From Parabacteroides distasonis (GTDB taxonomy: Bacteria; Bacteroidota; Bacteroidia; Bacteroidales; Tannerellaceae), in assembly GCF_004793765.1 (NCBI RefSeq), contig NZ_SRYM01000009.1, positions 1 to 64,000 of the forward strand: 64,000 nt of DNA. The letters run 5' to 3'. Shown here piece after piece: positions 1 through 64,000 of this stretch. Each line of letters opens with the position of its first letter. The stretch's first letter is position 1. The notes beneath the pieces were generated by a model. The model searched no databases. It saw nothing but the letters and a program-made list of their open reading frames with translations, and was not told where the DNA came from. The position numbers were made by a program, and so were the translations under genes.

Positions 1-26
1 GTGGACCAAATTTATTTAATTTTTAA

Positions 27-53
27 CTAGCTCCCATTTTTATGGGACACTAG
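27..53. other. Small hairpin flanked by CTAG
   Basis: TCCCAT and ATGGGA pair around a four-T loop, with CTAG on both sides. Neither strand has a clear T-run after the stem, so it is not a convincing terminator. It could be the edge of something that continues to the left of the window. Confidence 0.3.
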
Positions 54-310
54 TGAGCCAAAGATAAAACTAATAATCGGAATGTATTCATATTGGTAGG
101 TTTAATTAAATTGTGCTTTTGTTAGGGAAGGGTTAGGTATAGCTGTCTTTTTATCGAAAAGAAGCTGTTTGTCGTGACAAACGATGTAAACGAAAAGGAC
201 AAATCTGGAGTGGAAAATGGTGAATATGGGGTTTGGAAGCCGGAAATAAGTGTGTTTTTATGCGAAAGTAATTGAAAAAGGGTGCGCAAGTACCCTTGTT
301 TGGACACACC

Positions 311-600
311 AGTACTGCCGTTGGGCATCAGAAGTAGCTGTGAACTGGATCGGAAGTAAGTGCGAATGGGCATTCAAGTAGGTTCATGAACCGGTTGAGG
401 CGGTATTGGACTTCTATTTTGGCTCTTTTGGGATGAATTACGGTGAAAGGTTTCGCTAGAATAAAAGGCTGTTTTTTGTCATTTATCTATGAACCAGCGT
501 ATTGCTAATTTCTTTTTTCATATTTGAGAGCGAACCGTACGCTGGTCCGAAATATGCGGATCTCCGGGGGATAAGATGACAAATTGTCAAAATGTCAATC
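311..600 (+). repeat. Dispersed ~295-bp noncoding repeat, copy A
   Basis: This stretch matches 41309-41603 in the same orientation and 6912-7207 in reverse. Shared landmarks in order are TACTGCCGTTGGGCATC, then AACTGGATC, AATGGGCATT, a CGCTAGAATAAAAGGC-like block and a terminal ACAAATTGTCA-like block. Weaker similarity continues about 60 bp to the left. The copies differ by scattered substitutions and short gaps. Confidence 0.8.
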
Positions 601-680
601 GACGAATCAAGCGGAGCCTTGTCCTTTGTAAAGATAGATTAATTAGCGTATATATCTTTATCGTTCACAGGATTTTTCCC

Positions 681-688
681 TATTTTTG
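681..688 (+). promoter_or_regulatory. Bacteroidetes -7 promoter element
   Basis: TATTTTTG matches the Bacteroidetes primary sigma -7 consensus TAnnTTTG and sits 27 bp before the start at 715. No good -33 TTG is visible at the right spacing. Confidence 0.45.
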
Positions 689-714
689 TCTCTCAATTGA
701 AATATGAAGACTGA

Positions 715-2628
715 ATGGAAGATAAATACGTGAGAAATAGTTTACGGTTCTTTATAGGGGTATTTCTGCTGGCCGTGCTGTATTCGTGCGCCAATATCGC
801 TTCTCCGAACGGAGGGCCTTATGATGAGGTTCCACCTAAGTTCGTAAGCAGTACACCGTTGCCTAACCAAATAAACTATAAGGGAAAAAAGGTGGAGATT
901 ATTTTTGATGAGTTGATCCAGATCGATAAGCCTACCGAGAATGTGATCATCACTCCGCCCCAAATGGAGCAACCCGTTATCCGGGCGAATGGCCGGAAGG
1001 CGGTCATCGAGCTGATGGATACGTTGAAGGAGAATACGACCTATACGATAGACTTCACCAATTCGATCTCCGATAATAATGAGAAGAATGTATTGGAGAA
1101 TTATTCCTTCGCGTTCTCTACCGGCGAATCCATAGACAGTATGGAGGTGTCCGGAATCTTGCTGAACGCCGAGAATCTGGAGCCTATGCCGGGTATTACG
1201 ATCGGTGTACATACGAATCTGGAGGATTCCGCCTTTACGACGATCCCGTTTGTCCGTACTTCCCGTACGAACGATAAGGGGGAGTTTACGATTCGTAACA
1301 TGGCCCCCGGAACCTATCGGATCTATGCCTTGGAGGATGTGATGCGTTCCTATAAGTACAGCCAGCCAGGGCAGCAGATCGCCTTTTACGATTCCTTGAT
1401 CGTACCGGCTTTTGAGTTGACGGCCCGTCAGGATACGATTTGGAAAGATAGCTTGACGATCGATACGGTGATGACAGTCGGTTATACCCATTTTATGCCG
1501 GACAATATCGAGTTACGTCTGTTTAAGGAGAAAGTAGAGCGTCAGTATATGTTGAGGCCGGAGCGTACGGATGAGAAAATACTAACCTTGCGTTTCAATG
1601 CCTCCTTGGACACCATTCCGGTACCAGTTCCTTTGAATTTCACCCCGGCAGATAGTAATTGGTATTTCTTGCAGACAGCGGAAGAAGGAAAAGCCGTACA
1701 TTACTGGTTGACCGATTCTTTGATCTGGAAGCAAGATACGTTGCGAGTGGAGGTGAATTACCTGAAAAGCGATTCCATGAATGTACTTCGTCCACAGACG
1801 GATACGGTACAATTTGCCATGCGCCGCCGTCCTGTGGAGAACAAGAAAAAGAAAAAAAACGACGAGCCGGAACCCATCGAGTTTCTAGGAATGAATGTAA
1901 ACGCTTCCGGAGCGATCAACATTTATGACACCTTGACTGTTACATTCAATGAACCGGTAGCGGGGTTAACGAAAGATCATTTTTATCTGGATCAGAAAGT
2001 GGATACGCTTTGGGAAGCCGTTGACTTCGATTTCTTCCCGGATACGACGAATTCCTTGAATTTTTTCATCAAGCGCCCGTGGAAATATGGCGAGGAATAC
2101 CGTTTGGAAATAGACTCCGCTACGATATTCAGTGCCTATGGTAAATGGAATGATGGGTATAGCGGGGAATTCAAGATCAAGAAAGAAGATGAGTATGGAC
2201 ATCTATATATCAATGTCGAGGGAGCGGATACCACCGCTTTCGTGGAATTATTGAATAGTAACGACCAACCGGTCCGTAAGGTGAAGGTAAAAGATGGCGG
2301 TGTGCTCTTCATGGACTTGAAACCGGATAAATATTATGCCCGCCTAATAGTAGACGTGAATGATAACGATGTCTGGGATACCGGTAATTACGCCGAGAAA
2401 AGGCAGCCGGAGCTTGTCTTCTATAGCCCGAAGATGTTCAATATCATGCAGAACTGGGAAGTGGAGGAGACGTGGAATATCAAGGCTACACCGATGAAAC
2501 GGCAGAAACCGATCGATATCACGAAGAATAAACCGAAAGAGCTAACGAAAAAGAAAAGAGATTACAAAAATGAGGGAACACAGTCTTCGTCCAATAGGAA
2601 CAGCGGTGTGGGCGGCTTGCGCTTCTAA
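715..2628 (+). CDS. Ig-like (SbsA-type) domain lipoprotein
   Basis: A 637-residue predicted outer-membrane lipoprotein of unknown exact role. The N-terminus has a hydrophobic stretch ending LAVLYSC, so Cys25 is the likely lipidation site. Residues about 40-130 (PPKFVSSTPLPNQ onwards) look like the bacterial SbsA/Ig-like domain common in Bacteroidetes lipoproteins. A second Ig-like strand pattern begins near residue 395 (NIYDTLTVTFNEPV). The C-terminus is basic and low complexity. An upstream ATG at 704 opens a different frame that stops at once, so 715 is the start. The next gene overlaps its last 59 bases, which suggests translational coupling in a two-gene operon. Confidence 0.85.
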   Translation: MEDKYVRNSLRFFIGVFLLAVLYSCANIASPNGGPYDEVPPKFVSSTPLPNQINYKGKKVEIIFDELIQIDKPTENVIITPPQMEQPVIRANGRKAVIELMDTLKENTTYTIDFTNSISDNNEKNVLENYSFAFSTGESIDSMEVSGILLNAENLEPMPGITIGVHTNLEDSAFTTIPFVRTSRTNDKGEFTIRNMAPGTYRIYALEDVMRSYKYSQPGQQIAFYDSLIVPAFELTARQDTIWKDSLTIDTVMTVGYTHFMPDNIELRLFKEKVERQYMLRPERTDEKILTLRFNASLDTIPVPVPLNFTPADSNWYFLQTAEEGKAVHYWLTDSLIWKQDTLRVEVNYLKSDSMNVLRPQTDTVQFAMRRRPVENKKKKKNDEPEPIEFLGMNVNASGAINIYDTLTVTFNEPVAGLTKDHFYLDQKVDTLWEAVDFDFFPDTTNSLNFFIKRPWKYGEEYRLEIDSATIFSAYGKWNDGYSGEFKIKKEDEYGHLYINVEGADTTAFVELLNSNDQPVRKVKVKDGGVLFMDLKPDKYYARLIVDVNDNDVWDTGNYAEKRQPELVFYSPKMFNIMQNWEVEETWNIKATPMKRQKPIDITKNKPKELTKKKRDYKNEGTQSSSNRNSGVGGLRF

Positions 2629-3436
2629 ACTGTATATATGCGTTTTCTTTTTGTGTGCGGCGGGCCTTATGTCTTTGCGGGCACAAACTTTGCCGTTATC
2701 CCATGGGGAGCGGGTGGATTACGATCTTTATTTCAAGTGGGGACTCATCATGTCGAAGGCCGGTTTGGCTACCCTTTCCGTGAAAGAATCGGAATACCAA
2801 GGAGTGCCGTCATGGCATTATAACCTGTTGTTCCGCACCGGTGGCGTGATCGAGAAAGTCTTCGGGATGCGTGATACGATGGATTGCTATTACTCAAAGG
2901 TGCCTCAGCTCTTGTTCAGCTCGAAGCGCACGAATGAGGGGGATTACTATTTGGTGGATAATCTTCAGTTTGAGTATCAAGGAAGCGGTAGGGTCGAGAT
3001 CCACTCGCATCGCTATACGTTAAAGGAAACAAAGATCGATACGATGCTGATGGCGAAAGGGCGTGTATTCGATATGTTAGGGGCCACTATGTACCTTCGT
3101 TCGTTGGATTGGCGGACGATGGGTTACGGGGCGGAATTCCCTTTTATAATCGCTATCGGCCGGGATCTTGTAAACGCCCGTTTCCGCTATACGGGGCAAC
3201 AGATCGTCGAGCATAAAGGGGCTAAATTCCGTACCCGCCATTTCTATATCGATATCTACGATGAGGCCTTCACTCAAGCCAAGGAAGCTGCGGAGGTCTG
3301 GATCGGTGATGACGAGAACCATATCCCGATAAAGATCCGAGCGAAACTGAAGATCGGGGCGGCCGAGGTCTATTATAAAGATTCCTATAATTTGCGTGCC
3401 CCGCTTACTTGCCGTATCGTGGTGCAGAAGAAATGA
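2570..3436 (+). CDS. DUF3108 domain-containing periplasmic protein
   Basis: A 288-residue protein of the DUF3108 type, a family seen in many Gram-negative envelope proteins with no settled function. A signal-like segment (about residues 19-38, KLYICVFFLCAAGLMSLRAQ) precedes the mature domain, which starts LPLSHGERVDYDLYFKWG, a typical DUF3108 opening. The start at 2570 gives a 59-base overlap with the lipoprotein gene. An in-frame GTG at 2606 would shorten the overlap and still keep the signal peptide, so the exact start is uncertain. A strong terminator follows, closing the operon. Confidence 0.8.
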   Translation: MREHSLRPIGTAVWAACASKLYICVFFLCAAGLMSLRAQTLPLSHGERVDYDLYFKWGLIMSKAGLATLSVKESEYQGVPSWHYNLLFRTGGVIEKVFGMRDTMDCYYSKVPQLLFSSKRTNEGDYYLVDNLQFEYQGSGRVEIHSHRYTLKETKIDTMLMAKGRVFDMLGATMYLRSLDWRTMGYGAEFPFIIAIGRDLVNARFRYTGQQIVEHKGAKFRTRHFYIDIYDEAFTQAKEAAEVWIGDDENHIPIKIRAKLKIGAAEVYYKDSYNLRAPLTCRIVVQKK

Positions 3437-3460
3437 AAGCTTTTTAGATAGGCTTGTGTT

Positions 3461-3502
3461 TCTCGCACCCGGCTCATCACGGAGCTGGGGCGAGAGCTTT
3501 TT
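3461..3502 (+). terminator. Rho-independent terminator after the DUF3108 gene
   Basis: A GC-rich stem (TCTCGC-CCC-GCTC pairing with GAGC-GGG-GCGAGA) is followed by CTTTTTAT. It lies just after the stop at 3436 and before the convergent thioesterase gene. Confidence 0.8.
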
Positions 3503-3516
3503 ATAGAATTTCTTTT

Positions 3517-3924
3517 TTAAACCAACGGAGTGAAGGGTAATTCCGTGTCTTTGCGGTAACCTGTACCATTAAAAGTAGCGATTAATTCTCCGGCTTCATT
3601 GGTGATACGGACTTCGCAATTCGCCAGTCTCTTATGGCTGAACGCTTCTTTCGCTTCCGCATATAAGTATCCCTTACTCTCCGCCTTAAAGAAATTGATG
3701 TTTGAGGTAATGGATAATGTCAGGCGTGCGTGGCTATTAGTCGCTGCGGCGAAAGCCAGATCCGCCAACGTGAAGATCGCCCCACCTTGACATACGCCTC
3801 CACCATTTAAATGTTCGGGCTTAATGAGCATACGCGCCTTGGCGTAACCGTTGCCCGTTTCTAATAATTCAACGCCCGCAAGCAAGGCGAATTTATCGCC
3901 TTGAAGAAATTCATGGATTGTCAT
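3517..3924 (-). CDS. PaaI-family hotdog thioesterase
   Basis: A 135-residue protein with the single hotdog fold of the PaaI/YdiI-type acyl-CoA thioesterases. The diagnostic stretch HLNGGGVCQGG (residues 38-48) followed by Asp55 matches the active-site pattern HxxxGxxxxGG...D of these enzymes. Its natural acyl-CoA substrate cannot be read from sequence. It lies 25 bp after cysS on the same strand, so it is probably the second gene of a cysS operon. Confidence 0.85.
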   Translation of the reverse strand: MTIHEFLQGDKFALLAGVELLETGNGYAKARMLIKPEHLNGGGVCQGGAIFTLADLAFAAATNSHARLTLSITSNINFFKAESKGYLYAEAKEAFSHKRLANCEVRITNEAGELIATFNGTGYRKDTELPFTPLV

Positions 3925-3949
3925 AACCTCTTACTATTCGCTTGGTGGA

Positions 3950-5425
3950 TTATTTGCTTAGTTTCCATTCCGCTCCGTCCTTGGTATCCTTGATTTCGAA
4001 TCCCATCGCGGTTAATTCGTTGCGGATCTTGTCGGAAGTCGCCCAGTCTTTGTTCGCTTTTGCTTGTTGGCGGATAGATAACAAGAGATCCACGGCCTTA
4101 CCGAACGCTTCGTAATGGTTGCCACCAGCGGAAGCCTCGTCTTTCATACCTAGGATATCGAACAAGAATAAATGGAATACCTCTTGTAACTCTTTCAAGT
4201 CTTCCTCGGATAGAGTAGCTTTACCGTCTTTTACGGAGTTGATCGCACGGGTAGCGTCGAATAGATGAGAGATCACGATCGGTGAGTTCAAATCGTCATT
4301 CATGGCCTCGAAACATTTCTCACGAAGACCTTTCGTGTCTACGGTAGAGGTAGCGGACGGTTTCAACTTCATCAAATGTCCGTATGCCTCCATCAAGCGT
4401 GACAAGCCCTTCTCGGCAGCTTGCAAAGCCTCGTTGCTGAAATCAACCGTGCTGCGGTAATGCGCTTGCAGGATGAAGAAACGGATTGTCATGGCGGAGT
4501 ACGCCTGTTGCAAGGAGGCGTGATCGCCCGTGAAGAATTGATCCAGCGTGATGAAATTGCCCAGCGACTTACCCATCTTCTGCCCGTTGATGGTGATCAT
4601 ATTATTGTGCATCCAATAATGAACCATATCATCTCCTTGGGAAGCCACAGCTTGTGCGATCTCGCATTCATGGTGCGGGAAGATCAAGTCCATGCCTCCT
4701 CCGTGGATGTCGAAATGCTCCCCGAGGTACTTCTTGCCCATGGCGGTACATTCGCAGTGCCAGCCGGGGAAGCCGTCGCTCCACGGAGACGGCCAACGCA
4801 TGATATGCTCTGGCTGGGCGCATTTCCAAAGGGCGAAGTCGATGGCGTTATGCTTCTCGTCCTGCCCGTCTAACGCACGGGTCGTGTTCAGCATATCCTC
4901 GATATTCCGGCCGGAAAGGATGCCGTATTTATGATCCTTGTTATACTTTTCCACGTCGAAATATACGGAACCCTGGCTTTCGTAAGCGTAGCCGTTATCC
5001 AGAATCTTCTTGACCAGCTCGATTTGCTCGATAATATGTCCGGAAGCGTGCGGCTCGATACTAGGAGGAAGTACGTTCAGCGCATCCATCGCTTGATGAT
5101 AACGATTGAGGTAATATTGAACCACTTCCATCGGCTCCAACTGCTCGAGCCGTGCCTTCTTGGCGATCTTATCCTCCCCGTCATCGGCGTCGTGCTCCAA
5201 ATGTCCGACATCGGTTATATTGCGTACGTAACGTACTTTATATCCTAGATGAGTGAGATAACGGAATAGCAAGTCGAACGTGATCGCCGGACGTGCGTGT
5301 CCCAGATGAGCGTCACCATAAACCGTAGGACCACATACATACATACCTACATGCGGCTCATGCAGGGGTTTGAATGGCTCCTTTTTTCTCGTAAGCGTGT
5401 TGTAAATACTCAATGGATGTTCCAT
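3950..5425 (-). CDS. cysS: Cysteine--tRNA ligase
   Basis: Class I aminoacyl-tRNA synthetase charging tRNA-Cys, cytoplasmic. With the start chosen here it has 491 residues, close to the family norm. It shows the zinc-site opening [13 protein letters not shown], the HIGH-type motif HLGH (residues 40-43) and the KMSKS-type motif KMGKS. A longer in-frame reading begins at 5461, but the promoter -7 element at 5449-5456 lies inside that extension and the family begins at about this Met ([10 protein letters not shown]), so 5425 is preferred. Confidence 0.97.
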
Positions 5426-5448
5426 ATACTGTCTGTGTTTAGTAATCG

Positions 5449-5456
5449 CGAACTTA
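5449..5456 (-). promoter_or_regulatory. Promoter -7 element for cysS
   Basis: On the minus strand it reads TAAGTTCG, a Bacteroidetes -7 variant (TAnnTTCG), about 24 bp upstream of the ATG at 5425. It supports the shorter cysS start. Confidence 0.45.
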
Positions 5457-5495
5457 CACAAAATCCTTGGAATAAACGAATAAAAAGCCGTAGAA

Positions 5496-5515
5496 CCCCA
5501 TCTTTAACAATGGGG
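5496..5515. other. Hairpin upstream of cysS
   Basis: CCCCAT and ATGGGG pair around an 8-base loop. It lies between the cysS promoter and the end of hxlR. Its role is unknown. No T-run follows on either strand. Confidence 0.35.
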
Positions 5516-5697
5516 CATCCAACCCTCTTGATTATATTATTGTAAGTAAAAATAAAGTATAGCTATCTTTTTGTCGTAGATGGATGCTTTCTATTTGCGT
5601 AAATACGGTGAGCCTGTATCGGCAAGAAATCTTCATGGCGACTTCTCGGTCTTCCAAAAAGCACGATGATCCTTTCTCAAAAACACGTACGTTTTTT

Positions 5698-6075
5698 TCA
5701 GGCCTTGTGGACGATCGCTCGCTTGCGGTCTTTCAGTATCGCATCCATGTTCTCTAGGGCCCACCCTATTAGCGCATAGATGTGGGGCAGCAGGGTTTGG
5801 GCTCTTTCGGTGAGCGCGTATTCTACACGTGGCGGCACCTCGGGATAGATGGTGCGCGTTACGTAGCCATCCTCTTCGAGCGTGCGGAGTGTCACGGTCA
5901 GCATTTTCTGCGAAATGTCCGGGATCTTGCGCTGCAATTCCTTGAATCGCACGGCCCGGTTTTCCTTGTTGAGCGTGTAGATGACCAGTATGGACCATTT
6001 GTCGCTGATCCTTGCGAGTATGTTTCGTATGGGGCAGCCGGGGAATAGGGCATCCTCGATCGTTGTTCTATCCAT
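5698..6075 (-). CDS. HxlR-family transcriptional regulator
   Basis: A 125-residue winged-helix DNA-binding protein of the HxlR/MarR-like group. Typical features are Cys14 in the N-terminal GCPIR segment, where thiol-sensing HxlR proteins have their reactive cysteine, the ISDKWSILVIYTL helix and the wing SQKMLTVTLRTLEEDGYVTR. It is divergently transcribed from a cupin gene. The shared region holds a well-formed promoter for each gene and a short palindrome inside the hxlR promoter. A local regulator-target pair with autoregulation is therefore likely but inferred. Confidence 0.9.
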   Translation of the reverse strand: MDRTTIEDALFPGCPIRNILARISDKWSILVIYTLNKENRAVRFKELQRKIPDISQKMLTVTLRTLEEDGYVTRTIYPEVPPRVEYALTERAQTLLPHIYALIGWALENMDAILKDRKRAIVHKA

Positions 6076-6101
6076 AATGTCCTGTGTTTCGGATTACTCT
6101 A

Positions 6102-6133
6102 CAAAGGTAATCAAACCGCATTTAAGCGGCAAA
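6102..6133 (-). promoter_or_regulatory. hxlR promoter with embedded palindrome
   Basis: On the minus strand: TTTG (6130-6133), a 20-bp spacer, then TACCTTTG (6102-6109), an excellent Bacteroidetes promoter. The spacer contains the dyad CCGC-N6-GCGG (6116-6129), well placed to act as an operator blocking this promoter. Confidence 0.65.
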
Positions 6134-6224
6134 CGAAAAATTTCTTGAAAAAATATTCGTTCGCAACTGTTTCAATATTAACAAAGGTTACTTCGAGGTA
6201 ACTATTTGAGCTTTAAGTGCCTAC

Positions 6225-6255
6225 TTGCGTGGATAGAACGGTGGTGATATCTTTG
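6225..6255 (+). promoter_or_regulatory. Promoter for the cupin gene
   Basis: TTG at 6225-6227, a 20-bp spacer and TATCTTTG at 6248-6255 fit the Bacteroidetes -33/-7 consensus. The cupin ATG is 60 bp downstream. Confidence 0.6.
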
Positions 6256-6314
6256 CGTCATGAAAAGGGAGTGAGACCCCTTGGAATAGCGAACCATTAA
6301 AGAAAACGAGTAGT

Positions 6315-6764
6315 ATGAAACAGATTGAGCAAGTTGCGGCAGCAACACAATTCAGTGCCATTAACGTGGGTAAATTGAGTGATTTGAATGAGTACGTATT
6401 GGAACTTGGCCCTGAGGTGAAAATCCCCGGCAAGGTATTTGGCGGAACGGCTTTAGGGGCCAAGGGCGGAGAGTTCTCTTTCCAGGTATTCCAACCGGGT
6501 ATGGAGACGGGGTTCTTGCATACGCATAAGACGCATGAGGAACTTTACTTTTTCTTGAGCGGCAAAGGCGAGTTCCAGGTAGATGGCCAAGTGTTCCCCG
6601 TAGAGGAGGGTAGTGTGGCACGTGTGGCTCCCGACGGGAAGCGAAGCGTGCGCAACAATGGGACGGCACCACTCGTGATGCTCTGTGTACAATACCGTGG
6701 TAATACGTTCACGGCAGCCGACGCGGCCGACGGTGTGATCTTGAATGAACCTGTAAACTGGTAA
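6315..6764 (+). CDS. Cupin-domain protein
   Basis: A 149-residue single-domain cupin. The first cupin motif is visible as H69-T-H71-x2-H74-E75-E-LYFFLSGKGEF, so a divalent metal site is likely. The usual histidine of the second motif is not obvious in the APDGKRSVRNNG stretch. Members of this fold include small isomerases, dioxygenases and binding proteins, and the substrate cannot be assigned. It is transcribed away from the HxlR regulator and is its most likely target. It is a stand-alone gene, with a long gene-free region following. Confidence 0.85.
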   Translation: MKQIEQVAAATQFSAINVGKLSDLNEYVLELGPEVKIPGKVFGGTALGAKGGEFSFQVFQPGMETGFLHTHKTHEELYFFLSGKGEFQVDGQVFPVEEGSVARVAPDGKRSVRNNGTAPLVMLCVQYRGNTFTAADAADGVILNEPVNW

Positions 6765-6911
6765 GCGAAGGAAGAGACAGGCTTATATGATTAGTTTGCT
6801 TGTGCTGGTTTGCGCCTATGCCTTTGGTACGGGCGTAAACCGTTCTGAGAAACCCTGAAATTCGCGACAGCTTGGCGGTCTGCATAGCCATTATTCCAAA
6901 TCCCAGGAAAT

Positions 6912-7207
6912 GATCATTGACATTCTGACCTTTTGTAAACGGAAGTCCCGGAGAATCGCTTTTTCCGGGCCAACATGCGGCTCGTCGCCAAATTCGCAAG
7001 AAAAAATCGGCAATCCATTCATAGCTAACACGATACTGAAAAACGGCCTTTCGTTCTAGCGAAAATAATTCTCCCTAATTCATATTTACGGCCTTATTTG
7101 GGCGATTTCGGAGGGTTACGACTGGGTTATAACCGGGTTACAATGCCCATTTGTGACTACTTATGATCCAGTCCGCGGCTATTCACGATGCCCAACGGCA
7201 GTATCGG
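6912..7207 (-). repeat. Dispersed ~295-bp noncoding repeat, copy B (inverted)
   Basis: The reverse complement aligns with copies A and C along its whole length. It starts CGATACTGCCGTTGGGCATC, continues through ACTGGATC, AATGGGCATT and TTCGCTAGAACGAAAGGCCG, and ends ACAAAAGGTCAGAATGTCAA. Similarity continues weakly to about 7285, where it meets the end of a degraded reading frame. Confidence 0.8.
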
Positions 7208-7289
7208 CGTAGCCTGATGGCACTATATGTGTAGGCTTTCACCGCCTAATGTGCCTAAAAACGGGGATATTTCCGCCTCGGAAGGCGTT

Positions 7290-7586
7290 TTATGGCTCCT
7301 CTTGGCTCTTGGTTTGGTTGATCTTAGGGATGGCGTTGTCACGATTCTCCTGTAATAAAGAATCATAAAGAAAGGAAGAGGGCGATTCCGTCGACTTATC
7401 GATAATTTGGCCCAGTCGTTGTAATATCTTTTATGCGATCGTTGGGTTCGATAAACGAGTTAATCGATGCTTATTTACTGTTGTAGCTGCTTTGCGTTCA
7501 TTCTTTTGGATATTTGTGTTGTTCAGATATTTGCTTATCTCCATTGCCATCCACCCGGTAATCAGATAGACAGCAAACGGTAATTC
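7290..7586 (-). pseudogene. Possible remnant of an unrecognised gene
   Basis: Reading the minus strand in one frame gives about 50 open codons (with PFAVYLITGWMAMEISKYLN), one stop at 7431-7433, then 46 more codons ending at a stop at 7290-7292 (with KILQRLGQIIDKSTESP). The composition is protein-like and the frame is kept across the stop, which suggests the C-terminus of a decayed gene. No upstream start is visible. I do not recognise the family, so the call is weak. Confidence 0.35.
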
Positions 7587-7772
7587 TTAGCCTTGGGCGA
7601 TTTTTCATCTATGGCTTCTGTTACGGCTTAATGTAAAAGCGTCGGCCGATCACCAGGCTGTGCCTCGAAAGAAGGTGAAAAGCCGTTACGCCGCAAGATA
7701 AACTTTCTTTTTCGATAAGATATATTTACTTGGGCAATTAATATATACTGCGTTTTTTCGGTTTTATATTCG

Positions 7773-7780
7773 TACCTTCG
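7773..7780 (+). promoter_or_regulatory. -7 promoter element for the GH110 gene
   Basis: TACCTTCG fits TAnnTTCG and lies 20 bp before the ATG at 7800. No clear -33 element is visible. Confidence 0.45.
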
Positions 7781-7799
7781 CGGATATAATTGATTTTCT

Positions 7800-9638
7800 A
7801 TGAAATGGTATCTATGGGGGACGGTTGTCTTGTTTTATTCCCTGTTTGGGAGCGCTTGTTCTACGGAACGGAGGTATGATTTGTCGGCGTATGGTTTATC
7901 CCCAGTCGAGCATGTGGATAACGCACCCGCCATGGCGAGGGCGTTGGAGCGGATACGGGAGCAATGTGAGGAAAACCAGACAATTGTGGTGACCTTGCCC
8001 AAGGGCCGCTATGAGTTTTATCCCGATAGTGCGGCGGAGCGTGTCTACTATATCTCGAATCATGACCAAGTGAATCCGAAGAAGGTAGGCTTGCCCTTCG
8101 AGGGGATGAAGAATATGGTATTCGACGGGCAAGGCTCGGAGTTGATCTTTCACGGCAGGATGTTGCCGGTATCCCTGCTGGATTCCAAGAATTGCGTATT
8201 GAAGAACTTCAGCATAGATTTCGTGAATCCCCAAATCTCGCAGGTGAAAGTGGTGGAGAACGATACGGTGAATGGCGGGATCACCTTTGAGGTGGCTCCG
8301 TGGGTACGGTATGAGATACGGGATAGCGTGTTCGTCGCAAAGGGGGAAGGCTGGGAGATTGTTCCCACTTCCGGTATCGCTTTCGAGGGGGATACACGTC
8401 GTTTGGTGTATCGGACGAGCGACATCCCGGTAGGCGTGCGGGGTTTGATCGAGGTTTCTCCAAGGTTGATAAAGTCTCCCCGTTGGAAAGACAACCGTTT
8501 GGTGCCCGGTACGGTGATCGCGCTGCGTAACGGGGAGCGTCCGGCTCCCGGTATCTTCCTGTATCATGACGTGAATACGACGCTGGAGAATATCCAGGTT
8601 CATTATGTCGAGGGAATGGGTCTCTTGGCGCAGATGAGCGAGCATATCACGCTGGATGGTTTCTCTGTTTGCCTGAGAGGGGAGGATGATCCCCGGTATT
8701 TCACGACACAGGCGGACGCAACCCACTTCTCGGGTTGCAAGGGTGCGATCATCTCCAGGAATGGCTTGTACGAAGGGATGATGGATGACGCGATCAATGT
8801 GCATGGAACGTACCTGAAAGTAGTGAGACGAGTGAATGACTCGACCTTGGTAGGCCGGTATATGCACCCGCAATCGTATGGTTTCGAATGGGGAAGGATA
8901 GGAGATTCCGTGCAGTTCATCTGTTCGAGTACCATGGAATTGATAGGAGCGCAAAACCGGATTGCCGCTATCAAGGCAGTAGATCAACCGGATTACCAAG
9001 GGGCGAAGGAGTTCGAGATCCGGTTTGAGAATAGGGTGAATCCTTCGATCCATGAGGGAAGCGGCTTCGGCATAGAGAACCTGGAGTGGACGCCGACGGT
9101 CCTATTCTCGGATAACGTGATCCGGAATAACCGTGCCCGCGGTTCCTTGTTCAGCACGCCTCGGCAAACGGTCGTAGAGAATAATGTTTTCGATCATACC
9201 TCAGGGACGGCGATCCTGCTGTGCGGTGATTGCAACGGCTGGTTCGAGACCGGCGCTTGCCGGAATGTGTTGATCCGTAAGAATAAGTTTATCAACTCCT
9301 TGACGAATATGTTCCAATTTACGAACGCTATTATCTCTATTTATCCGGAAATCCCGGATTTAGCGTCGCAAAAGAAATATTTCCATAGTGATATCGTGAT
9401 CGACGCGAACGAGTTTGTTACGTTCGACAGGCCATTGGTATATGCGAAGTCCGTGGACGGGTTGGTGTTCACGAATAACATTGTCAGACAAAATACGGAA
9501 TATCCGGCCTTCCATTGGAATAACCATCGTTTCTATTTCCAGCGGGTTGTCCATTCGAAAATAGAGAACAATTATTTTGATGAAGGATTTATCCGAGAGA
9601 GGGATGTCTTAGAGGAAAATAACGGATATGATATATAG
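7800..9638 (+). CDS. glaB: GH110 alpha-1,3-galactosidase
   Basis: A 612-residue exo-alpha-1,3-galactosidase of the GH110 family, the enzymes that remove terminal alpha-1,3-linked galactose from blood-group-B and linear alpha-Gal glycans on mucin. It begins with a lipoprotein-like signal (FGSAC, Cys20), so it is probably anchored at the cell surface or in the periplasm. The body is a right-handed parallel beta-helix, with repeated strands such as LENIQVHYVEG and VVENNVFDHTSG. The acidic pair in MMDDAINVHG (about residues 325-334) matches the conserved catalytic region. The next gene overlaps its last 11 bases. GlaB rather than a GlaA subtype is chosen by overall resemblance. Confidence 0.88.
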   Translation: MKWYLWGTVVLFYSLFGSACSTERRYDLSAYGLSPVEHVDNAPAMARALERIREQCEENQTIVVTLPKGRYEFYPDSAAERVYYISNHDQVNPKKVGLPFEGMKNMVFDGQGSELIFHGRMLPVSLLDSKNCVLKNFSIDFVNPQISQVKVVENDTVNGGITFEVAPWVRYEIRDSVFVAKGEGWEIVPTSGIAFEGDTRRLVYRTSDIPVGVRGLIEVSPRLIKSPRWKDNRLVPGTVIALRNGERPAPGIFLYHDVNTTLENIQVHYVEGMGLLAQMSEHITLDGFSVCLRGEDDPRYFTTQADATHFSGCKGAIISRNGLYEGMMDDAINVHGTYLKVVRRVNDSTLVGRYMHPQSYGFEWGRIGDSVQFICSSTMELIGAQNRIAAIKAVDQPDYQGAKEFEIRFENRVNPSIHEGSGFGIENLEWTPTVLFSDNVIRNNRARGSLFSTPRQTVVENNVFDHTSGTAILLCGDCNGWFETGACRNVLIRKNKFINSLTNMFQFTNAIISIYPEIPDLASQKKYFHSDIVIDANEFVTFDRPLVYAKSVDGLVFTNNIVRQNTEYPAFHWNNHRFYFQRVVHSKIENNYFDEGFIRERDVLEENNGYDI

Positions 9639-10413
9639 GAAATTAATTGTCTTGGCAAGCCTTTTGATAGGCTTCGTAAACATTACGCTGGCCGGCGTTC
9701 GTGATCTCGATACGCTAAACGTACGTTCTCAACTCCCTGCCAAGGAGAGAATGCCTGTTGTCGCCTATAAGTTCAACCCGAAAAGCCTGATTCTTCCGGC
9801 CTCATTGATAACGGTGGGAGCCGTAGGCACGGCGATCGACGGGATGAATGACTTTCACCTGTTTTCCCGGAAAGATTCCGTGAAGCAAATCCATATCGAC
9901 AATTACTTGGAGTGGGGAATGCTCGGTTGGGTATTTGTCTGCGACCTTATGGGAAAAGAGAAGCATAACTGGGTAGACCAACTTTGCTTGGTCGCTTTAG
10001 CGGAGGGGATGAACGGCTTGATGGTACATGGGTTGAAGAACTGGGTAAATGAGCCTCGCCCGGACGGGGCGCCTTATTCGTTTCCGTCCGGACATACCTC
10101 GAATGCTTTCTTAGGGGCACATATGGCTTATAAGGAATTTAAGGATAGCTCGCCTATACTCGCTTACTCGGGTTATGCGATAGCGGCATTCGTGGCGGGT
10201 TCCCGCTTATACAATAACAGGCATTGGGTAGCGGATGTGGTGGCTGGCGCGGGTTTCGGTATCTTGTCGGTAGAGTTATCGTATCTGATCTATTTCCCGA
10301 TTCGTAACGCTATCGCACGCCGGATCAATCGAAACGTAAAGAACTGTCCGATCGTGGCCGCTCCGGTACTCAGTTCGAATATGGCGGGATTCTATCTGAC
10401 ATATCAATTTTAG
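9628..10413 (+). CDS. PAP2-family membrane phosphatase
   Basis: A 261-residue type 2 phosphatidic-acid-phosphatase-like protein with an N-terminal signal or anchor. All three signature motifs are present: K-x6-RP (KNWVNEPRP), PSGH (SFPSGHTS) and SR-x5-H-x3-D (SRLYNNRHWVAD). Such enzymes act on lipid phosphates or undecaprenyl diphosphate at the membrane, and the substrate is not determined. It overlaps the GH110 gene by 11 bp, so the two are co-transcribed, although a functional link is not obvious. Confidence 0.88.
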   Translation: MIYRKLIVLASLLIGFVNITLAGVRDLDTLNVRSQLPAKERMPVVAYKFNPKSLILPASLITVGAVGTAIDGMNDFHLFSRKDSVKQIHIDNYLEWGMLGWVFVCDLMGKEKHNWVDQLCLVALAEGMNGLMVHGLKNWVNEPRPDGAPYSFPSGHTSNAFLGAHMAYKEFKDSSPILAYSGYAIAAFVAGSRLYNNRHWVADVVAGAGFGILSVELSYLIYFPIRNAIARRINRNVKNCPIVAAPVLSSNMAGFYLTYQF

Positions 10414-10433
10414 GCAGGTCGCCGCGATCCTAC

Positions 10434-10534
10434 TTGCAGTGTTGCTGCAATCCCTGTTGCAGTATTACTGCAATCCTTGTTGCAGTACTGCCGCAAACAG
10501 TGGTGCAGTACTACTGCAACCCCACTTGCAGTAG
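10434..10534. repeat. Array of TTGCAGTA palindromes, 23-bp period
   Basis: Four and a half copies of a 17-bp palindromic word start at 10434, 10457, 10480, 10503 and 10526, exactly 23 bp apart. The second copy is perfect (TTGCAGTA-T-TACTGCAA). The others have one or a few changes, and the fifth is a half copy. The 6-bp spacers differ (TCCCTG, TCCTTG, ACAGTG, CCCCAC). The array fills the convergent junction and runs into the 3' end of the GH3-like gene. Confidence 0.9.
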
Positions 10535-12025
10535 CTCTTCCATATAGGAGCGATCGTTACAGAGGCGGGGGATCTTGTGTTGTCCGCCTAGTTTGCCTTT
10601 CTGCTTGAGCCATTCATAGAAAGCACCGTCGCGGGCGATAATGACCTCCAGCGGTTGAAGGGAGATCTCTTTATACCGTTTCGCCTCATAGTCCGAATTC
10701 AACTTTTGCAAGTTCTGATCCAACAGAGTGGCGAATTCATCAAGGGATTCCGGTTTCTTGTCAAACTCGATAAACCATTGGTGTCGCCCTTTCGCCTTAT
10801 CCAGCATAAAGAGTGGGGCGGCGGTATATTCTTTTACTTTCGCTCCGGTTCGTAGGCAAGTCATGGCGATCGCCTTATCGGCGTTATTCACCATTAGCTC
10901 CTCGCCAAAGGCGTTGATAAAGTGCTTGGTACGTCCGGAGATAACGAGTTTATGAGGGAATAACGAGGTGAAACGTACCGTATCCCCGATCTGATAGCGC
11001 CATAATCCTCCCGAGGTCGTGATTACCATCGCATAGTTTTTCCCGGTCTCTACCGATTCCAACGGCAACACGGTCGGATGGGTGCTACCCATCTCGTTCA
11101 CCGGGATGAACTCATAGAAAATACCGTAATCCGGCATTATAAGCAAACTGGGGTCTGCCGGATCGTCTTGCAGCCCGAAGAAACCCTCGGATGCGTTATA
11201 GGTCTCCATATAATGCATCTTATCCGATGGAATCAAGGTTTTATATTGCTCCCGGTAAGGCTCGAAACTGATTCCCCCATGGAAGAAGACTTCCAGGTTG
11301 GGCCATACGTCCGTAAGATATTCCCCGCCTGTTTTTTTCAATACGGCCTTGATCAATACCAACATCCAAGAAGGAACACCGGATAGGCTGTTTACATCCT
11401 TATTCCAAGTGTTCTCCACGATCGCCTTGATCTTGCTTTCCCATTCATCCATTAGGATGATGGGTTTCTTGGGGACGCGTATTAAATTGACGAGCGGATT
11501 GAGATTTTGAAGTAATACGGCGGATAAGTCGCCTTGGTGAGCCTCGGAGTTTAGCGAGGAAGGGCTATGGCTACCGCCCAATATCAAGCCTTTCTTGGAG
11601 AAGAAACGGCTTTCCGGGTTGTTTCGCAGATAAATGGCCACGCAATCGAAGCCTCCCTTATAGTGGCAGCCCTTCAATATCTCGGGGGTGACGGGCAGGA
11701 ATTTGCTTTTGTCGTTCGTGGTTCCGCTACTCTTAGCGTACCACCGCACCACCGAAGGCCAGAGAATATTCTTTTCTCCGTTTATCATTCGGGTGACATA
11801 CGGTTTTATGTCGTCATAAGTTTGTAAAGGAAGACGTTGGCAGAAGTCTGAATAAGAGCGAATGCTTTTATAATCATATTTGAGCCCCCATTCCGTCTTG
11901 CGTGCCATCGAAAGCAGAGCATGCAATTGTTTGCGCTGGATATGGTCTATATCCCGCCCAAATCGTCCGATCTCCGTTTGTCGATGGCGGAAAAGGAGCG
12001 AAATCGTCTGTGTTAAAATATCCAT
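10511..12025 (-). CDS. GH3-superfamily acyl-adenylating-like protein
   Basis: A 504-residue protein of the GH3 family (named after plant auxin-responsive proteins). These share the acyl-adenylate/firefly-luciferase fold and conjugate amino acids to small acids in plants. Bacterial substrates are unknown. Supporting segments are YAKSSGTTNDKSKFLP (ATP-phosphate-binding-like loop), YNASEGFFGLQDD and GLWRYQIGDTVRFTS. The last seven codons and the stop lie inside the TTGCAGTA palindrome array, so its C-terminus (LLQVGLQ) is made of repeat DNA. Confidence 0.85.
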   Translation of the reverse strand: MDILTQTISLLFRHRQTEIGRFGRDIDHIQRKQLHALLSMARKTEWGLKYDYKSIRSYSDFCQRLPLQTYDDIKPYVTRMINGEKNILWPSVVRWYAKSSGTTNDKSKFLPVTPEILKGCHYKGGFDCVAIYLRNNPESRFFSKKGLILGGSHSPSSLNSEAHQGDLSAVLLQNLNPLVNLIRVPKKPIILMDEWESKIKAIVENTWNKDVNSLSGVPSWMLVLIKAVLKKTGGEYLTDVWPNLEVFFHGGISFEPYREQYKTLIPSDKMHYMETYNASEGFFGLQDDPADPSLLIMPDYGIFYEFIPVNEMGSTHPTVLPLESVETGKNYAMVITTSGGLWRYQIGDTVRFTSLFPHKLVISGRTKHFINAFGEELMVNNADKAIAMTCLRTGAKVKEYTAAPLFMLDKAKGRHQWFIEFDKKPESLDEFATLLDQNLQKLNSDYEAKRYKEISLQPLEVIIARDGAFYEWLKQKGKLGGQHKIPRLCNDRSYMEELLQVGLQ

Positions 12026-12047
12026 GCTCTTTCTATTTGTTCGAGTG

Positions 12048-12055
12048 CAAATGTA
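12048..12055 (-). promoter_or_regulatory. -7 promoter element for the GH3-like gene
   Basis: TACATTTG on the minus strand fits TAnnTTTG and is 23 bp from the start codon at 12025. Confidence 0.5.
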
Positions 12056-12074
12056 GGCATTCTCTTTTTATTTA

Positions 12075-12082
12075 TATCTTTG
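12075..12082 (+). promoter_or_regulatory. -7 promoter element for pfkA
   Basis: TATCTTTG fits TAnnTTTG and is 24 bp before the ATG at 12106. It lies back to back with the promoter of the GH3-like gene. Confidence 0.5.
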
Positions 12083-12105
12083 CTAAGTACTAAATTAACG
12101 TTACG

Positions 12106-13119
12106 ATGAAAATAGGGATTCTCTCATCGGGTGGCGATTGCCCCGGTATCAACGCTACGATCCGTGGTGTTGGCAAGACCGCTATCATGCATTATGGTAT
12201 GGAAGTTATCGGTATTCATAGCGGTTTTATAGGTCTTTTGAATAAGGACATCCAAGTTTTCGATGAACGGAGTTTATCCGGCATATTGAATTTAGGGGGA
12301 ACTATTTTAGGAACGTCCAGAGAGAAGCCTTTCCGTAAGCTCTTGGCCTCGGGAGATTCGGAAAAGCCTGAGATCATTAAGAGAAATTATGAGGAGCTAG
12401 GATTGGACTGCTTGGTTTGTATCGGAGGAAACGGTACGCAGAAGACGGCCAATCTATTATCTCAGATCGGGTTGAACGTGATAGGCATTCCCAAGACGAT
12501 CGATAATGACATATGGGGTACGGATATTACGTTCGGTTTCAATACCGCCGTGAATATCGCCACGGAATCTATAGACCGTCTTCATTCTACGGCTAGCTCC
12601 CATAAGCGGGTGATGGTTGTGGAGGTGATGGGCCATCATGCCGGATGGATCGCCTTGTATGCCGGGATGGCTGGAGGTGCCGACGTGATCTTACTTCCAG
12701 AATTGGGATACGATATCGATAAGGTGAACGAGGCGATCTTGGATCGGGCTCGCAGGGGCAAGCCTTACTCCATCGTGGTGGTGGCCGAGGGTATCGAGAC
12801 TTCGGATAAAAAGCGTCCTTCTGATTATATCACCCGGGCTATCGAGGCGGGAACGGGTATTGAGACTCGTGATACCGTATTGGGATATACCCAACGGGGT
12901 GGAAACCCCTCTCCGTTCGACCGTAACCTCGCTACCCGCTTGGGAGGCCATGCCACGGAACTGATCGCTAATGGTGAATTCGGGCGTATGGTTTGTATAA
13001 AAGGAGACACGGTGGAATCTATTCCTTTGTCGGAAGTAGCAGGAAAACTAAAATTGGTGACACCGGACCATGATTTGATCGTGCAAGGGAAACGGATGGG
13101 CGTGACATTCGGGAAATAA
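12106..13119 (+). CDS. pfkA: 6-phosphofructokinase
   Basis: A 337-residue phosphofructokinase converting fructose 6-phosphate to fructose 1,6-bisphosphate in glycolysis. The catalytic loop reads PKTIDND, and the substrate segments (VMVVEVMGHHAGW, MGG-type ILLPE) are in place. Two positions that track the phosphate donor are unusual. The GGDGS motif of E. coli PfkA is GGNGT here, keeping the ATP-type glycine but with Asn for the metal-binding Asp. The glycine of PGTIDND is Lys, as in pyrophosphate-dependent enzymes. The donor (ATP or PPi) is therefore uncertain. Confidence 0.93.
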   Translation: MKIGILSSGGDCPGINATIRGVGKTAIMHYGMEVIGIHSGFIGLLNKDIQVFDERSLSGILNLGGTILGTSREKPFRKLLASGDSEKPEIIKRNYEELGLDCLVCIGGNGTQKTANLLSQIGLNVIGIPKTIDNDIWGTDITFGFNTAVNIATESIDRLHSTASSHKRVMVVEVMGHHAGWIALYAGMAGGADVILLPELGYDIDKVNEAILDRARRGKPYSIVVVAEGIETSDKKRPSDYITRAIEAGTGIETRDTVLGYTQRGGNPSPFDRNLATRLGGHATELIANGEFGRMVCIKGDTVESIPLSEVAGKLKLVTPDHDLIVQGKRMGVTFGK

Positions 13120-13121
13120 TA

Positions 13122-13162
13122 AAGAACTCTCGAAAGCAGGATGATAGCTTTTGGGAGTTCTT
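13122..13162. terminator. Shared terminator between pfkA and rnc
   Basis: AAGAACTC...AAAGC pairs with GCTTT...GAGTTCTT between two convergent genes. T-rich sequence follows on the minus-strand side (TTTATTATTT). It probably serves both directions. Confidence 0.65.
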
Positions 13163-13175
13163 CATGTCGGAAATT

Positions 13176-14018
13176 TTATACAGTTTTTTCCTCGGGGAGC
13201 TCTGAAAACTCTTTTTCATCGGTTAATTCACCAGTCTTCTTTTTCTTTGTGGCAGAGATTCGCTGCTGGAGTTCTTTGTCTGTCCGCAATCTTTTGATCG
13301 CCATTTTAGAAGCCGCTTGCTGTGACTCTTTTTTAGAGTAGCCGATACCTATGCCAATTTGCTCGCCGAGCAATTTAATCGCGCTTTGGAATACAGGATT
13401 CCCATTATGATCCGTAAAAGATTCTATTAGATCGAATGAGATCGATACTTTTTTCTTTTGGCTCCATTCAATCAAGTTTGATTTGAAATTTATCTCTTTC
13501 CTGACGAGCATATCTACATTGATATACTTTTCTATCATCACGTCGCGGATAAACTTATAACAAACATCATAACCTTGATCCAGATAAATAGCGCCGATCA
13601 AAGCCTCGAGCGCATTACCATACATATGATTGTTATGAGAGTTTATCTTGGTTGAATAGACTACCAATTGATCTAGGCCGAGTTGTACTGCGATCTTATT
13701 CATCGTCTCCCGTTGTACGATCTTGGAGCGTGTGTTTGTCAAAAAGCCTTCTCTCTTATTAGGGTAGCGCTTATAGACAATATCAGCGACCGCCGCATTC
13801 AAGATTCCATCTCCTAAAAACTCAAGGCGTTCATTGTTAATCCATTTACCATCACCCGTCTCTACCGATGATGATTTATGCAACAAAGCCTGCTCGTAAA
13901 TCTGGAGATTATCCGGATAAAAACCTAGAATCTTTGATAAAGACAAATAAGGCTCCCTACCTTTATTTAGCAGGAGCCTTATTCTTTTATGTAGCTGTTT
14001 GTATAGCTTTCTAAACAC
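13176..14018 (-). CDS. rnc: Ribonuclease III
   Basis: A 280-residue double-stranded-RNA endonuclease that processes rRNA precursors and mRNA. The signature NERLEFLGD (residues 62-70) holds catalytic acidic residues Glu63, Glu66 and Asp70. A C-terminal dsRNA-binding domain (about residues 180-245, ending SKKESQQAASKMAIKRL) follows. A basic tail and a 20-35-residue N-terminal extension make it longer than the E. coli enzyme, as is usual in Bacteroidetes. It lies 1 bp after fabF, in the acpP-fabF-rnc operon. Confidence 0.95.
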   Translation of the reverse strand: MFRKLYKQLHKRIRLLLNKGREPYLSLSKILGFYPDNLQIYEQALLHKSSSVETGDGKWINNERLEFLGDGILNAAVADIVYKRYPNKREGFLTNTRSKIVQRETMNKIAVQLGLDQLVVYSTKINSHNNHMYGNALEALIGAIYLDQGYDVCYKFIRDVMIEKYINVDMLVRKEINFKSNLIEWSQKKKVSISFDLIESFTDHNGNPVFQSAIKLLGEQIGIGIGYSKKESQQAASKMAIKRLRTDKELQQRISATKKKKTGELTDEKEFSELPEEKTV

Positions 14019-14019
14019 G

Positions 14020-15285
14020 TTATTTCACGAATTTTTTAACAATAGCACAAGCGTTGTGTCCGCCGAAACCAAACGTATTCGATAAAGCGGCTTTCACTTC
14101 TCTTTTTTGAGCCTTATTGAATGTGAAATTCAGTTTATAATCTATTTCAGGATCATCGTCGCCTTCAGCATGGTTAATGGTCGGCGGGATGATTCCATCG
14201 TTTATAGCCATAATACACAGGATCGTCTCTACCGCTCCGGCAGCGCCAAGCAAGTGACCGGTCATTGACTTTGTGGAACTGATATTCAGTTGATAGGCAT
14301 GCTCTCCGAACACATCTTTGATCGCCTTAACCTCTGAGATATCGCCTACGGGAGTCGATGTACCATGAACATTGATGTAATCAATGTCTTCCGGAGTCAT
14401 TCCCGCGTCTTCCAATGCGTTTCGCATCACCAACTTCGCCCCTAAACCATCCGGATGAGAAGCGGTTAAGTGATAAGCGTCGGCAGACATTCCGGTCCCA
14501 GCGATCTCGCAATATATTTTAGCGCCACGAGCTAATGCGTGCTCCATTTCTTCCAATACCAAGCAAGCTCCACCTTCACCCATCACGAATCCGTCACGAC
14601 TGGCGCTGAACGGGCGAGATGCGGTCTCAGGAGAATCATTACGTGTTGATAATGCGTTCATGGAGTTGAATCCACCTACACCCGATTCAGAGATAGCAGC
14701 TTCCGCTCCACCGGTGATGATGACATTAGCCTTGCCCAAACGGATATAATTGAATGCGTCACTGATAGCGTTTGTGGAAGATGCACAAGCTGAAACGGTC
14801 GCAAAGTTCGGGCCGTGGAATCCATAAAGCATGGAAATATGTCCGGCTGCGATATCCGAGATCATTTTCGGGATGAAGAACGGGTTAAATTTCGGACCGA
14901 TCGTATCTTTGATCTTCGCATAACTCAATACTTCCTCGTCAAATGTCTTGATACCACCGATACCTGAAGCGAAAATAACGCCGATACGGTTCTTATCTTC
15001 GTTATCCAAGTCCATTGCCGCGTCTTCGATTGCTTGTTTCGCCGCATCGATCGCAAATAAGCTATAACGATCACACTTGCGGGCTTCCTTACGATCCATG
15101 ACTTTCAACGGATCGAAGCCTTTAACTTCGCATGCAAATTGTGTCTTGAATTTGGATGCATCAAACTGAGTAATAGGTCCTGCGCCACTTTTTCCGTTGA
15201 TAATACCTTCCCATGTTTCGGGGAGGGTATTACCAAGAGGAGTAATAGCTCCAAGACCTGTTACTACAACTCTTTTTAATTCCAT
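14020..15285 (-). CDS. fabF: Beta-ketoacyl-ACP synthase II
   Basis: A 421-residue condensing enzyme extending acyl-ACP with malonyl-ACP in fatty-acid synthesis. The Cys-His-His triad is visible: Cys167 in TVSACASSTNAI, a His in INVHGTSTPVGD and a His in KSMTGHLLGAAGA. It starts 21 bp after acpP, which carries its substrate. Confidence 0.97.
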   Translation of the reverse strand: MELKRVVVTGLGAITPLGNTLPETWEGIINGKSGAGPITQFDASKFKTQFACEVKGFDPLKVMDRKEARKCDRYSLFAIDAAKQAIEDAAMDLDNEDKNRIGVIFASGIGGIKTFDEEVLSYAKIKDTIGPKFNPFFIPKMISDIAAGHISMLYGFHGPNFATVSACASSTNAISDAFNYIRLGKANVIITGGAEAAISESGVGGFNSMNALSTRNDSPETASRPFSASRDGFVMGEGGACLVLEEMEHALARGAKIYCEIAGTGMSADAYHLTASHPDGLGAKLVMRNALEDAGMTPEDIDYINVHGTSTPVGDISEVKAIKDVFGEHAYQLNISSTKSMTGHLLGAAGAVETILCIMAINDGIIPPTINHAEGDDDPEIDYKLNFTFNKAQKREVKAALSNTFGFGGHNACAIVKKFVK

Positions 15286-15306
15286 ACCTTTAGTTAAAAG
15301 GATTGA

Positions 15307-15543
15307 TTACTTCGCGTTAGCCTCGATGTAAGCGATAGCGTCACCTACAGTTGTAATCTTTTCTGCTTGATCGTCAGGAATTGAGATACCGAATTCTTTT
15401 TCGAACTCCATAATCAATTCTACAGTGTCAAGAGAGTCTGCTCCTAAATCGTTAGTAAAGCTTGCTTCGTTTGTAACTTCTGTTTCTTCAACACTTAACT
15501 TGTCAACGATGATAGCTTTTACTCTTTCAGCAACTTCAGACAT
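15307..15543 (-). CDS. acpP: Acyl carrier protein
   Basis: A 78-residue acidic four-helix carrier for growing acyl chains. The phosphopantetheine site is Ser37 in the DSL motif ([10 protein letters not shown]). It is the first gene of the acpP-fabF-rnc operon, read from a strong promoter. Confidence 0.97.
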
Positions 15544-15570
15544 AACTTTTTCAATTTAGATTAATAAATA

Positions 15571-15600
15571 CGAATATACTTTTTAAATTTGCAGTGCAAA
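15571..15600 (-). promoter_or_regulatory. acpP promoter
   Basis: On the minus strand: TTTG (15597-15600), an 18-bp spacer, then TATATTCG (15571-15578), 28 bp from the ATG. This fits the Bacteroidetes -33/-7 arrangement. Confidence 0.6.
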
Positions 15601-15697
15601 GAAAAGAATTTTTTATGTTACAAAGCAAATTTAATAAGCTAAAAATGCGGAAAACTGCACATTTTTTCTTTTCTTGTGCATTTAAACATCTGAAAAT

Positions 15698-16258
15698 ATG
15701 AAAAACATAGCGATTTTTGCTTCCGGATCTGGTACGAATGCCGAGAACATCACCCGATATTTTGCTAACAGTGAAAACGTTAATGTTGCGGTTGTTTTAT
15801 CAAATAACCGTAATGTTGGTGTGCACGGACGGGTAAACAAGTTGGGCGTGCCTTCTTTCGTGTTTTCACGGGAGGAATTCATTGCTGGTGTGCCTATCTT
15901 GGAAAAGTTGGTGGAATATGATGTTTGTCTTATCGTGTTGGCCGGTTTTATGAATAAGATCTCGGATGTGATTCTTCAGGCTTTTCCCGGGAAAATCGTG
16001 AACATCCATCCTGCGTTACTTCCTAAATATGGCGGTAAAGGAATGTATGGCATGCATGTGCATGAGGCGGTCGTGAAGGCCGGTGAGCGGGAGTCGGGTA
16101 TTACTATACATTATATTAATGAGCATTATGATGAGGGAGCCATTATTTTTCAGGCCTCTTGTCCGGTGCTTCCTTCGGACACACCGGAAGAGGTTGCCAA
16201 TAAAGTGCATGCTTTAGAATATAAACATTACCCGCATGTTATCGAGAGTTTATTATGA
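15698..16258 (+). CDS. purN: Phosphoribosylglycinamide formyltransferase
   Basis: A 186-residue PurN enzyme moving the formyl group from 10-formyl-tetrahydrofolate to GAR in purine synthesis. It shows the phosphate-binding start IAIFASGSGTNAE, the catalytic Asn102/His104 in VNIHPALLPKYGG and the downstream Asp in YDEGAIIFQ. It is divergent from acpP and convergent with pdxB, which ends 12 bp away. Confidence 0.95.
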   Translation: MKNIAIFASGSGTNAENITRYFANSENVNVAVVLSNNRNVGVHGRVNKLGVPSFVFSREEFIAGVPILEKLVEYDVCLIVLAGFMNKISDVILQAFPGKIVNIHPALLPKYGGKGMYGMHVHEAVVKAGERESGITIHYINEHYDEGAIIFQASCPVLPSDTPEEVANKVHALEYKHYPHVIESLL

Positions 16259-16270
16259 GCCTCTTGCCTA

Positions 16271-17380
16271 TCAAGCTATTTGAAAGCCTAGTCTTTTGAG
16301 CGTGATGTCTTCTTCTGGGGATGATCCGATTATGTGGTAAGCATGGAACTCGCGGGGATGATCATAATGCGCCCTGAACCACTCGAAGCGTTCCGGGCTT
16401 TCTCTGAGTTTTCTGTCAATCGTTTGCGGGTTAAAGCTTCGCAAGATGGTTTCTTCCACCCGATTCATGGCGAATTGTCCCAGCTCGATCACGGGATCAA
16501 ATGGAGCGGAGGGGACGACTTCCTTTATTTTGTCGATCTTAATACCGAAGAAGCGTTTGATATGTTCAAGGCACATCCGTGTCCCGTTCGCCTTCCCGTC
16601 AGCGGAGAAACCGGCTATATGGGGAGTGGCGATCGTGGCTTCCGACAGTAACTTCCGGTCGATATCCGGCTCGTTCTCCCAGCAATCGATGATCAGTTCG
16701 CTGACCTTGCCGGTTCGTTTGGCCTGCAATAAGGCTTGCGTATCATGTACGGCACCCCGGCAACTGTTGATAAACCAAGGATTTCGTTCTAATTTGTCGA
16801 AAAAAGCGTGATCGGCTAGGTGACGGGTGGCGAAGCGTCCCTCTTTGGTCAACGGTACATGTAAGGTGATAATATCCGCCTCTTTGGCGATCGTGTCCAA
16901 GGATACGAATCCATCTTCACCTTCCTGTTCGGCACGGGGCGGGTCATTGCGAAGCACGCGCATCCCCACAGTCTCGCATAGTCTCTCTACGATACTCCCT
17001 ACATGGCCTACGCCTACGATACCGATTGTCTTCCCCGCTAGCCTCTCTCCTTTACGGAGTGCGACGGCTACCAAAGAGGATAATACATATTGCCCCACGG
17101 AGGCGGCGTTGCAACCCGGCGCGTTCTTCCACGTGATCCCTGCCTTCTCGCAATAACGGGTGTCGATATGGTCGTAGCCGATGGTGGCCGTCGTGATCAG
17201 GCGTACCCGGCTACCTTCCAGCAGCTCGCGTGTACATTTATCTATGCTACGTACGACCAGGGCATCTGCGTCTTTTATGTTTGTGGGTGTGAACTCTTTG
17301 GAGTCAAGGTAGGATACGTCTGCTATCGGCTCCAAGATCCCTTTTAGGTAAGGAACCGTGTTATCTGCTATTATTTTCAT
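16271..17380 (-). CDS. pdxB: Erythronate-4-phosphate dehydrogenase
   Basis: A 369-residue D-2-hydroxyacid dehydrogenase of the PdxB type, the second step of DXP-dependent pyridoxal phosphate synthesis. The NAD-binding loop is GIVGVGHVGSIVE. The catalytic region includes NSCRGAVHD and the His in ATPHIAGFSADGK. The PdxB-specific C-terminal dimerisation domain is present after about residue 290. The alternative, a general phosphoglycerate dehydrogenase, is less likely given this domain. Confidence 0.92.
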   Translation of the reverse strand: MKIIADNTVPYLKGILEPIADVSYLDSKEFTPTNIKDADALVVRSIDKCTRELLEGSRVRLITTATIGYDHIDTRYCEKAGITWKNAPGCNAASVGQYVLSSLVAVALRKGERLAGKTIGIVGVGHVGSIVERLCETVGMRVLRNDPPRAEQEGEDGFVSLDTIAKEADIITLHVPLTKEGRFATRHLADHAFFDKLERNPWFINSCRGAVHDTQALLQAKRTGKVSELIIDCWENEPDIDRKLLSEATIATPHIAGFSADGKANGTRMCLEHIKRFFGIKIDKIKEVVPSAPFDPVIELGQFAMNRVEETILRSFNPQTIDRKLRESPERFEWFRAHYDHPREFHAYHIIGSSPEEDITLKRLGFQIA

Positions 17381-17444
17381 TTTATTAGCTTGATTATCGT
17401 TACGCGATATTAAGTAAAAAACAGGGGATATACAAGTGATGGGA

Positions 17445-17550
17445 GTTTCTTCTAGTGGAAACAGTGGTTTCTATTAAGGAAAACTTTTGTTTCTTGCTAC
17501 TAAAACATTAGTTTCACCTAAGAGAAACAAAAGTTTTAGTAGCAAGAAAT
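17445..17550. repeat. Array of GTTTCt...GAAAC palindromes, 22-bp period
   Basis: Five 18-bp imperfect palindromes start at 17445, 17467, 17489, 17511 and 17533, exactly 22 bp apart, with 4-bp spacers (AGTG, TTTT, ATTA, AAAA). Longer perfect inverted matches interleave. One is 17480-17494 with 17523-17537 (15 bp). The other is 17490-17506 with 17533-17549 (17 bp). It lies between pdxB and the MFS gene. Confidence 0.88.
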
Positions 17551-17584
17551 TTTAAAAAACTGTAATATGTTAATAATAGGGTGC

Positions 17585-18784
17585 TTATCTCAGCTTGTGC
17601 CGATTGAAATGAGGCCCCGCTTTTAGTAAGAAGAACAAGGTGGACAATACCGTAAGGCAAGCGCCGGACAGGTAGGCGTAGTTGAACCCGCCCAATTCTT
17701 GTGCGATGGTGCCCCCGGCCATCAACCCAACACCGATACCTACGTCCCAACTAGTTAGATAGGTAGAAGTGGCCGTACCCCGTTGGTTATTGGGTGCCAG
17801 ATTCACGAAAAGCGTGTTGAAAGCAGGGAACATGGTTCCGAACGCCACGCCTTGCGAGAGGGCTATACCTATGTAGAGATAGGAAGAAAATACCGGGTTC
17901 CAACGCATCAACTCCTTGAGCGCCGCAAGAAGAAAGAATGTGGCCGCCGCCAAATACATCCCGAGAGAGATAACAAGCGTGATCCGTCCTTTGTCCACTT
18001 GCCGTCCGGAGAACAGGCGGGAGACGGCCAGTCCGATCGCCATAAAGGTGAAATAGAGCCCGGAGTTTACGTTGATCCCGATCTCGGCGGCGTACATCGC
18101 CACATAAGTGGTCGTCATTCCGTAAGGGATTGAGAGCAATAGCAGGGAGATACCCGCCCAAGTTCCCTTCACCAAGAAAAAGCGGTCAAGAGAGATAGGT
18201 TCTCGTTTGACCGGTTGCTTATAAGGAGCCTTGACCATATAGGCCATGATAAAACCAAGGCTTCCGGATAGCAACGAGCAGGAAAAGATCACGTCGTATG
18301 TGAAGTGTCCTTGCATGAATAGCCCGATCATCGGCCCGAAACTCATGGCGATGTTGTTGGCCAGGCCATAATAGCCAATGCCTTCCCCACGGCGGGAGGA
18401 GGGCAGGATATCGATCAGTATCGTATTTCCGGCCACTGTCACCATGCCGAAGGCGAAACCGTGTACGATGCGTAAGGCGATAAAGAGGGTAAGTGCCGTG
18501 GCTGCCATGTACCCGCCGAATATGGCGGTGAAAATGAAATAAGCTACCAGATATAAGGGACGGCGGGCGAAAGTATCCAGCAAATATCCGGCGAACGGAC
18601 GGATACAGAGCGCTGCTAACGTATAGCACGATAAGATAAGCCCGATCATGGACTTCCCGATCATGAATTCTTCCTTCAGATAAAAAGGCAAGATTGGCAG
18701 GATTAGATAGAATGCGAAAAAAAGCAGGAAGTTTGCCGCTAATATATAGCAAAAGCTGGATGTGACGATCTTATCATTATTCAT
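17585..18784 (-). CDS. MFS transporter
   Basis: A 399-residue major-facilitator protein with about 12 hydrophobic segments. The motif-A-like loop LLDTFARRPLYLV follows the second helix, and a conserved Arg-rich loop (LPSSRRGEGIGYYG) sits mid-chain. It resembles drug or sugar-efflux permeases, and the substrate cannot be assigned. It is a single gene with its own promoter, divergent from the DUF4254 gene. Confidence 0.85.
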   Translation of the reverse strand: MNNDKIVTSSFCYILAANFLLFFAFYLILPILPFYLKEEFMIGKSMIGLILSCYTLAALCIRPFAGYLLDTFARRPLYLVAYFIFTAIFGGYMAATALTLFIALRIVHGFAFGMVTVAGNTILIDILPSSRRGEGIGYYGLANNIAMSFGPMIGLFMQGHFTYDVIFSCSLLSGSLGFIMAYMVKAPYKQPVKREPISLDRFFLVKGTWAGISLLLLSIPYGMTTTYVAMYAAEIGINVNSGLYFTFMAIGLAVSRLFSGRQVDKGRITLVISLGMYLAAATFFLLAALKELMRWNPVFSSYLYIGIALSQGVAFGTMFPAFNTLFVNLAPNNQRGTATSTYLTSWDVGIGVGLMAGGTIAQELGGFNYAYLSGACLTVLSTLFFLLKAGPHFNRHKLR

Positions 18785-18809
18785 AGAGACGTATCGTTTA
18801 TAAATAGTG

Positions 18810-18817
18810 CGAAATTA
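18810..18817 (-). promoter_or_regulatory. -7 promoter element for the MFS gene
   Basis: TAATTTCG on the minus strand fits TAnnTTCG, 26 bp from the start codon. Confidence 0.4.
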
Positions 18818-18840
18818 GGTGAATTTATTGAATGAATCTT

Positions 18841-18848
18841 TATCTTTG
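18841..18848 (+). promoter_or_regulatory. -7 promoter element for the DUF4254 gene
   Basis: TATCTTTG fits TAnnTTTG, 39 bp before the ATG at 18887. It starts a probable four-gene transcript. Confidence 0.45.
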
Positions 18849-18886
18849 CCGCACAAAGTATTTACAGAAAGAAAATAATTGAACTT

Positions 18887-19492
18887 ATGAACTTCAGCGA
18901 ACAATGTTTCCGGATTTTTGAGCAAGCTACGGAAGCCTATCACGTGACTGATAACGTAGACGCCACGGTGCATAACCCGTATGCGGTAAAAAGCATCGAG
19001 TTTTATCTTTATCTAAAGAATTGGATTGATGCCGTGCAATGGCATTTGGAGGATATCATTCGTAATCCGGAGATCGATCCGATGGAAGCGCTGGCTATCA
19101 AACGCCGCATCGATAAATCGAATCAAGATCGTACGGACTTGGTAGAGCTGATCGATAGTTTCTTTCTGGATAAATACAAGGACGTGAAGGTGTTGCCGGA
19201 CGCTACGATCAATACGGAAAGCCCGGCTTGGGCGATCGACCGCCTGTCTATCCTTACGCTAAAGATACATCATATGCGTGAAGAGGCGAGCCGTGCGGAT
19301 GCCACTGCCGAGCATAAGACCCGTTGCGAGCAAAAGCTGGCCGTATTGCTGGAGCAGAAGAAGGACTTATCTTCGGCGCTGGATCAATTACTGTCTGATA
19401 TCCGTGACGGTAAGAAATACATGAAAGTATATAAGCAAATGAAGATGTACAATGACCCGGCTTTGAACCCGGTGTTGTACGGTAAGAAATAA
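18887..19492 (+). CDS. DUF4254 domain-containing protein
   Basis: A 201-residue soluble, mostly helical protein of the DUF4254 type, conserved in Bacteroidetes next to a GT9 glycosyltransferase. There is no signal peptide or membrane segment. The stop overlaps the GT9 start by one base (TAATG), so the two are tightly coupled and probably act together in LPS core synthesis. The function is unknown. Confidence 0.8.
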   Translation: MNFSEQCFRIFEQATEAYHVTDNVDATVHNPYAVKSIEFYLYLKNWIDAVQWHLEDIIRNPEIDPMEALAIKRRIDKSNQDRTDLVELIDSFFLDKYKDVKVLPDATINTESPAWAIDRLSILTLKIHHMREEASRADATAEHKTRCEQKLAVLLEQKKDLSSALDQLLSDIRDGKKYMKVYKQMKMYNDPALNPVLYGKK

Positions 19493-20547
19493 TGGCGAAT
19501 ATATTAGTAATACGACTTTCCGCTATCGGGGATGTGGCGATGACGGTTCCCGTTATCTATTCTGCGGCCAAGGCGAATCCTGAGGACTCTTTTACGGTAT
19601 TGACACAAGCTTTCTTGATCCCGGTATTCATGAACCGGCCGGGGAACGTGAACGTGATTGGTATCAATACGAAGACCACGGAGAAGAATTTGGCGGGGCT
19701 GCTCCGTTTTTCCTCCGCATTGGTGAAGTACGATTTCGATTTGGTACTGGATTTGCACGACGTATTGCGGACTATGATCATCCGTACGCTGTTCCGCTTG
19801 AACGGCAAGCGTGTATTTGTCGTGGATAAGGCCCGGAAAGATCGTGTGCGGTTGACTGATGCGAAGAATAAGCAATTTAAACAACTTCGCCCGGTGATCG
19901 AACGTTATGCGGATGTTTTCCGTAATGCCGGACTGAATTATATGGAGACATTTACGTCGTTGTTTGAGACATCCGCACCGGATTTATCAGCCTTAGAACC
20001 TCTTGCGGGAATGAAGACCGGCAAATGGATAGGTATCGCTCCTTTCGCCAAGCACCGGGGAAAGATTTATCCGATCGAGGAGATGGAGCAAGTCGTGGCC
20101 AAGCTTTCGGAGAGAGAGGATCTTACTATCTTCCTGTTCGGTGGTCGTGGTTATGAGGAGGCTGTCTTGGAGCAATGGGCTTTTGAGCATCCCCGGGTAA
20201 AAAGCGTGGTGGGTAAATATTCCTTAGACCAAGAGCTGGCCTTGATCAGCCGGTTGGATCTGTTGCTTTGTATGGATTCTGCCAATATGCATTTCGCCTC
20301 CTTGGTCGGTACACGGGTACTTTCCATTTGGGGCGCTACCCATCCTTATGCCGGATTTTACGGATATCATCAGGATACGGAGGATTGTATCCAGTTGGAC
20401 TTACCTTGCCGTCCTTGTTCCGTATTCGGCCAAAAGCCCTGCCTGCGGAAGGATTGGGCGTGTTTGAAACAGCTCAATCCGGATCTAATCATAAACAAGG
20501 TATTAACCTCTTTAAATGAAATGGTTTCGGATGAAGGAGGTCATTGA
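19492..20547 (+). CDS. GT9-family (heptosyltransferase-like) glycosyltransferase
   Basis: A 351-residue glycosyltransferase with the GT-B fold of family 9 (LPS heptosyltransferases). The N-terminal acceptor-side signature ILVIRLSAIGDVAMTVPV and the C-terminal donor-side segments (LICMDSANMHFASLVGT-like, WGATHPYAGF) are present. It probably adds a sugar to the lipid A/core on the inner face of the inner membrane. The exact donor is unknown. It overlaps DUF4254 by 1 bp and the next gene by 32 bp. Confidence 0.88.
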   Translation: MANILVIRLSAIGDVAMTVPVIYSAAKANPEDSFTVLTQAFLIPVFMNRPGNVNVIGINTKTTEKNLAGLLRFSSALVKYDFDLVLDLHDVLRTMIIRTLFRLNGKRVFVVDKARKDRVRLTDAKNKQFKQLRPVIERYADVFRNAGLNYMETFTSLFETSAPDLSALEPLAGMKTGKWIGIAPFAKHRGKIYPIEEMEQVVAKLSEREDLTIFLFGGRGYEEAVLEQWAFEHPRVKSVVGKYSLDQELALISRLDLLLCMDSANMHFASLVGTRVLSIWGATHPYAGFYGYHQDTEDCIQLDLPCRPCSVFGQKPCLRKDWACLKQLNPDLIINKVLTSLNEMVSDEGGH

Positions 20548-21421
20548 ACTAATTAGTAAGCGAATACAAATAGTGCGATTTTGTCTACTTTTGGGTAGTC
20601 TTTTTTTGTGTGTATCGTCTATAAAAGCAGTGGAATGGCATGAAAAAGTGAATTATTTAATATATTCACCTCGTTACTTCGGACCAAATGCTTTTCCGAT
20701 CCCGGAATTGCTTGGAGGAAGTTTGTCTAATCGTTGGGAGGTTGAACTTCGGGGAGAGTATTATAGGATGCAAGGAGATAAAACAAAAGATATCTTTACC
20801 CGTTTGTATATCCCAGTCGTAAAGGGACGTGTAGGGGTGAATGTCAGTTGGGTATTCCAAGAATGGTATGAGATGTCGCCGGAAGTCCGGGACGAACGTT
20901 ATGCGGTAGAACTGAAATCCCCGATTGTTTGCCGGGGTGATGTGATCTTCAATTTTTATTTCCAAGCCCTCCGGAGCGAGAAATGGATGGATATTGTGGT
21001 AAGCGCCAACCTGAAAACTGCCAGTGGCGGACGTTTATGCGACGCTCGTTATACGGATGCGGCCTCTTATTGGTTCGACGCCAATCTGGGACATACATTG
21101 TGGAAGCGGAAGGATGTAAACGCTTCGATCCGTGTGCAAGCTTTAGCTGGTTTTTATTGTTGGATGACGAATGATGTCGTTCATCGTCAGAACGATGCTT
21201 TCTGTTATGGGGCAGGCGTGTTAGGTACCTACCGGGGGCTCTCGTTGGATTGTAATTACGCCGGTTTCCGGGGGTATAGAAATAATGGAGATAAACCAGG
21301 CGTTTTACGTATAAAAATGAGCTATGGGATTGGAAGGAATATCATTTCATATCAATATAAGTATGGAGTAAAAGACTTTTGTTATAATAGTTACTCTTTG
21401 GCTTATATAAGATGCTTTTAG
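20516..21421 (+). CDS. Predicted outer-membrane beta-barrel protein
   Basis: A 301-residue protein with a hydrophobic signal (IVRFCLLLGSLFLCVSSIKA) and a mature chain of alternating aromatic strands ending in Phe (SLAYIRCF), as outer-membrane barrels do. The start at 20516 overlaps the GT9 gene by 32 bp. An internal ATG at 20531 would overlap by 17 bp and keep the signal, so the start is uncertain. I recognise no specific family. The context suggests a role in LPS or envelope assembly. Confidence 0.65.
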   Translation: MKWFRMKEVIELISKRIQIVRFCLLLGSLFLCVSSIKAVEWHEKVNYLIYSPRYFGPNAFPIPELLGGSLSNRWEVELRGEYYRMQGDKTKDIFTRLYIPVVKGRVGVNVSWVFQEWYEMSPEVRDERYAVELKSPIVCRGDVIFNFYFQALRSEKWMDIVVSANLKTASGGRLCDARYTDAASYWFDANLGHTLWKRKDVNASIRVQALAGFYCWMTNDVVHRQNDAFCYGAGVLGTYRGLSLDCNYAGFRGYRNNGDKPGVLRIKMSYGIGRNIISYQYKYGVKDFCYNSYSLAYIRCF

Positions 21422-21539
21422 AGTGGATTCTTATAATAAATTATTATTTGATTTAAAATGGACTAATAAGTATAGCTTTTGGAAGAATGTTATGGTCGGT
21501 TTAGGATGTATCTTCATCTTGTTTTTAAAATGAAATAGT

Positions 21540-22424
21540 ATGATGGAATTTATTAATCGTTATTTGTTTTGGGTGTGTATCATTGGGGGATTGACCTCAT
21601 GCTCAAATGAATTTATAGATTCAGCTAGTCTTGATGAATCTAGTTCAATTACTACTAAGGCTTTAACTAAAAGTGACACGATTCTCCAATATGAATCTTT
21701 TATTTATAAGGGAAGTTCGTATGAGGTTACTTATTCAATTGTAGGAGATTCTGTTGTTAATATGATTGCGGACGAGGATACTAAGTCTCTTCTTTCATAT
21801 TTAAACTCTTTATCAGGTTGGGGAACTTTTATATATGCTGATGGCTCTGTAGAGTATTTTGATAATGAGGGAGAGTTAATGGCGAATTTGGATGCGATTG
21901 TGGATAAAAATAGTAAAATTGATGCTAATTTTATAGATCAAGTCTCTTCTCGAGGTTTTGTCCCGGAGAATGATGCTTGTGCACCAGATTGGAATGGAAA
22001 TATTGGAAGTTTGTATTTATGTGATGATGATGGTTATTCCGGAAAGGTTCGTCATATATTTTATCCATCTACATCTCCTGATTCTGTCGCTGTTCCACAT
22101 TTAAAACCTACTTATGAAATGAATGATAAAACGACGGCTTTTTGTGCGTATGTCCGGAGTGGTTATTATATGTTACTAAATATGTATGAAGATGATAATT
22201 ATAGAGGCTCTTTTATTTCTCAGATAGTGGATGGAACAAAAGATTATGTAATGGATAGGGGATTGTTTAGTCTGAATACAAGGGAGGCAAGAGATGTTGA
22301 ATTTGGAGGAGTCTTTTGCCCTAATTTAAAGAAGGTTGTTTTAAGAAGGGATGTGAGCAAAACTTGGAATGATAGAATAACCTCTATAAAAATGAAAAGA
22401 ATAAGTAAACCGTTCGCACCTTAA
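21540..22424 (+). CDS. Lipoprotein with beta-gamma-crystallin-like Greek keys
   Basis: A 294-residue predicted lipoprotein: hydrophobic start, GLTSC lipobox, Cys21. The C-terminal half shows two Greek-key-like units. One runs from IGSLYLCDDDGYSG (about 155) to MNDKTTAF (about 201). The other runs from LLNMYEDDNYRGSF (about 212) to NDRITSIK (277-284). The closing motifs match the calcium-binding N/D-N/D-x-x-S/T-S signature of microbial beta-gamma-crystallins: exactly in the second, with Ala for the final Ser in the first. Codon use is AT-rich compared with the neighbours. Its role is unknown, and calcium binding is inference. Confidence 0.65.
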   Translation: MMEFINRYLFWVCIIGGLTSCSNEFIDSASLDESSSITTKALTKSDTILQYESFIYKGSSYEVTYSIVGDSVVNMIADEDTKSLLSYLNSLSGWGTFIYADGSVEYFDNEGELMANLDAIVDKNSKIDANFIDQVSSRGFVPENDACAPDWNGNIGSLYLCDDDGYSGKVRHIFYPSTSPDSVAVPHLKPTYEMNDKTTAFCAYVRSGYYMLLNMYEDDNYRGSFISQIVDGTKDYVMDRGLFSLNTREARDVEFGGVFCPNLKKVVLRRDVSKTWNDRITSIKMKRISKPFAP

Positions 22425-22630
22425 CTTTCTTATGGTGTTATCGCTTTAATTATATTGTTTACGTTGAGGATAATTGATTAGAGGAACTTTTATCTTAAAA
22501 GATAGTAGAGAATGTTATTTCAGACTTAATTAGATTCTTACTAATGGATTTAATAAAGTCTGATCGTTAATTTTTCCGGCTCTAGCTTAAATATGATTTG
22601 GGGAAGACTTCTATATTAAATACTTGTTTG

Positions 22631-23341
22631 ATGAAATACGTTATCAATCCAAAATACCGTTTTCTAGAGGAGTTTATTTATTCTGTTCCAGAAAACTTTA
22701 CTTTTACAGGGGAACTTATTTATTCAGGGCGAAATATCTTGAAGCTCTATGAGGTTCAAGGATGTCGTTTAGTGGTGAAAAGTTTTAAAGTACCCCATAT
22801 TATTAATAGGTTCGTATATATGAATATGCGTAGATCTAAAGCAAGGCGTTCCTTTGAATATGCAAATTATCTTTTAGAGCAAGGTATATATACTCCTGAA
22901 CCTGTAGCTTTTATTGAGGATTGTTCGGGCCTAGGTCTTAATCATTCTTTCTATGTATCATTAGAATGCCCCTTCAAGCGGAATTTGCGTGAGTTTTGGT
23001 ATGTCCCGGAAATAGGAGATCGAATGCCTATTCTTGAGTCTTTTGCCCGCTATACGGCAGATATGCATGAAAAGGGAATTTTACACAAAGATTATTCTTC
23101 GGGGAATGTTTTGTTTGAGGTAAAGAATGATCGCCCCTCTTTCGCTTTAGTGGATATAAATCGCATGAAATTTGGAAAAATTGGAGAAGAAGAGGGTTAT
23201 AAAAACTTTGATCGTCTTTGGCTACCAGATGAAACATATAAAGTAATAGCTTATAATTACGCTTTAGCGCGCGGGTTTAACCCTCAATATGCGATTGAGC
23301 GGATTTGCTATTTCAAGGATAAGAGAATGAGTAACTCTTGA
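22631..23341 (+). CDS. Kdo/InaA-type lipopolysaccharide kinase
   Basis: A 236-residue protein-kinase-like fold of the lipopolysaccharide kinase (Kdo kinase/WaaP/InaA) group. The catalytic loop is HKDYSSGNVLFE and the metal-binding Asp is in ALVDINRMKFG. A lysine in LVVKSFKVP may be the ATP-binding lysine. It probably phosphorylates Kdo or a core sugar. A longer reading frame needs a TTG start at 22598, so the ATG at 22631 (MKYVINPKYRF) is preferred. It is AT-rich, and its stop abuts the stop of the convergent GT2 gene. Confidence 0.82.
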   Translation: MKYVINPKYRFLEEFIYSVPENFTFTGELIYSGRNILKLYEVQGCRLVVKSFKVPHIINRFVYMNMRRSKARRSFEYANYLLEQGIYTPEPVAFIEDCSGLGLNHSFYVSLECPFKRNLREFWYVPEIGDRMPILESFARYTADMHEKGILHKDYSSGNVLFEVKNDRPSFALVDINRMKFGKIGEEEGYKNFDRLWLPDETYKVIAYNYALARGFNPQYAIERICYFKDKRMSNS

Positions 23342-24115
23342 TTATAAGCCTGTTCGGGGAGCAGGCTGTTTTTTGTGATGATATTCGTACACTTTAGCCA
23401 TTGTTGCGAATTTGTAATAGGCCGAAAGGATCGCATAGCAAAATCCGGGTGTACCATCTAATATACCTTTCTTGAGGATATATTGTTTGAAGAAGCGAAA
23501 GCTCACTTGCATGGCGATATCAAATAGCGCATATTTCTTGTTTTTTCGCCTTTCAACTTCTTTATCGGAATAAGTATTTATTTTTCTTATGAAATCTGCG
23601 ACACTCTCATTCGCTAAATGAATAAGTGCGAGTTCTGTTTTATGCGCAGGGATTGTAGCGGTTTTACCGGTTATATGTGGAATTGCGTGAACGAACGGAG
23701 GCCAATCTATCGCTTCTTTTCTGGAGAAGCGCAATAAATAATCAGGATAGGTCGCACGCATGAATTTCCCCATAAAATAGTTTTTTCGGGGGATCCGGAT
23801 GGCATCTGGAGGATTGGGGAGATTGATTTGTTGATAGAGGTATTCTTTTAATTGAGGTGTTACGATCTCATCTGCGTCGATAATTAATACCCACTCTTGA
23901 GACGCAGCTTGGATTGTTTTGTTGCGTGCGGGTTCAACGATTCCTGTATGCTCATGGTAGATAATCCTGCAATTGTGTTTTTGAGCGATTTGAATTGTTT
24001 TATCGGTACTATTCATGTCACAAAGAAGAATCTCATCGAAATCTTGGACGGCACTTAGTACTTTGTCTAAATGTAAGTCAGCATTATATGTATTAATGAC
24101 AACAGAAATACCCAT
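23342..24115 (-). CDS. GT2-family glycosyltransferase (WaaE/KdtX-like)
   Basis: A 257-residue inverting glycosyltransferase with a GT-A fold. It shows the nucleotide-binding start ISVVINTYNADLHLDKVL, the acidic DxD-like IDADEIV and the VEPARNKTI segment seen in LPS-core beta-1,4-glucosyltransferases of the WaaE/KdtX type. It likely acts on the LPS core. It has its own good promoter. Confidence 0.87.
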   Translation of the reverse strand: MGISVVINTYNADLHLDKVLSAVQDFDEILLCDMNSTDKTIQIAQKHNCRIIYHEHTGIVEPARNKTIQAASQEWVLIIDADEIVTPQLKEYLYQQINLPNPPDAIRIPRKNYFMGKFMRATYPDYLLRFSRKEAIDWPPFVHAIPHITGKTATIPAHKTELALIHLANESVADFIRKINTYSDKEVERRKNKKYALFDIAMQVSFRFFKQYILKKGILDGTPGFCYAILSAYYKFATMAKVYEYHHKKQPAPRTGL

Positions 24116-24144
24116 GTAAATAAATTGTTAGATTATATATTACT

Positions 24145-24176
24145 CAAAAGTATATAGCATTTTTGAGAAAAACAAA
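24145..24176 (-). promoter_or_regulatory. Promoter for the GT2 gene
   Basis: On the minus strand: TTTG (24173-24176), a 20-bp spacer, then TACTTTTG (24145-24152), 30 bp upstream of the ATG. Confidence 0.6.
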
Positions 24177-24183
24177 TTTCATT

Positions 24184-25317
24184 CTATGATCGTAAGGCAC
24201 TTTCGTATACTCGCATGAAATGAGCCGCCAATACGTCGGGCATGAATCGCCGCATATTCTCTCGTCCGCCGGAACGCATGGATTCGGCCAGCTTCGGCTC
24301 GTTCAATACGGACTCTATCAAGCTGCGCAGCTCTTGCTCGTTTCTCGGATCGGTATATAAAGCGGACGGTCCACCCGCTTCTTCCAGACAAGAACCGGTA
24401 GCCGCTATCACCGGAATACCGGCAAGCTGGGCTTCCAAGATCGGGATACCAAATCCTTCGAAAAACGAGGGATAGACAAATAAGGTCGCCATCTGATAGA
24501 AAGCGGCTAATTCGTTAAAAGGTATATGGGTCAAGATACGGACACGATCGGACAGGTTGTTTTCCCGGATATAGGTCTCTACCGTATCCGTATAAGGCGT
24601 ATGTTTACCGATAGCGATCACGGAAATATCTTCTTTCAGCTCTTTTAGGGCTTTTATCAGGAGCAATAGATTCTTCCGTTCCTCGATACTCCCTACATAT
24701 AATATATAAGGTCCATTTATCTGATATTTCTTGCGTATGGTCGATTTTACGTTTTCTTGAATCGCTTGCCCGAATACCGGGTCGCAACCTTGGTAAACCA
24801 CCTCGATCTTGCTTTCCGGGATGTTGAAGAAATCACGGATGTCTCGCATCGTTTGTCGGCTGATCGCTATGATCTTGTCTGACCGTAAACAAGCTTGCTT
24901 GAATTTGTAGGTATAAATAGAACGATCGATCGGTTTGTAAAGCTGCGGATAACGCAAAAAGATCAAGTCATGTATCGTTACGACGGCTGGGATTTCGTTC
25001 TGTTTTAGATTCATCGGAATCTCGTTACTCAGGCCATGGAACAGATCGACATGCTCTTTTCGAAGCGTAGTCGCTAGACCGGAGGTACGCCATAAAGACG
25101 GAAATAGTTTATTGAACCTGCCCTCCGGATAATGGAATGAGACACTTGGACGCTCCTCGATCCGTTTCCGTAACACCTCTTTACCCTTGCCCGGCGTATA
25201 GAGTTGATACGTATGTTCCGGAAAAGAAGCGGACAAGCTATTCACTACGAACCGGCTATAATTACCCAGTCCGGTAGCGTTATGCGTAATCCTTTTTGCG
25301 TCGAAAGCGATCTTCAT
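24184..25317 (-). CDS. GT4-family glycosyltransferase
   Basis: A 377-residue retaining GT-B glycosyltransferase of family 4. The donor-binding region EGFGIPILEAQLAGIPVIAA carries the E-x7-E motif, preceded by VGSIEERKNLLLLIKAL. The N-terminal GLGNYSRFVVNSL loop is typical of mannosyl- or rhamnosyl-transferases of this family. It is likely in LPS core or O-chain assembly, with sugar specificity unknown. Confidence 0.87.
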   Translation of the reverse strand: MKIAFDAKRITHNATGLGNYSRFVVNSLSASFPEHTYQLYTPGKGKEVLRKRIEERPSVSFHYPEGRFNKLFPSLWRTSGLATTLRKEHVDLFHGLSNEIPMNLKQNEIPAVVTIHDLIFLRYPQLYKPIDRSIYTYKFKQACLRSDKIIAISRQTMRDIRDFFNIPESKIEVVYQGCDPVFGQAIQENVKSTIRKKYQINGPYILYVGSIEERKNLLLLIKALKELKEDISVIAIGKHTPYTDTVETYIRENNLSDRVRILTHIPFNELAAFYQMATLFVYPSFFEGFGIPILEAQLAGIPVIAATGSCLEEAGGPSALYTDPRNEQELRSLIESVLNEPKLAESMRSGGRENMRRFMPDVLAAHFMRVYESALRS

Positions 25318-25340
25318 AGGTTTGAGTTCGATATATTGGA

Positions 25341-25348
25341 CAAATATA
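25341..25348 (-). promoter_or_regulatory. -7 promoter element for the GT4 gene
   Basis: TATATTTG on the minus strand fits TAnnTTTG, 24 bp from the start codon. Confidence 0.5.
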
Positions 25349-25373
25349 CGATATAATTTTAATTACCTTTACC

Positions 25374-26009
25374 TCATTTCCTTCCGAAATCCGCCGGGAT
25401 CTCTCCCCATACAGAGGTTTCCCATTTGAGGATCCGGGTGGTATAGGTATGGGTGTTCAACCATTTCTCGGCCCGCTCGATGAGGTCGAAGATCGGTTCG
25501 TTGATCGGTTTACGTTCTAATAGGGTTTTGCATTTCTTTTTCTTGACCCAACTGATGGCGTTGCGGCTATCCGAATAGATCGGCAGGTCGCTTCCCTTTT
25601 GCTGTAGCAAGGCGAGGCCATGTACTAAGGCGAGGAATTCCCCGACATTGTTCGTACCCTCCTTCAGTGGGCCGATATGGAAGATCTCTTGTCCGGTAGC
25701 GGTATAAACGCCTCTGTACTCCATATCCCCAGGATTGCCGCTACAGGCGGCGTCTACGGCAAGGCTCTCATTGATGGGGTTCCCGATCGGGGCTTTCGGT
25801 GCGAGACGGGCCACGGCTTTCGGGGAAGAGGCGGTCTTTAGGTAATGGGTATAGCCGGCTTCGAAAGCTTTGGCGGCTTCCTCCCGGTTCTCGAAGGATT
25901 TATATTTGGCTCCCTCTTGCCCGTCTACCTGCGCCTTGCATTCCGCCCAGCTATCATAGATTCCCGGGTTCAACCCTTTCCATACGACATAAAACTTATT
26001 CTTGGCCAT
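25374..26009 (-). CDS. rnhA: Ribonuclease H with N-terminal hybrid-binding domain
   Basis: A 211-residue RNase HI. Residues about 4-50 (KFYVVWKGLNPGIYDSW onwards) form the viroplasmin-like RNA/DNA-hybrid-binding domain known from eukaryotic RNase H1. The catalytic domain follows with the D-E-D-D residues recognisable in AVDAACSGNPG, NNVGEFLALVHG, IYSDSRNAISW and the C-terminal PADFGRK. It removes RNA from RNA:DNA hybrids. It overlaps the upstream deacetylase gene by 14 bp, an odd partner, so co-transcription may have no functional meaning. Confidence 0.9.
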   Translation of the reverse strand: MAKNKFYVVWKGLNPGIYDSWAECKAQVDGQEGAKYKSFENREEAAKAFEAGYTHYLKTASSPKAVARLAPKAPIGNPINESLAVDAACSGNPGDMEYRGVYTATGQEIFHIGPLKEGTNNVGEFLALVHGLALLQQKGSDLPIYSDSRNAISWVKKKKCKTLLERKPINEPIFDLIERAEKWLNTHTYTTRILKWETSVWGEIPADFGRK

Positions 26010-26793
26010 GGCTCTTACTCAAGATTTTTTGTGAGAACTGCGTATAGGTACCGAACGACGCTCTTTTATCCTTGAAAAAACGGATCAAGGCATCCAGCCT
26101 TCTTTCCATACCACAACCGGAATGGTTAGTCATGATAAACGGTAACTTTAACTCTTTCCGGTCACTTAAGGAGGTAAACTCCCACGGATGGAAATAGGTC
26201 AGGAAATAACCGTCCTCTTTCCACGTCCAAAGTGCCAGCTTACGGTACAAGGAGGCTGGAAGGTTATGGTAAGCGAGCCAAAACAAGGGGAAACGCACGA
26301 TTGGAGTCACCGAGGCGGGAAGTTGTAATACGCCCGCTTTCATGAAATAGGTACGGGGTTGCCCTAGATGATTGTAACGACCGGGAATACAGGTCGGGTT
26401 CAAGGACGAGTTGTATAAATAACCTGCCTTATATATATCCTTTTCTTCAACGGGCATCATGCGAGCCATACGGAAACCGTTCACCGGTTGCCCGGTCAGT
26501 TCCTCCAATACCTCTTTGGACTTGCGTAGATCGGCTGTCTCGAACGACGAATGATAAAAACCATGCGAAGCGATCTCGTGTCCACCCTTTTGGATGTCCA
26601 AGATCAAATCTTTAGCGTGAAGGGCAAAGTTTGCCGTGCAAAAGAAAGTCGCTTTTACCTGGTGACGGGCCAGACATGCCAATATCTTCCGGGTTCCTTC
26701 CACGGAAGTACGCATTTGTTCCTCGAACGGCAATTCCACGCCGTGTTTCAATGGAGCGTCAAACTCCTCGATATCAAAACTAAGTAATATCAT
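25996..26793 (-). CDS. Polysaccharide deacetylase
   Basis: A 265-residue NodB-homology-domain protein that removes acyl groups from sugars. The first motif LSFDIEEFDAP supplies the catalytic/metal Asp and the second HEIASHGFYHSSFE supplies the His-x3-His metal ligands. There is no signal peptide, so it probably acts in the cytoplasm or on lipid-linked glycan. It lies downstream of a GT87-like gene and a dead GT2 gene, pointing to cell-surface glycan modification. Confidence 0.87.
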   Translation of the reverse strand: MILLSFDIEEFDAPLKHGVELPFEEQMRTSVEGTRKILACLARHQVKATFFCTANFALHAKDLILDIQKGGHEIASHGFYHSSFETADLRKSKEVLEELTGQPVNGFRMARMMPVEEKDIYKAGYLYNSSLNPTCIPGRYNHLGQPRTYFMKAGVLQLPASVTPIVRFPLFWLAYHNLPASLYRKLALWTWKEDGYFLTYFHPWEFTSLSDRKELKLPFIMTNHSGCGMERRLDALIRFFKDKRASFGTYTQFSQKILSKSHGQE

Positions 26794-26802
26794 GAATGTT
26801 AA

Positions 26803-27017
26803 TTAATCTCTATGAAATAAGATGGATAAGAAGTTCAACGCTTCCTGCTGCGGAACCTTGAATCCCGTATCCAACCAACGCAGGTGGTAAAAAGGTGGAA
26901 ACGTACTGGGTTGAATAATCGCTCCACTTCACGGAAATGAGTGGCTACTTGTTCCTCCCGGCCTGAAGGCGGGTCGTAACAAGGTAATACCAAATCTATG
27001 TCTGCTCGTGCGTTCAT
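26803..27017 (-). pseudogene. GT2 glycosyltransferase destroyed by internal deletion
   Basis: The first 45 or so codons read like an intact GT2 start (IDLVLPCYDPP, then VERLFNPVRFHLFTT). Beyond about 26885 the frame fails. A different frame then gives a convincing C-terminus (LRWLDTGFKVPQQ... ending ILFHRD) with a stop at 26803-26805. Head and tail are present but the middle, perhaps 150 codons, is missing and the ends are out of frame. It lies 6 bp after the GT87-like gene, so it was once part of that operon. The size of the deletion is inferred from normal family length. Confidence 0.75.
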
Positions 27018-27022
27018 TCCAG

Positions 27023-28198
27023 TTATACCTTTACCGGGTTATAATTTTTCGTACACATTTCAAATGCCAGCTTTAACCAGATCAGCATACAAGGCAATGC
27101 TTTTAACGCATACGGGTATACATAGTGCGCTCGTATGTATTTCGGGAAAAGATCGGACGGAGACATGCTGGTCAATAGAAAGGCGAAGACCATCAAGGCA
27201 ATATCCAATGTCGAACGTTTCCACGGTACAGCCGTATACCAAATAGCGACTCCGATAAACGCTATGATATAGGTACTGGACTCGCTACCCGTGCTGAACA
27301 GTACGACAAACATCAACACCGAGGCCAATAACGTTTTCCGGAAAGCCTCATATTTATATTGACCGATGCGTAGATATGGCAAGCCGAATACTATTAATCC
27401 TCCGGTTATCAGATAAATGTCCGGGTAACTAGCCAATCCCGATATCTTACGGACCATCCCCAAGAAGGAAATGTTTTGCATCAAGGCGAATAAATTATCG
27501 GAGTTCTTCTCACTTAGATCCACGAACCAAGCGGTATATTGCGAGAGAATGTAATCCGGTCCCGACAGGATCATGGGGGCCACGATCATGGCCAGCGCCC
27601 ATCCGACACATGATAAGCTGAATTTTATCTTATGGCGGGAGAAAAAGGTCAATCCCGTGATACCATACAATTTAGTGAAGGTTCCAAGCATGATCATGAA
27701 CGCTGTCCATATATCCTTTTCCTTCTCGATCAACGTATCGGAGAGAACGATGATCGCCGTGATGCTGATATTGAATTGCGACATGAAAAGCGAGGTAAGC
27801 AACTCGTGGGCGCAGAACCAATAGATAAAAATGTGCTCTCGCTTGATTCCCGGTAATATCTTGATCGCCCAGAATAAGAAAAGACTTTGCGTCACCGACC
27901 AAGTAAGCAGACCCAACCAGACCGGGGTAATGGCGAACGGAGCGATTACCAAACTAAATACCGGTCCGTAATGAAAAATGTCATTGTATTCTTCCGGGTA
28001 AGCGGCGTAGAGCGGCAACTCATTCAATGTATGCCAAAAGGATTGCCTGAAGATGGAAAAGTTGTTATATTTCCCGGGGAAATACTTAGTGATCCATGCG
28101 ATAATCCCCAGCAAAGTCCATAGCCCCGCCAAGGTGCTATATCTGCTGAGAAAGGGCTTATGGATGATCGTATTGAGCTTATCTGTAAATCGTGTCAT
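27023..28198 (-). CDS. GT87-like polytopic membrane glycosyltransferase (DUF2029)
   Basis: A 391-residue membrane protein with about 9-10 hydrophobic helices. It resembles the GT87/DUF2029 group of polyprenyl-phosphate-sugar-dependent mannosyltransferases, with the early periplasmic segment FRQSFWHTL...YGPVFSLVIAPFA holding the family's acidic and aromatic residues. It probably transfers a sugar on the outer side of the inner membrane. A longer frame starts at 28225, but the promoter -7 at 28223-28230 overlaps that start, so 28198 (MTRFTDK) is preferred. Confidence 0.8.
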   Translation of the reverse strand: MTRFTDKLNTIIHKPFLSRYSTLAGLWTLLGIIAWITKYFPGKYNNFSIFRQSFWHTLNELPLYAAYPEEYNDIFHYGPVFSLVIAPFAITPVWLGLLTWSVTQSLFLFWAIKILPGIKREHIFIYWFCAHELLTSLFMSQFNISITAIIVLSDTLIEKEKDIWTAFMIMLGTFTKLYGITGLTFFSRHKIKFSLSCVGWALAMIVAPMILSGPDYILSQYTAWFVDLSEKNSDNLFALMQNISFLGMVRKISGLASYPDIYLITGGLIVFGLPYLRIGQYKYEAFRKTLLASVLMFVVLFSTGSESSTYIIAFIGVAIWYTAVPWKRSTLDIALMVFAFLLTSMSPSDLFPKYIRAHYVYPYALKALPCMLIWLKLAFEMCTKNYNPVKV

Positions 28199-28222
28199 TG
28201 AGTCTATGATCTGTCTGCGGGG

Positions 28223-28230
28223 CAAAATTA
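28223..28230 (-). promoter_or_regulatory. -7 promoter element for the GT87-like gene
   Basis: TAATTTTG on the minus strand fits TAnnTTTG. It decides the downstream start at 28198. Confidence 0.5.
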
Positions 28231-28443
28231 CGAAAAAATGCGGATTTTACATCGGACTTGCATTGGACTTACTACGGAGGTAGAACGGCCCTTTTCGTGT
28301 TAAATACGGGTAAGGATCTTTAGGAATAATTAAGCCGTTCGTGATGAACCGTTTTTCATGGGCGGGGAGCGGTGAACATTTTCGTCTCCTTGCTTGTTGC
28401 TGCCTTTTTTCCGCCGATTGTCGCGATTACGCCGTAAAAATAC

Positions 28444-28451
28444 TATTTTCG
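28444..28451 (+). promoter_or_regulatory. -7 promoter element for the metzincin-like lipoprotein
   Basis: TATTTTCG fits TAnnTTCG and lies 27 bp before the ATG at 28479. It rules against the upstream in-frame start at 28341. Confidence 0.45.
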
Positions 28452-28478
28452 CGACCGAAACTGATAAGAGATTATGCT

Positions 28479-30539
28479 ATGGGTGAAATGCTGAGATATG
28501 CGATTTTTCGTGTCATTCTGTTCATGATGGGAGGCCTTCTTGTTCTCGGATGTTCGGATGAAGATGACGTGAATGATGGTGGAGGAACGGGCAAATATGG
28601 TTTGATACGGATGGCGGAGGAGGATTATGATCCGTCGAATACTGCCTATATCCTTCAAGATGAGGAACCGGACGAGGTTCTTTTCGATTCGTCACAGCGG
28701 AAATTCAAGGTGAATGAGCCTTTGCAGGTATCAGTTACCGGGCAGAAGGAGTTGATGCTCCGTTTCTATTCTCCCAGGGCTATACGTAATGTGATTGTCT
28801 GGGCTACGATTGAAGGCTATGAGGATGAGGTACGGTTTGCGGAGTTCACTACGGTTTTACCTTTTCAGGAGTTTAAAATGAAGTTGCCTTTTTGGGAGCG
28901 GGCGAAGGTTTATTATACACGTTCTGGCCAGGAGGTCACCATAGAGGCTCATCCGGATATCGTGGCCGAGAATATAAGTTTGCGGGTTGAATGTGGAGAT
29001 CCGGTTTATCAAGGAATGATTAACGTGAAACCAAAGTGGAATATCTGGTTTGGCAAATATTCCGGTTCAAACTGGGGTAACTTCAGGCCACACCTAGCTC
29101 GTGAGGCGGTTGCTCTTTCCTTGAATATGGCGGCGATGTTTTCTTCCTCGCTTTTTGACGAGGAGCTGGAGAAGTGGCGTGGTAAGCTGATAAATAACGA
29201 GCAAATCGTGGATATAGACGTATTGAAGAAAAAAATCATGAATCATAGCGGATTATGTTATGGGCGTGTGGTGAATGTGGTCGGCCTGGGTGGGGGAAAT
29301 ACCTTTGGGCTAGGCGAATATGTCTATCTTACCCATTACGCAGATGATGCCAATGGTTCCGACACGCCGTATCACGAGTTGGCGCACTGCCTGGGATATG
29401 GGCATAGTGGGAATATGACGTATTATCCGGCGGAAGGAGGCTTCCCTACGATTTGTATGAAGGTTTACTCACAGCTTTCCGTGAGTAAGAAATTACCGGT
29501 TTATTCCCGCCGTTTCTTGCATACTCGGAGGAATAAGAATCTGGTAGAGAATAAAAGTTTGTATACCTCCTCGAGATACATTATCGATGATCCGGAGCTG
29601 GATGCCATAGACGGCGGGCTTGGGCTTGCCCCGATGGAGACAGATAGGGTCGGCGATGAGGGTTCTCCTCTCTCGTTTACGCTTTCCTCCTTGGATATTC
29701 CCGGCACTACGATGGAAACTTTTTGTCCGAAAGCGGTCCATCTTTATGGAAATACGCTATATGTAGCGAATAATGCTCCTGGACATTATAGCTTGGAGGT
29801 TTTTGATGTATCTTCCGGCAACGTACGTCATGTGAGAAGTATAGTTGGGTGGATGAATGGAGATAAGGAAGAGACCTTCGCGGGGGAACCAAACGGTGTG
29901 ACTCGTTCGTATGGGAAAATATATGTCACGAATACGGGAAGTCGTACGGATGTGTTTGATGCGGAAACATATGAGTTCATTACTTGTATCGGTACAGGTA
30001 CTTGGGGTGAGGGTGCCTATCAGACCGTTCATGCGTTTGATGTCACGGCTAGCCAAGGGGCTGTTTTTATCCGGGATAAACGAAAGCTGGTAGTAGTCCT
30101 AGAGCAAGATGTACAGCCCGGCTCTGCCGCCCGAGTACCTATATATAGCCGTAGCGTAAATTTGCAAGAGGCCATGGGAACTTATGCGGTAGCGGCGCGG
30201 AATGATGGCTTTTTGTATGTGACGGCCCAGAATAAAAACGTGATCTATTTATTCGATCCTGCGGACATTCGGGTAGGGAACGCGGGTTTCGCACCGTATC
30301 TGGTGGCATTGGGATTTGAGAAGTCACCTCAGTCGATAGCGTTTGTAGGAGACCGTTTGTTCGTTACACTCCGTGTCGATGATAAACGGTCGGAGCTGTG
30401 GGAGATCAGCCCTAAGAATGGGAAATTGTTGCAGGATTTTACGGATTCGATGGTCTATCCTGAGAAAATAGCCGGTGCTCGTCATACTTTATTGGTAGTG
30501 GATCGTGCGACTCAGACGGTAAAAGCCATTGGCCTATGA
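28479..30539 (+). CDS. Metzincin-like protease / beta-propeller lipoprotein
   Basis: A 686-residue predicted surface lipoprotein: hydrophobic start, lipobox LVLGC with Cys25, then an acidic Gly/Asp linker. The middle domain carries HELAHCLGYGH (residues 299-309), a perfect HExxHxxGxxH zinc site of metzincin proteases, followed by SGNMTYYP. From about residue 430 the chain has repeated strands such as VHLYGNTLYVANN, SYGKIYVTNT and DGFLYVTAQNKNVIYLFD, as in an NHL-like beta-propeller. Secreted or surface peptidase activity is inferred, and the substrate is unknown. I do not recognise this domain pairing as a named family. Confidence 0.75.
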   Translation: MGEMLRYAIFRVILFMMGGLLVLGCSDEDDVNDGGGTGKYGLIRMAEEDYDPSNTAYILQDEEPDEVLFDSSQRKFKVNEPLQVSVTGQKELMLRFYSPRAIRNVIVWATIEGYEDEVRFAEFTTVLPFQEFKMKLPFWERAKVYYTRSGQEVTIEAHPDIVAENISLRVECGDPVYQGMINVKPKWNIWFGKYSGSNWGNFRPHLAREAVALSLNMAAMFSSSLFDEELEKWRGKLINNEQIVDIDVLKKKIMNHSGLCYGRVVNVVGLGGGNTFGLGEYVYLTHYADDANGSDTPYHELAHCLGYGHSGNMTYYPAEGGFPTICMKVYSQLSVSKKLPVYSRRFLHTRRNKNLVENKSLYTSSRYIIDDPELDAIDGGLGLAPMETDRVGDEGSPLSFTLSSLDIPGTTMETFCPKAVHLYGNTLYVANNAPGHYSLEVFDVSSGNVRHVRSIVGWMNGDKEETFAGEPNGVTRSYGKIYVTNTGSRTDVFDAETYEFITCIGTGTWGEGAYQTVHAFDVTASQGAVFIRDKRKLVVVLEQDVQPGSAARVPIYSRSVNLQEAMGTYAVAARNDGFLYVTAQNKNVIYLFDPADIRVGNAGFAPYLVALGFEKSPQSIAFVGDRLFVTLRVDDKRSELWEISPKNGKLLQDFTDSMVYPEKIAGARHTLLVVDRATQTVKAIGL

Positions 30540-30589
30540 TTTTTTATTGATTCTTAGAAATAAAGAAGATAGAGTTTCTAGAAAAAGTT

Positions 30590-30597
30590 TACATTTG
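30590..30597 (+). promoter_or_regulatory. -7 promoter element for aroK
   Basis: TACATTTG fits TAnnTTTG, 22 bp before the ATG at 30619. Confidence 0.5.
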
Positions 30598-30618
30598 CGA
30601 AAACTATTATAATAACGT

Positions 30619-31140
30619 ATGAAACGTATCTTTTTGGTCGGATATATGGGGGCGGGTAAGACTACGGTGGGAAAGGATCTCGCCAAGCTCGCCGGTCTTT
30701 CGTTCATAGACCTTGATTACTATATCGAAGGGCGTTATCATAAGGCCGTTTCCCGGATATTCGCCGAGAGAGGGGAGGAGGCTTTCCGGGAGATAGAACG
30801 GAATATGCTTCACGAGGTCGCTGAGTTTGAGGACGTGTTGATTTCCACGGGAGGAGGCGCTCCTTGCTTTTTCGATAACATGGAGTTTATGAACGCTTAT
30901 GGTACGACGGTTTACTTGAAGGTGTCAGTTGAGGAGCTGGCGAAGCGTCTGGAGTTGTGTAAACATACCCGTCCGGTGTTAAAAGGACGTTCCGGGGAGG
31001 AGCTGAGGGCGTTCATTGCCGAGAGTCTGGAGAAAAGGAATCCGTTTTATACGAAGGCGTCCATAACTTTTGATGCCGAGAAGATGTTAACAGAATCTGA
31101 TGTACATGACATATCGAATGCATTAATGAAAATCCTATAG
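30619..31140 (+). CDS. aroK: Shikimate kinase
   Basis: A 173-residue P-loop kinase phosphorylating shikimate in aromatic amino-acid synthesis. It shows Walker A GYMGAGKTT, the shikimate-binding DLDYYIEGR, the FREIERNML segment with its Arg, and STGGGAPC. Its stop lies 3 bp before the start of the alanine dehydrogenase gene, suggesting one transcript. Confidence 0.95.
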   Translation: MKRIFLVGYMGAGKTTVGKDLAKLAGLSFIDLDYYIEGRYHKAVSRIFAERGEEAFREIERNMLHEVAEFEDVLISTGGGAPCFFDNMEFMNAYGTTVYLKVSVEELAKRLELCKHTRPVLKGRSGEELRAFIAESLEKRNPFYTKASITFDAEKMLTESDVHDISNALMKIL

Positions 31141-31143
31141 CAT

Positions 31144-32355
31144 ATGGAAGCGAATGACGGCCAGCAGGTACAAGGGGCCTATATCCCGCAGGAATTATTG
31201 AAAGAGATCAGCAAGGTGAATAACCGTTTGCTTATCGGTATTCCTCGTGAACGATGCGAGGCGGAAAAACGCTTGCCGTTGACTCCGGAGGCGGTGGATA
31301 TGCTAACCGATTGCGGGCACCGGGTGTTGGTGGAAAGTGGTGCCGGATTAGGCATCAACTATTCCGATAACCATTTCTCGGAGGCGGGGGCGGAGATTGT
31401 CGATACGCCTGCGGAAGTTTTTCAAGCGGATCTGATCTTGAAGATATTGCCTCCGTTACCTGTGGAAATCGCCTTTATGAGACCTCGCACGACCGTTTTC
31501 TCATTGGTACAGTTTAGTTTATTCGCTCAGGAGGCTTTCGAGTTGATGATGGCGAAACGGATTACCGCTATCTCTTATGAGTTGATGGCGGACGATGATA
31601 ATCGTTTCCCGGTGCTGAATGTCACTTCCGAGATCGAGGGGGCGGCTTCCATAACGATCGCTTCCGAGCTGTTGAGCAATACCCAAGGAGGTAAAGGGAT
31701 CTTATTGGGCGGTATTCCGGGCGTATCCCCTACGGAAGTGTTGATCATCGGGGCCGGAAACGCTGGGACTGTAGCTGCGCGCGCCGCATTGGCCTTGGGG
31801 GCCTCCGTGAAAGTGTTCGATGATGATATCAATAAGTTGCGTATGATACAACAGGTCTTGGGACAGAGGCTTTTTACTTCCACGTTCCATCCGAATGTAT
31901 TGCGTAATGCGTTTCGTAGCGCCGATGTGGTGATCGGGGCGATGCGTTATATTAATACGAGGCATCGCTATATTATCGCTACGGACTTGGTGCGTACGAT
32001 GAAAAAGGGAGCTTTGGTGATCGATCTGAGGGTAAGCCAAGGCGGTTGCTTTGAGACGACCTGCTGCTTGTCAAGGGAAGATCCGCCGGTATTCGAGCAA
32101 TATGGGGTATTGCATTATTGTAAACCGAATATCAGCAACCGGGTGGCTCGTACGACCTCGATGGCTTATAGTAATATATTCGTACCTCTATTATTGTCGT
32201 TGGGCGACGCCGGTTCCGTGCAAGGAATGATCAAATCAGATAAGGGTTTTAGGGCAGGAGTTTATATGTATTATGGGAAGACTGTGAATAGTTATGTGTC
32301 TAACCACTTTAATCTATCATCTAATAATCTTGATCTATACCTCTCCGCTTTTTGA
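31144..32355 (+). CDS. ald: Alanine dehydrogenase
   Basis: A 403-residue enzyme of the alanine dehydrogenase / PntA N-terminal family, catalysing reversible NAD-dependent deamination of L-alanine to pyruvate and ammonia. It shows the N-terminal IGIPRERCEAEKRLPLTPE, the nucleotide-binding loop VLIIGAGNAGTVAARAA and the NISNRVARTTSMAYSN C-terminal segment. A 30-residue N-terminal extension precedes the usual start of the fold. Confidence 0.88.
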   Translation: MEANDGQQVQGAYIPQELLKEISKVNNRLLIGIPRERCEAEKRLPLTPEAVDMLTDCGHRVLVESGAGLGINYSDNHFSEAGAEIVDTPAEVFQADLILKILPPLPVEIAFMRPRTTVFSLVQFSLFAQEAFELMMAKRITAISYELMADDDNRFPVLNVTSEIEGAASITIASELLSNTQGGKGILLGGIPGVSPTEVLIIGAGNAGTVAARAALALGASVKVFDDDINKLRMIQQVLGQRLFTSTFHPNVLRNAFRSADVVIGAMRYINTRHRYIIATDLVRTMKKGALVIDLRVSQGGCFETTCCLSREDPPVFEQYGVLHYCKPNISNRVARTTSMAYSNIFVPLLLSLGDAGSVQGMIKSDKGFRAGVYMYYGKTVNSYVSNHFNLSSNNLDLYLSAF

Positions 32356-32446
32356 TGTGGAAAAGTTTTGAACTCGCGAAGTTTATGCTTTACTTTGCGG
32401 ACGATCTAAATAGGATGTAGATAAATACGTTAATTTATATAATACT

Positions 32447-34294
32447 ATGGTAGAACATTCAAAAGTAACCTCGCTAGATGAGGTTGTTATTCGTTTTTCG
32501 GGCGACTCTGGTGATGGTATGCAGTTGGCGGGAAACATTTTCTCTACAATTTCTGCGACAGTGGGAAATGGAATCAGTACTTTCCCCGATTATCCGGCGG
32601 ATATCCGGGCTCCGCAAGGTTCTCTTACCGGAGTGTCTGGATTCCAAGTTCATATTGGTACCGGAAAGGTGTTTACTCCGGGTGATAAATGCGATGTGTT
32701 GGTTGCTATGAACGCTGCCGCCCTGAAGACTCAGTACAAATTTGCGAAGTCTACGGCTTGCATCATTATCGATACGGATTGCTTCCAGAAGACGGATTTA
32801 GATAAGGCTGCGTTTAAGACAGATAATCCGATTGAGGAGATGGGAATCAAGCAAGATGTGATTTCTGCTCCGATCTCCCAAATGGTGAAAGATTGTTTGG
32901 CAGACTCTGGTATGGATAACAAGTCTATGCTGAAATGTCGTAATATGTTTGCGTTGGGATTGGTTTGTTGGTTATTCAACCGGGACTTATCTATCGCCGA
33001 GAATTTCTTGCGTGAGAAATTCGCCAAAAAACCGGCCATAGCGGAAGCTAACATAAAAGTGGTACATGCGGGCTATGATTATGGACATAATACGCATGCC
33101 TCCGTAGATCATACGTATCGGGTGGATACTAAAGTGAAAGTTTCTGGAAAATATATGGATATCAGTGGTAACAAAGCGACTGCTTACGGTTTGATCGCCG
33201 CTGCGGAGAAGGCTGGTTTACGTTTGTTCCTCGGCTCATACCCAATCACTCCGGCTACGGATATATTGCATGAATTATCTAAGCATAAATCATTGGGTGT
33301 GACTACGGTTCAGTGTGAGGACGAAATTTCCGGTTGTGCTACCGCTATCGGTGCTTCTTTTGCGGGAGCTTTAGCGGTTACTTCTACCTCAGGTCCGGGT
33401 GTTTGCTTGAAGTCTGAGGCTATGAACTTAGCCGTTATCACTGAGTTGCCGCTGGTTGTTGTAGATGTACAGCGTGGAGGACCGTCAACGGGTCTGCCTA
33501 CTAAATCGGAACAAACGGATTTATTGCAGGCATTGTTCGGTCGTAATGGTGAGTCTCCGATGCCGGTAGTGGCTGCCGCGTCACCTACGCATTGTTTTGA
33601 TGCGGCCTATGCGGCTTGTAAGATCGCATTGGAACATATGACTCCGGTTGTGTTGATGACGGATGCTTTCGTGGCTAATGGCTCATCTGCTTGGCGATTA
33701 CCGGATTTGGCGGATTATCCTTCCATCAATCCACCTTATGTGACTCCGGAGATGAAGGGACAGTACACGCCTTACCAGCGTAATCCGGAGACAGGAGTCC
33801 GTTATTGGGCTATTCCGGGACAAGAGGGGTATATGCATATTTTGGGCGGTTTGGAGAAGGATAGTAATACAGGTGCGATCTCCACGGATCCAGAAAACCA
33901 TGATTTAATGTGCCGTTTACGTGCGGATAAAGTGGCGAAGATCCCTGTACCCGACGTGGAAGTGCAAGGCTGTGTGGATGATGCGGACTTGCTTATTGTC
34001 GGTTTCGGAGGTACATATGGGCACTTGTATTCTGCTATGGAGGAAATGAACCGAGCCGGTAAGAAAGTGGCTTTGGCTCATTTCACGTATTTGAACCCGC
34101 TGCCAAAGAATACGGCCGGGGTATTGAGAAAATATAAGAAGGTCGTGGTGGCTGAGCAGAATCTAGGTCAGTTTGCCGGCTATCTCCGTATGAAAGTAGA
34201 CGGATTTGTTCCTTATCAATACAATGTAGTGAAAGGTCAACCGTTTGTTGTCAGTGAGTTGGTTGAGGCTTTCACCGATATCCTAAATAAATAA
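32447..34294 (+). CDS. korA: 2-oxoacid:acceptor oxidoreductase subunit alpha (gamma-alpha fusion)
   Basis: A 615-residue subunit in which an N-terminal gamma domain (FSGDSGDGMQLAGNIF, residues about 17-190) is fused to the alpha domain (from GLIAAAEKAGLRLFLGSYPITPATDIL). With the beta subunit it oxidises a 2-oxoacid, probably 2-oxoglutarate, to the acyl-CoA with ferredoxin as acceptor. The TSTSGPGVCLKSEAMN and VDVQRGGPSTGLPTKSEQ segments fit this class. A pyruvate-type specificity cannot be excluded. Confidence 0.9.
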   Translation: MVEHSKVTSLDEVVIRFSGDSGDGMQLAGNIFSTISATVGNGISTFPDYPADIRAPQGSLTGVSGFQVHIGTGKVFTPGDKCDVLVAMNAAALKTQYKFAKSTACIIIDTDCFQKTDLDKAAFKTDNPIEEMGIKQDVISAPISQMVKDCLADSGMDNKSMLKCRNMFALGLVCWLFNRDLSIAENFLREKFAKKPAIAEANIKVVHAGYDYGHNTHASVDHTYRVDTKVKVSGKYMDISGNKATAYGLIAAAEKAGLRLFLGSYPITPATDILHELSKHKSLGVTTVQCEDEISGCATAIGASFAGALAVTSTSGPGVCLKSEAMNLAVITELPLVVVDVQRGGPSTGLPTKSEQTDLLQALFGRNGESPMPVVAAASPTHCFDAAYAACKIALEHMTPVVLMTDAFVANGSSAWRLPDLADYPSINPPYVTPEMKGQYTPYQRNPETGVRYWAIPGQEGYMHILGGLEKDSNTGAISTDPENHDLMCRLRADKVAKIPVPDVEVQGCVDDADLLIVGFGGTYGHLYSAMEEMNRAGKKVALAHFTYLNPLPKNTAGVLRKYKKVVVAEQNLGQFAGYLRMKVDGFVPYQYNVVKGQPFVVSELVEAFTDILNK

Positions 34295-34317
34295 TAACCA
34301 TAAAGAACGTAAAGGTA

Positions 34318-35325
34318 ATGAGCGAATATATAGCAAAAGATTTCAAGAAAGGACAACCGCGTTGGTGTCCGGGTTGTGGCGACCATTTCTTTTTAGCCTC
34401 TCTGCACAATGCGATGGCTGAGTTGGGAGTAGCTCCGCATGATACGGCCGTTATCTCCGGTATCGGATGTTCAAGCCGTCTTCCCTATTATATGAATACG
34501 TATGCTATGCAGACGATCCATGGCCGTGCGGCAGCCATATCAACCGGTTTTAAGGTGGCGAATCCGAATATGACGGTTTGGCAGATCTCTGGTGATGGCG
34601 ATGGATTAGCTATTGGTGGTAATCATTTTATCCATGCGGTGCGCCGCAACATCGATATTAATATGATCCTTTTGAACAACCGTATCTATGGATTGACAAA
34701 AGGGCAATACTCACCTACTTCCCCGCGTGGATTTGTCAGTAAATCTTCTCCCTATGGAACGGTTGAGGACCCATTCCATCCGGCAGAACTTTGTTTCGGT
34801 GCCCGCGGCCGTTTCTTTGCCCGTGCCGTAGCGACCGATGCCCAAGGTACAGTGGCAGTCTTGAAGGCGGCAGCTAAGCATAAAGGAGCCTCCGTTTGCG
34901 AGATCTTGCAGAACTGTGTGATCTTTAATGACGGGACGCATGAGTCTGTTTATTCGAAGGCCGGCCGTGCGAAGAATGCGATTTATTTGGAGCATGGTAA
35001 ACCTATGTTGTTTGGCGAGAACAAGGAGTTCGGTTTGATGCAAGAAGGCTTTGGTTTGAAAGTGGTGAAGATCGGAGAGAATGGTATCACTGAGAAGGAC
35101 ATATTGGTACATGATGCCCATTGTATGGATAATACTTTGCAATTGAAGCTAGCCTTGATGGAAGGTCCGGATTTCCCGATTGCCTTAGGTGTGATCCGTG
35201 ATGTGGAAGCTCCAACCTATAATGAGGCTGTTCATGAGCAGATCGAGGAGGTTTCCGGTAAGAAGAAATACCATAATTTCCAAGAATTGCTGATGACAAA
35301 TGATATTTGGGAAGTGAAAGAATAA
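34318..35325 (+). CDS. korB: 2-oxoacid:ferredoxin oxidoreductase subunit beta
   Basis: A 335-residue thiamine-diphosphate-binding beta subunit. RWCPGCGDH carries a CxxC typical of the family. The ThDP/Mg motif is SGDGDGLAIGG...LLNNRIYGLTKGQ. It lies 23 bp after korA in the same operon and is followed by a clear terminator. Confidence 0.92.
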   Translation: MSEYIAKDFKKGQPRWCPGCGDHFFLASLHNAMAELGVAPHDTAVISGIGCSSRLPYYMNTYAMQTIHGRAAAISTGFKVANPNMTVWQISGDGDGLAIGGNHFIHAVRRNIDINMILLNNRIYGLTKGQYSPTSPRGFVSKSSPYGTVEDPFHPAELCFGARGRFFARAVATDAQGTVAVLKAAAKHKGASVCEILQNCVIFNDGTHESVYSKAGRAKNAIYLEHGKPMLFGENKEFGLMQEGFGLKVVKIGENGITEKDILVHDAHCMDNTLQLKLALMEGPDFPIALGVIRDVEAPTYNEAVHEQIEEVSGKKKYHNFQELLMTNDIWEVKE

Positions 35326-35345
35326 TCATTTCCTCTTCTGCTACA

Positions 35346-35390
35346 AGAAGCCACAAGCCCAAGTGAAAAATGGGGTTGTGGCTTTTTTCA
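35346..35390 (+). terminator. Rho-independent terminator after korB
   Basis: AGCCACAA-CCC pairs with GGG-TTGTGGCT and is followed by TTTTTT. Confidence 0.85.
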
Positions 35391-35512
35391 TTTAGGATAT
35401 GATTTGTAAACTCTATATTACAAATAGACTAGGAGTTTTGTTAATTGCATGGAAAAGAGTAATTATTACTGAAAAATTTCCTTAATAAGGTGTGTGCGAT
35501 AAAAAAAAATAT

Positions 35513-35520
35513 TACTTTTG
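35513..35520 (+). promoter_or_regulatory. -7 promoter element for pckA
   Basis: TACTTTTG fits TAnnTTTG. Transcription would start about 7 bp downstream, leaving a leader of about 110 nt. Confidence 0.55.
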
Positions 35521-35535
35521 TACCGCGGTTAACAA

Positions 35536-35577
35536 GGTGGAGTTGCAGCAAGCTCCAAAAGGTCGGAAAGCCTCACC
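35536..35577 (+). promoter_or_regulatory. Possible three-way-junction leader of pckA
   Basis: The transcript could fold with GGTG (35536-35539) pairing CACC (35574-35577) around two hairpins. The first pairs GAG-TTG with CAA-CTC with one bulge (35540-35555). The second pairs AGG with CCT (35560-35573). The stems are short, so this may be chance or a post-transcriptional control element. I do not recognise a known riboswitch. Confidence 0.3.
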
Positions 35578-35637
35578 GTGTCGAACTAGAGTAGAGAGAA
35601 AAGTTATATAAAGTCAATCATTTAAATTAAATTCAAG

Positions 35638-37245
35638 ATGGCTAATTTAGATTTAAGCAAGTACGGAATTGTAGATGTGAAAGAAATCATTCACAACCCG
35701 TCTTATGATGTTCTGTTCGCAGAAGAAACTAAACCGAGTTTGGAAGGCTTCGAGAAAGGCCAAGTAACTGAGCTAGGTGCTGTAAACGTGATGACTGGTA
35801 TTTATACAGGTCGTTCTCCTAAAGATAAATTTTTCGTAAAGAATGAAGCCAGCGAAGATTCTGTATGGTGGACTTCTGATGAATATAAGAATGATAACAA
35901 GCCTTGTTCTGAGGCTGCTTGGGCAGACTTGAAGGCTAAAGCCGTAAAAGAATTGTCTGGCAAACGTTTGTTCGTTGTCGATACATTCTGTGGCGCTAAC
36001 GAGGCTACTCGTTTGAAAGTACGTTTCATTATGGAGGTTGCTTGGCAAGCTCACTTCGTAACTAATATGTTCATCCGTCCGACAGCTGAGGAATTGGCTA
36101 ACTACGGCGAACCTGATTTCGTTTCTTTCAACGCAGCTAAGGCTAAAGTTGACAACTACAAAGAATTAGGCTTGAACTCTGAGACTGCTACTGTTTTCAA
36201 CTTGAAGACTAAAGAGCAAGTTATCTTGAATACTTGGTACGGTGGTGAGATGAAGAAGGGTATCTTCTCTATCATGAACTACTTGAACCCGTTGCGTGGT
36301 ATCGCTTCTATGCACTGCTCCGCTAACACGGATAAAGAAGGCAAGAGTTCCGCTATCTTCTTCGGTTTGTCTGGTACAGGTAAGACTACTTTGTCTACAG
36401 ACCCGAAACGTCTGTTGATCGGTGACGATGAGCATGGATGGGATAACGAAGGTGTATTCAACTACGAGGGTGGTTGCTACGCTAAGGTTATCAACTTGGA
36501 CAAAGAGAGCGAGCCGGATATCTATAACGCTATCAAACGTGACGCTCTTCTTGAGAACGTAACAGTTGCCGCTGATGGTAAGATTGATTTCGCTGATAAG
36601 TCTGTTACAGAGAACACTCGTGTTTCTTATCCGATCTATCATATCGAGAACATCGTTAAGCCGGTTTCTAAAGGCCCGCACGCAAAACAAGTTATCTTCT
36701 TGTCTGCTGACGCATTCGGTGTATTGCCTCCAGTATCTATCTTGACTCCGGAGCAAACTCAATACTACTTCTTGTCTGGATTTACCGCTAAATTAGCAGG
36801 TACAGAGCGTGGTATCACAGAGCCGACTCCTACATTCTCCGCTTGTTTCGGTGCTGCTTTCTTGTCATTGCACCCGACAAAATACGGCGAAGAGTTAGTT
36901 AAGAAGATGGAAATGACTGGTGCTAAGGCTTACTTGGTGAACACAGGTTGGAACGGTACTGGCAAGCGTATCTCTATCAAAGATACAAGAGGTATCATCG
37001 ATGCTATCCTTGATGGTTCTATTAACGAGGCTCCGACAAAGAAGATCCCGTATTTCGACTTCGAGGTTCCGACTGTATTACCGGGCGTAGATCCGAATAT
37101 CTTAGATCCTCGCGATACTTATGCTGACGCTGCTCAATGGGATGAGAAGGCTAAGGATTTGGCTGCTCGTTTCATCAAGAACTTCGCTAAGTTCACGGGT
37201 AACGAAGCTGGTAAGGCATTGGTTGCTGCTGGTCCTCAGTTATAA
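35638..37245 (+). CDS. pckA: Phosphoenolpyruvate carboxykinase (ATP)
   Basis: A 535-residue PEP carboxykinase interconverting oxaloacetate and PEP. In gut Bacteroidales it works mainly in the CO2-fixing direction toward succinate. It shows the kinase-1a loop [12 protein letters not shown], the metal-site [11 protein letters not shown] and the TGRSPKDKF oxaloacetate-binding segment. The codon use is strongly biased toward a few codons, as in highly expressed genes. Confidence 0.97.
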
Positions 37246-37254
37246 TTGCTTAAA

Positions 37255-37282
37255 AAACCTTGATCAAAAAAGGTCAAGGTTT
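37255..37282 (+). terminator. Hairpin directly after pckA
   Basis: AAACCTTGA pairs with TCAAGGTTT 10 bp after the stop. A weak T-run follows, so it may be a processing or stability hairpin. Confidence 0.55.
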
Positions 37283-37296
37283 AAAAATATCTTTAT

Positions 37297-37332
37297 AAAA
37301 AAGCGTGGAATTACTAATTCTGCGCTTTTTTT
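37297..37332 (+). terminator. Rho-independent terminator of pckA
   Basis: AAAAAAGCG...GGAATTA pairs with TAATTC...CGC and runs into TTTTTTT. It is the main terminator after the first hairpin. Confidence 0.75.
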
Positions 37333-37434
37333 ATGATAACTGCGTTAATTTTATTATAAATGTGAAGTAGTTTTAAAAAATATTCCTACCTTTAGACCGG
37401 ATTATCTGTTATAAGAAGAGCTTAAAAAGGAGTA

Positions 37435-38535
37435 ATGATAAAAAAATTGGCACTTATTATTGGCTTTATAATTTGTTTGTCATCTTGTGGCAAGGATTAT
37501 GTCTATCGGATTGAAGGGGAACTTTCTAATCTGGAAGATCAAACCGTATATGCTGTATTTGAGAAGGATAATTATAAAGTGGTTGATACAGTGGCTTGTA
37601 CGAAACCCGGGCAGTTCCAGATCGATCAACATGAAGCGGGTTTCCATTGTGTGACTATCTTCTTTGCGGATAAAGAGCATTGGGTTACGGCTTATCTGGA
37701 ACCGGGAGAAACCGTGAAAATCACGGGCGACGCTAACTCTCCATTGCTATTGCAGGTAAAGGGGGGACGGACAAATGATAAGTTGACCGCTTTTAAGAAA
37801 AAACTCGCTCCTTTGTTGACTGAATTAACAAATTTATCAAATTCTTTAAATAGTAAGGATTTGAATGATACGATTGAGGAGACAGATATCGCTGCTCGTT
37901 TGGCAAATGTGAATATGCAACTGAGCGAGGAAGCGATTCGGTATGTTAAAGAGAACCCGGATGAAGAGGCTTCTGCTGTCTTGATTCAATCTTTCTTTTC
38001 AGATCCCGATGATACTCGTAAAATTGATGAATTGTTGGCGTTATTGAATCCGAGGTTGAAAGACTTTTATCTGGTAAAGGAGCTGGAGCAATATAGTGCC
38101 CGTGCGAAACGCACGGCTTTGGGTGCGGAGGCTCCCGATTTCTCCGTAAAGAATATTTATGGAAATACGGTTAGTTTGGACTCTTTTCCGCAGAAATATT
38201 TATTGCTGACGTTTACCGCTCCTTGGTGTGATATGTGCCAGACTGAGGATCTATATCTGGATAAGGTAGCGATGAAATATCCGAAAGATCAGTTGGACAT
38301 TCTTTTGGTTAGCTTGGACGATAATCCGGATAATGTCCGGGATGTACTGAAGAAGGATAGTATAGCGTGGAATCTGGTAACGGATTCGGCCGGACAAGCG
38401 GCTATGTTGATAGATCTGTATAACGTAAGCGTATTGCCACGCTGTTTCTTGATAGATGAGGATCATAAGATCTTGATGAAAACAGAGAATGGAATCGAGA
38501 TCAAGCAAACACTGGAGAACTTGTTCGAAGACTGA
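37435..38535 (+). CDS. TlpA-like thioredoxin-fold lipoprotein (DUF4369 N-terminus)
   Basis: A 366-residue lipoprotein (lipobox LSSC, Cys18 or so) with an N-terminal beta-rich DUF4369-type domain, a helical linker (about 110-220) and a C-terminal thioredoxin-like domain. The redox site is WCDMC (about residues 264-268), replacing the usual WCxxC with Asp-Met. It likely handles disulfides or haem-protein maturation in the periplasm, as Bacteroidetes TlpA-like proteins are thought to do. It is a stand-alone gene upstream of the ComM-like ATPase. Confidence 0.85.
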   Translation: MIKKLALIIGFIICLSSCGKDYVYRIEGELSNLEDQTVYAVFEKDNYKVVDTVACTKPGQFQIDQHEAGFHCVTIFFADKEHWVTAYLEPGETVKITGDANSPLLLQVKGGRTNDKLTAFKKKLAPLLTELTNLSNSLNSKDLNDTIEETDIAARLANVNMQLSEEAIRYVKENPDEEASAVLIQSFFSDPDDTRKIDELLALLNPRLKDFYLVKELEQYSARAKRTALGAEAPDFSVKNIYGNTVSLDSFPQKYLLLTFTAPWCDMCQTEDLYLDKVAMKYPKDQLDILLVSLDDNPDNVRDVLKKDSIAWNLVTDSAGQAAMLIDLYNVSVLPRCFLIDEDHKILMKTENGIEIKQTLENLFED

Positions 38536-38595
38536 GCGATTGAAAACAGGAGGTTCCGGTTTTAATTTGTAATTAGTAACTCAAAATTCTTAACT

Positions 38596-40134
38596 ATGTT
38601 AGTAAAATCTTATGCCGCTGCCGTGCAGGGGATTTCCGCTACGGTCGTTACCGTAGAAGTGAACTGTTCCAAAGGTATCCAATTCTTTTTAGTCGGTCTT
38701 CCGGACGTGGCTGTTCGTGAGAGCCATGAACGCATTATCTCGGCTCTTCAAGTATGTGGTTATAAATTCCCCCGTAATCGTATCGTTATTAATATGGCCC
38801 CCGCAGATATCCGTAAGGAAGGGTCTTCTTATGATCTGCCTTTGGCGATCGGTATTCTGGCGGCGGCAGAGCAGATAGATTCATCCAACTTATCCAAATT
38901 CGTATTGATGGGCGAGCTTTCTATGGACGGGAGCCTCCAACCGATAAAAGGGGCATTGCCTATTGCTATCAAGGCTAGGGAAGAAGGCTTTAAGGGCTTT
39001 ATCTTACCCAAGCAAAACGCTTGTGAGGCTGCGGTGGTGAACGATCTGGAAGTGTATGGAGCTTCGAATATCAAAGAGGTGCTGGAGTTTATGGAGGGGA
39101 AACCTACATTGCGGCCTACGGTCATTGATACCCGTAAGGAGTTTTACGACCGCCAGCAATTGTTTGATTGCGATTTCTCCGATGTCCGGGGACAAGAGAA
39201 CGTGAAGCGTGCGATGGAGGTGGCCGCCGCCGGCGGACATAATCTGATCATGGTAGGTCCTCCCGGAAGTGGCAAGTCCATGTTGGCGAAACGTCTCCCT
39301 ACGATCTTGCCTCCCTTTACCTTGCATGAGTCCTTGGAAACAACTAAAATCCATTCCGTAGCCGGTAAGATAGGAGGTGGCACCTCCTTGATGGTACAAC
39401 GTCCTTTCCGCTCTCCCCATCATACGATCTCTAATGTCGCCATGGTAGGAGGGGGCACTTTCCCGCAGCCGGGAGAGATCAGCTTGGCTCACAATGGTGT
39501 CCTTTTTTTGGATGAGTTGCCGGAATTTAACAGGAGTGTCTTGGAAGTCATGCGGCAGCCATTGGAAGATCGAGTGATCAATATCTCCCGTGCCCGTTTC
39601 ACGGTGGAATATCCGGCCGGCTTTATGCTTGTGGCCTCCATGAATCCTTGTCCCTGCGGCTACTACAACCATCCGGACCGTCCTTGCCTCTGTTCTCCCG
39701 GAGCCGTCCAGAAATATATGAACCGCATTTCCGGCCCTTTATTGGACCGTATCGATATCCAGATAGAGATTGTCCCTGTCCCTTTCGAGAAGATCTCCGA
39801 ACGACAACCCTCTGAGCCGAGCCTCGCCATCCGCGAACGTGTGATCAAAGCTCGTACGATCCAAGAGAGACGCTTCGCCGCTTACGAGGGTATCCATTGC
39901 AATGCCCAGATGAACTCTAAATTGCTCCACCAATACGCTGTCCCTGATGCGGCAGGCCTCTCCATCTTGAAAACGGCCATGCAGCGCCTCTGCCTTTCTG
40001 CCCGTGCTTACGATCGTATCTTGAAAGTTTCCCGTACGATAGCGGACTTGGAAGGTTCCGAACGTATAGAGGTACGGCATCTGGCGGAGGCGATACAGTA
40101 TAGGAGCTTGGATAGGGAGAATTGGGGGATGTGA
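38596..40134 (+). CDS. comM: YifB/ComM-family Mg-chelatase-like AAA ATPase
   Basis: A 512-residue protein with an N-terminal Lon-S16-like domain (VGLPDVAVRESHERI), a Mg-chelatase-type AAA domain with Walker A GPPGSGKSMLAK and Walker B VLFLDELPEF, a zinc-like CPCGYYNHPDRPCLC cluster, and the C-terminal Mg-chelatase domain. In Vibrio, ComM is a hexameric branch-migration helicase for natural transformation. A role in recombination here is inference, and competence is unproven. Confidence 0.92.
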   Translation: MLVKSYAAAVQGISATVVTVEVNCSKGIQFFLVGLPDVAVRESHERIISALQVCGYKFPRNRIVINMAPADIRKEGSSYDLPLAIGILAAAEQIDSSNLSKFVLMGELSMDGSLQPIKGALPIAIKAREEGFKGFILPKQNACEAAVVNDLEVYGASNIKEVLEFMEGKPTLRPTVIDTRKEFYDRQQLFDCDFSDVRGQENVKRAMEVAAAGGHNLIMVGPPGSGKSMLAKRLPTILPPFTLHESLETTKIHSVAGKIGGGTSLMVQRPFRSPHHTISNVAMVGGGTFPQPGEISLAHNGVLFLDELPEFNRSVLEVMRQPLEDRVINISRARFTVEYPAGFMLVASMNPCPCGYYNHPDRPCLCSPGAVQKYMNRISGPLLDRIDIQIEIVPVPFEKISERQPSEPSLAIRERVIKARTIQERRFAAYEGIHCNAQMNSKLLHQYAVPDAAGLSILKTAMQRLCLSARAYDRILKVSRTIADLEGSERIEVRHLAEAIQYRSLDRENWGM

Positions 40135-40141
40135 GTATTGA

Positions 40142-40990
40142 CTAACTATTCCTATACTCCTGCGGGCTCATGCCTACATGCCGCTTGAAATACTTCCCGA
40201 AGAAAGACATGTTCGTGAAGTTCAACGCATAGGCGATGTCGTGGATGGAAAGATTCGTTGATTTCAGCTGCGCTTTCGCGTCCATGATGACCATGTAGGT
40301 GATGATCTCTACGCAAGTTTTGCCGGTTGTTTGTTTGACGATGCTGCTTAGGTGCGCTTGTGTGATGCCAAGCCGCTTGGCATACCATGCAACGGATCGT
40401 TGCATGGTGTAGTTTTGCATTACTAATTGCGTGAAGTTCTTGCTGATTTGCTCCGCTTTGGAGAGGTTTTGTTTATCAGCCGTTTGATCTTTATACATGG
40501 TGCTAACTCCCATTAATATACCAGCGAATAAATGATTGATAACATTTCTGCTCAGCTGAGAGCCACACAACTCATAGGTCTTGATCAGCAATTCGAAATA
40601 GTCTTTCAATAGAGACAGTGTTTTGTCTTTCGGTTTATAGATCGGATTTTCTTTCACGATATAGTGCATATCTATGACCGATTTATTTGCGTTAGCCTTT
40701 TCAAGGAAATCGGACGAAAATCCTATGAAATAGATTTGCAGGTCTCCACCTATCTTATGAATCTGGAAAATACTGCCTGGCAAGATCGAGATAAAACTTC
40801 CCGGCTCTACCTTAAACTGCGTCAGGTTGATGGAGGCCTCCACCTCTCCGCTCAGGCAGAACACGAAGATCCCCGCTTTCAGTCGGCAGGGGTAATTGGC
40901 GTAGAGGCTCAGCAGACCGATATCTCCGGCCGTGAGCTTCCCGATGACCCAATCTTGGGGCAGGTCTATTTTAGGGATGTCTTTTTCCAT
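40142..40990 (-). CDS. AraC-family transcriptional regulator
   Basis: A 282-residue regulator with an N-terminal cupin-like sensory domain and a C-terminal double helix-turn-helix (LGITQAHLSSIVKQTTG, then IHDIAYALNFTNMSFFGKYF and MSPQEYR). A longer frame opens at 41044, but the promoter -7 (41036-41043) lies there and a good GGAG-type ribosome site precedes the ATG at 40990. It faces away from the DUF4493 locus across 0.8 kb, so a regulatory link is possible but not shown. Confidence 0.88.
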   Translation of the reverse strand: MEKDIPKIDLPQDWVIGKLTAGDIGLLSLYANYPCRLKAGIFVFCLSGEVEASINLTQFKVEPGSFISILPGSIFQIHKIGGDLQIYFIGFSSDFLEKANANKSVIDMHYIVKENPIYKPKDKTLSLLKDYFELLIKTYELCGSQLSRNVINHLFAGILMGVSTMYKDQTADKQNLSKAEQISKNFTQLVMQNYTMQRSVAWYAKRLGITQAHLSSIVKQTTGKTCVEIITYMVIMDAKAQLKSTNLSIHDIAYALNFTNMSFFGKYFKRHVGMSPQEYRNS

Positions 40991-41035
40991 GTCTCTCCTA
41001 TCATTCCTTAAGCATGAATACTTGGCAAAAGTAGA

Positions 41036-41043
41036 TATTTTCA
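41036..41043 (-). promoter_or_regulatory. -7 promoter element for the AraC gene
   Basis: TACTTTTG on the minus strand fits TAnnTTTG and lies 46 bp from the chosen start. Confidence 0.5.
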
Positions 41044-41308
41044 AAGATTTGTCGTGTCTTTTCGCGGAATATTTCTTGTGCTTGGTAGGATTGAGCTTCG
41101 CTTTTCCTGGAAAGCATATTTGTTATTGTAATCCTGTCTTTTGTGACGTTTTGATCAAAAGGGGCCGCATATCGTGATAAGGCTGTTTCCTTGGTTTGCC
41201 AAAATAGCGGGAGCACACAGGTAATACACGGCCTTTTTTGTGAGAAAACCGTATTTTGGATACCTTTTAGGCGGCAAAAGTGTATGCGATAGGTGTCGTT
41301 GGGCAATG

Positions 41309-41603
41309 CCGATACTGCCGTTGGGCATCGTAAGTAGTCGAGAACTGGATCGTGAGTAGTCGTGAATGGGCATTCGTATACCGGTATAACCCGATTCTTG
41401 TCCCCCGGATTTCCCTTTTTTACGCTCCGAATATGAATTAGTATGAATTGTTTTCGTTAGAATAAAAGGCCGTTTTGGGATATAGAACTATTAAACAGTG
41501 GATTGTGGTTTTTTTCTTGAAAATTTGGGAACGGCACGTACTTTTACCCGGAATAATCGATTCTTCGGGAGTTAAGATTACAAATTGTCATTTTGTAACG
41601 ATC
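41309..41603 (+). repeat. Dispersed ~295-bp noncoding repeat, copy C
   Basis: It has the same orientation as copy A. It contains a doubled inner word (CGTAAGTAGTCG, then CGTGAGTAGTCG) around AACTGGATC, the AATATGAATTAG block and a terminal palindrome TTACAAA-N6-TTTGTAA (41578-41600 region). It lies about 250 bp upstream of the first DUF4493 gene. Confidence 0.8.
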
Positions 41604-41857
41604 TTTCTTCCACGGTCAAGGCGATGGCTTGTTGCTTTGTGCTATTTGAAAAAGAGAACAGAGGCTTACAAAAATCGGACATAATTGTTTTCTTAAACAC
41701 TTCTGTATGTGTGGGAGTGAGAAGTGAAATCTAAAAAAGAGAATAGGTAATCATATAAACAGACCTTGTGTGTGTTGTTGGGATGTTGTTCTTTTGCAGT
41801 TGAATTTGGGTTTGAATATCCTTATTGTTGAGGAGTGAGTATATTAAAGATATTAAT

Positions 41858-42661
41858 ATGAGAAAAATGAGATTTATGAGTTGGGGGATGGCTTGTCTGC
41901 TGGGCGGATGCCTGTCGCTGGCCTCTTGCCAACAGGAGGAGTTGGGAGGAGTGCCTGTGGCGAAAGGGACGGGGACGATCACGCTCGAACTGAATGCGCA
42001 GCCGGGATTCGCTTCCGGTTCCAAGACGAAGGCGGTGGATGAGGCTGCCTATAAAGATAAGAATGGATATACGTTGCAGATCCTTTCTGGTGATAGGATT
42101 AAGGATGAGTTCTTATTTAAGGATCGGCCTGCCTCGATAGAGCTGGAGGAGGGCGCATATAAGCTGAAGGCTTTTTATGGCAAGGAACAAGTGGCTTCCC
42201 GAAATGAGTTTTACGTGTATGGAGAGAAGGCGTTTGGTGTGAAAGGGGGCGATCAGGACAAATCGGTCTCCGTTGAATGTGTGCCTACTTGCGCCAAGGT
42301 ACAAGTGAATTTTGATGTGACGATGGCTACCTATTTCAGCGACTATAAGGTGGTGTATGATACCAAGGCGTTGAACGGATCTACCACGGCTACGTGGGCG
42401 AAAGGTGATATGGAACCTTGGTACCTGAAGGTCGATAAGGCGGGTGAGACGGTCAAGGCTACGATCACCTTGACTCCAAAGGCGGAGTATGAGACCAAGG
42501 AGGCCTCGGTCGTCCAGACAAAAACGTTAAGTCCGAACCAAGGCTGGACATTGAAGGTGAAGCCGAATTACAACCATGGCCAGTTAGGCTTGGAGATCAC
42601 GATAGATGAGACAACAGAGGACAAGCCGATCGATATTGTAATCCCTCCGACTTGGAAATAA
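41858..42661 (+). CDS. DUF4493 lipoprotein 1
   Basis: A 267-residue lipoprotein (LSLASC, Cys24) whose mature part starts with the pattern shared by the genes that follow: G-T-I-T-L-E-L ... TKA. A DUF4493-like fold is suggested by the SIELEEGAYKLKAFYGKE, FYVYGEKAF and SVECVPTCAKVQVNFDV segments. DUF4493 proteins are Bacteroidales surface lipoproteins thought to be related to fimbrial subunits. It is the first gene of the locus. The ATG at 41858 is chosen because it gives a normal signal peptide, while a longer frame opens at 41825. Confidence 0.8.
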   Translation: MRKMRFMSWGMACLLGGCLSLASCQQEELGGVPVAKGTGTITLELNAQPGFASGSKTKAVDEAAYKDKNGYTLQILSGDRIKDEFLFKDRPASIELEEGAYKLKAFYGKEQVASRNEFYVYGEKAFGVKGGDQDKSVSVECVPTCAKVQVNFDVTMATYFSDYKVVYDTKALNGSTTATWAKGDMEPWYLKVDKAGETVKATITLTPKAEYETKEASVVQTKTLSPNQGWTLKVKPNYNHGQLGLEITIDETTEDKPIDIVIPPTWK

Positions 42662-42674
42662 ATAAGAAAAGGAA

Positions 42675-43985
42675 ATGAAAGCATTGAATCAGATAGGAAT
42701 GGCCTTTTGCCTGTTGGTGGGCCTGGCTTCTTGCGAGATGCGGGAAGAGATCTTGGGTAAGAAGGAATCGCAAGGTTCGGGTTTGTTACGCTTGTCCGTG
42801 GAGGCGATCGCCCCGAAGGTACAAACGAAGTCGGCGGTCGCTACGGATAACTTTGCGGTGAGTATCGTGGGGGTAAGCGATGAGGTGAAGGATTATACGA
42901 AGGATTTCGATAGGGTGAGCGACTTGCCCACTTCTATTGAGTTGTCGGTGGGTACGTATAATGTGGTCTCGCATACACCGGGCAAATTGGAGAAGCGGAT
43001 GGATCACCCTTATTACTTGGGTAACAAGGAGTTGCTGATCGAGAAGGATAAGGATACGCAGGCCAACGTGCAGTGTAAGATGCGAAACAGCCGGATCCAA
43101 TTGAACTATACGGTGGAATTCCTGGCCGCATTTCAATCGTGGACGATTACGTTGGATGATGGTTCTGGTATAGCGTATAGTGTGGAACACGACAATACGG
43201 TGGGAACAACTCCCAAAGCCGGTTACTATGCTTTCGAGGAGAACGGGGCTGAATATGTTACGTTGAATATCCTTGCGACTACCGTTACGGGTAATACGGT
43301 TACTTTTTCCCAGCCTTATTACAAGGCTGATGCGGAGACGGGCTATGAGGAGGGAGATGACTCTAATTTCAAGGGAGGCGATGCGTTGATTATCACCTTG
43401 GATCCTAAAGCTCCGGACGCACCGACGAGTGGTACGATTGGTATCGATGTTACGGTGAATGTCCTTTTCGCCAACTCGGATACGGAGGTGAAGATCGAGG
43501 TGAATGATAAGAATAAGCCTACAGATCCGGGAACAGATCCGGATCCGGACCCGACTCCGGGTGAACAAGAGCCTTCTATGGTGTTGCCTGCCGGAGGTAC
43601 TTATTCTAAGACTGCGATACCGGCTGATTTGAATGCCGTATTGAAAGCACCTACTGGATTGGAGAGTGCGACTGTAAGGATTGAGACCAGCAATGCAGGT
43701 TTTAATGCGATATTGAAAGATCTTTCATTTGATAAAAAACCAGGAGATTTATTGACTGGTGCGGATTTGGTTAATAATTCTGCAATGCAGGAATTGTTTG
43801 ATGCGATAGGGGGAGATAATCCAAAGCAAACACCTCAAAAGGGTGAGACCGAATATGAGTTTCCGATATCGGCTTTTTCTACTTTCTTAGGGGAGTTTGC
43901 GGGTACGCATACATTCTATCTTGAATTGACTGACGCAAATGGCAAGGTCGCTACCGGTTCTCTGACATTAACAATAACTGAGTAA
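42675..43985 (+). CDS. DUF4493 lipoprotein 2
   Basis: A 436-residue lipoprotein (LASC, Cys21). Residues about 35-285 form the DUF4493-like domain (LLRLSVEAI...QTKSA, SIELSVGTYNVVSHT, HPYYLGNKELLI). A Pro/Asp/Thr linker (PTDPGTDPDPDPTPGE, about 285-303) leads to a C-terminal beta-sandwich-like domain of about 130 residues that I do not recognise. It lies 13 bp after the first gene. Confidence 0.8.
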   Translation: MKALNQIGMAFCLLVGLASCEMREEILGKKESQGSGLLRLSVEAIAPKVQTKSAVATDNFAVSIVGVSDEVKDYTKDFDRVSDLPTSIELSVGTYNVVSHTPGKLEKRMDHPYYLGNKELLIEKDKDTQANVQCKMRNSRIQLNYTVEFLAAFQSWTITLDDGSGIAYSVEHDNTVGTTPKAGYYAFEENGAEYVTLNILATTVTGNTVTFSQPYYKADAETGYEEGDDSNFKGGDALIITLDPKAPDAPTSGTIGIDVTVNVLFANSDTEVKIEVNDKNKPTDPGTDPDPDPTPGEQEPSMVLPAGGTYSKTAIPADLNAVLKAPTGLESATVRIETSNAGFNAILKDLSFDKKPGDLLTGADLVNNSAMQELFDAIGGDNPKQTPQKGETEYEFPISAFSTFLGEFAGTHTFYLELTDANGKVATGSLTLTITE

Positions 43986-43996
43986 GGGAGTATCGT

Positions 43997-45790
43997 ATGA
44001 AAAAGATATTTTTTCTGTTGTTGTCCGTTGTGATTTTGTCTGCCTGTCAAGAGGAAGATACTTCTTTACAGGGTAAGATGGGCTATTTGCGATTGGATGT
44101 GACTGCGGTGTCAAGTACGAATACCAAGTCGGCTGTCCCGGAGAACTATAATCCGAAGCAACTGCATGTGGAGATCAAGGATGCGAGTGGAAACATCGTG
44201 AAACGCACGGACAATTTTGATCTGGAGTGGAAAGGGAAGGAAGTGATGCTGTCCCCGGGGAATTATACGATAGCCGCTTCTTCAAACGGTTTTGACGGGA
44301 ACGCCTCGGGCGAGGGTATCCCTTATTATACGGGTTCTACAACGGTGACCATTCCTGTGGATGGCAGTTCGGTGTCTGCCTCGATTGTTTGTCGGTTGGC
44401 AAACGTGAAGGTGACATTCCGTTTCGATACTTCCGTGTTGAATGTGTTTAAGAGCTTAGCGATGGAGGTCGTTTCCTCTGTCTCAGGGGTGCTTCCGCAG
44501 TCGGCAACTTGCTCCTCGACTGAGCGGGTGGTCTATTTCCCGGTGGGGGATTTGACCGTGAGAACTGCTGTGACCAATATGGCAGGGACTACTTTCCCGG
44601 CGTTGGAGAGACCGATTACGGGTGTCAAGGCGCGCGATCATTATATCTTGAATTGCAAGTTGGGTGATTCTGGCAATAGCGGGATTACCGTGGAGGCGGA
44701 TGACTCGGAGAAGGAATATACCTATACCTTCGAGGTACCTACGGTCGCTTCCACGCGACTGGGTGCGGAGACTCCGGCTGTGTTATGGAGCCGGTTCGCC
44801 CATTTGGAAGGCAGTATCCTGTCTAAGTCGGAATCTTTCGTGCCGGATCCGAGTGCGATGAGATTTGAGTGGAAAAAGAAGGAAGATGTGAATTGGAATA
44901 CCTTAGCTTCCACGCAGGAGGGGGAGAATTATAAAGCTATCTTGACTGGTTTGGAACCGGGGACGGCGTACACGTATCGTCTTGTTTATAATAAGGAAAG
45001 TGATCAGTATGCGAGCGATGAGGTGATGTTTACGACCGCTACAGAGGTAGCCTTGTATAACGGCTCTTTTGAGCTTTGGAGTCAAAGCGGTAAAACCTGG
45101 TATCCGGGTTCTTCCGCTGAAGCTGGAAATACTACATCTTTTTGGAATACGAGCAATCCGGGTACATCTCAAGGCCTGGGTGCGATAGGAGGTGCTGTAA
45201 ATCCGACAACAGGAGTCACCGATGTTGTTCATGGGGGAACTTATGCTGCACGATTGCAATCAACAGAGAAAGTGAGTGTTTTCGCCGCAGCCAGTTTGTA
45301 TACTGGAAGTTTCTTGGGACTAGATGGGATGAGCGCAAATATGGAGTTTGGAAAGGGCTTTAATGCTCGTCCGATTGCCTTGAAAGGCTATTATAAATAT
45401 ATACCTGCTGTTATAAATAAGGTTGATAGAGTTCCTAATGGAGTAACAATAAAAGCAGGCGAGACGCTGGATCAATGTGCTATCTTTATTGCGCTGGCAA
45501 AAAAGTCGTTTACTTTCAATAACAAGAATGAAGATGAGTATATAAATTATGTGGATGATCCAGACATCATTGCCTATGGCGAGCTTCTCTCTGGGGCGGC
45601 TACGGAGGGTGATGGCTACGTGGAGTTCAACATCCCGTTGAAATATAAGAGTTTGACGGATAAACCTACTCATATTATTGTGGTATGTTCGTCCAGTAAG
45701 TATGGTGATTATATGACTGGAGGTGTTGGCAGTATATTATATGTAGACGATTTTTCTTTTATTTACGAGGGAGAGCCTGCTATTTGGTAA
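43997..45790 (+). CDS. DUF4493 + PCMD-domain lipoprotein 3
   Basis: A 597-residue lipoprotein (LSAC, Cys16) with three parts. Residues 25-240 are DUF4493-like (MGYLRLDVTAV...TKSA, IPYYTGSTTVTI). Residues about 250-350 look like a fibronectin-type or similar module (LTGLEPGTAYTYRLVYNKES). Residues about 353-597 resemble the PCMD domain (putative carbohydrate metabolism domain: YNGSFELWS..., YVDDFSFIYE). Carbohydrate binding at the cell surface is plausible. The stop is followed directly by foreign-looking GC-rich sequence. Confidence 0.78.
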   Translation: MKKIFFLLLSVVILSACQEEDTSLQGKMGYLRLDVTAVSSTNTKSAVPENYNPKQLHVEIKDASGNIVKRTDNFDLEWKGKEVMLSPGNYTIAASSNGFDGNASGEGIPYYTGSTTVTIPVDGSSVSASIVCRLANVKVTFRFDTSVLNVFKSLAMEVVSSVSGVLPQSATCSSTERVVYFPVGDLTVRTAVTNMAGTTFPALERPITGVKARDHYILNCKLGDSGNSGITVEADDSEKEYTYTFEVPTVASTRLGAETPAVLWSRFAHLEGSILSKSESFVPDPSAMRFEWKKKEDVNWNTLASTQEGENYKAILTGLEPGTAYTYRLVYNKESDQYASDEVMFTTATEVALYNGSFELWSQSGKTWYPGSSAEAGNTTSFWNTSNPGTSQGLGAIGGAVNPTTGVTDVVHGGTYAARLQSTEKVSVFAAASLYTGSFLGLDGMSANMEFGKGFNARPIALKGYYKYIPAVINKVDRVPNGVTIKAGETLDQCAIFIALAKKSFTFNNKNEDEYINYVDDPDIIAYGELLSGAATEGDGYVEFNIPLKYKSLTDKPTHIIVVCSSSKYGDYMTGGVGSILYVDDFSFIYEGEPAIW

Positions 45791-46080
45791 ATTTTTGTTT
45801 TCCGGTCTCGTCGAAGGAGCTGCGCAAGGCTTCCGACACGGCTTTCCGCACCTTGGCCGAGGGCATCAACGCCGCCTACACGGTGAACAGCCTCGTGACG
45901 AAGGACGCCGCCAAGGAGACCGCCCTCGCCGCCGTGATCGATGGCGTGAACCAGTTTTTCGTGCAGCTACGCCAGGTGGTGCGTGCCCGGGGTGGCAAGG
46001 TCGGTGCCCTCGATCCCGTCGATCCAACGGAACTGACGGAACTGGGTGACGGAGACAGCGAATCGCCGGATGAGATTTAA
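45784..46080 (+). pseudogene. GC-rich 3' fragment of an unrecognised gene
   Basis: About 95 open codons ending at 46080 (SSKELRKASDTAF, INAAYTVNSLVTKD, VDGVNQFF-like, VRARGGKVGALD). The only start is a TTG overlapping the stop of the gene before it, so the 5' part is probably lost. It is strikingly GC-rich compared with both neighbours, as if brought in from elsewhere. The helical pattern resembles the C-terminal part of Bacteroidales DUF6261-type proteins, but this identification is weak. Confidence 0.5.
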
Positions 46081-46094
46081 GGAGGATGTGATCT

Positions 46095-46238
46095 ATGACA
46101 GAATTAATCGTAATCCCCCATTTGAAAAAAGATCATCCGATCTCTCCGGAGGTGTTGGAAATGACTTTCCCCCCAGCTCCGGAGGGCTTCGATCCCGATG
46201 CGGAATTGGATAAGATGTGGGAGAAGATGGCGAAATGA
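46095..46238 (+). CDS. Small 47-residue protein of unknown function
   Basis: A short open frame (MTELIVIPHLKKDHPISP... EKMAK) preceded by GGAGGA 9 bp before the ATG, which is a better ribosome site than most here. It directly follows the GC-rich fragment and may belong to the same inserted piece. No domain is recognised. Confidence 0.45.
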   Translation: MTELIVIPHLKKDHPISPEVLEMTFPPAPEGFDPDAELDKMWEKMAK

Positions 46239-46290
46239 GAGCATTACATGAATGTGCAAACAAGAAGAAATAAGCGTTATTAAAAAAACA

Positions 46291-47046
46291 ATGCGATATA
46301 AAGTTTCTATAATTACAATTTTTTTGGTTGAATGGCTGTTGTGTGGTGCCAGCGAGGCACAGGCTCAACGGCGTATGCAACGTATCGACCGCGAGATACA
46401 GAAGACAGTCTTTATTCCTAAAGGAACATGGATGGCTGGTGGTACGGTATCTTATTCGGAGCATAACGAGAGTAACTTGAATTTCCTCGTCCTCAAGGAT
46501 ATCGAGGGGAAGGGATACGACTTTAGCGTAAGCCCTTATTTCGGTTATTTCTTTCGCGATAATATCTCTATGGGCGCACGTTTCGCCTATAAGCGGAATT
46601 TCTTGGATTTGGGTAATTTCGACTTGAACTTGGGTGAGGATTTCAATATCAGTTTAAAGAACTTGTATTATCTGGAGCATAAATATGAGGCCTCTTGCTT
46701 TATCCGGACGTATATGCCGATCGGCAAAAGCAAGATCTTCGGTCTTTTCAACGAGGCTCGGTTGACGTATGGGTATGGCACGGGAAAGAACTCTACCGGT
46801 TCCGGTGCGGAGTATGACGGCTCGTATCAGACAGTGCAGAATATGCAGATCGGTTTCGCCCCGGGTATGACGGCGTTTATCACGGATTGGTCGGCGGTAG
46901 AGGTGTCGGTCGGCGTGATGGGCTTCGACTTCAAGTGGATCGATCAAGAGACAAACCAAGTAGAGGAGGGACGGCAGCGGGTCTCTTCCGGGAATTTCAA
47001 GATCAATCTCTTCTCGATCAATATTGGTATGACGTTTTATCTGTAA
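46291..47046 (+). CDS. Outer-membrane beta-barrel protein of the DUF4493/PCMD locus
   Basis: A 251-residue protein with a signal peptide (IFLVEWLLCGASEAQA) and a mature chain of alternating strands (GGTVSYSE, SVSPYFGYFF, MGARFAYKR) ending FSINIGMTFYL with a terminal hydrophobic pattern typical of outer-membrane barrels. Its frame begins further up at 46252, but the ATG at 46291 gives the normal signal. Placed inside the lipoprotein locus, it might anchor or export the surface proteins. That is inference. Confidence 0.72.
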   Translation: MRYKVSIITIFLVEWLLCGASEAQAQRRMQRIDREIQKTVFIPKGTWMAGGTVSYSEHNESNLNFLVLKDIEGKGYDFSVSPYFGYFFRDNISMGARFAYKRNFLDLGNFDLNLGEDFNISLKNLYYLEHKYEASCFIRTYMPIGKSKIFGLFNEARLTYGYGTGKNSTGSGAEYDGSYQTVQNMQIGFAPGMTAFITDWSAVEVSVGVMGFDFKWIDQETNQVEEGRQRVSSGNFKINLFSINIGMTFYL

Positions 47047-47049
47047 GGA

Positions 47050-48723
47050 ATGAAGATGAGGAATCGAAATATAATCTGTTATATAATATGCCTGTTGTCG
47101 TTGACCGCTTGCGTGATTGAAGATGATATCCCTTATCCGTTGTTGGAGGGTGCTATCCTTTCGATGACGGTGGAAGGGCAGCGTGCCGCTGAGGAAGGAC
47201 AGGGCGTGGAGGCAACGATCGATGTGAAGGCGAGGACGGTGACCTTGTTCGTGAATGATTCGGTGGATCTCTCCCGTTTGAAGATCAAATCCTTGAAAGT
47301 GACAGAGGGAGCTACCTTGATGGCTGATTCGACCGCATGTGTGGATATACGCCGTTTCCCGACAGCGGGTTTCGCCTCTTTGGACAGTGTCTCTTCCGAT
47401 GCGAATACGCGGGTGGATTTTACCAAGCCGGTTACCTTTACGGTGAAAACGTATCAGGAATATGTTTGGAAGGTGTCGGTGACGCAATTGATCAAACGGG
47501 AGGTAGACGTGACGGGTCAAGTGGCGGATGCCGTGATCGATCCGGTGAACCGTAACGTGGTTATCTATGTTTCTCCGGATCAATCGTTGAACAACCTGCA
47601 AGTGAACAGCATGACGCTGGGCGGGGAGTTCGGGCGTGTGGAACCGGATCCTACCGATCCGGCGGAGAGAGATTATTCGAAAGGTTCCCGGCAGTTTTAT
47701 GTTGGATATAACTGGGAAGAGACAATGTCGAAATGGAATGTCTTCGTGTATCATAAGGAGAGTAATGCGGGGGGGGCGGAAGCATTCGCGATGGTAACCC
47801 GTGCTACGCTTTCCGGAAAGATCCAGAGCGGGAAGACGCCTATCGTGGAGTATAAGCGCCAGGCGGATGCGGCTTGGAGCACGTTGGCGGCTTCGGCTGT
47901 GAAGGTATCCGGTACCTCTTTTACGGCCTTGCTGACGGGGCTTAAGGCAGCCACTGCCTATCAATACCGGGTATCGGTGGATGGAATAGCGGGAGAGGAG
48001 CAATCTTTTAACACGGCAGAGCCGATGCCCTTGACAAACGGAGGCTTCGATGACTGGAGTTCCGTGGCCGCGGGCAAGAATACACTTTGGCAGCCTTGGG
48101 CGGAAGGAGGAACCTCTTTTTGGGATACGGGAAACAAAGGGGCTACCACCGTGGGCAACAGCAACTCCACGCCTACTACAGAGACGAGTACGGGAAGCGG
48201 GCAGGCGGCCTCGCTGGAGTCGAAATATATCGTCCTGAAGTTTGCCGCCGGCAACATCTTTACGGGTACTTACGTGCGGACAGACGGGACGAACGGTGTT
48301 TTGGAATTCGGCCGCCCCTTCACGAGCTTCCCCTCGAAGCTGCGGATCCATTATAAATACAATTGCGTCCCGATCAACAAGTCGGGCGATGATGATTTCA
48401 AGTATTTGATAGGTCGTCCGGACTCGTGCCAAATCTATATCGCTCTGACCGACTGGGATGCTCCACTGGAGATCCGTACCCGGCCTTCCGAACGTCAGCT
48501 CTTCGACCCTTCGGATCCGAAGGTGATCGCTTACGGCGAACTGACGAAGGGCGAGTCTGTCTCCTCGTGGACGCAAGCGGATATCGTGCTGGATTACCGC
48601 TACACGAACCGTACGCCTAAATACATCGTGGTAGTCGCTTCTGCCAGCAAGTATGGCGATTACTTCACGGGCGGCGAGGGTAGTAAGCTTTGGCTGGATG
48701 AATGTGAATTGATTTATGATTAA
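47050..48723 (+). CDS. PCMD-domain lipoprotein 4
   Basis: A 557-residue lipoprotein (LTAC, Cys20 or so). The N-terminal 220 residues form two beta-sandwich-like repeats of the DUF5018 kind. Residues about 225-320 are a fibronectin-like module (LTGLKAATAYQYRVSVDG) and residues about 325-557 are a PCMD-like domain (LTNGGFDDWSS to KLWLDECELIYD). The module order in the last 330 residues matches lipoprotein 3, so the two are paralogues with exchanged N-termini. It lies 3 bp after the barrel gene. Confidence 0.78.
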   Translation: MKMRNRNIICYIICLLSLTACVIEDDIPYPLLEGAILSMTVEGQRAAEEGQGVEATIDVKARTVTLFVNDSVDLSRLKIKSLKVTEGATLMADSTACVDIRRFPTAGFASLDSVSSDANTRVDFTKPVTFTVKTYQEYVWKVSVTQLIKREVDVTGQVADAVIDPVNRNVVIYVSPDQSLNNLQVNSMTLGGEFGRVEPDPTDPAERDYSKGSRQFYVGYNWEETMSKWNVFVYHKESNAGGAEAFAMVTRATLSGKIQSGKTPIVEYKRQADAAWSTLAASAVKVSGTSFTALLTGLKAATAYQYRVSVDGIAGEEQSFNTAEPMPLTNGGFDDWSSVAAGKNTLWQPWAEGGTSFWDTGNKGATTVGNSNSTPTTETSTGSGQAASLESKYIVLKFAAGNIFTGTYVRTDGTNGVLEFGRPFTSFPSKLRIHYKYNCVPINKSGDDDFKYLIGRPDSCQIYIALTDWDAPLEIRTRPSERQLFDPSDPKVIAYGELTKGESVSSWTQADIVLDYRYTNRTPKYIVVVASASKYGDYFTGGEGSKLWLDECELIYD

Positions 48724-48732
48724 AATAGAAAT

Positions 48733-50487
48733 ATGAGACGATTGAATTTGATATATAGCATCCCTTTTCTGTTACTATTGTTAGGCTTATCAGCTTGCGT
48801 GAGTGAGGATCTTAGCCGTCCCGTAGGTAAAGGAATGGGATATCTTCGGTTGGCATTGGGAGATATTTCATCTGCGGTTTCTGCTGAGGTAGAAACGAAA
48901 GCGGGAACGCTTACTTTGCCCGAGGCGTATATGCCTGCGACAACGGATTTTATGATTGATATTAAACAAGGAGGCATTTCGCTTGAGGGGTATCCGAAAC
49001 CATTTTCAGAGGTAGAGGGGCAGACCTTGGAGTTATCTACAAGTATTTATACCATAGAGGCGTACGCAGGAACGAATGAGATCATTCAAAAGAATCCCTA
49101 TTTTTATGGTTCGAAGGAGGTGCGTATCGTGCCGGGAGAGAGCCTGGAGGAATCTATTGAAACCTCTTTGGGGAATACGATGTTGGTGTCTGTTGTGAAT
49201 GACCATCTGAAAAAGCATTATACAGATTGGCGGTTGAAGGTAAAGGTTGGAGAGACTTCAGAGATCCTAGTATCCAATGAAGCTCCGGAAGGAGTCTTGT
49301 TCGCACGGTCTGGACAGGCTGTGAAAAATCTGTTTGAAGGTACGAATCTATTAGGTAAGCAAACCTCAAAGGAATGGGACTTGGTAGATCAGGTGGAGGC
49401 TTGCAAGGTATATATAGTTCGATGTAATCCAGATTTGTCGACCTTCTCGAACGTACAATTGCAGGCGGTCGCTATGCCAACGTATGAAGGGGATCTGCTG
49501 ACGGGCTCTAACATAACGTTAGGCTGTCAAGCGAATGGGGCCCCTATTGAATTGGTGGAGAATTGGATGATCAGTGTTTTATACAATGACACGCCTATCC
49601 GGACTTATTCAGGCAATAATCTTACCGATGCCATGACAGAGGTAGAGGGGTGGCCATATGTTCCTAAAGGATGTAAGTTGTTAGCTTCTATCAGGCTTCG
49701 AACAGGCGAGGAATTTGAACTTTCCCCGGCAGATGTTACAGTTTCGGAACCGCAGTTCTCCGTGAGTGTGTCCGGTCGTACGAGTTATTCGGTCTATGCG
49801 AATGAGCACAATACTATCGCTGCGAATGCGATAAATGGATCAAGCATTATTGATATAGTGGCTACGGCAAGTATATCTGAGGATATATTGAATAATCCGA
49901 ATTATCGGAATTTATTGAAGAGCAGTTATAAAACGGATACCGGGAAAGATTCCGGAGAGTTAGTGTATGGAATAAAAACACAATTTACCTCTCTTGCATG
50001 GCAAAAGCATGTGTTGACCGCAACAGTTGCTTTTGATGGAACAGAAAATGTTTCAACTCCGTTTGATTGCCATGTCACAGGGCTACCGTATAAGGCGGAG
50101 CCTCCAACACAAGATAAATGGAGAAAAGAGGAAGGAGATATTAAGTGGAATAGTGACCATGTAAGATTAGGCAACATTTCTACTTCCCAACCGCATTCTA
50201 TAATCTCAAATAATTTTTATATTCCAGAGGATGTGAATGTGGAAGTTGCTACGAGGTATTATGTACAGGGAGGGGCGGTTGGAACTACTTTTAGTTTGTT
50301 TATAGGGACTAATGAGTTGTTTAAAACGACGGTTGAAGGAGCTCTTTTTAATTATAAAAGTGAGACAGTTGAGGATAAGCGTCCTTCTGTACTATCTTCC
50401 TCTAATAACTATGTCAAGTGTAATAATAGCTATGGATCAGGAAGGACGCATTCGGAAGTCTTTTATGTAAAGATTAGTTATAGATAA
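48733..50487 (+). CDS. DUF4493 lipoprotein 5
   Basis: A 584-residue lipoprotein (LSAC, Cys21) with the shared N-terminal pattern GYLRLALGDISS ... VETKA and NPYFYGSKEVRI. DUF4493-like residues run to about 250. The rest, about 330 residues, consists of beta-rich modules without a family I can name. It lies 9 bp after lipoprotein 4. Confidence 0.78.
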   Translation: MRRLNLIYSIPFLLLLLGLSACVSEDLSRPVGKGMGYLRLALGDISSAVSAEVETKAGTLTLPEAYMPATTDFMIDIKQGGISLEGYPKPFSEVEGQTLELSTSIYTIEAYAGTNEIIQKNPYFYGSKEVRIVPGESLEESIETSLGNTMLVSVVNDHLKKHYTDWRLKVKVGETSEILVSNEAPEGVLFARSGQAVKNLFEGTNLLGKQTSKEWDLVDQVEACKVYIVRCNPDLSTFSNVQLQAVAMPTYEGDLLTGSNITLGCQANGAPIELVENWMISVLYNDTPIRTYSGNNLTDAMTEVEGWPYVPKGCKLLASIRLRTGEEFELSPADVTVSEPQFSVSVSGRTSYSVYANEHNTIAANAINGSSIIDIVATASISEDILNNPNYRNLLKSSYKTDTGKDSGELVYGIKTQFTSLAWQKHVLTATVAFDGTENVSTPFDCHVTGLPYKAEPPTQDKWRKEEGDIKWNSDHVRLGNISTSQPHSIISNNFYIPEDVNVEVATRYYVQGGAVGTTFSLFIGTNELFKTTVEGALFNYKSETVEDKRPSVLSSSNNYVKCNNSYGSGRTHSEVFYVKISYR

Positions 50488-50494
50488 GAGTATA

Positions 50495-51370
50495 ATGGAT
50501 TCATTCAATATGAAAGGAAATTTTTTGTTGGGTTTAATAACCGCTTTCGCTCTTTTTTCCTCTTGTAGCAACATCCTGGAGGATTCCGGAAATTCCTTGG
50601 CGACAGCCAAGACTGGTAAACTCGGCCTTGCCCTTGAGGCAGATGCCTCCGTCTGTGTAACAACGAAAGCCACATCAACTACGTTTGTAACGATCAGCGA
50701 CGAAGTTAAAAATAATCTGGTGATCACCGGTACAAAAGATGGCAGCCCTATTACTTTAGGCAAATCCTCCGATTTCGCCAATGGGGCCACAAAGGCCGTT
50801 CCCGCCGGTACCTATACAGAACTATCAGCCACTTACGATAAAATGACTGGCGATTTGCAGTTCGACAGCCCCACGCTTGCGGGGAAGACAACGGAAAGCG
50901 TAACCATTACCCCTAACGCTGCGGCTGCCTCCGCTTCTATTACAGCCACGCTCACCAACTCGATCATCACGATCAATACGGAAGAGTTCGCTAAGTTGCA
51001 GAAGATGGCTACGATCACCAAGCTTTATGTGTACACTGGTACCGCCGATGACCCTACGGAAGAGAACCCGGAATATACCCTGCTATCCACCGCAAATACC
51101 CTAGAAACCGGCAAGACCTTGTTCGTGAAACCCGGCCTCTCAAATGTATTTATCCGTATAGAAGGCAAGCTGATCGCAGACGAGACCAAGATATTCTCCA
51201 TCTCGTCACAGATACGAGAATCGGAAGAGACTTCCATCACCGCTGCCACCAAGAACTACAGCGTACAATACAGTCTTGCGAACACGCAAGGCACATTAAC
51301 GTTGACCATCAACGTAAACGGAACAGTGGAGATTGTCGAGATACCGGTAGAGGTCAATCCTTACGAGTGA
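50495..51370 (+). CDS. DUF4493 lipoprotein 6
   Basis: A 291-residue lipoprotein (FSSC lipobox) of minimal DUF4493 length: KLGLALEADASVCVTTKAT, then a small Thr/Ala-rich beta domain. Codon 6 (50510) is an equally good start. It is the last gene of the colinear group and is followed by a palindrome array and an unrelated ATPase gene. Confidence 0.78.
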   Translation: MDSFNMKGNFLLGLITAFALFSSCSNILEDSGNSLATAKTGKLGLALEADASVCVTTKATSTTFVTISDEVKNNLVITGTKDGSPITLGKSSDFANGATKAVPAGTYTELSATYDKMTGDLQFDSPTLAGKTTESVTITPNAAAASASITATLTNSIITINTEEFAKLQKMATITKLYVYTGTADDPTEENPEYTLLSTANTLETGKTLFVKPGLSNVFIRIEGKLIADETKIFSISSQIRESEETSITAATKNYSVQYSLANTQGTLTLTINVNGTVEIVEIPVEVNPYE

Positions 51371-51395
51371 TTGTAGCGAGTCTGCGAAGGATGTA

Positions 51396-51487
51396 TCATC
51401 TTACACCCGCGACATAACACATCTTACATGGATAACATGATACATATTGTTGGTGTAAGATGTGTCATCTTCTCAATGTGCCAATTG
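51396..51487. repeat. Array of CATCTTACA / TGTAAGATG words, 23-bp period
   Basis: Four 23-bp units start at 51396, 51419, 51442 and 51465. Unit left halves read (T/A)CATCTTAC or a degraded form, and the third unit carries the right half TGTAAGATG. Interleaved inverted matches are present: 51391-51399 with 51437-51445, and 51397-51407 with 51452-51462. An extra 11-bp match pairs 51417-51427 with 51455-51465. It lies after the last DUF4493 gene. Confidence 0.75.
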
Positions 51488-51521
51488 TATTCAGATATCA
51501 TAGATATTCGCTTTTTTGTAG

Positions 51522-51529
51522 TAACTTTG
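51522..51529 (+). promoter_or_regulatory. -7 promoter element for the AAA-ATPase-like gene
   Basis: TAACTTTG fits TAnnTTTG, 42 bp before the ATG at 51571. Confidence 0.4.
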
Positions 51530-51570
51530 TGCTATTGTATAACGTGGAAGATAAAGAAAAATAGAGCCGT

Positions 51571-53295
51571 ATGATACCCAATATTACCATCCCCTATGCC
51601 GTGGCCGACTTCGCTGATTTGCGCAAGCGAGGTTTTTATTATGTGGACAAGACACGTTTTATTCCTTATCTGGAACGTTATAACGCACCGGTATTCTTGC
51701 GTCCGAGGCGTTTCGGGAAAAGCCTTTTGGTCTCTATGCTCGCCCATTACTACGATCGGAGTAAGTCTCATCGCTTTGAGGAGCTTTTCGGGGGAACGTG
51801 GATCGGTGCCAATCCTACGCCGGAGCATAACCAATACATGATTATCCGCTATGACTTTTCGAAGATGGTGCTGGATGAGACGATGGAGGGGTTGGAGCGT
51901 AACTTTAATATATTGAACTGTTCTCCCGTGGAGATTATGGTGGAGCATAATCGCAATCTCTTTGGAGACTTCAAGTTCTCTACCAAGGGCAACGCCACGC
52001 AGATGCTGGAGGAGGCTTTGGCTTATGCCCGGGCGCACGATTTGCCCAAGGTTTATATCCTTATCGATGAGTACGATAATTTCACAAACCAATTGCTTAC
52101 GGCCTATAAGGATCCGCTTTACGAGTCTGTCACCACTGGCGAGAGTTTCTTGCGTACTTTTTTCAAGGCTATCAAGGCCGGTATCGGCGAGGGAAGTATC
52201 CGTACTTGTTTTTGTTTGGGTGTGTTGCCTGTTACGATGGATGACTTGACGAGTGGCTATAATATCGCCGAGATTCTTACCTTGAAGCCTGATTTCACGG
52301 AGATGTTAGGTTTCAATCATGAGGAGGCTGCTGAGTATCTGCGCTATGTTATCCGTAAATATGGCAATAACGAGGATCATTTCGACGAGCTGTGGACGCT
52401 TATCGTAAACAACTATGATGGCTATCGCTTCCTACCCAACGCACGTCCGTTATTTAATTCCACTATATTGACTTATTTCTTCAAGAACTTCGCCGAGCTG
52501 TTTGGAGGTGTCCCCGATGAGATGGTGGACGAGAACCTTCGCACGGATGTGAATTGGATCCGCCGCCTTACCATCACCTTGGAGAACGCGAAGGAGATGC
52601 TGGATGCCTTGGTGATCGATGGCGAGTTGATCTACTCTCAACCGGATCTGAGGAGTAAGTTCAACAAGCAGAAGTTCTTCGATCCGGAGTTTTATCCCGT
52701 CAGTTTATATTACTTGGGCATGACAACGTTGAAAAACCAATTCAAGATGGTGTTGCCTAATTTGACAGCGCATAGTATTTACATGAATTATTACAACGAG
52801 TTAAACCGCATAAGTGACGATGCTCGCCGGTTTGTGCCAGCTTATGAGTCTTTCATGGATCATCGGAAGCTGGAGCCGCTGGTGGAAAATTATTTCAAGG
52901 AGTACCTCGGTCAGTTCCCGGCGCAAGTATTCGACAAGATCAACGAGAACTTTATCCGTTGCTCTTTCTTCGAGGTGTTGAGTCGTTACTTGAGCAATTG
53001 CTATACCTTTGCCGTGGAGCAGAACTTGCCAAGCGGCCGTGCGGATTTGGTGCTGACGGGCATACCGGGCACCGCCTTCCACAATGATTGCCGGGTGGTG
53101 GAGTTCAAGTATTTCAAGGCGAAAGACGCTGCCATGATAGAGGCCTTGGAGGTTGTTCGTTCCGAGGATGCTGATCAGGTGAGAAGATATGCCGCTGATA
53201 TCAATCGGCAATTCCCCGCTTATCGCATGCGATCGTATGTGGTGTATATAGCGGCCGGGAAGGTTTGTAAGACATGGGAAATTATTAATCTCTAA
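51571..53295 (+). CDS. AAA-ATPase-like / PD-(D/E)XK nuclease-like protein
   Basis: A 574-residue protein of the family with an N-terminal predicted AAA-ATPase-like domain and a C-terminal PD-(D/E)XK nuclease-superfamily domain, abundant and multi-copy in Bacteroidales. The P-loop-like segment is LRPRRFGKSLLVS (about residues 43-55) and the Walker-B-like is VYILIDEYDNF. The nuclease core reads GRADLVLTGI...RVVEFKYFK. The activity is untested in most members. It has its own promoter and no link to the surface locus beyond position, so it may be an insertion. Confidence 0.88.
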   Translation: MIPNITIPYAVADFADLRKRGFYYVDKTRFIPYLERYNAPVFLRPRRFGKSLLVSMLAHYYDRSKSHRFEELFGGTWIGANPTPEHNQYMIIRYDFSKMVLDETMEGLERNFNILNCSPVEIMVEHNRNLFGDFKFSTKGNATQMLEEALAYARAHDLPKVYILIDEYDNFTNQLLTAYKDPLYESVTTGESFLRTFFKAIKAGIGEGSIRTCFCLGVLPVTMDDLTSGYNIAEILTLKPDFTEMLGFNHEEAAEYLRYVIRKYGNNEDHFDELWTLIVNNYDGYRFLPNARPLFNSTILTYFFKNFAELFGGVPDEMVDENLRTDVNWIRRLTITLENAKEMLDALVIDGELIYSQPDLRSKFNKQKFFDPEFYPVSLYYLGMTTLKNQFKMVLPNLTAHSIYMNYYNELNRISDDARRFVPAYESFMDHRKLEPLVENYFKEYLGQFPAQVFDKINENFIRCSFFEVLSRYLSNCYTFAVEQNLPSGRADLVLTGIPGTAFHNDCRVVEFKYFKAKDAAMIEALEVVRSEDADQVRRYAADINRQFPAYRMRSYVVYIAAGKVCKTWEIINL

Positions 53296-53310
53296 CGTAA
53301 AGGACAAGAC

Positions 53311-54702
53311 ATGAGACATTTATTGATTATTCTATTTTATTTTTCTTTTCTCTCAATCTTTATGGCCCATGGGCAGCCGGAGAATGAGAAATCCAAGGGT
53401 GATTCATTTTTGTTCTCTTTTATACCCGGAGAGGCTGATATTCAAGCTACATACGGGAATAATTCCATAGAGATGGAACGCTTGAGCCGGAAAATCTGGC
53501 CGGTGATGAACCCTTTGATGGATGGGGAGTTTCATGTGTTGATCGTCTCGCATATCTATACCGAGACAGGGGCGGTATCCAAGACTGCCGTGAATACGGC
53601 AATGTGGAGAGGGAATACCGTACGGAAATACCTGAAAAATAAATATGAACTTGATAACAAACAGATATCCTTTTACGTGGATCGTAGCGGGGAGTGGGGG
53701 AATAGTGTGCATGTATATCTGCTTTATTTCGCTATGCCGGAATTTGCTAATAAACAGATCTTTTATTCCACGGATCAGTCTGTACCCGCTATCTCATCGA
53801 GCCTAAAACGATATGCGGAGGTTCCTTATATTTATGTACTCAACGATCCCGATCTTTGCGTGGATGATGAGGTCTTTGCCTATGTGGTGATAAACAATAA
53901 GGCAGACCTTCCTTATGAGGAAGGTGCGATGCTTCCGGTGGCTCCGCCAACGCAGGAAAAAGTGAGACAAGCTTCGGAAGTTGTTCAACCGGTCCGGACG
54001 GAGCCAAAAATTGTCCGGCAGGCAACGGTAGACGTAGCACCTGAGCCGCAAGCGCAAGAAAAGCGATCTGCTGTGTACCAACCTCGACAAGAGGCAACTC
54101 GTGCCGTGCAGAAAGTCTATCCTACTTACCAAACGGCTAACCTGACGGTACGCACGAATCTCTTGCCTTGGGCTACCTTGTCGCCCGGATTAAGTATCGG
54201 AACAAAAGGTGCTGAGTTTAAGACCGGAGCTATCATGCCCAACTTGGAATTGGAGTATATGTTTGGGGGGTGGGGATCTGTTGTTTTGGGCGGTACTTAT
54301 TCGCGGTTCGGTTATAAAAGCAATCCGGATAATTTGTGGGGTATATCGGCGTTGATGCTCGAACCTCGTCTTTGGTTCAATGATGATGGTACGTATTGCG
54401 GGTTTAACGTGGGCTTGCAAATGAAATACGGTAATTTCAATGTGCGAGACAATGAGCCGTTAGGACATGGTGAGACAGGGCAATTCTTTGGGATTGGTGC
54501 TATGCTGAACTATTTACAACCGATTTCCGGAGGCTGGGCGTTCGAGGCCGGGCTGGGCTTCGGTACGCGGATCACCTTCGATGCCTCTACCTATACCCGC
54601 GATTATAACACGCAGGTGAGCGAGACCGTGGATAATTTCTCTCTGACCCATTTCATGCTGAATTTCCGGCTGGCGCTGGTGTATAGGTTTGGATTTAAAT
54701 AA
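53311..54702 (+). CDS. DUF3575 outer-membrane protein with OmpA-like N-terminus
   Basis: A 463-residue secreted protein. A signal peptide ends near AHGQ. Residues about 30-165 contain an OmpA-C-like alpha/beta pattern (VLIVSHIYTETGAV, MWRGNTVRKYLKNKY), and a Pro/Gln/Val-rich linker (about 210-275) follows. The C-terminal half is a DUF3575-type beta-barrel-like domain (TVRTNLLPWATLSPGLSIG ... LALVYRFGFK). Such genes accompany fimbrial loci in Bacteroidales. It starts 15 bp after the ATPase gene. Confidence 0.8.
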   Translation: MRHLLIILFYFSFLSIFMAHGQPENEKSKGDSFLFSFIPGEADIQATYGNNSIEMERLSRKIWPVMNPLMDGEFHVLIVSHIYTETGAVSKTAVNTAMWRGNTVRKYLKNKYELDNKQISFYVDRSGEWGNSVHVYLLYFAMPEFANKQIFYSTDQSVPAISSSLKRYAEVPYIYVLNDPDLCVDDEVFAYVVINNKADLPYEEGAMLPVAPPTQEKVRQASEVVQPVRTEPKIVRQATVDVAPEPQAQEKRSAVYQPRQEATRAVQKVYPTYQTANLTVRTNLLPWATLSPGLSIGTKGAEFKTGAIMPNLELEYMFGGWGSVVLGGTYSRFGYKSNPDNLWGISALMLEPRLWFNDDGTYCGFNVGLQMKYGNFNVRDNEPLGHGETGQFFGIGAMLNYLQPISGGWAFEAGLGFGTRITFDASTYTRDYNTQVSETVDNFSLTHFMLNFRLALVYRFGFK

Positions 54703-54758
54703 AGACGGGGGCATTTGCCACCCGCTCTCATCCTTTTTGAGGACGGATGGGTATACGA

Positions 54759-54869
54759 TTAATCGAACCTCTTTAACCACTCTCTCCCTCGTTTGGTGCT
54801 GATGATGATACAGCCGATTATGCCAATAATAGCAAATGTGCCGAATACTGCGACTGCTGGTGTAATCAT
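54759..54869 (-). CDS. Small 36-residue single-span membrane protein
   Basis: A short open frame, MITPAVAVFGTFAIIG..., with one hydrophobic helix of about 20 residues followed by the basic tail STKRGREWLKRFD. It is too short for most gene finders. It lies convergent to the DUF3575 gene and upstream of metG. The helix plus positive-inside tail is a common pattern for real small membrane proteins, but nothing else confirms it. Confidence 0.45.
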   Translation of the reverse strand: MITPAVAVFGTFAIIGIIGCIIISTKRGREWLKRFD

Positions 54870-54937
54870 ATTTGCTGATTAAATGAATACTTTGTGGCAA
54901 AGAAAACCATTCTTTTTCAATAAATCAAATTATTCCG

Positions 54938-54945
54938 TACCTTTG
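54938..54945 (+). promoter_or_regulatory. -7 promoter element for metG
   Basis: TACCTTTG fits TAnnTTTG and lies 25 bp before the ATG at 54970. It makes the upstream frame start at 54883 unlikely. Confidence 0.55.
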
Positions 54946-54969
54946 CCCCTCAAAAAGAGAACACAAGGT

Positions 54970-57009
54970 ATGGAAAAACATTTTAAGAGAACGCTGATTA
55001 CTACGGCGTTGCCGTATGCGAACGGACCGGTGCATATCGGCCACTTGGCCGGGGTGTATGTGCCTGCTGATATTTATGCCCGTTACCTTCGTTTGAAGGG
55101 AGAGGAAGTGTTGATGATTGGTGGTTCGGACGAGCATGGGGTACCCATCACGTTGAGAGCGAAGAAGGAGGGGATCACGCCGCAGGATGTGGTGGATCGT
55201 TACCACGGTATTATCAAGAAATCGTTCGAGGAGTTCGGTATCACGTTTGATATCTATTCCCGTACTACTTCCGCTACGCATCATCAGATGGCCTCGGATT
55301 TTTTCCGTACATTGTATGATAAAGGCGAATTCATCGAGAAAACAAGCGAGCAATACTACGATGAGGAGGCGAAGCAATTCTTGGCCGACCGTTATATCAC
55401 GGGTACTTGTCCGCATTGTGGAAACGAGAAGGCGTATGGCGATCAGTGCGAGGCTTGCGGTACGTCTCTTAGCCCGACGGATTTGATCGATCCGAAATCC
55501 GCTATCAGTGGCAGCAAGCCGGTGATGCGTGAGACGAAGCATTGGTATCTGCCTTTGGACAAGTGGGAGCCGTTTTTGCGTAAATGGATCTTGGAGGATC
55601 ATAAGGAATGGAAACCGAACGTATATGGGCAGTGTAAGAGCTGGCTGGATATGGGACTGCAACCCCGTGCGGTGAGCCGTGACTTGGATTGGGGTATCCC
55701 TGTTCCCGTGGAAGGGGCGGAAGGAAAGGTGTTGTATGTATGGTTCGACGCTCCGATCGGTTATATCTCTAATACGAAAGAGTTGCTGCCGGATAGCTGG
55801 GAGACTTGGTGGAAGGATCCGGAGACTAAAATGGTCCATTTCATCGGTAAAGATAATATCGTGTTCCATTGTATCGTATTCCCTTCCATGCTGAAAGCGG
55901 AAGGTTCTTATAACTTGCCGGAGAATGTCCCCGCTAACGAGTTCTTGAACTTGGAGGGCGACAAGATCTCTACTTCCCGCAACTGGGCGGTTTGGTTGAA
56001 CGAGTATCTGGTGGATATGCCGGGCAAGCAAGACGTGTTGCGCTATGTCTTGACGGCCAACGCGCCGGAGACAAAGGATAATGATTTCACATGGAAAGAT
56101 TTTCAGGCTCGTAATAATAATGAGTTGGTCGCTATCTTAGGGAACTTCGTGAATCGTGCGTTAGTCCTTACGGATAAGTATTTCGAGGGTAAGGTGCCGG
56201 CGGCTGGCGAGTTGACGGATTATGATCGTCAGACCTTGAAGGATTTCGCGGATGTGAAAGAGAACGTGGAACGCCTGTTGGATACCTACCACTTCCGTGA
56301 CGCGCAGAAAGAGGCGATGAACCTAGCCCGTATCGGAAATAAGTATCTCGCTGATATGGAACCTTGGAAGTTGGCGAAGACGGATATGCCTCGTGTCGCT
56401 ACGATCATGAATATCGCTTTGCAGATTACGGCTAATCTGGCGATCGCTTTCGAACCGTTCTTGCCGTTTAGCATGGAGAAACTGAACAAGATGCTGAATG
56501 TAGAGCCGTTGGGATGGAATCGCCTAGGTGCTACGGATCTATTGGAGGCCGGTCATCCATTGGGCAAGGCAGAATTGCTGTTCGAGAAGATAGAAGATAG
56601 CGTGATCGAGGCTCAAGTGCAGAAATTATTGGATACGAAGAAAGCGAATGAGGAGGCGAACTATAAGGCGAAACCGATCCGTGAGAATATCGAGTTCGAT
56701 GATTTCATGAAACTGGATATCCGTGTGGGTACGGTGCTGGAATGCGTGAAGGTTCCGAAAGCGGATAAGCTGCTTCAGTTCCGTATAGACGATGGTCTGG
56801 AGAAACGTACGATCGTATCGGGCATCGCCCAACATTATAAACCCGAGGAATTGGTAGGCAAGCAAGTTTGCTTCATCGCTAACTTAGCTCCCCGTAAGCT
56901 GAAAGGCATTGTTTCCGAGGGCATGATTCTCTCCGCCGAGAATTTCGATGGAAAGCTGGCCGTTATCACTCCGGAGAAAGAGGTGAAACCGGGTAGCGAG
57001 GTGAAATAA
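54970..57009 (+). CDS. metG: Methionine--tRNA ligase
   Basis: A 679-residue class I synthetase. It shows the HIGH motif HIGH (residues 22-25), the zinc knuckle [18 protein letters not shown] (about 145-162) and the KMSKS-type DKISTSRN. After the anticodon-binding region comes a C-terminal tRNA-binding (EMAP-II-like) domain ([15 protein letters not shown], about 573-679), as in the long E. coli-type enzyme. A longer frame opens at 54883 but is excluded by the promoter. Confidence 0.97.
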
Positions 57010-57030
57010 TAAGGTAAACGCAATAATGAG

Positions 57031-57070
57031 GGGGCTATTCCGTTTTAACGACGGGATAGCCCTATTTTTT
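57031..57070 (+). terminator. Terminator after metG
   Basis: GGGCTAT-CCG pairs with CGG-ATAGCCC and is followed by TATTTTTT, directly before the aminotransferase gene. Confidence 0.75.
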
Positions 57071-57072
57071 GA

Positions 57073-58212
57073 ATGGATAAGATGCTTGAGAAACAGATAC
57101 AGATGGTAGATCTGCGGAAGCAGTATGAACGTTTGCGTAGTGAGATCGATCCCGCCATGCAAACGGTGATAAATGCTTGTGCCTTTATCAATGGCCCTCA
57201 GGTGAAGGGATTTTGTAACCATTTATCAGATTATTTAGGTGTTCCTTATGTGATCCCGTGCGGCAACGGTACAGATGCCTTGCAAATCTCCTTGATGGCA
57301 TTAGACTTACATCCGGGCGATGAGGTGATCGTTCCTGCTTTTACATATATCGCTGCGGCTGAGGTGGCTTTGGCTCTTGGCCTAGTGCCGGTATTAGTGG
57401 ATGTAGATCCCCAAACATTCAATATAGACCCGGAAAAGATAGAAGATGCCTTGTCTGAAAAGACGAGAGCTATTATCGCGGTTCATCTTTTTGGCCAATG
57501 TTGTGATATGGAATCGATCTTGCGTATCGCTGGCCGCCATAATCTATATGTGATCGAGGATAATGCCCAGTCCATCGGGGCTGATTATACTTTCTCGGAT
57601 GGAACGGTGAAGAAAGCCGGTACGATCGCCTCTATAGGAACGACCTCCTTCTTCCCTTCGAAACCGTTGGCTTGTTATGGTGATGGTGGGGCGATGTTTA
57701 CTTCCGACGCACGATTGGCCGAACGACTGCGAATGATCGCCAATCATGGGCAAAAGGTAAAATATCATCATGCTTTGGTGGGCTGCAACTCCCGTTTGGA
57801 TACCTTGCAGGCCGCTGTCTTAGATGTTAAGCTTCGGTATTTGGATGAATTTGCCGCCGCTCGTTGTAAAGTGGCCGCTAGATACGATGCTGCCTTTTCC
57901 GGATTGAATGCTGTACGCAAACCGCTAAAATCAGCCTTTTCATCGCATGTCTATCATCAATATACGATACAGCTAGCTGTAGATAAGAGGGATCAGGTAC
58001 AAGCGGTGTTAAAAGAACGAGGCATTCCTTCTATGATTTATTATCCATTGCCTTTGCAGGAGCAAGAGGTGATGAGGGGGCGATGCCGGATTTCCGGAGA
58101 TTTGAATGTCGCTTCTCGCTTGAGCCGATCCGTATTATCCTTGCCGATTCATACGGAGATGACAGAAGAGGAGCAGGCTTATATTATAGAATCTATAAAG
58201 AGTGTTTTATGA
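57073..58212 (+). CDS. DegT/DnrJ/EryC1/StrS-family sugar aminotransferase
   Basis: A 379-residue PLP-dependent enzyme that aminates a keto-sugar nucleotide, similar to WbpE/WlbC. The PLP lysine is Lys197 in FFPSKPLACYGDGG, and the cofactor-binding ENDAQSIGA-like segment (EDNAQSIGADY) is present. Its stop overlaps the start of the oxidoreductase gene by 4 bp (ATGA), so the pair is translationally coupled and probably sequential in a 3-amino-sugar pathway. The ATG at codon 4 is an alternative start. Confidence 0.88.
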   Translation: MDKMLEKQIQMVDLRKQYERLRSEIDPAMQTVINACAFINGPQVKGFCNHLSDYLGVPYVIPCGNGTDALQISLMALDLHPGDEVIVPAFTYIAAAEVALALGLVPVLVDVDPQTFNIDPEKIEDALSEKTRAIIAVHLFGQCCDMESILRIAGRHNLYVIEDNAQSIGADYTFSDGTVKKAGTIASIGTTSFFPSKPLACYGDGGAMFTSDARLAERLRMIANHGQKVKYHHALVGCNSRLDTLQAAVLDVKLRYLDEFAAARCKVAARYDAAFSGLNAVRKPLKSAFSSHVYHQYTIQLAVDKRDQVQAVLKERGIPSMIYYPLPLQEQEVMRGRCRISGDLNVASRLSRSVLSLPIHTEMTEEEQAYIIESIKSVL

Positions 58213-59228
58213 ATAAGAAGATACGTTTCGCCGTGATCGGCTGTGGTCATATAGGTAAGCGTCATGCCGAGATGATTACCCGGGATGAAGGGGCGGAGTT
58301 GGTCGCTTTGTGTGATATCCGTCCGAAAGAGGAGCTGGGGATCGAGGCTTACGCAGTCCCTTTCGCCCGGAATATAGATGAACTATTCCGTTTGGGATTG
58401 GATATAGATGTGGTGAATATTTGTACACCCAACGGTTTACATGCCGAGATGGCGATCCAAGCGATAGAAAGCGGACATCATGTGGTCATAGAAAAGCCGA
58501 TGGCCTTGACCTTGGCGGATGCCGAGAAAGTGGTTTATACCTCGTTGAGATTCCGTAAGCAGGTATTTTGCGTGATGCAAAACCGATATTCCCCGCCTTC
58601 GGTCTGGATCAAGGAGATGGTTGAGTCCGGAAAATTAGGCCAGATTTATATGGTGCAGCTGAATTGCTACTGGAACCGTGACGAACGCTACTATAAACCC
58701 GGAGGATGGCATGGCGACACTGCCTTGGATGGTGGTACCTTATTCACCCAATTCTCCCATTTCATTGACATTATGTACTGGCTATTCGGGGATATCTGTA
58801 ATATCCAGACCCGTTTCGCCGACTTCAACCACGAGAAACTGACCGCCTTTGAGGATTCCGGTTTCGTGAATTTTAATTTCGTGAACGGTGGAATGGGCAG
58901 TTTGAGCTACTCTACGGCGGTATGGGACAAAAATCTGGAAAGCAGCATGCTGATCGTGGCCGAGAATGGTAGCGTGAAAATCGGCGGTCAATATATGAAC
59001 GAGGTAGAATATTGCCATATAAAGGATTATGAGATGCCGGAATTGGCCCCTACCAACCCCGGCAATGATTATGGCCCTTACAAAGGCTCCGCCCAAAACC
59101 ACAACTTCGTGATCCGTAACGTGGTCAATGTCCTTTCCGGTGCCCCCGGCGAGATCATAACGACCAACGTCTTGGAAGGTATGAAGGTGGTGGATATTAT
59201 ACGGAGGATTTATGCGTTGAAGGGGTAA
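58209..59228 (+). CDS. Gfo/Idh/MocA-family oxidoreductase (WlbA/WbpB-like)
   Basis: A 339-residue NAD(P)-dependent sugar dehydrogenase. It shows the Rossmann loop VIGCGHIGKRHAEM, the catalytic EKP (residues 95-97, VVIEKPMAL) and the GGTLFTQFSHFID segment with its His. Together with the aminotransferase it fits the oxidation and amination steps at C3 of a UDP-GlcNAc-derived sugar acid. The acetyltransferase and other pathway genes are not in this window. Confidence 0.87.
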   Translation: MNKKIRFAVIGCGHIGKRHAEMITRDEGAELVALCDIRPKEELGIEAYAVPFARNIDELFRLGLDIDVVNICTPNGLHAEMAIQAIESGHHVVIEKPMALTLADAEKVVYTSLRFRKQVFCVMQNRYSPPSVWIKEMVESGKLGQIYMVQLNCYWNRDERYYKPGGWHGDTALDGGTLFTQFSHFIDIMYWLFGDICNIQTRFADFNHEKLTAFEDSGFVNFNFVNGGMGSLSYSTAVWDKNLESSMLIVAENGSVKIGGQYMNEVEYCHIKDYEMPELAPTNPGNDYGPYKGSAQNHNFVIRNVVNVLSGAPGEIITTNVLEGMKVVDIIRRIYALKG

Positions 59229-59260
59229 AGAGCCATTCCCAGGGATTACCTCGACTTATC

Positions 59261-59280
59261 TTGTTTTGTATACAGAACAA
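59261..59280. other. 20-bp near-perfect palindrome
   Basis: TTGTTTTGTATACAGAACAA differs from a perfect palindrome at one pair. It lies 15 bp before the palindrome array at 59295. It could be a binding site or the root of a hairpin. Confidence 0.45.
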
Positions 59281-59294
59281 AAATAGGGGATTTC

Positions 59295-59378
59295 ACAATA
59301 CTTAAGTGCATCGACCAAGTATCTTAGTTGCGTTGGCAAAGTATCTTAAGATACTTGGTCGATGAAGTTAAGATACTT
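59295..59378. repeat. Array of AAGTATCTTAAGATACTT palindromes, 22-bp period
   Basis: Four 18-bp units start at 59295, 59317, 59339 and 59361, exactly 22 bp apart, with 4-bp spacers (GACC, GGCA, GGTC). The third is the perfect palindrome, the others keep one good half. Longer inverted matches interleave. One is 59309-59326 with 59347-59364 (18 bp, perfect). The other is 59336-59349 with 59368-59381 (14 bp). Confidence 0.9.
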
Positions 59379-59429
59379 TGCTGACAAGGGAATTTTGGTG
59401 ATGGTTGCCCTGTTTAATGAACAATGCGA

Positions 59430-59460
59430 TTGTGAATATCTGGAAAAATAGCTAACTTCG
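59430..59460 (+). promoter_or_regulatory. Promoter for the IrrE/DUF4411 pair
   Basis: TTG at 59430-59432, a 20-bp spacer and TAACTTCG at 59453-59460 fit the Bacteroidetes consensus, 30 bp before the ATG at 59490. Confidence 0.6.
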
Positions 59461-59489
59461 CAACCTTATAAAGGCTTCAACGATACCGG

Positions 59490-60632
59490 ATGACAATAAC
59501 TGAGTTCAACATAAAAAAACTGGATTATCTGCTTATGCTGTATGGTATGAGTAAGGAACAGTTATTGTCTTATTTGAACGAGGGGAGAAAGAGAGTTTTT
59601 ACATTAGAGGATATTAGTGGCGATGAAATAAGAGTATCGTTACTGAAAAAAATAGATGACATTTTTAAAAAAGGATTGTCATTCTATCTTGATTTTTCTC
59701 CGATAGATACCAATCAAGAAGCAAAAGTCTTCTTTAGAAAGAAAAAATTTCAATCCGAGCTGACAATTGAAGACAAGCGTATAGTTGATTCTTTTGAATC
59801 CTTGAAAAGTTTGTTGGATGGATATCGGGTACTAACTGATACGACAAATGTTGAATATCCCTTAAAGAATACGGCGACTATACGTGTAAGTCCTAAAGCA
59901 ATTGCGGATAAAGTTAGAGATCGCCTTTTGCCTGAAAAGAATATTACCGAGCATAAAAAGTTCCTACAAGCGGTCATTCAAAAATTGGCAGATTTGAATG
60001 TGTATGTTTTTGAGTTTGTAGAAACTTGGAACAAGCGTGAAAAAGCGACAATCGACGGTTTTTATATTGAACCCAATGTGATTGTGCTTAAACGGCAGAA
60101 ATCCTATAAACGCGAGATATTTACCCTCGCTCATGAGATTGGACACTATTTATTAGGGATAGAGGATGTTGAAGCGTTGGATATGTCAAAGGTTGAACAT
60201 AGTCGTGTTACCAATAGTGTTGAGCGTTGGTGTAATGACTTTGCGTTTTATCTGATAGCCGGAGATGCTGTAAATGAATTATATAAATTCAAGGAATATT
60301 CTGAAGGCTTAAACCAAGCGATAGATGCGTTAGCTTCTTCCACTCATATTAGCAGAATGGCATGGTATACCAAATTGGCATATGAAAAGATAGTATCTAT
60401 GCCTCATTATCATTCCATTATTAGTCAATTGGAGGATGAGTATGAGGAACAACAGCGCGAGAAAAAAGAAGAACTGAAACAAATGCAATCGAGGGCGAGT
60501 GTTCCTAGGCCGATTATATCGCCGTTGTATTTAGAAACCATGCAATATGCTTATTACAATGGCTTGGTTTCTGAAGCATCTTTCTGTGAGCGGTTGAGAA
60601 TTCCTCAAAATAAAATAGATAAATATTTATGA
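59490..60632 (+). CDS. ImmA/IrrE-family metallopeptidase-like protein
   Basis: A 380-residue protein. The zinc site LAHEIGHYL (His215, Glu216, His219) belongs to the ImmA/IrrE family (DUF955). The N-terminal 60 residues are helical (YGMSKEQLLSYLNEG) and may be a degenerate DNA-binding domain. In known cases these proteins cleave repressors or act as antitoxin-linked regulators. Its stop overlaps the next gene by 4 bp (ATGA). The pairing with a DUF4411 gene is the arrangement predicted earlier as a toxin-antitoxin type. Confidence 0.85.
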   Translation: MTITEFNIKKLDYLLMLYGMSKEQLLSYLNEGRKRVFTLEDISGDEIRVSLLKKIDDIFKKGLSFYLDFSPIDTNQEAKVFFRKKKFQSELTIEDKRIVDSFESLKSLLDGYRVLTDTTNVEYPLKNTATIRVSPKAIADKVRDRLLPEKNITEHKKFLQAVIQKLADLNVYVFEFVETWNKREKATIDGFYIEPNVIVLKRQKSYKREIFTLAHEIGHYLLGIEDVEALDMSKVEHSRVTNSVERWCNDFAFYLIAGDAVNELYKFKEYSEGLNQAIDALASSTHISRMAWYTKLAYEKIVSMPHYHSIISQLEDEYEEQQREKKEELKQMQSRASVPRPIISPLYLETMQYAYYNGLVSEASFCERLRIPQNKIDKYL

Positions 60633-61177
60633 TTGGAATTATTGATACAAGTTCTTTGTTGGCGATCGTGCGATATTACCTCTCGATTAAGGACGAGGCT
60701 AAATTGTTGCGCTTCTTAGAGTTTAAGTTCCGGTATGGAGAATTGATTTTATTAAGCTCGATCCACGGAGAAGCTTCCAAAACTCAAAAAGGGATCATCC
60801 TTTCGCGAATGACTTTTTTGAATGACAAAGAGTTGCTTACTAATGATACTGAAATGTTGCCGCCTGCTCCTAAAAAGTTCAGTAACCAATTAGATAATAA
60901 TTTTTCTATCCCTCTTCAAAAAAAGCGTTTGACCGAAGAACTGTATGCACAACAAAAAGAAGCATATATGCAGACTGGGGACGTAAAAATGATTTTGTAT
61001 GCCTTGAACAATAAATCATTAAAGCCAATCATAATTACGGAGGAAACTCCCCAGAGCAATGACGGGAAACTTTTCAAAAAGTTACCTGTTATTTGCGATT
61101 TCTTAGAAATTGATCATATTTCCATTTCAGAATGGTTATCTTCCAATGGCGTGAAATTAAGTTGGACGCATCCGTAA
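60629..61177 (+). CDS. DUF4411 PIN-like protein
   Basis: A 182-residue protein starting IGIIDTSSLLAIVRYY, the opening Asp of a PIN-like nuclease fold, with further conserved acids (GDVKMILYALNN and ITEETPQSNDGKLFKKLP near the C-terminus). It matches the DUF4411 group. It is probably the toxin of a two-gene module with the IrrE-type gene. Nuclease activity is inferred from the fold. Confidence 0.78.
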   Translation: MIGIIDTSSLLAIVRYYLSIKDEAKLLRFLEFKFRYGELILLSSIHGEASKTQKGIILSRMTFLNDKELLTNDTEMLPPAPKKFSNQLDNNFSIPLQKKRLTEELYAQQKEAYMQTGDVKMILYALNNKSLKPIIITEETPQSNDGKLFKKLPVICDFLEIDHISISEWLSSNGVKLSWTHP

Positions 61178-61201
61178 TCTATAATTTACCATAAATATCA
61201 A

Positions 61202-62644
61202 ATGGCGGAACAATCATTAAAAGATAAGACAGCGAAAGGGCTCTTCTGGGGAGGGGTAAGTAATGGTGTGCAACAGTTGTTGGGGATGTTGTTTGGTATT
61301 TATCTGGCACGTACACTTAATGCTGAGGATTATGGATTGGTTGGGATGTTGGCGATATTTAGTGGAATTGCTAGTACGATTATCAATAGTGGATTTACGG
61401 TAGCGCTAACAAATAATCAAAATGCGACTCATAAGGATTATAATGCGGTGTTTTGGTTTACCTTTTTTATCGGTTTGATTTTATATTTAGTGCTGTTTCT
61501 GGCTGCGCCGTTGATTTCTGAGTTCTATCACCGACCGGAACTAACAGCTTTATCCCGTGTTTTGTTCATTAGCTTTTTCGTCTCTGGGATTGCTTCCGTT
61601 CCTTATACGGTCATGTTTAAAAGGCTGATGGTTAAGGAACAGGCCAAAATTGATATTCTGTCTTTGTTCTTCTCGGGGATTATAGGGGTTAGTCTCGCCT
61701 TAAATGGCTTCGCTTATTGGGCGATCGCTTTGCAGAGTATGTCATACGTGACGATTAATTCTTTGCTGAAGTGCTATGTCTCTCCGTGGCGTCCTACATT
61801 TGAATTTGATTTTTCCCCATTGAAGCATATGTTCTCTTTTAGCGTGAAGCTCTTCTTGACCAATGTGTTTACCCAAATTAATACGAATATATTTTCTGTA
61901 TTATTAGGGCGGTTCTATGATGCTCGGCAAGTAGGATTTTATTCTCAAGGTAATAAATGGCAGGGTATGGGTAATACGTTTATTTCAGGGATGATCAATA
62001 GTGTCGCTCAACCGGTTCTAGTCTCGGTGGGGGATGATTTGTGCCGGCAAAGGAATGTGTTCAGGAAAATGGTCCGTTTTGGCTCCTTCGTATCCTTTCC
62101 GGTGATGCTTGGTCTTGCTTTTGTCGGAAAAGAATTTATCTGTGTGCTTATCGGAGATAAATGGCTACCCAGCGTACCCTTCCTGCAACTTTTTTGCATA
62201 TGGGGAGCGGTGAGTTTCTTATGGAATCTATATTCAAACCTGTTGATCTCTCATGGGAAGTCTGATTTGTATATGTGGGGTATTGTTTTTGTTGGGATGA
62301 TACAACTTCTCTGTGTGTTTGCTTTTCTGCGTTATGGTATATATTATATGTTAGGGGCTTACATCAGCGTTTACTTTCTAGGACTTTTGTTTTGGCATTA
62401 TATTGCCTCACAGCTTATAGGTTTACACTTAATACATATAATAAAAGATATATTGCCTTATGTGTTGGCGACTTTCCTGTCGTTTTTTATCGCTTGGTTT
62501 GTAACTTCTCAGATAGAGCATGTACTGGTACTATTAATTTTGAAGATTGTATTATCAGTAATTTTTTATATGATAATTATGTGGCTGGGTAACTCGATCA
62601 TATTTAAGGAAATATTGGAGTATTTGCGGAAAGGTAAGGTATGA
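61202..62644 (+). CDS. Polysaccharide flippase (MOP superfamily, Wzx-like)
   Basis: A 480-residue membrane protein with 12 or more helices of the polysaccharide-transport type that flips lipid-linked repeat units across the inner membrane. The start KDKTAKGLFWGGVSNGVQQLLG and the LARTLNAEDYGLVGM segment are typical of the WzxC/lipopolysaccharide-exporter group. It opens a polysaccharide locus that runs out of the window and overlaps the next gene by 4 bp. Confidence 0.88.
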   Translation: MAEQSLKDKTAKGLFWGGVSNGVQQLLGMLFGIYLARTLNAEDYGLVGMLAIFSGIASTIINSGFTVALTNNQNATHKDYNAVFWFTFFIGLILYLVLFLAAPLISEFYHRPELTALSRVLFISFFVSGIASVPYTVMFKRLMVKEQAKIDILSLFFSGIIGVSLALNGFAYWAIALQSMSYVTINSLLKCYVSPWRPTFEFDFSPLKHMFSFSVKLFLTNVFTQINTNIFSVLLGRFYDARQVGFYSQGNKWQGMGNTFISGMINSVAQPVLVSVGDDLCRQRNVFRKMVRFGSFVSFPVMLGLAFVGKEFICVLIGDKWLPSVPFLQLFCIWGAVSFLWNLYSNLLISHGKSDLYMWGIVFVGMIQLLCVFAFLRYGIYYMLGAYISVYFLGLLFWHYIASQLIGLHLIHIIKDILPYVLATFLSFFIAWFVTSQIEHVLVLLILKIVLSVIFYMIIMWLGNSIIFKEILEYLRKGKV

Positions 62645-63774
62645 GAAGATTTGTGTTGATATTTAATCACTTTGAGGAGGTATATTTGGGTAAGGATGTT
62701 TATCTTTTTCCTTATTATTGGAAACAAGAATATGGGGATGAAGTAGAGATTGTCTATCCTAGTACCCCCATGAATAAAGATTTTCCATCTTCTATAAAAG
62801 GTGTAAAGCTTTCGGCTTTGAGAAGCTTAGGTAATACGACGAGCTTTTTCCTTTATAGAGAATGGAACTTTGTTGTTTACTTACTCAAAAATGCGAGAAG
62901 TATAGATATTCTATTTCGTTTTCATTATACATTAATGACAGCGATCATGATATTGCTATATAAGTTCTTTAATAAGAGAGGAAAGGTATATGTAAAGCTT
63001 GATGGCTATATAGATGCGCTGTTCTTGGCAGAAAGTCGCTTTTTAAGGGATAAGATCAAGAAATATATTTTGCTTCAATCATTGGAAAAGGTAGATCTAT
63101 TAACTTGTGAAACATCTACTTACTATAAGAAATTAATGACTAGTAATTTATTGTCAGATTGTTTTAAGAGGAAATTAAGGATTCTAGAAAATGGATTCGA
63201 TGAGGATGAATTGATCTCAATGAGGTTTCAAGAAAGAAATATTAAAGAAAATATAATGATAACAGTGGGGCGTTTGGGCACTTTTGAGAAAAATACTGAA
63301 ATGTTGTTGAATGCCTTAGCTAAAGTTGATTTAAAAGATTGGAAATTTTATTTGATTGGTCCAGTAGAAGAGTCTTTTAGACTAAGGATTAATGATTTCT
63401 TTCGACAGTATCCGGAAAAAAAGGTATCTGTGATTGTTGTAGATGCTATCTATGATAAGAAGAAATTGTGGGATTTTTATAACAGATCTAAAATTTTTGT
63501 CTTAACATCTAGATCTGAAAGTTATGCGTTGGTTTTGAATGAGGCTTTAAGGTTTAAAAACTATATAATATCAACAGAAGTCGGTGCGGCAGAAGATTTG
63601 ATAAAGGGTAAGTATGGATCTTTCGTAGAGCAAGATAATAGTGATATGTTAGCTTCAAGACTACAATCAGTGATAGCGGGTGAGACAAACTTGGATGTTT
63701 TTGCGGATTTTGATCCCGTGCAACTTTCTTGGCGTGTTATAATAAAAAGATTTTTTGAATCAAATAGTTTGTGA
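62641..63774 (+). CDS. GT4-like glycosyltransferase
   Basis: A 377-residue GT-B type glycosyltransferase. The C-terminal domain has IMITVGRLGTFEKNTEMLL and SRSESYALVLNEALRF, the latter matching the family-4 donor-binding E-x7-E region. The gene is AT-rich, as usual for laterally exchanged capsule or O-antigen loci. Specificity is unknown. Confidence 0.82.
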   Translation: MRRFVLIFNHFEEVYLGKDVYLFPYYWKQEYGDEVEIVYPSTPMNKDFPSSIKGVKLSALRSLGNTTSFFLYREWNFVVYLLKNARSIDILFRFHYTLMTAIMILLYKFFNKRGKVYVKLDGYIDALFLAESRFLRDKIKKYILLQSLEKVDLLTCETSTYYKKLMTSNLLSDCFKRKLRILENGFDEDELISMRFQERNIKENIMITVGRLGTFEKNTEMLLNALAKVDLKDWKFYLIGPVEESFRLRINDFFRQYPEKKVSVIVVDAIYDKKKLWDFYNRSKIFVLTSRSESYALVLNEALRFKNYIISTEVGAAEDLIKGKYGSFVEQDNSDMLASRLQSVIAGETNLDVFADFDPVQLSWRVIIKRFFESNSL

Positions 63775-63775
63775 A

Positions 63776-64000
63776 ATGGATGTATCTATCATTTATGTGA
63801 ACTATAAAACTGCGTCATTGGTACTGGATAGCATTAAGTCTGTGCAGAAAAATACGAAGGAGTTTGAGTATGAGTTTATTGTTGTCGATAATGCTTCTGG
63901 AGAATGTGATCTAGAGTTGATACGAAAGTATTGTCCCCAAACGGTATGTGTACAAGCTTTTGAAAATTTAGGTTTTGGACGAGCAAACAATCTTGGTCTT
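63776..64000 (+). CDS. GT2 glycosyltransferase, partial (runs off the window)
   Basis: The first 75 codons of a GT2-family enzyme: MDVSIIYVNYKTASLVLD, then EFIVVDNASGECDLE and ENLGFGRANNLGL, which are the nucleotide-binding start, the first acidic motif and the NxGFxxAxN motif of rhamnosyltransferase-like GT2 proteins. The 3' part lies outside the window. Confidence 0.85.
   Translation, partial: MDVSIIYVNYKTASLVLDSIKSVQKNTKEFEYEFIVVDNASGECDLELIRKYCPQTVCVQAFENLGFGRANNLGL

Follow-up and report, generated by a model that had tools for sequence, protein, structure and literature searches.

The stretch of DNA analyzed here, 64,000 nucleotides from Parabacteroides and called the window in the following, contains four arrays of short palindromic words, and the question it raises is how one step of 22 or 23 bp can be combined with four unrelated words. 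A word-blind scanner, which sums reverse-complement matches at lag p (14 to 45) over a scanning window of 92 bp, finds the four arrays (Table 1) at the places where the initial annotation had put them, with scores of 11.9 (p 23, position 10434), 9.9 (p 22, 17445), 9.6 (p 23, 51390), and 7.8 (p 22, 59300). Extended to 400 kb of other stretches of the same genome (G000), i.e., to 464 kb or about 11% of it, the scan yielded 31 peaks at a score of at least 7, which are the four arrays and 27 more, while none appeared when this DNA was shuffled three times with an order-2 Markov model; at score 6, 46 real peaks stand against 3.3 per shuffle. Chance, which shuffling had been proposed to expose, is thus not borne out as the origin. 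The original observation is real, and the phenomenon is larger than first claimed, with about one array per 15,000 bases in the sampled tenth of the genome.

Table 1. Palindrome arrays of the window and associated features (+ and -, strand)
Feature	Position	Strand	Description	Neighbouring genes
Array 1	10434..10533		four 17-bp TTGCAGTAnTACTGCAA-type dyads and a half, 6-bp spacers, period 23	convergent: PAP2 gene 9628-10413 (+); GH3-domain gene 10511-12025 (-)
Array 2	17445..17549		18-bp units GTTTC(N8)GAAAC, 4-bp spacers, period 22	MFS transporter gene and pdxB, both -
Array 3	51390..51471		word CATCTTACA, period 23	DUF4493 gene 50495-51370 (+), ends 19 bp before; AAA-ATPase_like/PDDEXK_9 gene 51571-53295 (+), after
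Array 4	59300..59381		core AAGTATCTTAAGATACTT, period 22	
Gene upstream of array 4	58083..59228	+	Gfo/Idh/MocA gene; array starts 71 bp after	
Recently dispersed copy holding array 4	59298..59411	+	right-hand tail AAGGGAATT..GGTTGCCCT	

The geometry is narrow. The period is 21 to 24 bp in 27 of the 31 arrays (21 bp in three, 22 in eleven, 23 in twelve, 24 in one; 31, 41, 44, and 45 bp in one each), and an array usually comprises three to five palindromic words of roughly two-fold symmetry. Constant geometry with changing sequence, as initially described, holds throughout the sampled genome and genus. Array 2 consists of four units followed by a fifth copy, which is unit 3 inverted; its scanner extent is 17445-17536, and the inverted arm reaches 17549. 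Interleaved long inverted repeats, previously assigned to three of the four arrays, are clear in arrays 2 (arms of 15 nt, 100%, and 26 nt, 92%) and 4 (26 nt, 92%, and 14 nt, 100%) and weaker in array 3 (26 nt, 77%, and 13 nt, 92%); array 1 has them too, pairing arms of 30-40 nt at 70-73% identity. Unlike CRISPR loci with their identical repeats and unique spacers, the window arrays are degenerate palindromes with spacers of 4-6 bp.

The initial annotation overlooked the dispersed families to which all four words belong. It took each word as peculiar to its array, yet every one recurs elsewhere in its own genome. At a blastn E value of at most 0.01, the words of arrays 1, 2, and 4 have 20, 11 (18 at E of at most 10), and 12 other sites, respectively, while array 3 has one clear relative (C89:164451-164534). 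Dispersal is therefore needed in any explanation. Clustering of 28 arrays of the 464-kb sample gave 20 word families, a count made after window arrays 1, 2, and 4 had been taken out as duplicates of other fetched copies and to which the family of array 2 would add one. Average linkage was used because, under single linkage, 77 of 122 arrays were strung together as a single family.

With moderate confidence, we read the arrays as a large class of dispersed intergenic repeats, likely short non-autonomous mobile elements with predicted half-sites for dimeric proteins. The clearest case is the family of array 4 (family IV). Three of its other sites are 93, 97, and 99% identical over 95-100 bp, and the tail of the array 4 copy is common to the copies on C169, C93, and C111. 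In the related genome G017, which has 20 matches to this family, eight aligned copies have common units and end in a common tail, TTGCTCAGCCTTCGTCGCATTGGGG; their flanks are of about five kinds on the left and six on the right; a ninth copy (L376), devoid of this tail, was excluded from the alignment. These near-identical G017 copies are a bounded dispersed element. They contain three or four direct units and one inverted unit, and in the 84-bp family IV copies three direct units are followed by an inverted last one. A corresponding bias is seen in 93 arrays, where the first-last pair is more often inverted than direct (49 versus 23) and the other unit pairs are more often direct (30 versus 55; paired p 9e-6). 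Counted by family, this contrast persists (p 0.004), while the first-last inversion alone is not significant (20 versus 13, p 0.28). Since few pairs among 67 own-genome arrays have common flanks beyond the array, the picture of a bounded element holds for family IV only.

Known elements offer two points of comparison, and the arrays probably work like BrickBuilt and REP/BIME elements. According to its description, BrickBuilt of Porphyromonas gingivalis is an intergenic MITE-minisatellite of tandem 23-nt units with leader and tail, present at 19 sites in strain ATCC 33277, with units gained and lost between strains; one word family of 1 to 22.8 units and IS5-like terminal inverted repeats are given there, and no spacers are described (PMC4596501). 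Compared by description only, the arrays resemble it in their tandem units of about 23 nt, intergenic location, gain and loss of units, and occurrence in the same order, Bacteroidales. Tail and units are seen in the G017 copies of family IV, and in this family the first and last units are inverted relative to each other; neither a target duplication nor a clean empty site was found. Unlike BrickBuilt in that description, the arrays have about 20 words per 464 kb and usually three to five mostly two-fold symmetric units, the four window arrays have spacers of 4-6 bp, and no target duplication was found among six indels. In the same source, 22- and 41-nt tandem repeats are cited for P. gingivalis, whose periods match the 22- and 41-bp classes found here; for MITE464/PgRS, with 41-nt repeats, the likeness to the 41-bp arrays is one of period only (PMC4596501). 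In other Parabacteroides stretches (L338, L343, L347), 41-bp arrays are built of alternating palindromes.

BIMEs are clusters of REP-type units. REP/REPIN elements, mobilized by RAYT, are dispersed short intergenic palindromes with several word families per species (PMC3733652); the arrays are like them in all these respects, including the clustering of units, and unlike them in the fixed 22-23-bp step across unrelated words. Two features that define REPs, a GTAG or CGTC tag and a RAYT in the genome, do not hold here. GTAG, CGTC, and GGAG are not enriched in 103 arrays (ranks 84, 117, and 94 of 136), with GTAG at 0.81 and CGTC at 0.57 of expectation when the arrays are scored whole, unit ends included. 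The RAYT domain PF01797 (Y1_Tnp) occurs in 8 of 38 genomes of the genus and has no match in G000 or in its three nearest relatives, G004, G017, and G023; RAYT is thus unsupported as the mobilizer.

Other candidates were no more successful. Rpn-type PDDEXK_2 nucleases (7 matches in G000) are unsupported as a partner, as are the AAA-ATPase_like/PDDEXK_9 genes, which lie near only 6 of 122 arrays, by rough estimate roughly the chance level. No other recurrent neighbour gene was found around these 122 arrays, outside junctions selected beforehand. Array 4, the one array searched for phage carriage, had no match in the phage collection. The arrays are dense in the sampled Parabacteroides/Tannerellaceae and rare in the other Bacteroidales sampled; a literature search, with most subscription papers outside its coverage, turned up no publication that describes them in Parabacteroides.

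The placement of the arrays leads to a possible, on the whole unlikely, alternative, namely that they are DNA sites of the host, binding platforms for dimeric proteins at gene 3' ends (insulator, topology, nucleoid). Selection would then act on geometry, not on the word, so that a site may exchange its word for a different one. In the unbiased sample (31 arrays in 464 kb, the three window arrays restored), no array lies inside a called gene; the initial wording, outside genes or at gene ends, stands with the correction that array 1 covers the final 23 bp of the GH3 open reading frame. Consistent with host sites, convergent junctions are enriched (10 of 28 array junctions versus 13% of intergenic bases, p 0.002). 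Divergent ones are scarce (2 of 28 versus 31%, p 0.002), and 40 of 50 tandem arrays are closer to a gene 3' end. This scarcity does not extend to the wide set (19 divergent among 95 classified arrays), which, like the neighbour-gene survey, is biased to junctions and words chosen beforehand; of its 137 array peaks, 29 have a period outside 20-24, and 5 of the remaining 108, lying inside called genes, were dropped.

Orthologous junctions also bear on this alternative. Among 27 arrays in three blocks compared between G000 and G004, of which 14 were not assessable, nine have the same word, three are represented by another word after the same gene, and one is absent from G004. At the array 2 junction, other words are found in G023 and G004 and a single unit in G017; in G004, the ortholog of the Gfo/Idh/MocA gene that precedes array 4 has a ACGTACGT-type array behind it at much the same distance, again of a different word. 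The array 1 junction, compared in G004 and G017 (the left flank of G023 being unaligned), has no array in either genome. By eye, a seemingly ordinary inverted repeat is present there (GCGCAT..ATGCGC in G004). Within species, 16 of 16 arrays are in place. Such retention, word replacement, absence, and loss of units are not the mere random drift that had been named as the refuting outcome. The word changes after three genes favor host sites, and so does the lower divergence of arrays than of flanks, both in the nine same-word orthologs (31/757 versus 112/1054 sites, 60-bp flanks) and between strains (32/1476 versus 80/1614). The flank differences, however, are clustered in few pairs with block changes, so that the lower array divergence is no proof of selection. 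Moreover, to serve about 20 words in 11% of the genome, the host would have to possess either many proteins or one that is blind to the word.

That the arrays are RNA elements, i.e., multi-hairpin terminators or 3' UTR stabilizers, is improbable. Intrinsic terminators are palindromes at gene 3' ends, and in this the arrays are like them; their nearness to stop codons, the resemblance of some words (AAAACACGTACGTGTTTTTT) to bidirectional terminators, and the apparent inverted repeat of G004 and G017 where G000 has array 1 would fit this explanation. Unlike terminators, in which a hairpin tolerating G-U pairs is joined to a T-tract on the sense strand, the arrays have no strand signature: the sense strand of 50 tandem arrays has no excess of G-T over A-C (200 versus 219, a count without positive control), and T-tract asymmetry is absent from 60 tandem arrays (3.95 versus 4.02). 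Dyad arms pair with their own partner no better than with other units (87 arrays), terminator-like sites are equally frequent at 3' ends with (4/36) and without (14/131) an array, and Rfam gave no gathering match in the window. Terminators are rejected on the strand and terminator-site counts, and the structured RNA once suggested is disfavored. With neither an RNA strand signature nor hairpin compensation, the constraint looks to be at the level of DNA. The innermost dyad pair is complementary in 0.58 of units (mean of 43 families; about a quarter is estimated from composition), and this continuation of the dyads to the centre, with half-sites conforming one at a time, would also suit host sites.

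Least probable is that template switching at hairpins makes and homogenizes the arrays with neither protein partner nor selection, which would account for the flip of a unit centre (AGGC/GCCT) and the clusters of unit changes seen on comparing strains, two of these changes creating or destroying a match to the array word, for the observed gain or loss of whole units, and for a loop flip in an ordinary hairpin nearby, and which leaves unexplained the same words at many loci, the fixed period for unrelated words, and the narrow taxonomic range. The hairpin copying proposed initially has limited support from the centre flip and the clustered changes; as the ordinary hairpin flips its loop too, it may be a general process. 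A phased DNA-binding protein, likewise proposed initially, is possible.

Returning to short mobile elements, we counted in favor of this reading the multi-locus families, the near-identical copies, the orientation bias of units, the placement, the DNA-level signals, and the turnover. Counted against it were the lack of an enzyme and of a filled/empty pair (six indels of 50-400 bp between G000 and G004 contain neither a clean pair for a 22/23-bp array nor a target duplication), the stability within species, the few common flanks, the non-significance of first-last inversion by family, and the divergent junctions of the wide set. A transposase-like enzyme acting in trans would disperse the arrays, and about four units may be a requirement of that enzyme or of a bound protein. 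The half-sites are predicted to be read in double-stranded DNA by dimeric proteins. Copying within the array and inversion of centres would help to keep the word uniform, and the spacing would be retained while words change. Such elements would settle at gene 3' ends because insertions are tolerated there, and use of the arrays by the host (insulation, topology) is possible. It is unlikely that Parabacteroides has a machinery, blind to the word, by which arrays of some four palindromes spaced at 22-23 bp are made, moved, or maintained, the geometry being the inherited signal and words being replaced at the same gene end.

To our knowledge, a dispersed bacterial palindrome is identified by its word and, in the cases that are understood, also by the enzyme reading that word. 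In the tenth of the genome sampled here, a single geometry is common to some twenty words; it is seen again across the genus, and none of the four closest genomes examined has a RAYT. What recognizes the spacing of the arrays thereby becomes a testable question, and the arrays may unite the scattered 22-, 23-, and 41-nt repeats of Porphyromonas with a general element type of the Bacteroidales.

The palindrome arrays of the window are best read as belonging to a class of short, REP/MITE-like DNA repeats that have a common geometry and many words. The four arrays for which the initial annotation had described a constant 22/23-bp geometry were recovered, with periods of 23, 22, 23 and 22 bp, by a word-blind scanner scoring reverse-complement matches that recur at a fixed lag. 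In a scan sample made up of the window and a further 400 kb from contigs C89, C111 and C133 of the same genome (G000), taken as consecutive blocks irrespective of hits, 31 peaks reached a score of at least 7 versus none in three order-2 Markov shuffles, which speaks against shuffled DNA as a source of phased dyads and gives a density of about 1 array per 15 kb. The period is 21-24 bp in 27 of the 31, the remainder lying at 31, 41, 44 and 45. The related genome G004 contains 16 arrays (periods 20-24 or 40-46) in 400 kb rich in core genes. The described location outside genes or at gene ends was borne out: none of the 31 lies within called genes (the calls come from a home-made ORF and codon model, which overlooks small genes), and array 1 reaches the end of the GH3-domain ORF. 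In a wider, partly word-selected set, 5 of 108 period-20-24 arrays are within called genes; 79 of the 108 span 3.5 to 4.5 periods and 11 are longer. An exceptionally long array of about 6.7 units of 24 bp is found in the relative G023 (L255:12914-13074). The gene after array 4 (59490-60632) weakly matches an spr1629-family repressor/antitoxin with an IrrE-like domain.

Palindrome arrays in the window and 41-42-bp-period arrays at fetched loci
Feature	Position	Period (bp)	Scanner score
Array 1	10434-10533	23	11.9
Array 2	17445-17549 (scanner extent to 17536)	22	9.9
Array 3	51390-51471	23	9.6
Array 4	59300-59381	22	7.8
Two alternating palindromes	L338:15391-15603	41-42	
Two alternating palindromes	L343:6978-7230	41-42	
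Two alternating palindromes	L347:11969-12211	41-42	
Two alternating palindromes	L328:3602-3789	41-42	

Each array had been held to carry its own word. The four do belong to separate families, but every word recurs elsewhere in the genome, with 20, 11, one and 12 further sites for arrays 1, 2, 3 and 4, respectively (blastn, E <= 0.01). Average-linkage clustering of palindromic unit profiles, used since single linkage over-chains arrays, yielded 20 families among 28 sampled arrays, with window arrays 1, 2 and 4 taken out as duplicates.

Around pdxB, 31 Parabacteroides/Tannerellaceae loci (519 kb) hold 33 peaks, 24 at period 21-24 and 6 at 40-43. In other Bacteroidales, 49 such loci (889 kb) hold 6, at periods 15, 16, 18, 20, 20 and 21. 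Nineteen other stretches of the genus (343 kb, two below 2 kb) gave 8 peaks at 20-24, 8 at 40-43 and 2 at 14, and their shuffles none. Twenty stretches (381 kb) belonging to other families of the order yielded 9 peaks versus one, at period 17, in shuffles; 2 lie at 41 and, among the 3 at 20-24, one seems to be coding and another AT-rich. In some species there is a 41-bp class in which two palindromes alternate; the tabulated examples come from other Parabacteroides and from a single further family of the Bacteroidales.

Comparison of orthologous junctions argues against random drift alone. Array 1 is absent from its junction in G004 (a single contig of 4,811,379 bp) and in G017, which together with G023 is the next relative after G004. 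As the GH3-domain ORF has its final codons and stop within the array (10511-10533), the array appears to have altered the protein's C-terminus relative to G004. At the junction of array 2, between an MFS transporter gene and pdxB, G000 has the word GTTTC..GAAAC, G023 mixed GTGTCC/GGACAC and GTTTCC words, G004 the word AAAACACGTACGTGTTTT, and G017 a lone 18-bp unit; the G000 and G023 versions look like one array with a changed word. None of the 12 other fetched loci of the genus that have the MFS gene ahead of pdxB shows a scoring array; the gap there spans -4 to 99 bp at 11 of them and 1572 at the other. Of 27 G000 arrays in three blocks aligned to G004 at 91.8-94.4% identity, 9 keep the word, 3 show a different word after the same gene, 1 position is arrayless in G004 and 14 are not judgeable. 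The replaced words are at 17445, 59300 and C89 104826, the far side of the latter two junctions being non-orthologous in G004. Six G004 arrays outside genes, between aligned pieces, are without a G000 counterpart at threshold. The nine same-word pairs differ at 31/757 array sites versus 112/1054 flank sites, and one (at 76831) is a unit shorter in G004 than in G000. Over this distance, retention or replacement of the word therefore outweighs drift.

A rival reading makes the arrays purely mutational products. Against P. distasonis TSDC17, to which G004 is about 98-99.5% identical over large aligned pieces, the 16 arrays found in the 400 kb under comparison all align in place; substitutions at 18 sites amount to 32/1476 in arrays and 80/1614 in flanks, three sites holding most. 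One unit centre is flipped from AGGC to GCCT, and two first units carry clustered changes creating or destroying a match to the array word, events that resemble templated changes. Beside an array (flank of G004 block position 119352), the loop of a strong ordinary hairpin is likewise inverted (TGTCATC / GATGACA), which suggests that loops may flip by a general process not particular to arrays. Three records filed as P. distasonis plasmids (NZ_OY725756.1, NZ_OY725757.1, NZ_OY725761.1) contain core genes, namely ribosomal protein operons, rpoBC and tRNA ligases, and look like chromosome pieces.

Two further rivals take the arrays as host binding platforms or as RNA elements. Convergent junctions make up 10 of the 28 holding the 31 sampled arrays versus 13% of intergenic bases, and divergent ones 2 of 28 versus 31% (p 0.002 each); in the wider set, divergent junctions hold 19 of 95 classified arrays, and a 3' end is nearer in 40 of 50 tandem ones. 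Sense-strand mismatches in 50 tandem arrays show no G-T excess (G-T 200 versus A-C 219, without a positive control), T-tracts of 60 arrays are alike after the array (3.95) and on the mirror side (4.02), and terminator-like sites are equally rare with (4/36) and without (14/131) arrays. Local hairpin compensation was not seen in 87 arrays (own-partner versus other-unit pairing, mean difference 0.00006; 40 up, 41 down), and, by family, 0.58 of units have a complementary innermost dyad pair. These results speak for arrays that would act as double-stranded sites under half-site constraint.

As to mobility, C169, C93 and C111 each carry a copy of array 4 that is 93-99% identical across 95-100 bp, and a query holding the array 4 element has 20 matches in G017. 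Eight aligned copies there share units, three or four direct ones each, and a tail, with about five distinct left and six distinct right flanks; some pairs have longer common flanks, which in two groups reflects similar longer sequence alongside. A similar tail occurs at the G000 loci L173 and L176. By reading, the 84-bp copies of the array 4 family consist of three direct units and an inverted last one. Among 93 arrays, first-last unit pairs are biased to inversion (49 versus 23) and other pairs to direct orientation (30 versus 55); by family, this contrast is significant (p 0.004) and first-last inversion alone is not (p 0.28). No mobilising enzyme was found in G000, its relatives or array neighbour genes, nor any target duplication or clean empty site between G000 and G004. 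Another dispersed hairpin element of about 100 bp (GTAGAGACGGGGCGTGCCCCGTCTC..., L118:976-1083), present dozens of times in G023 and several times in G004, lacks the 22/23-bp phasing. The REP/MITE-like class to which the arrays are best assigned would work like BrickBuilt without necessarily being a member of it.
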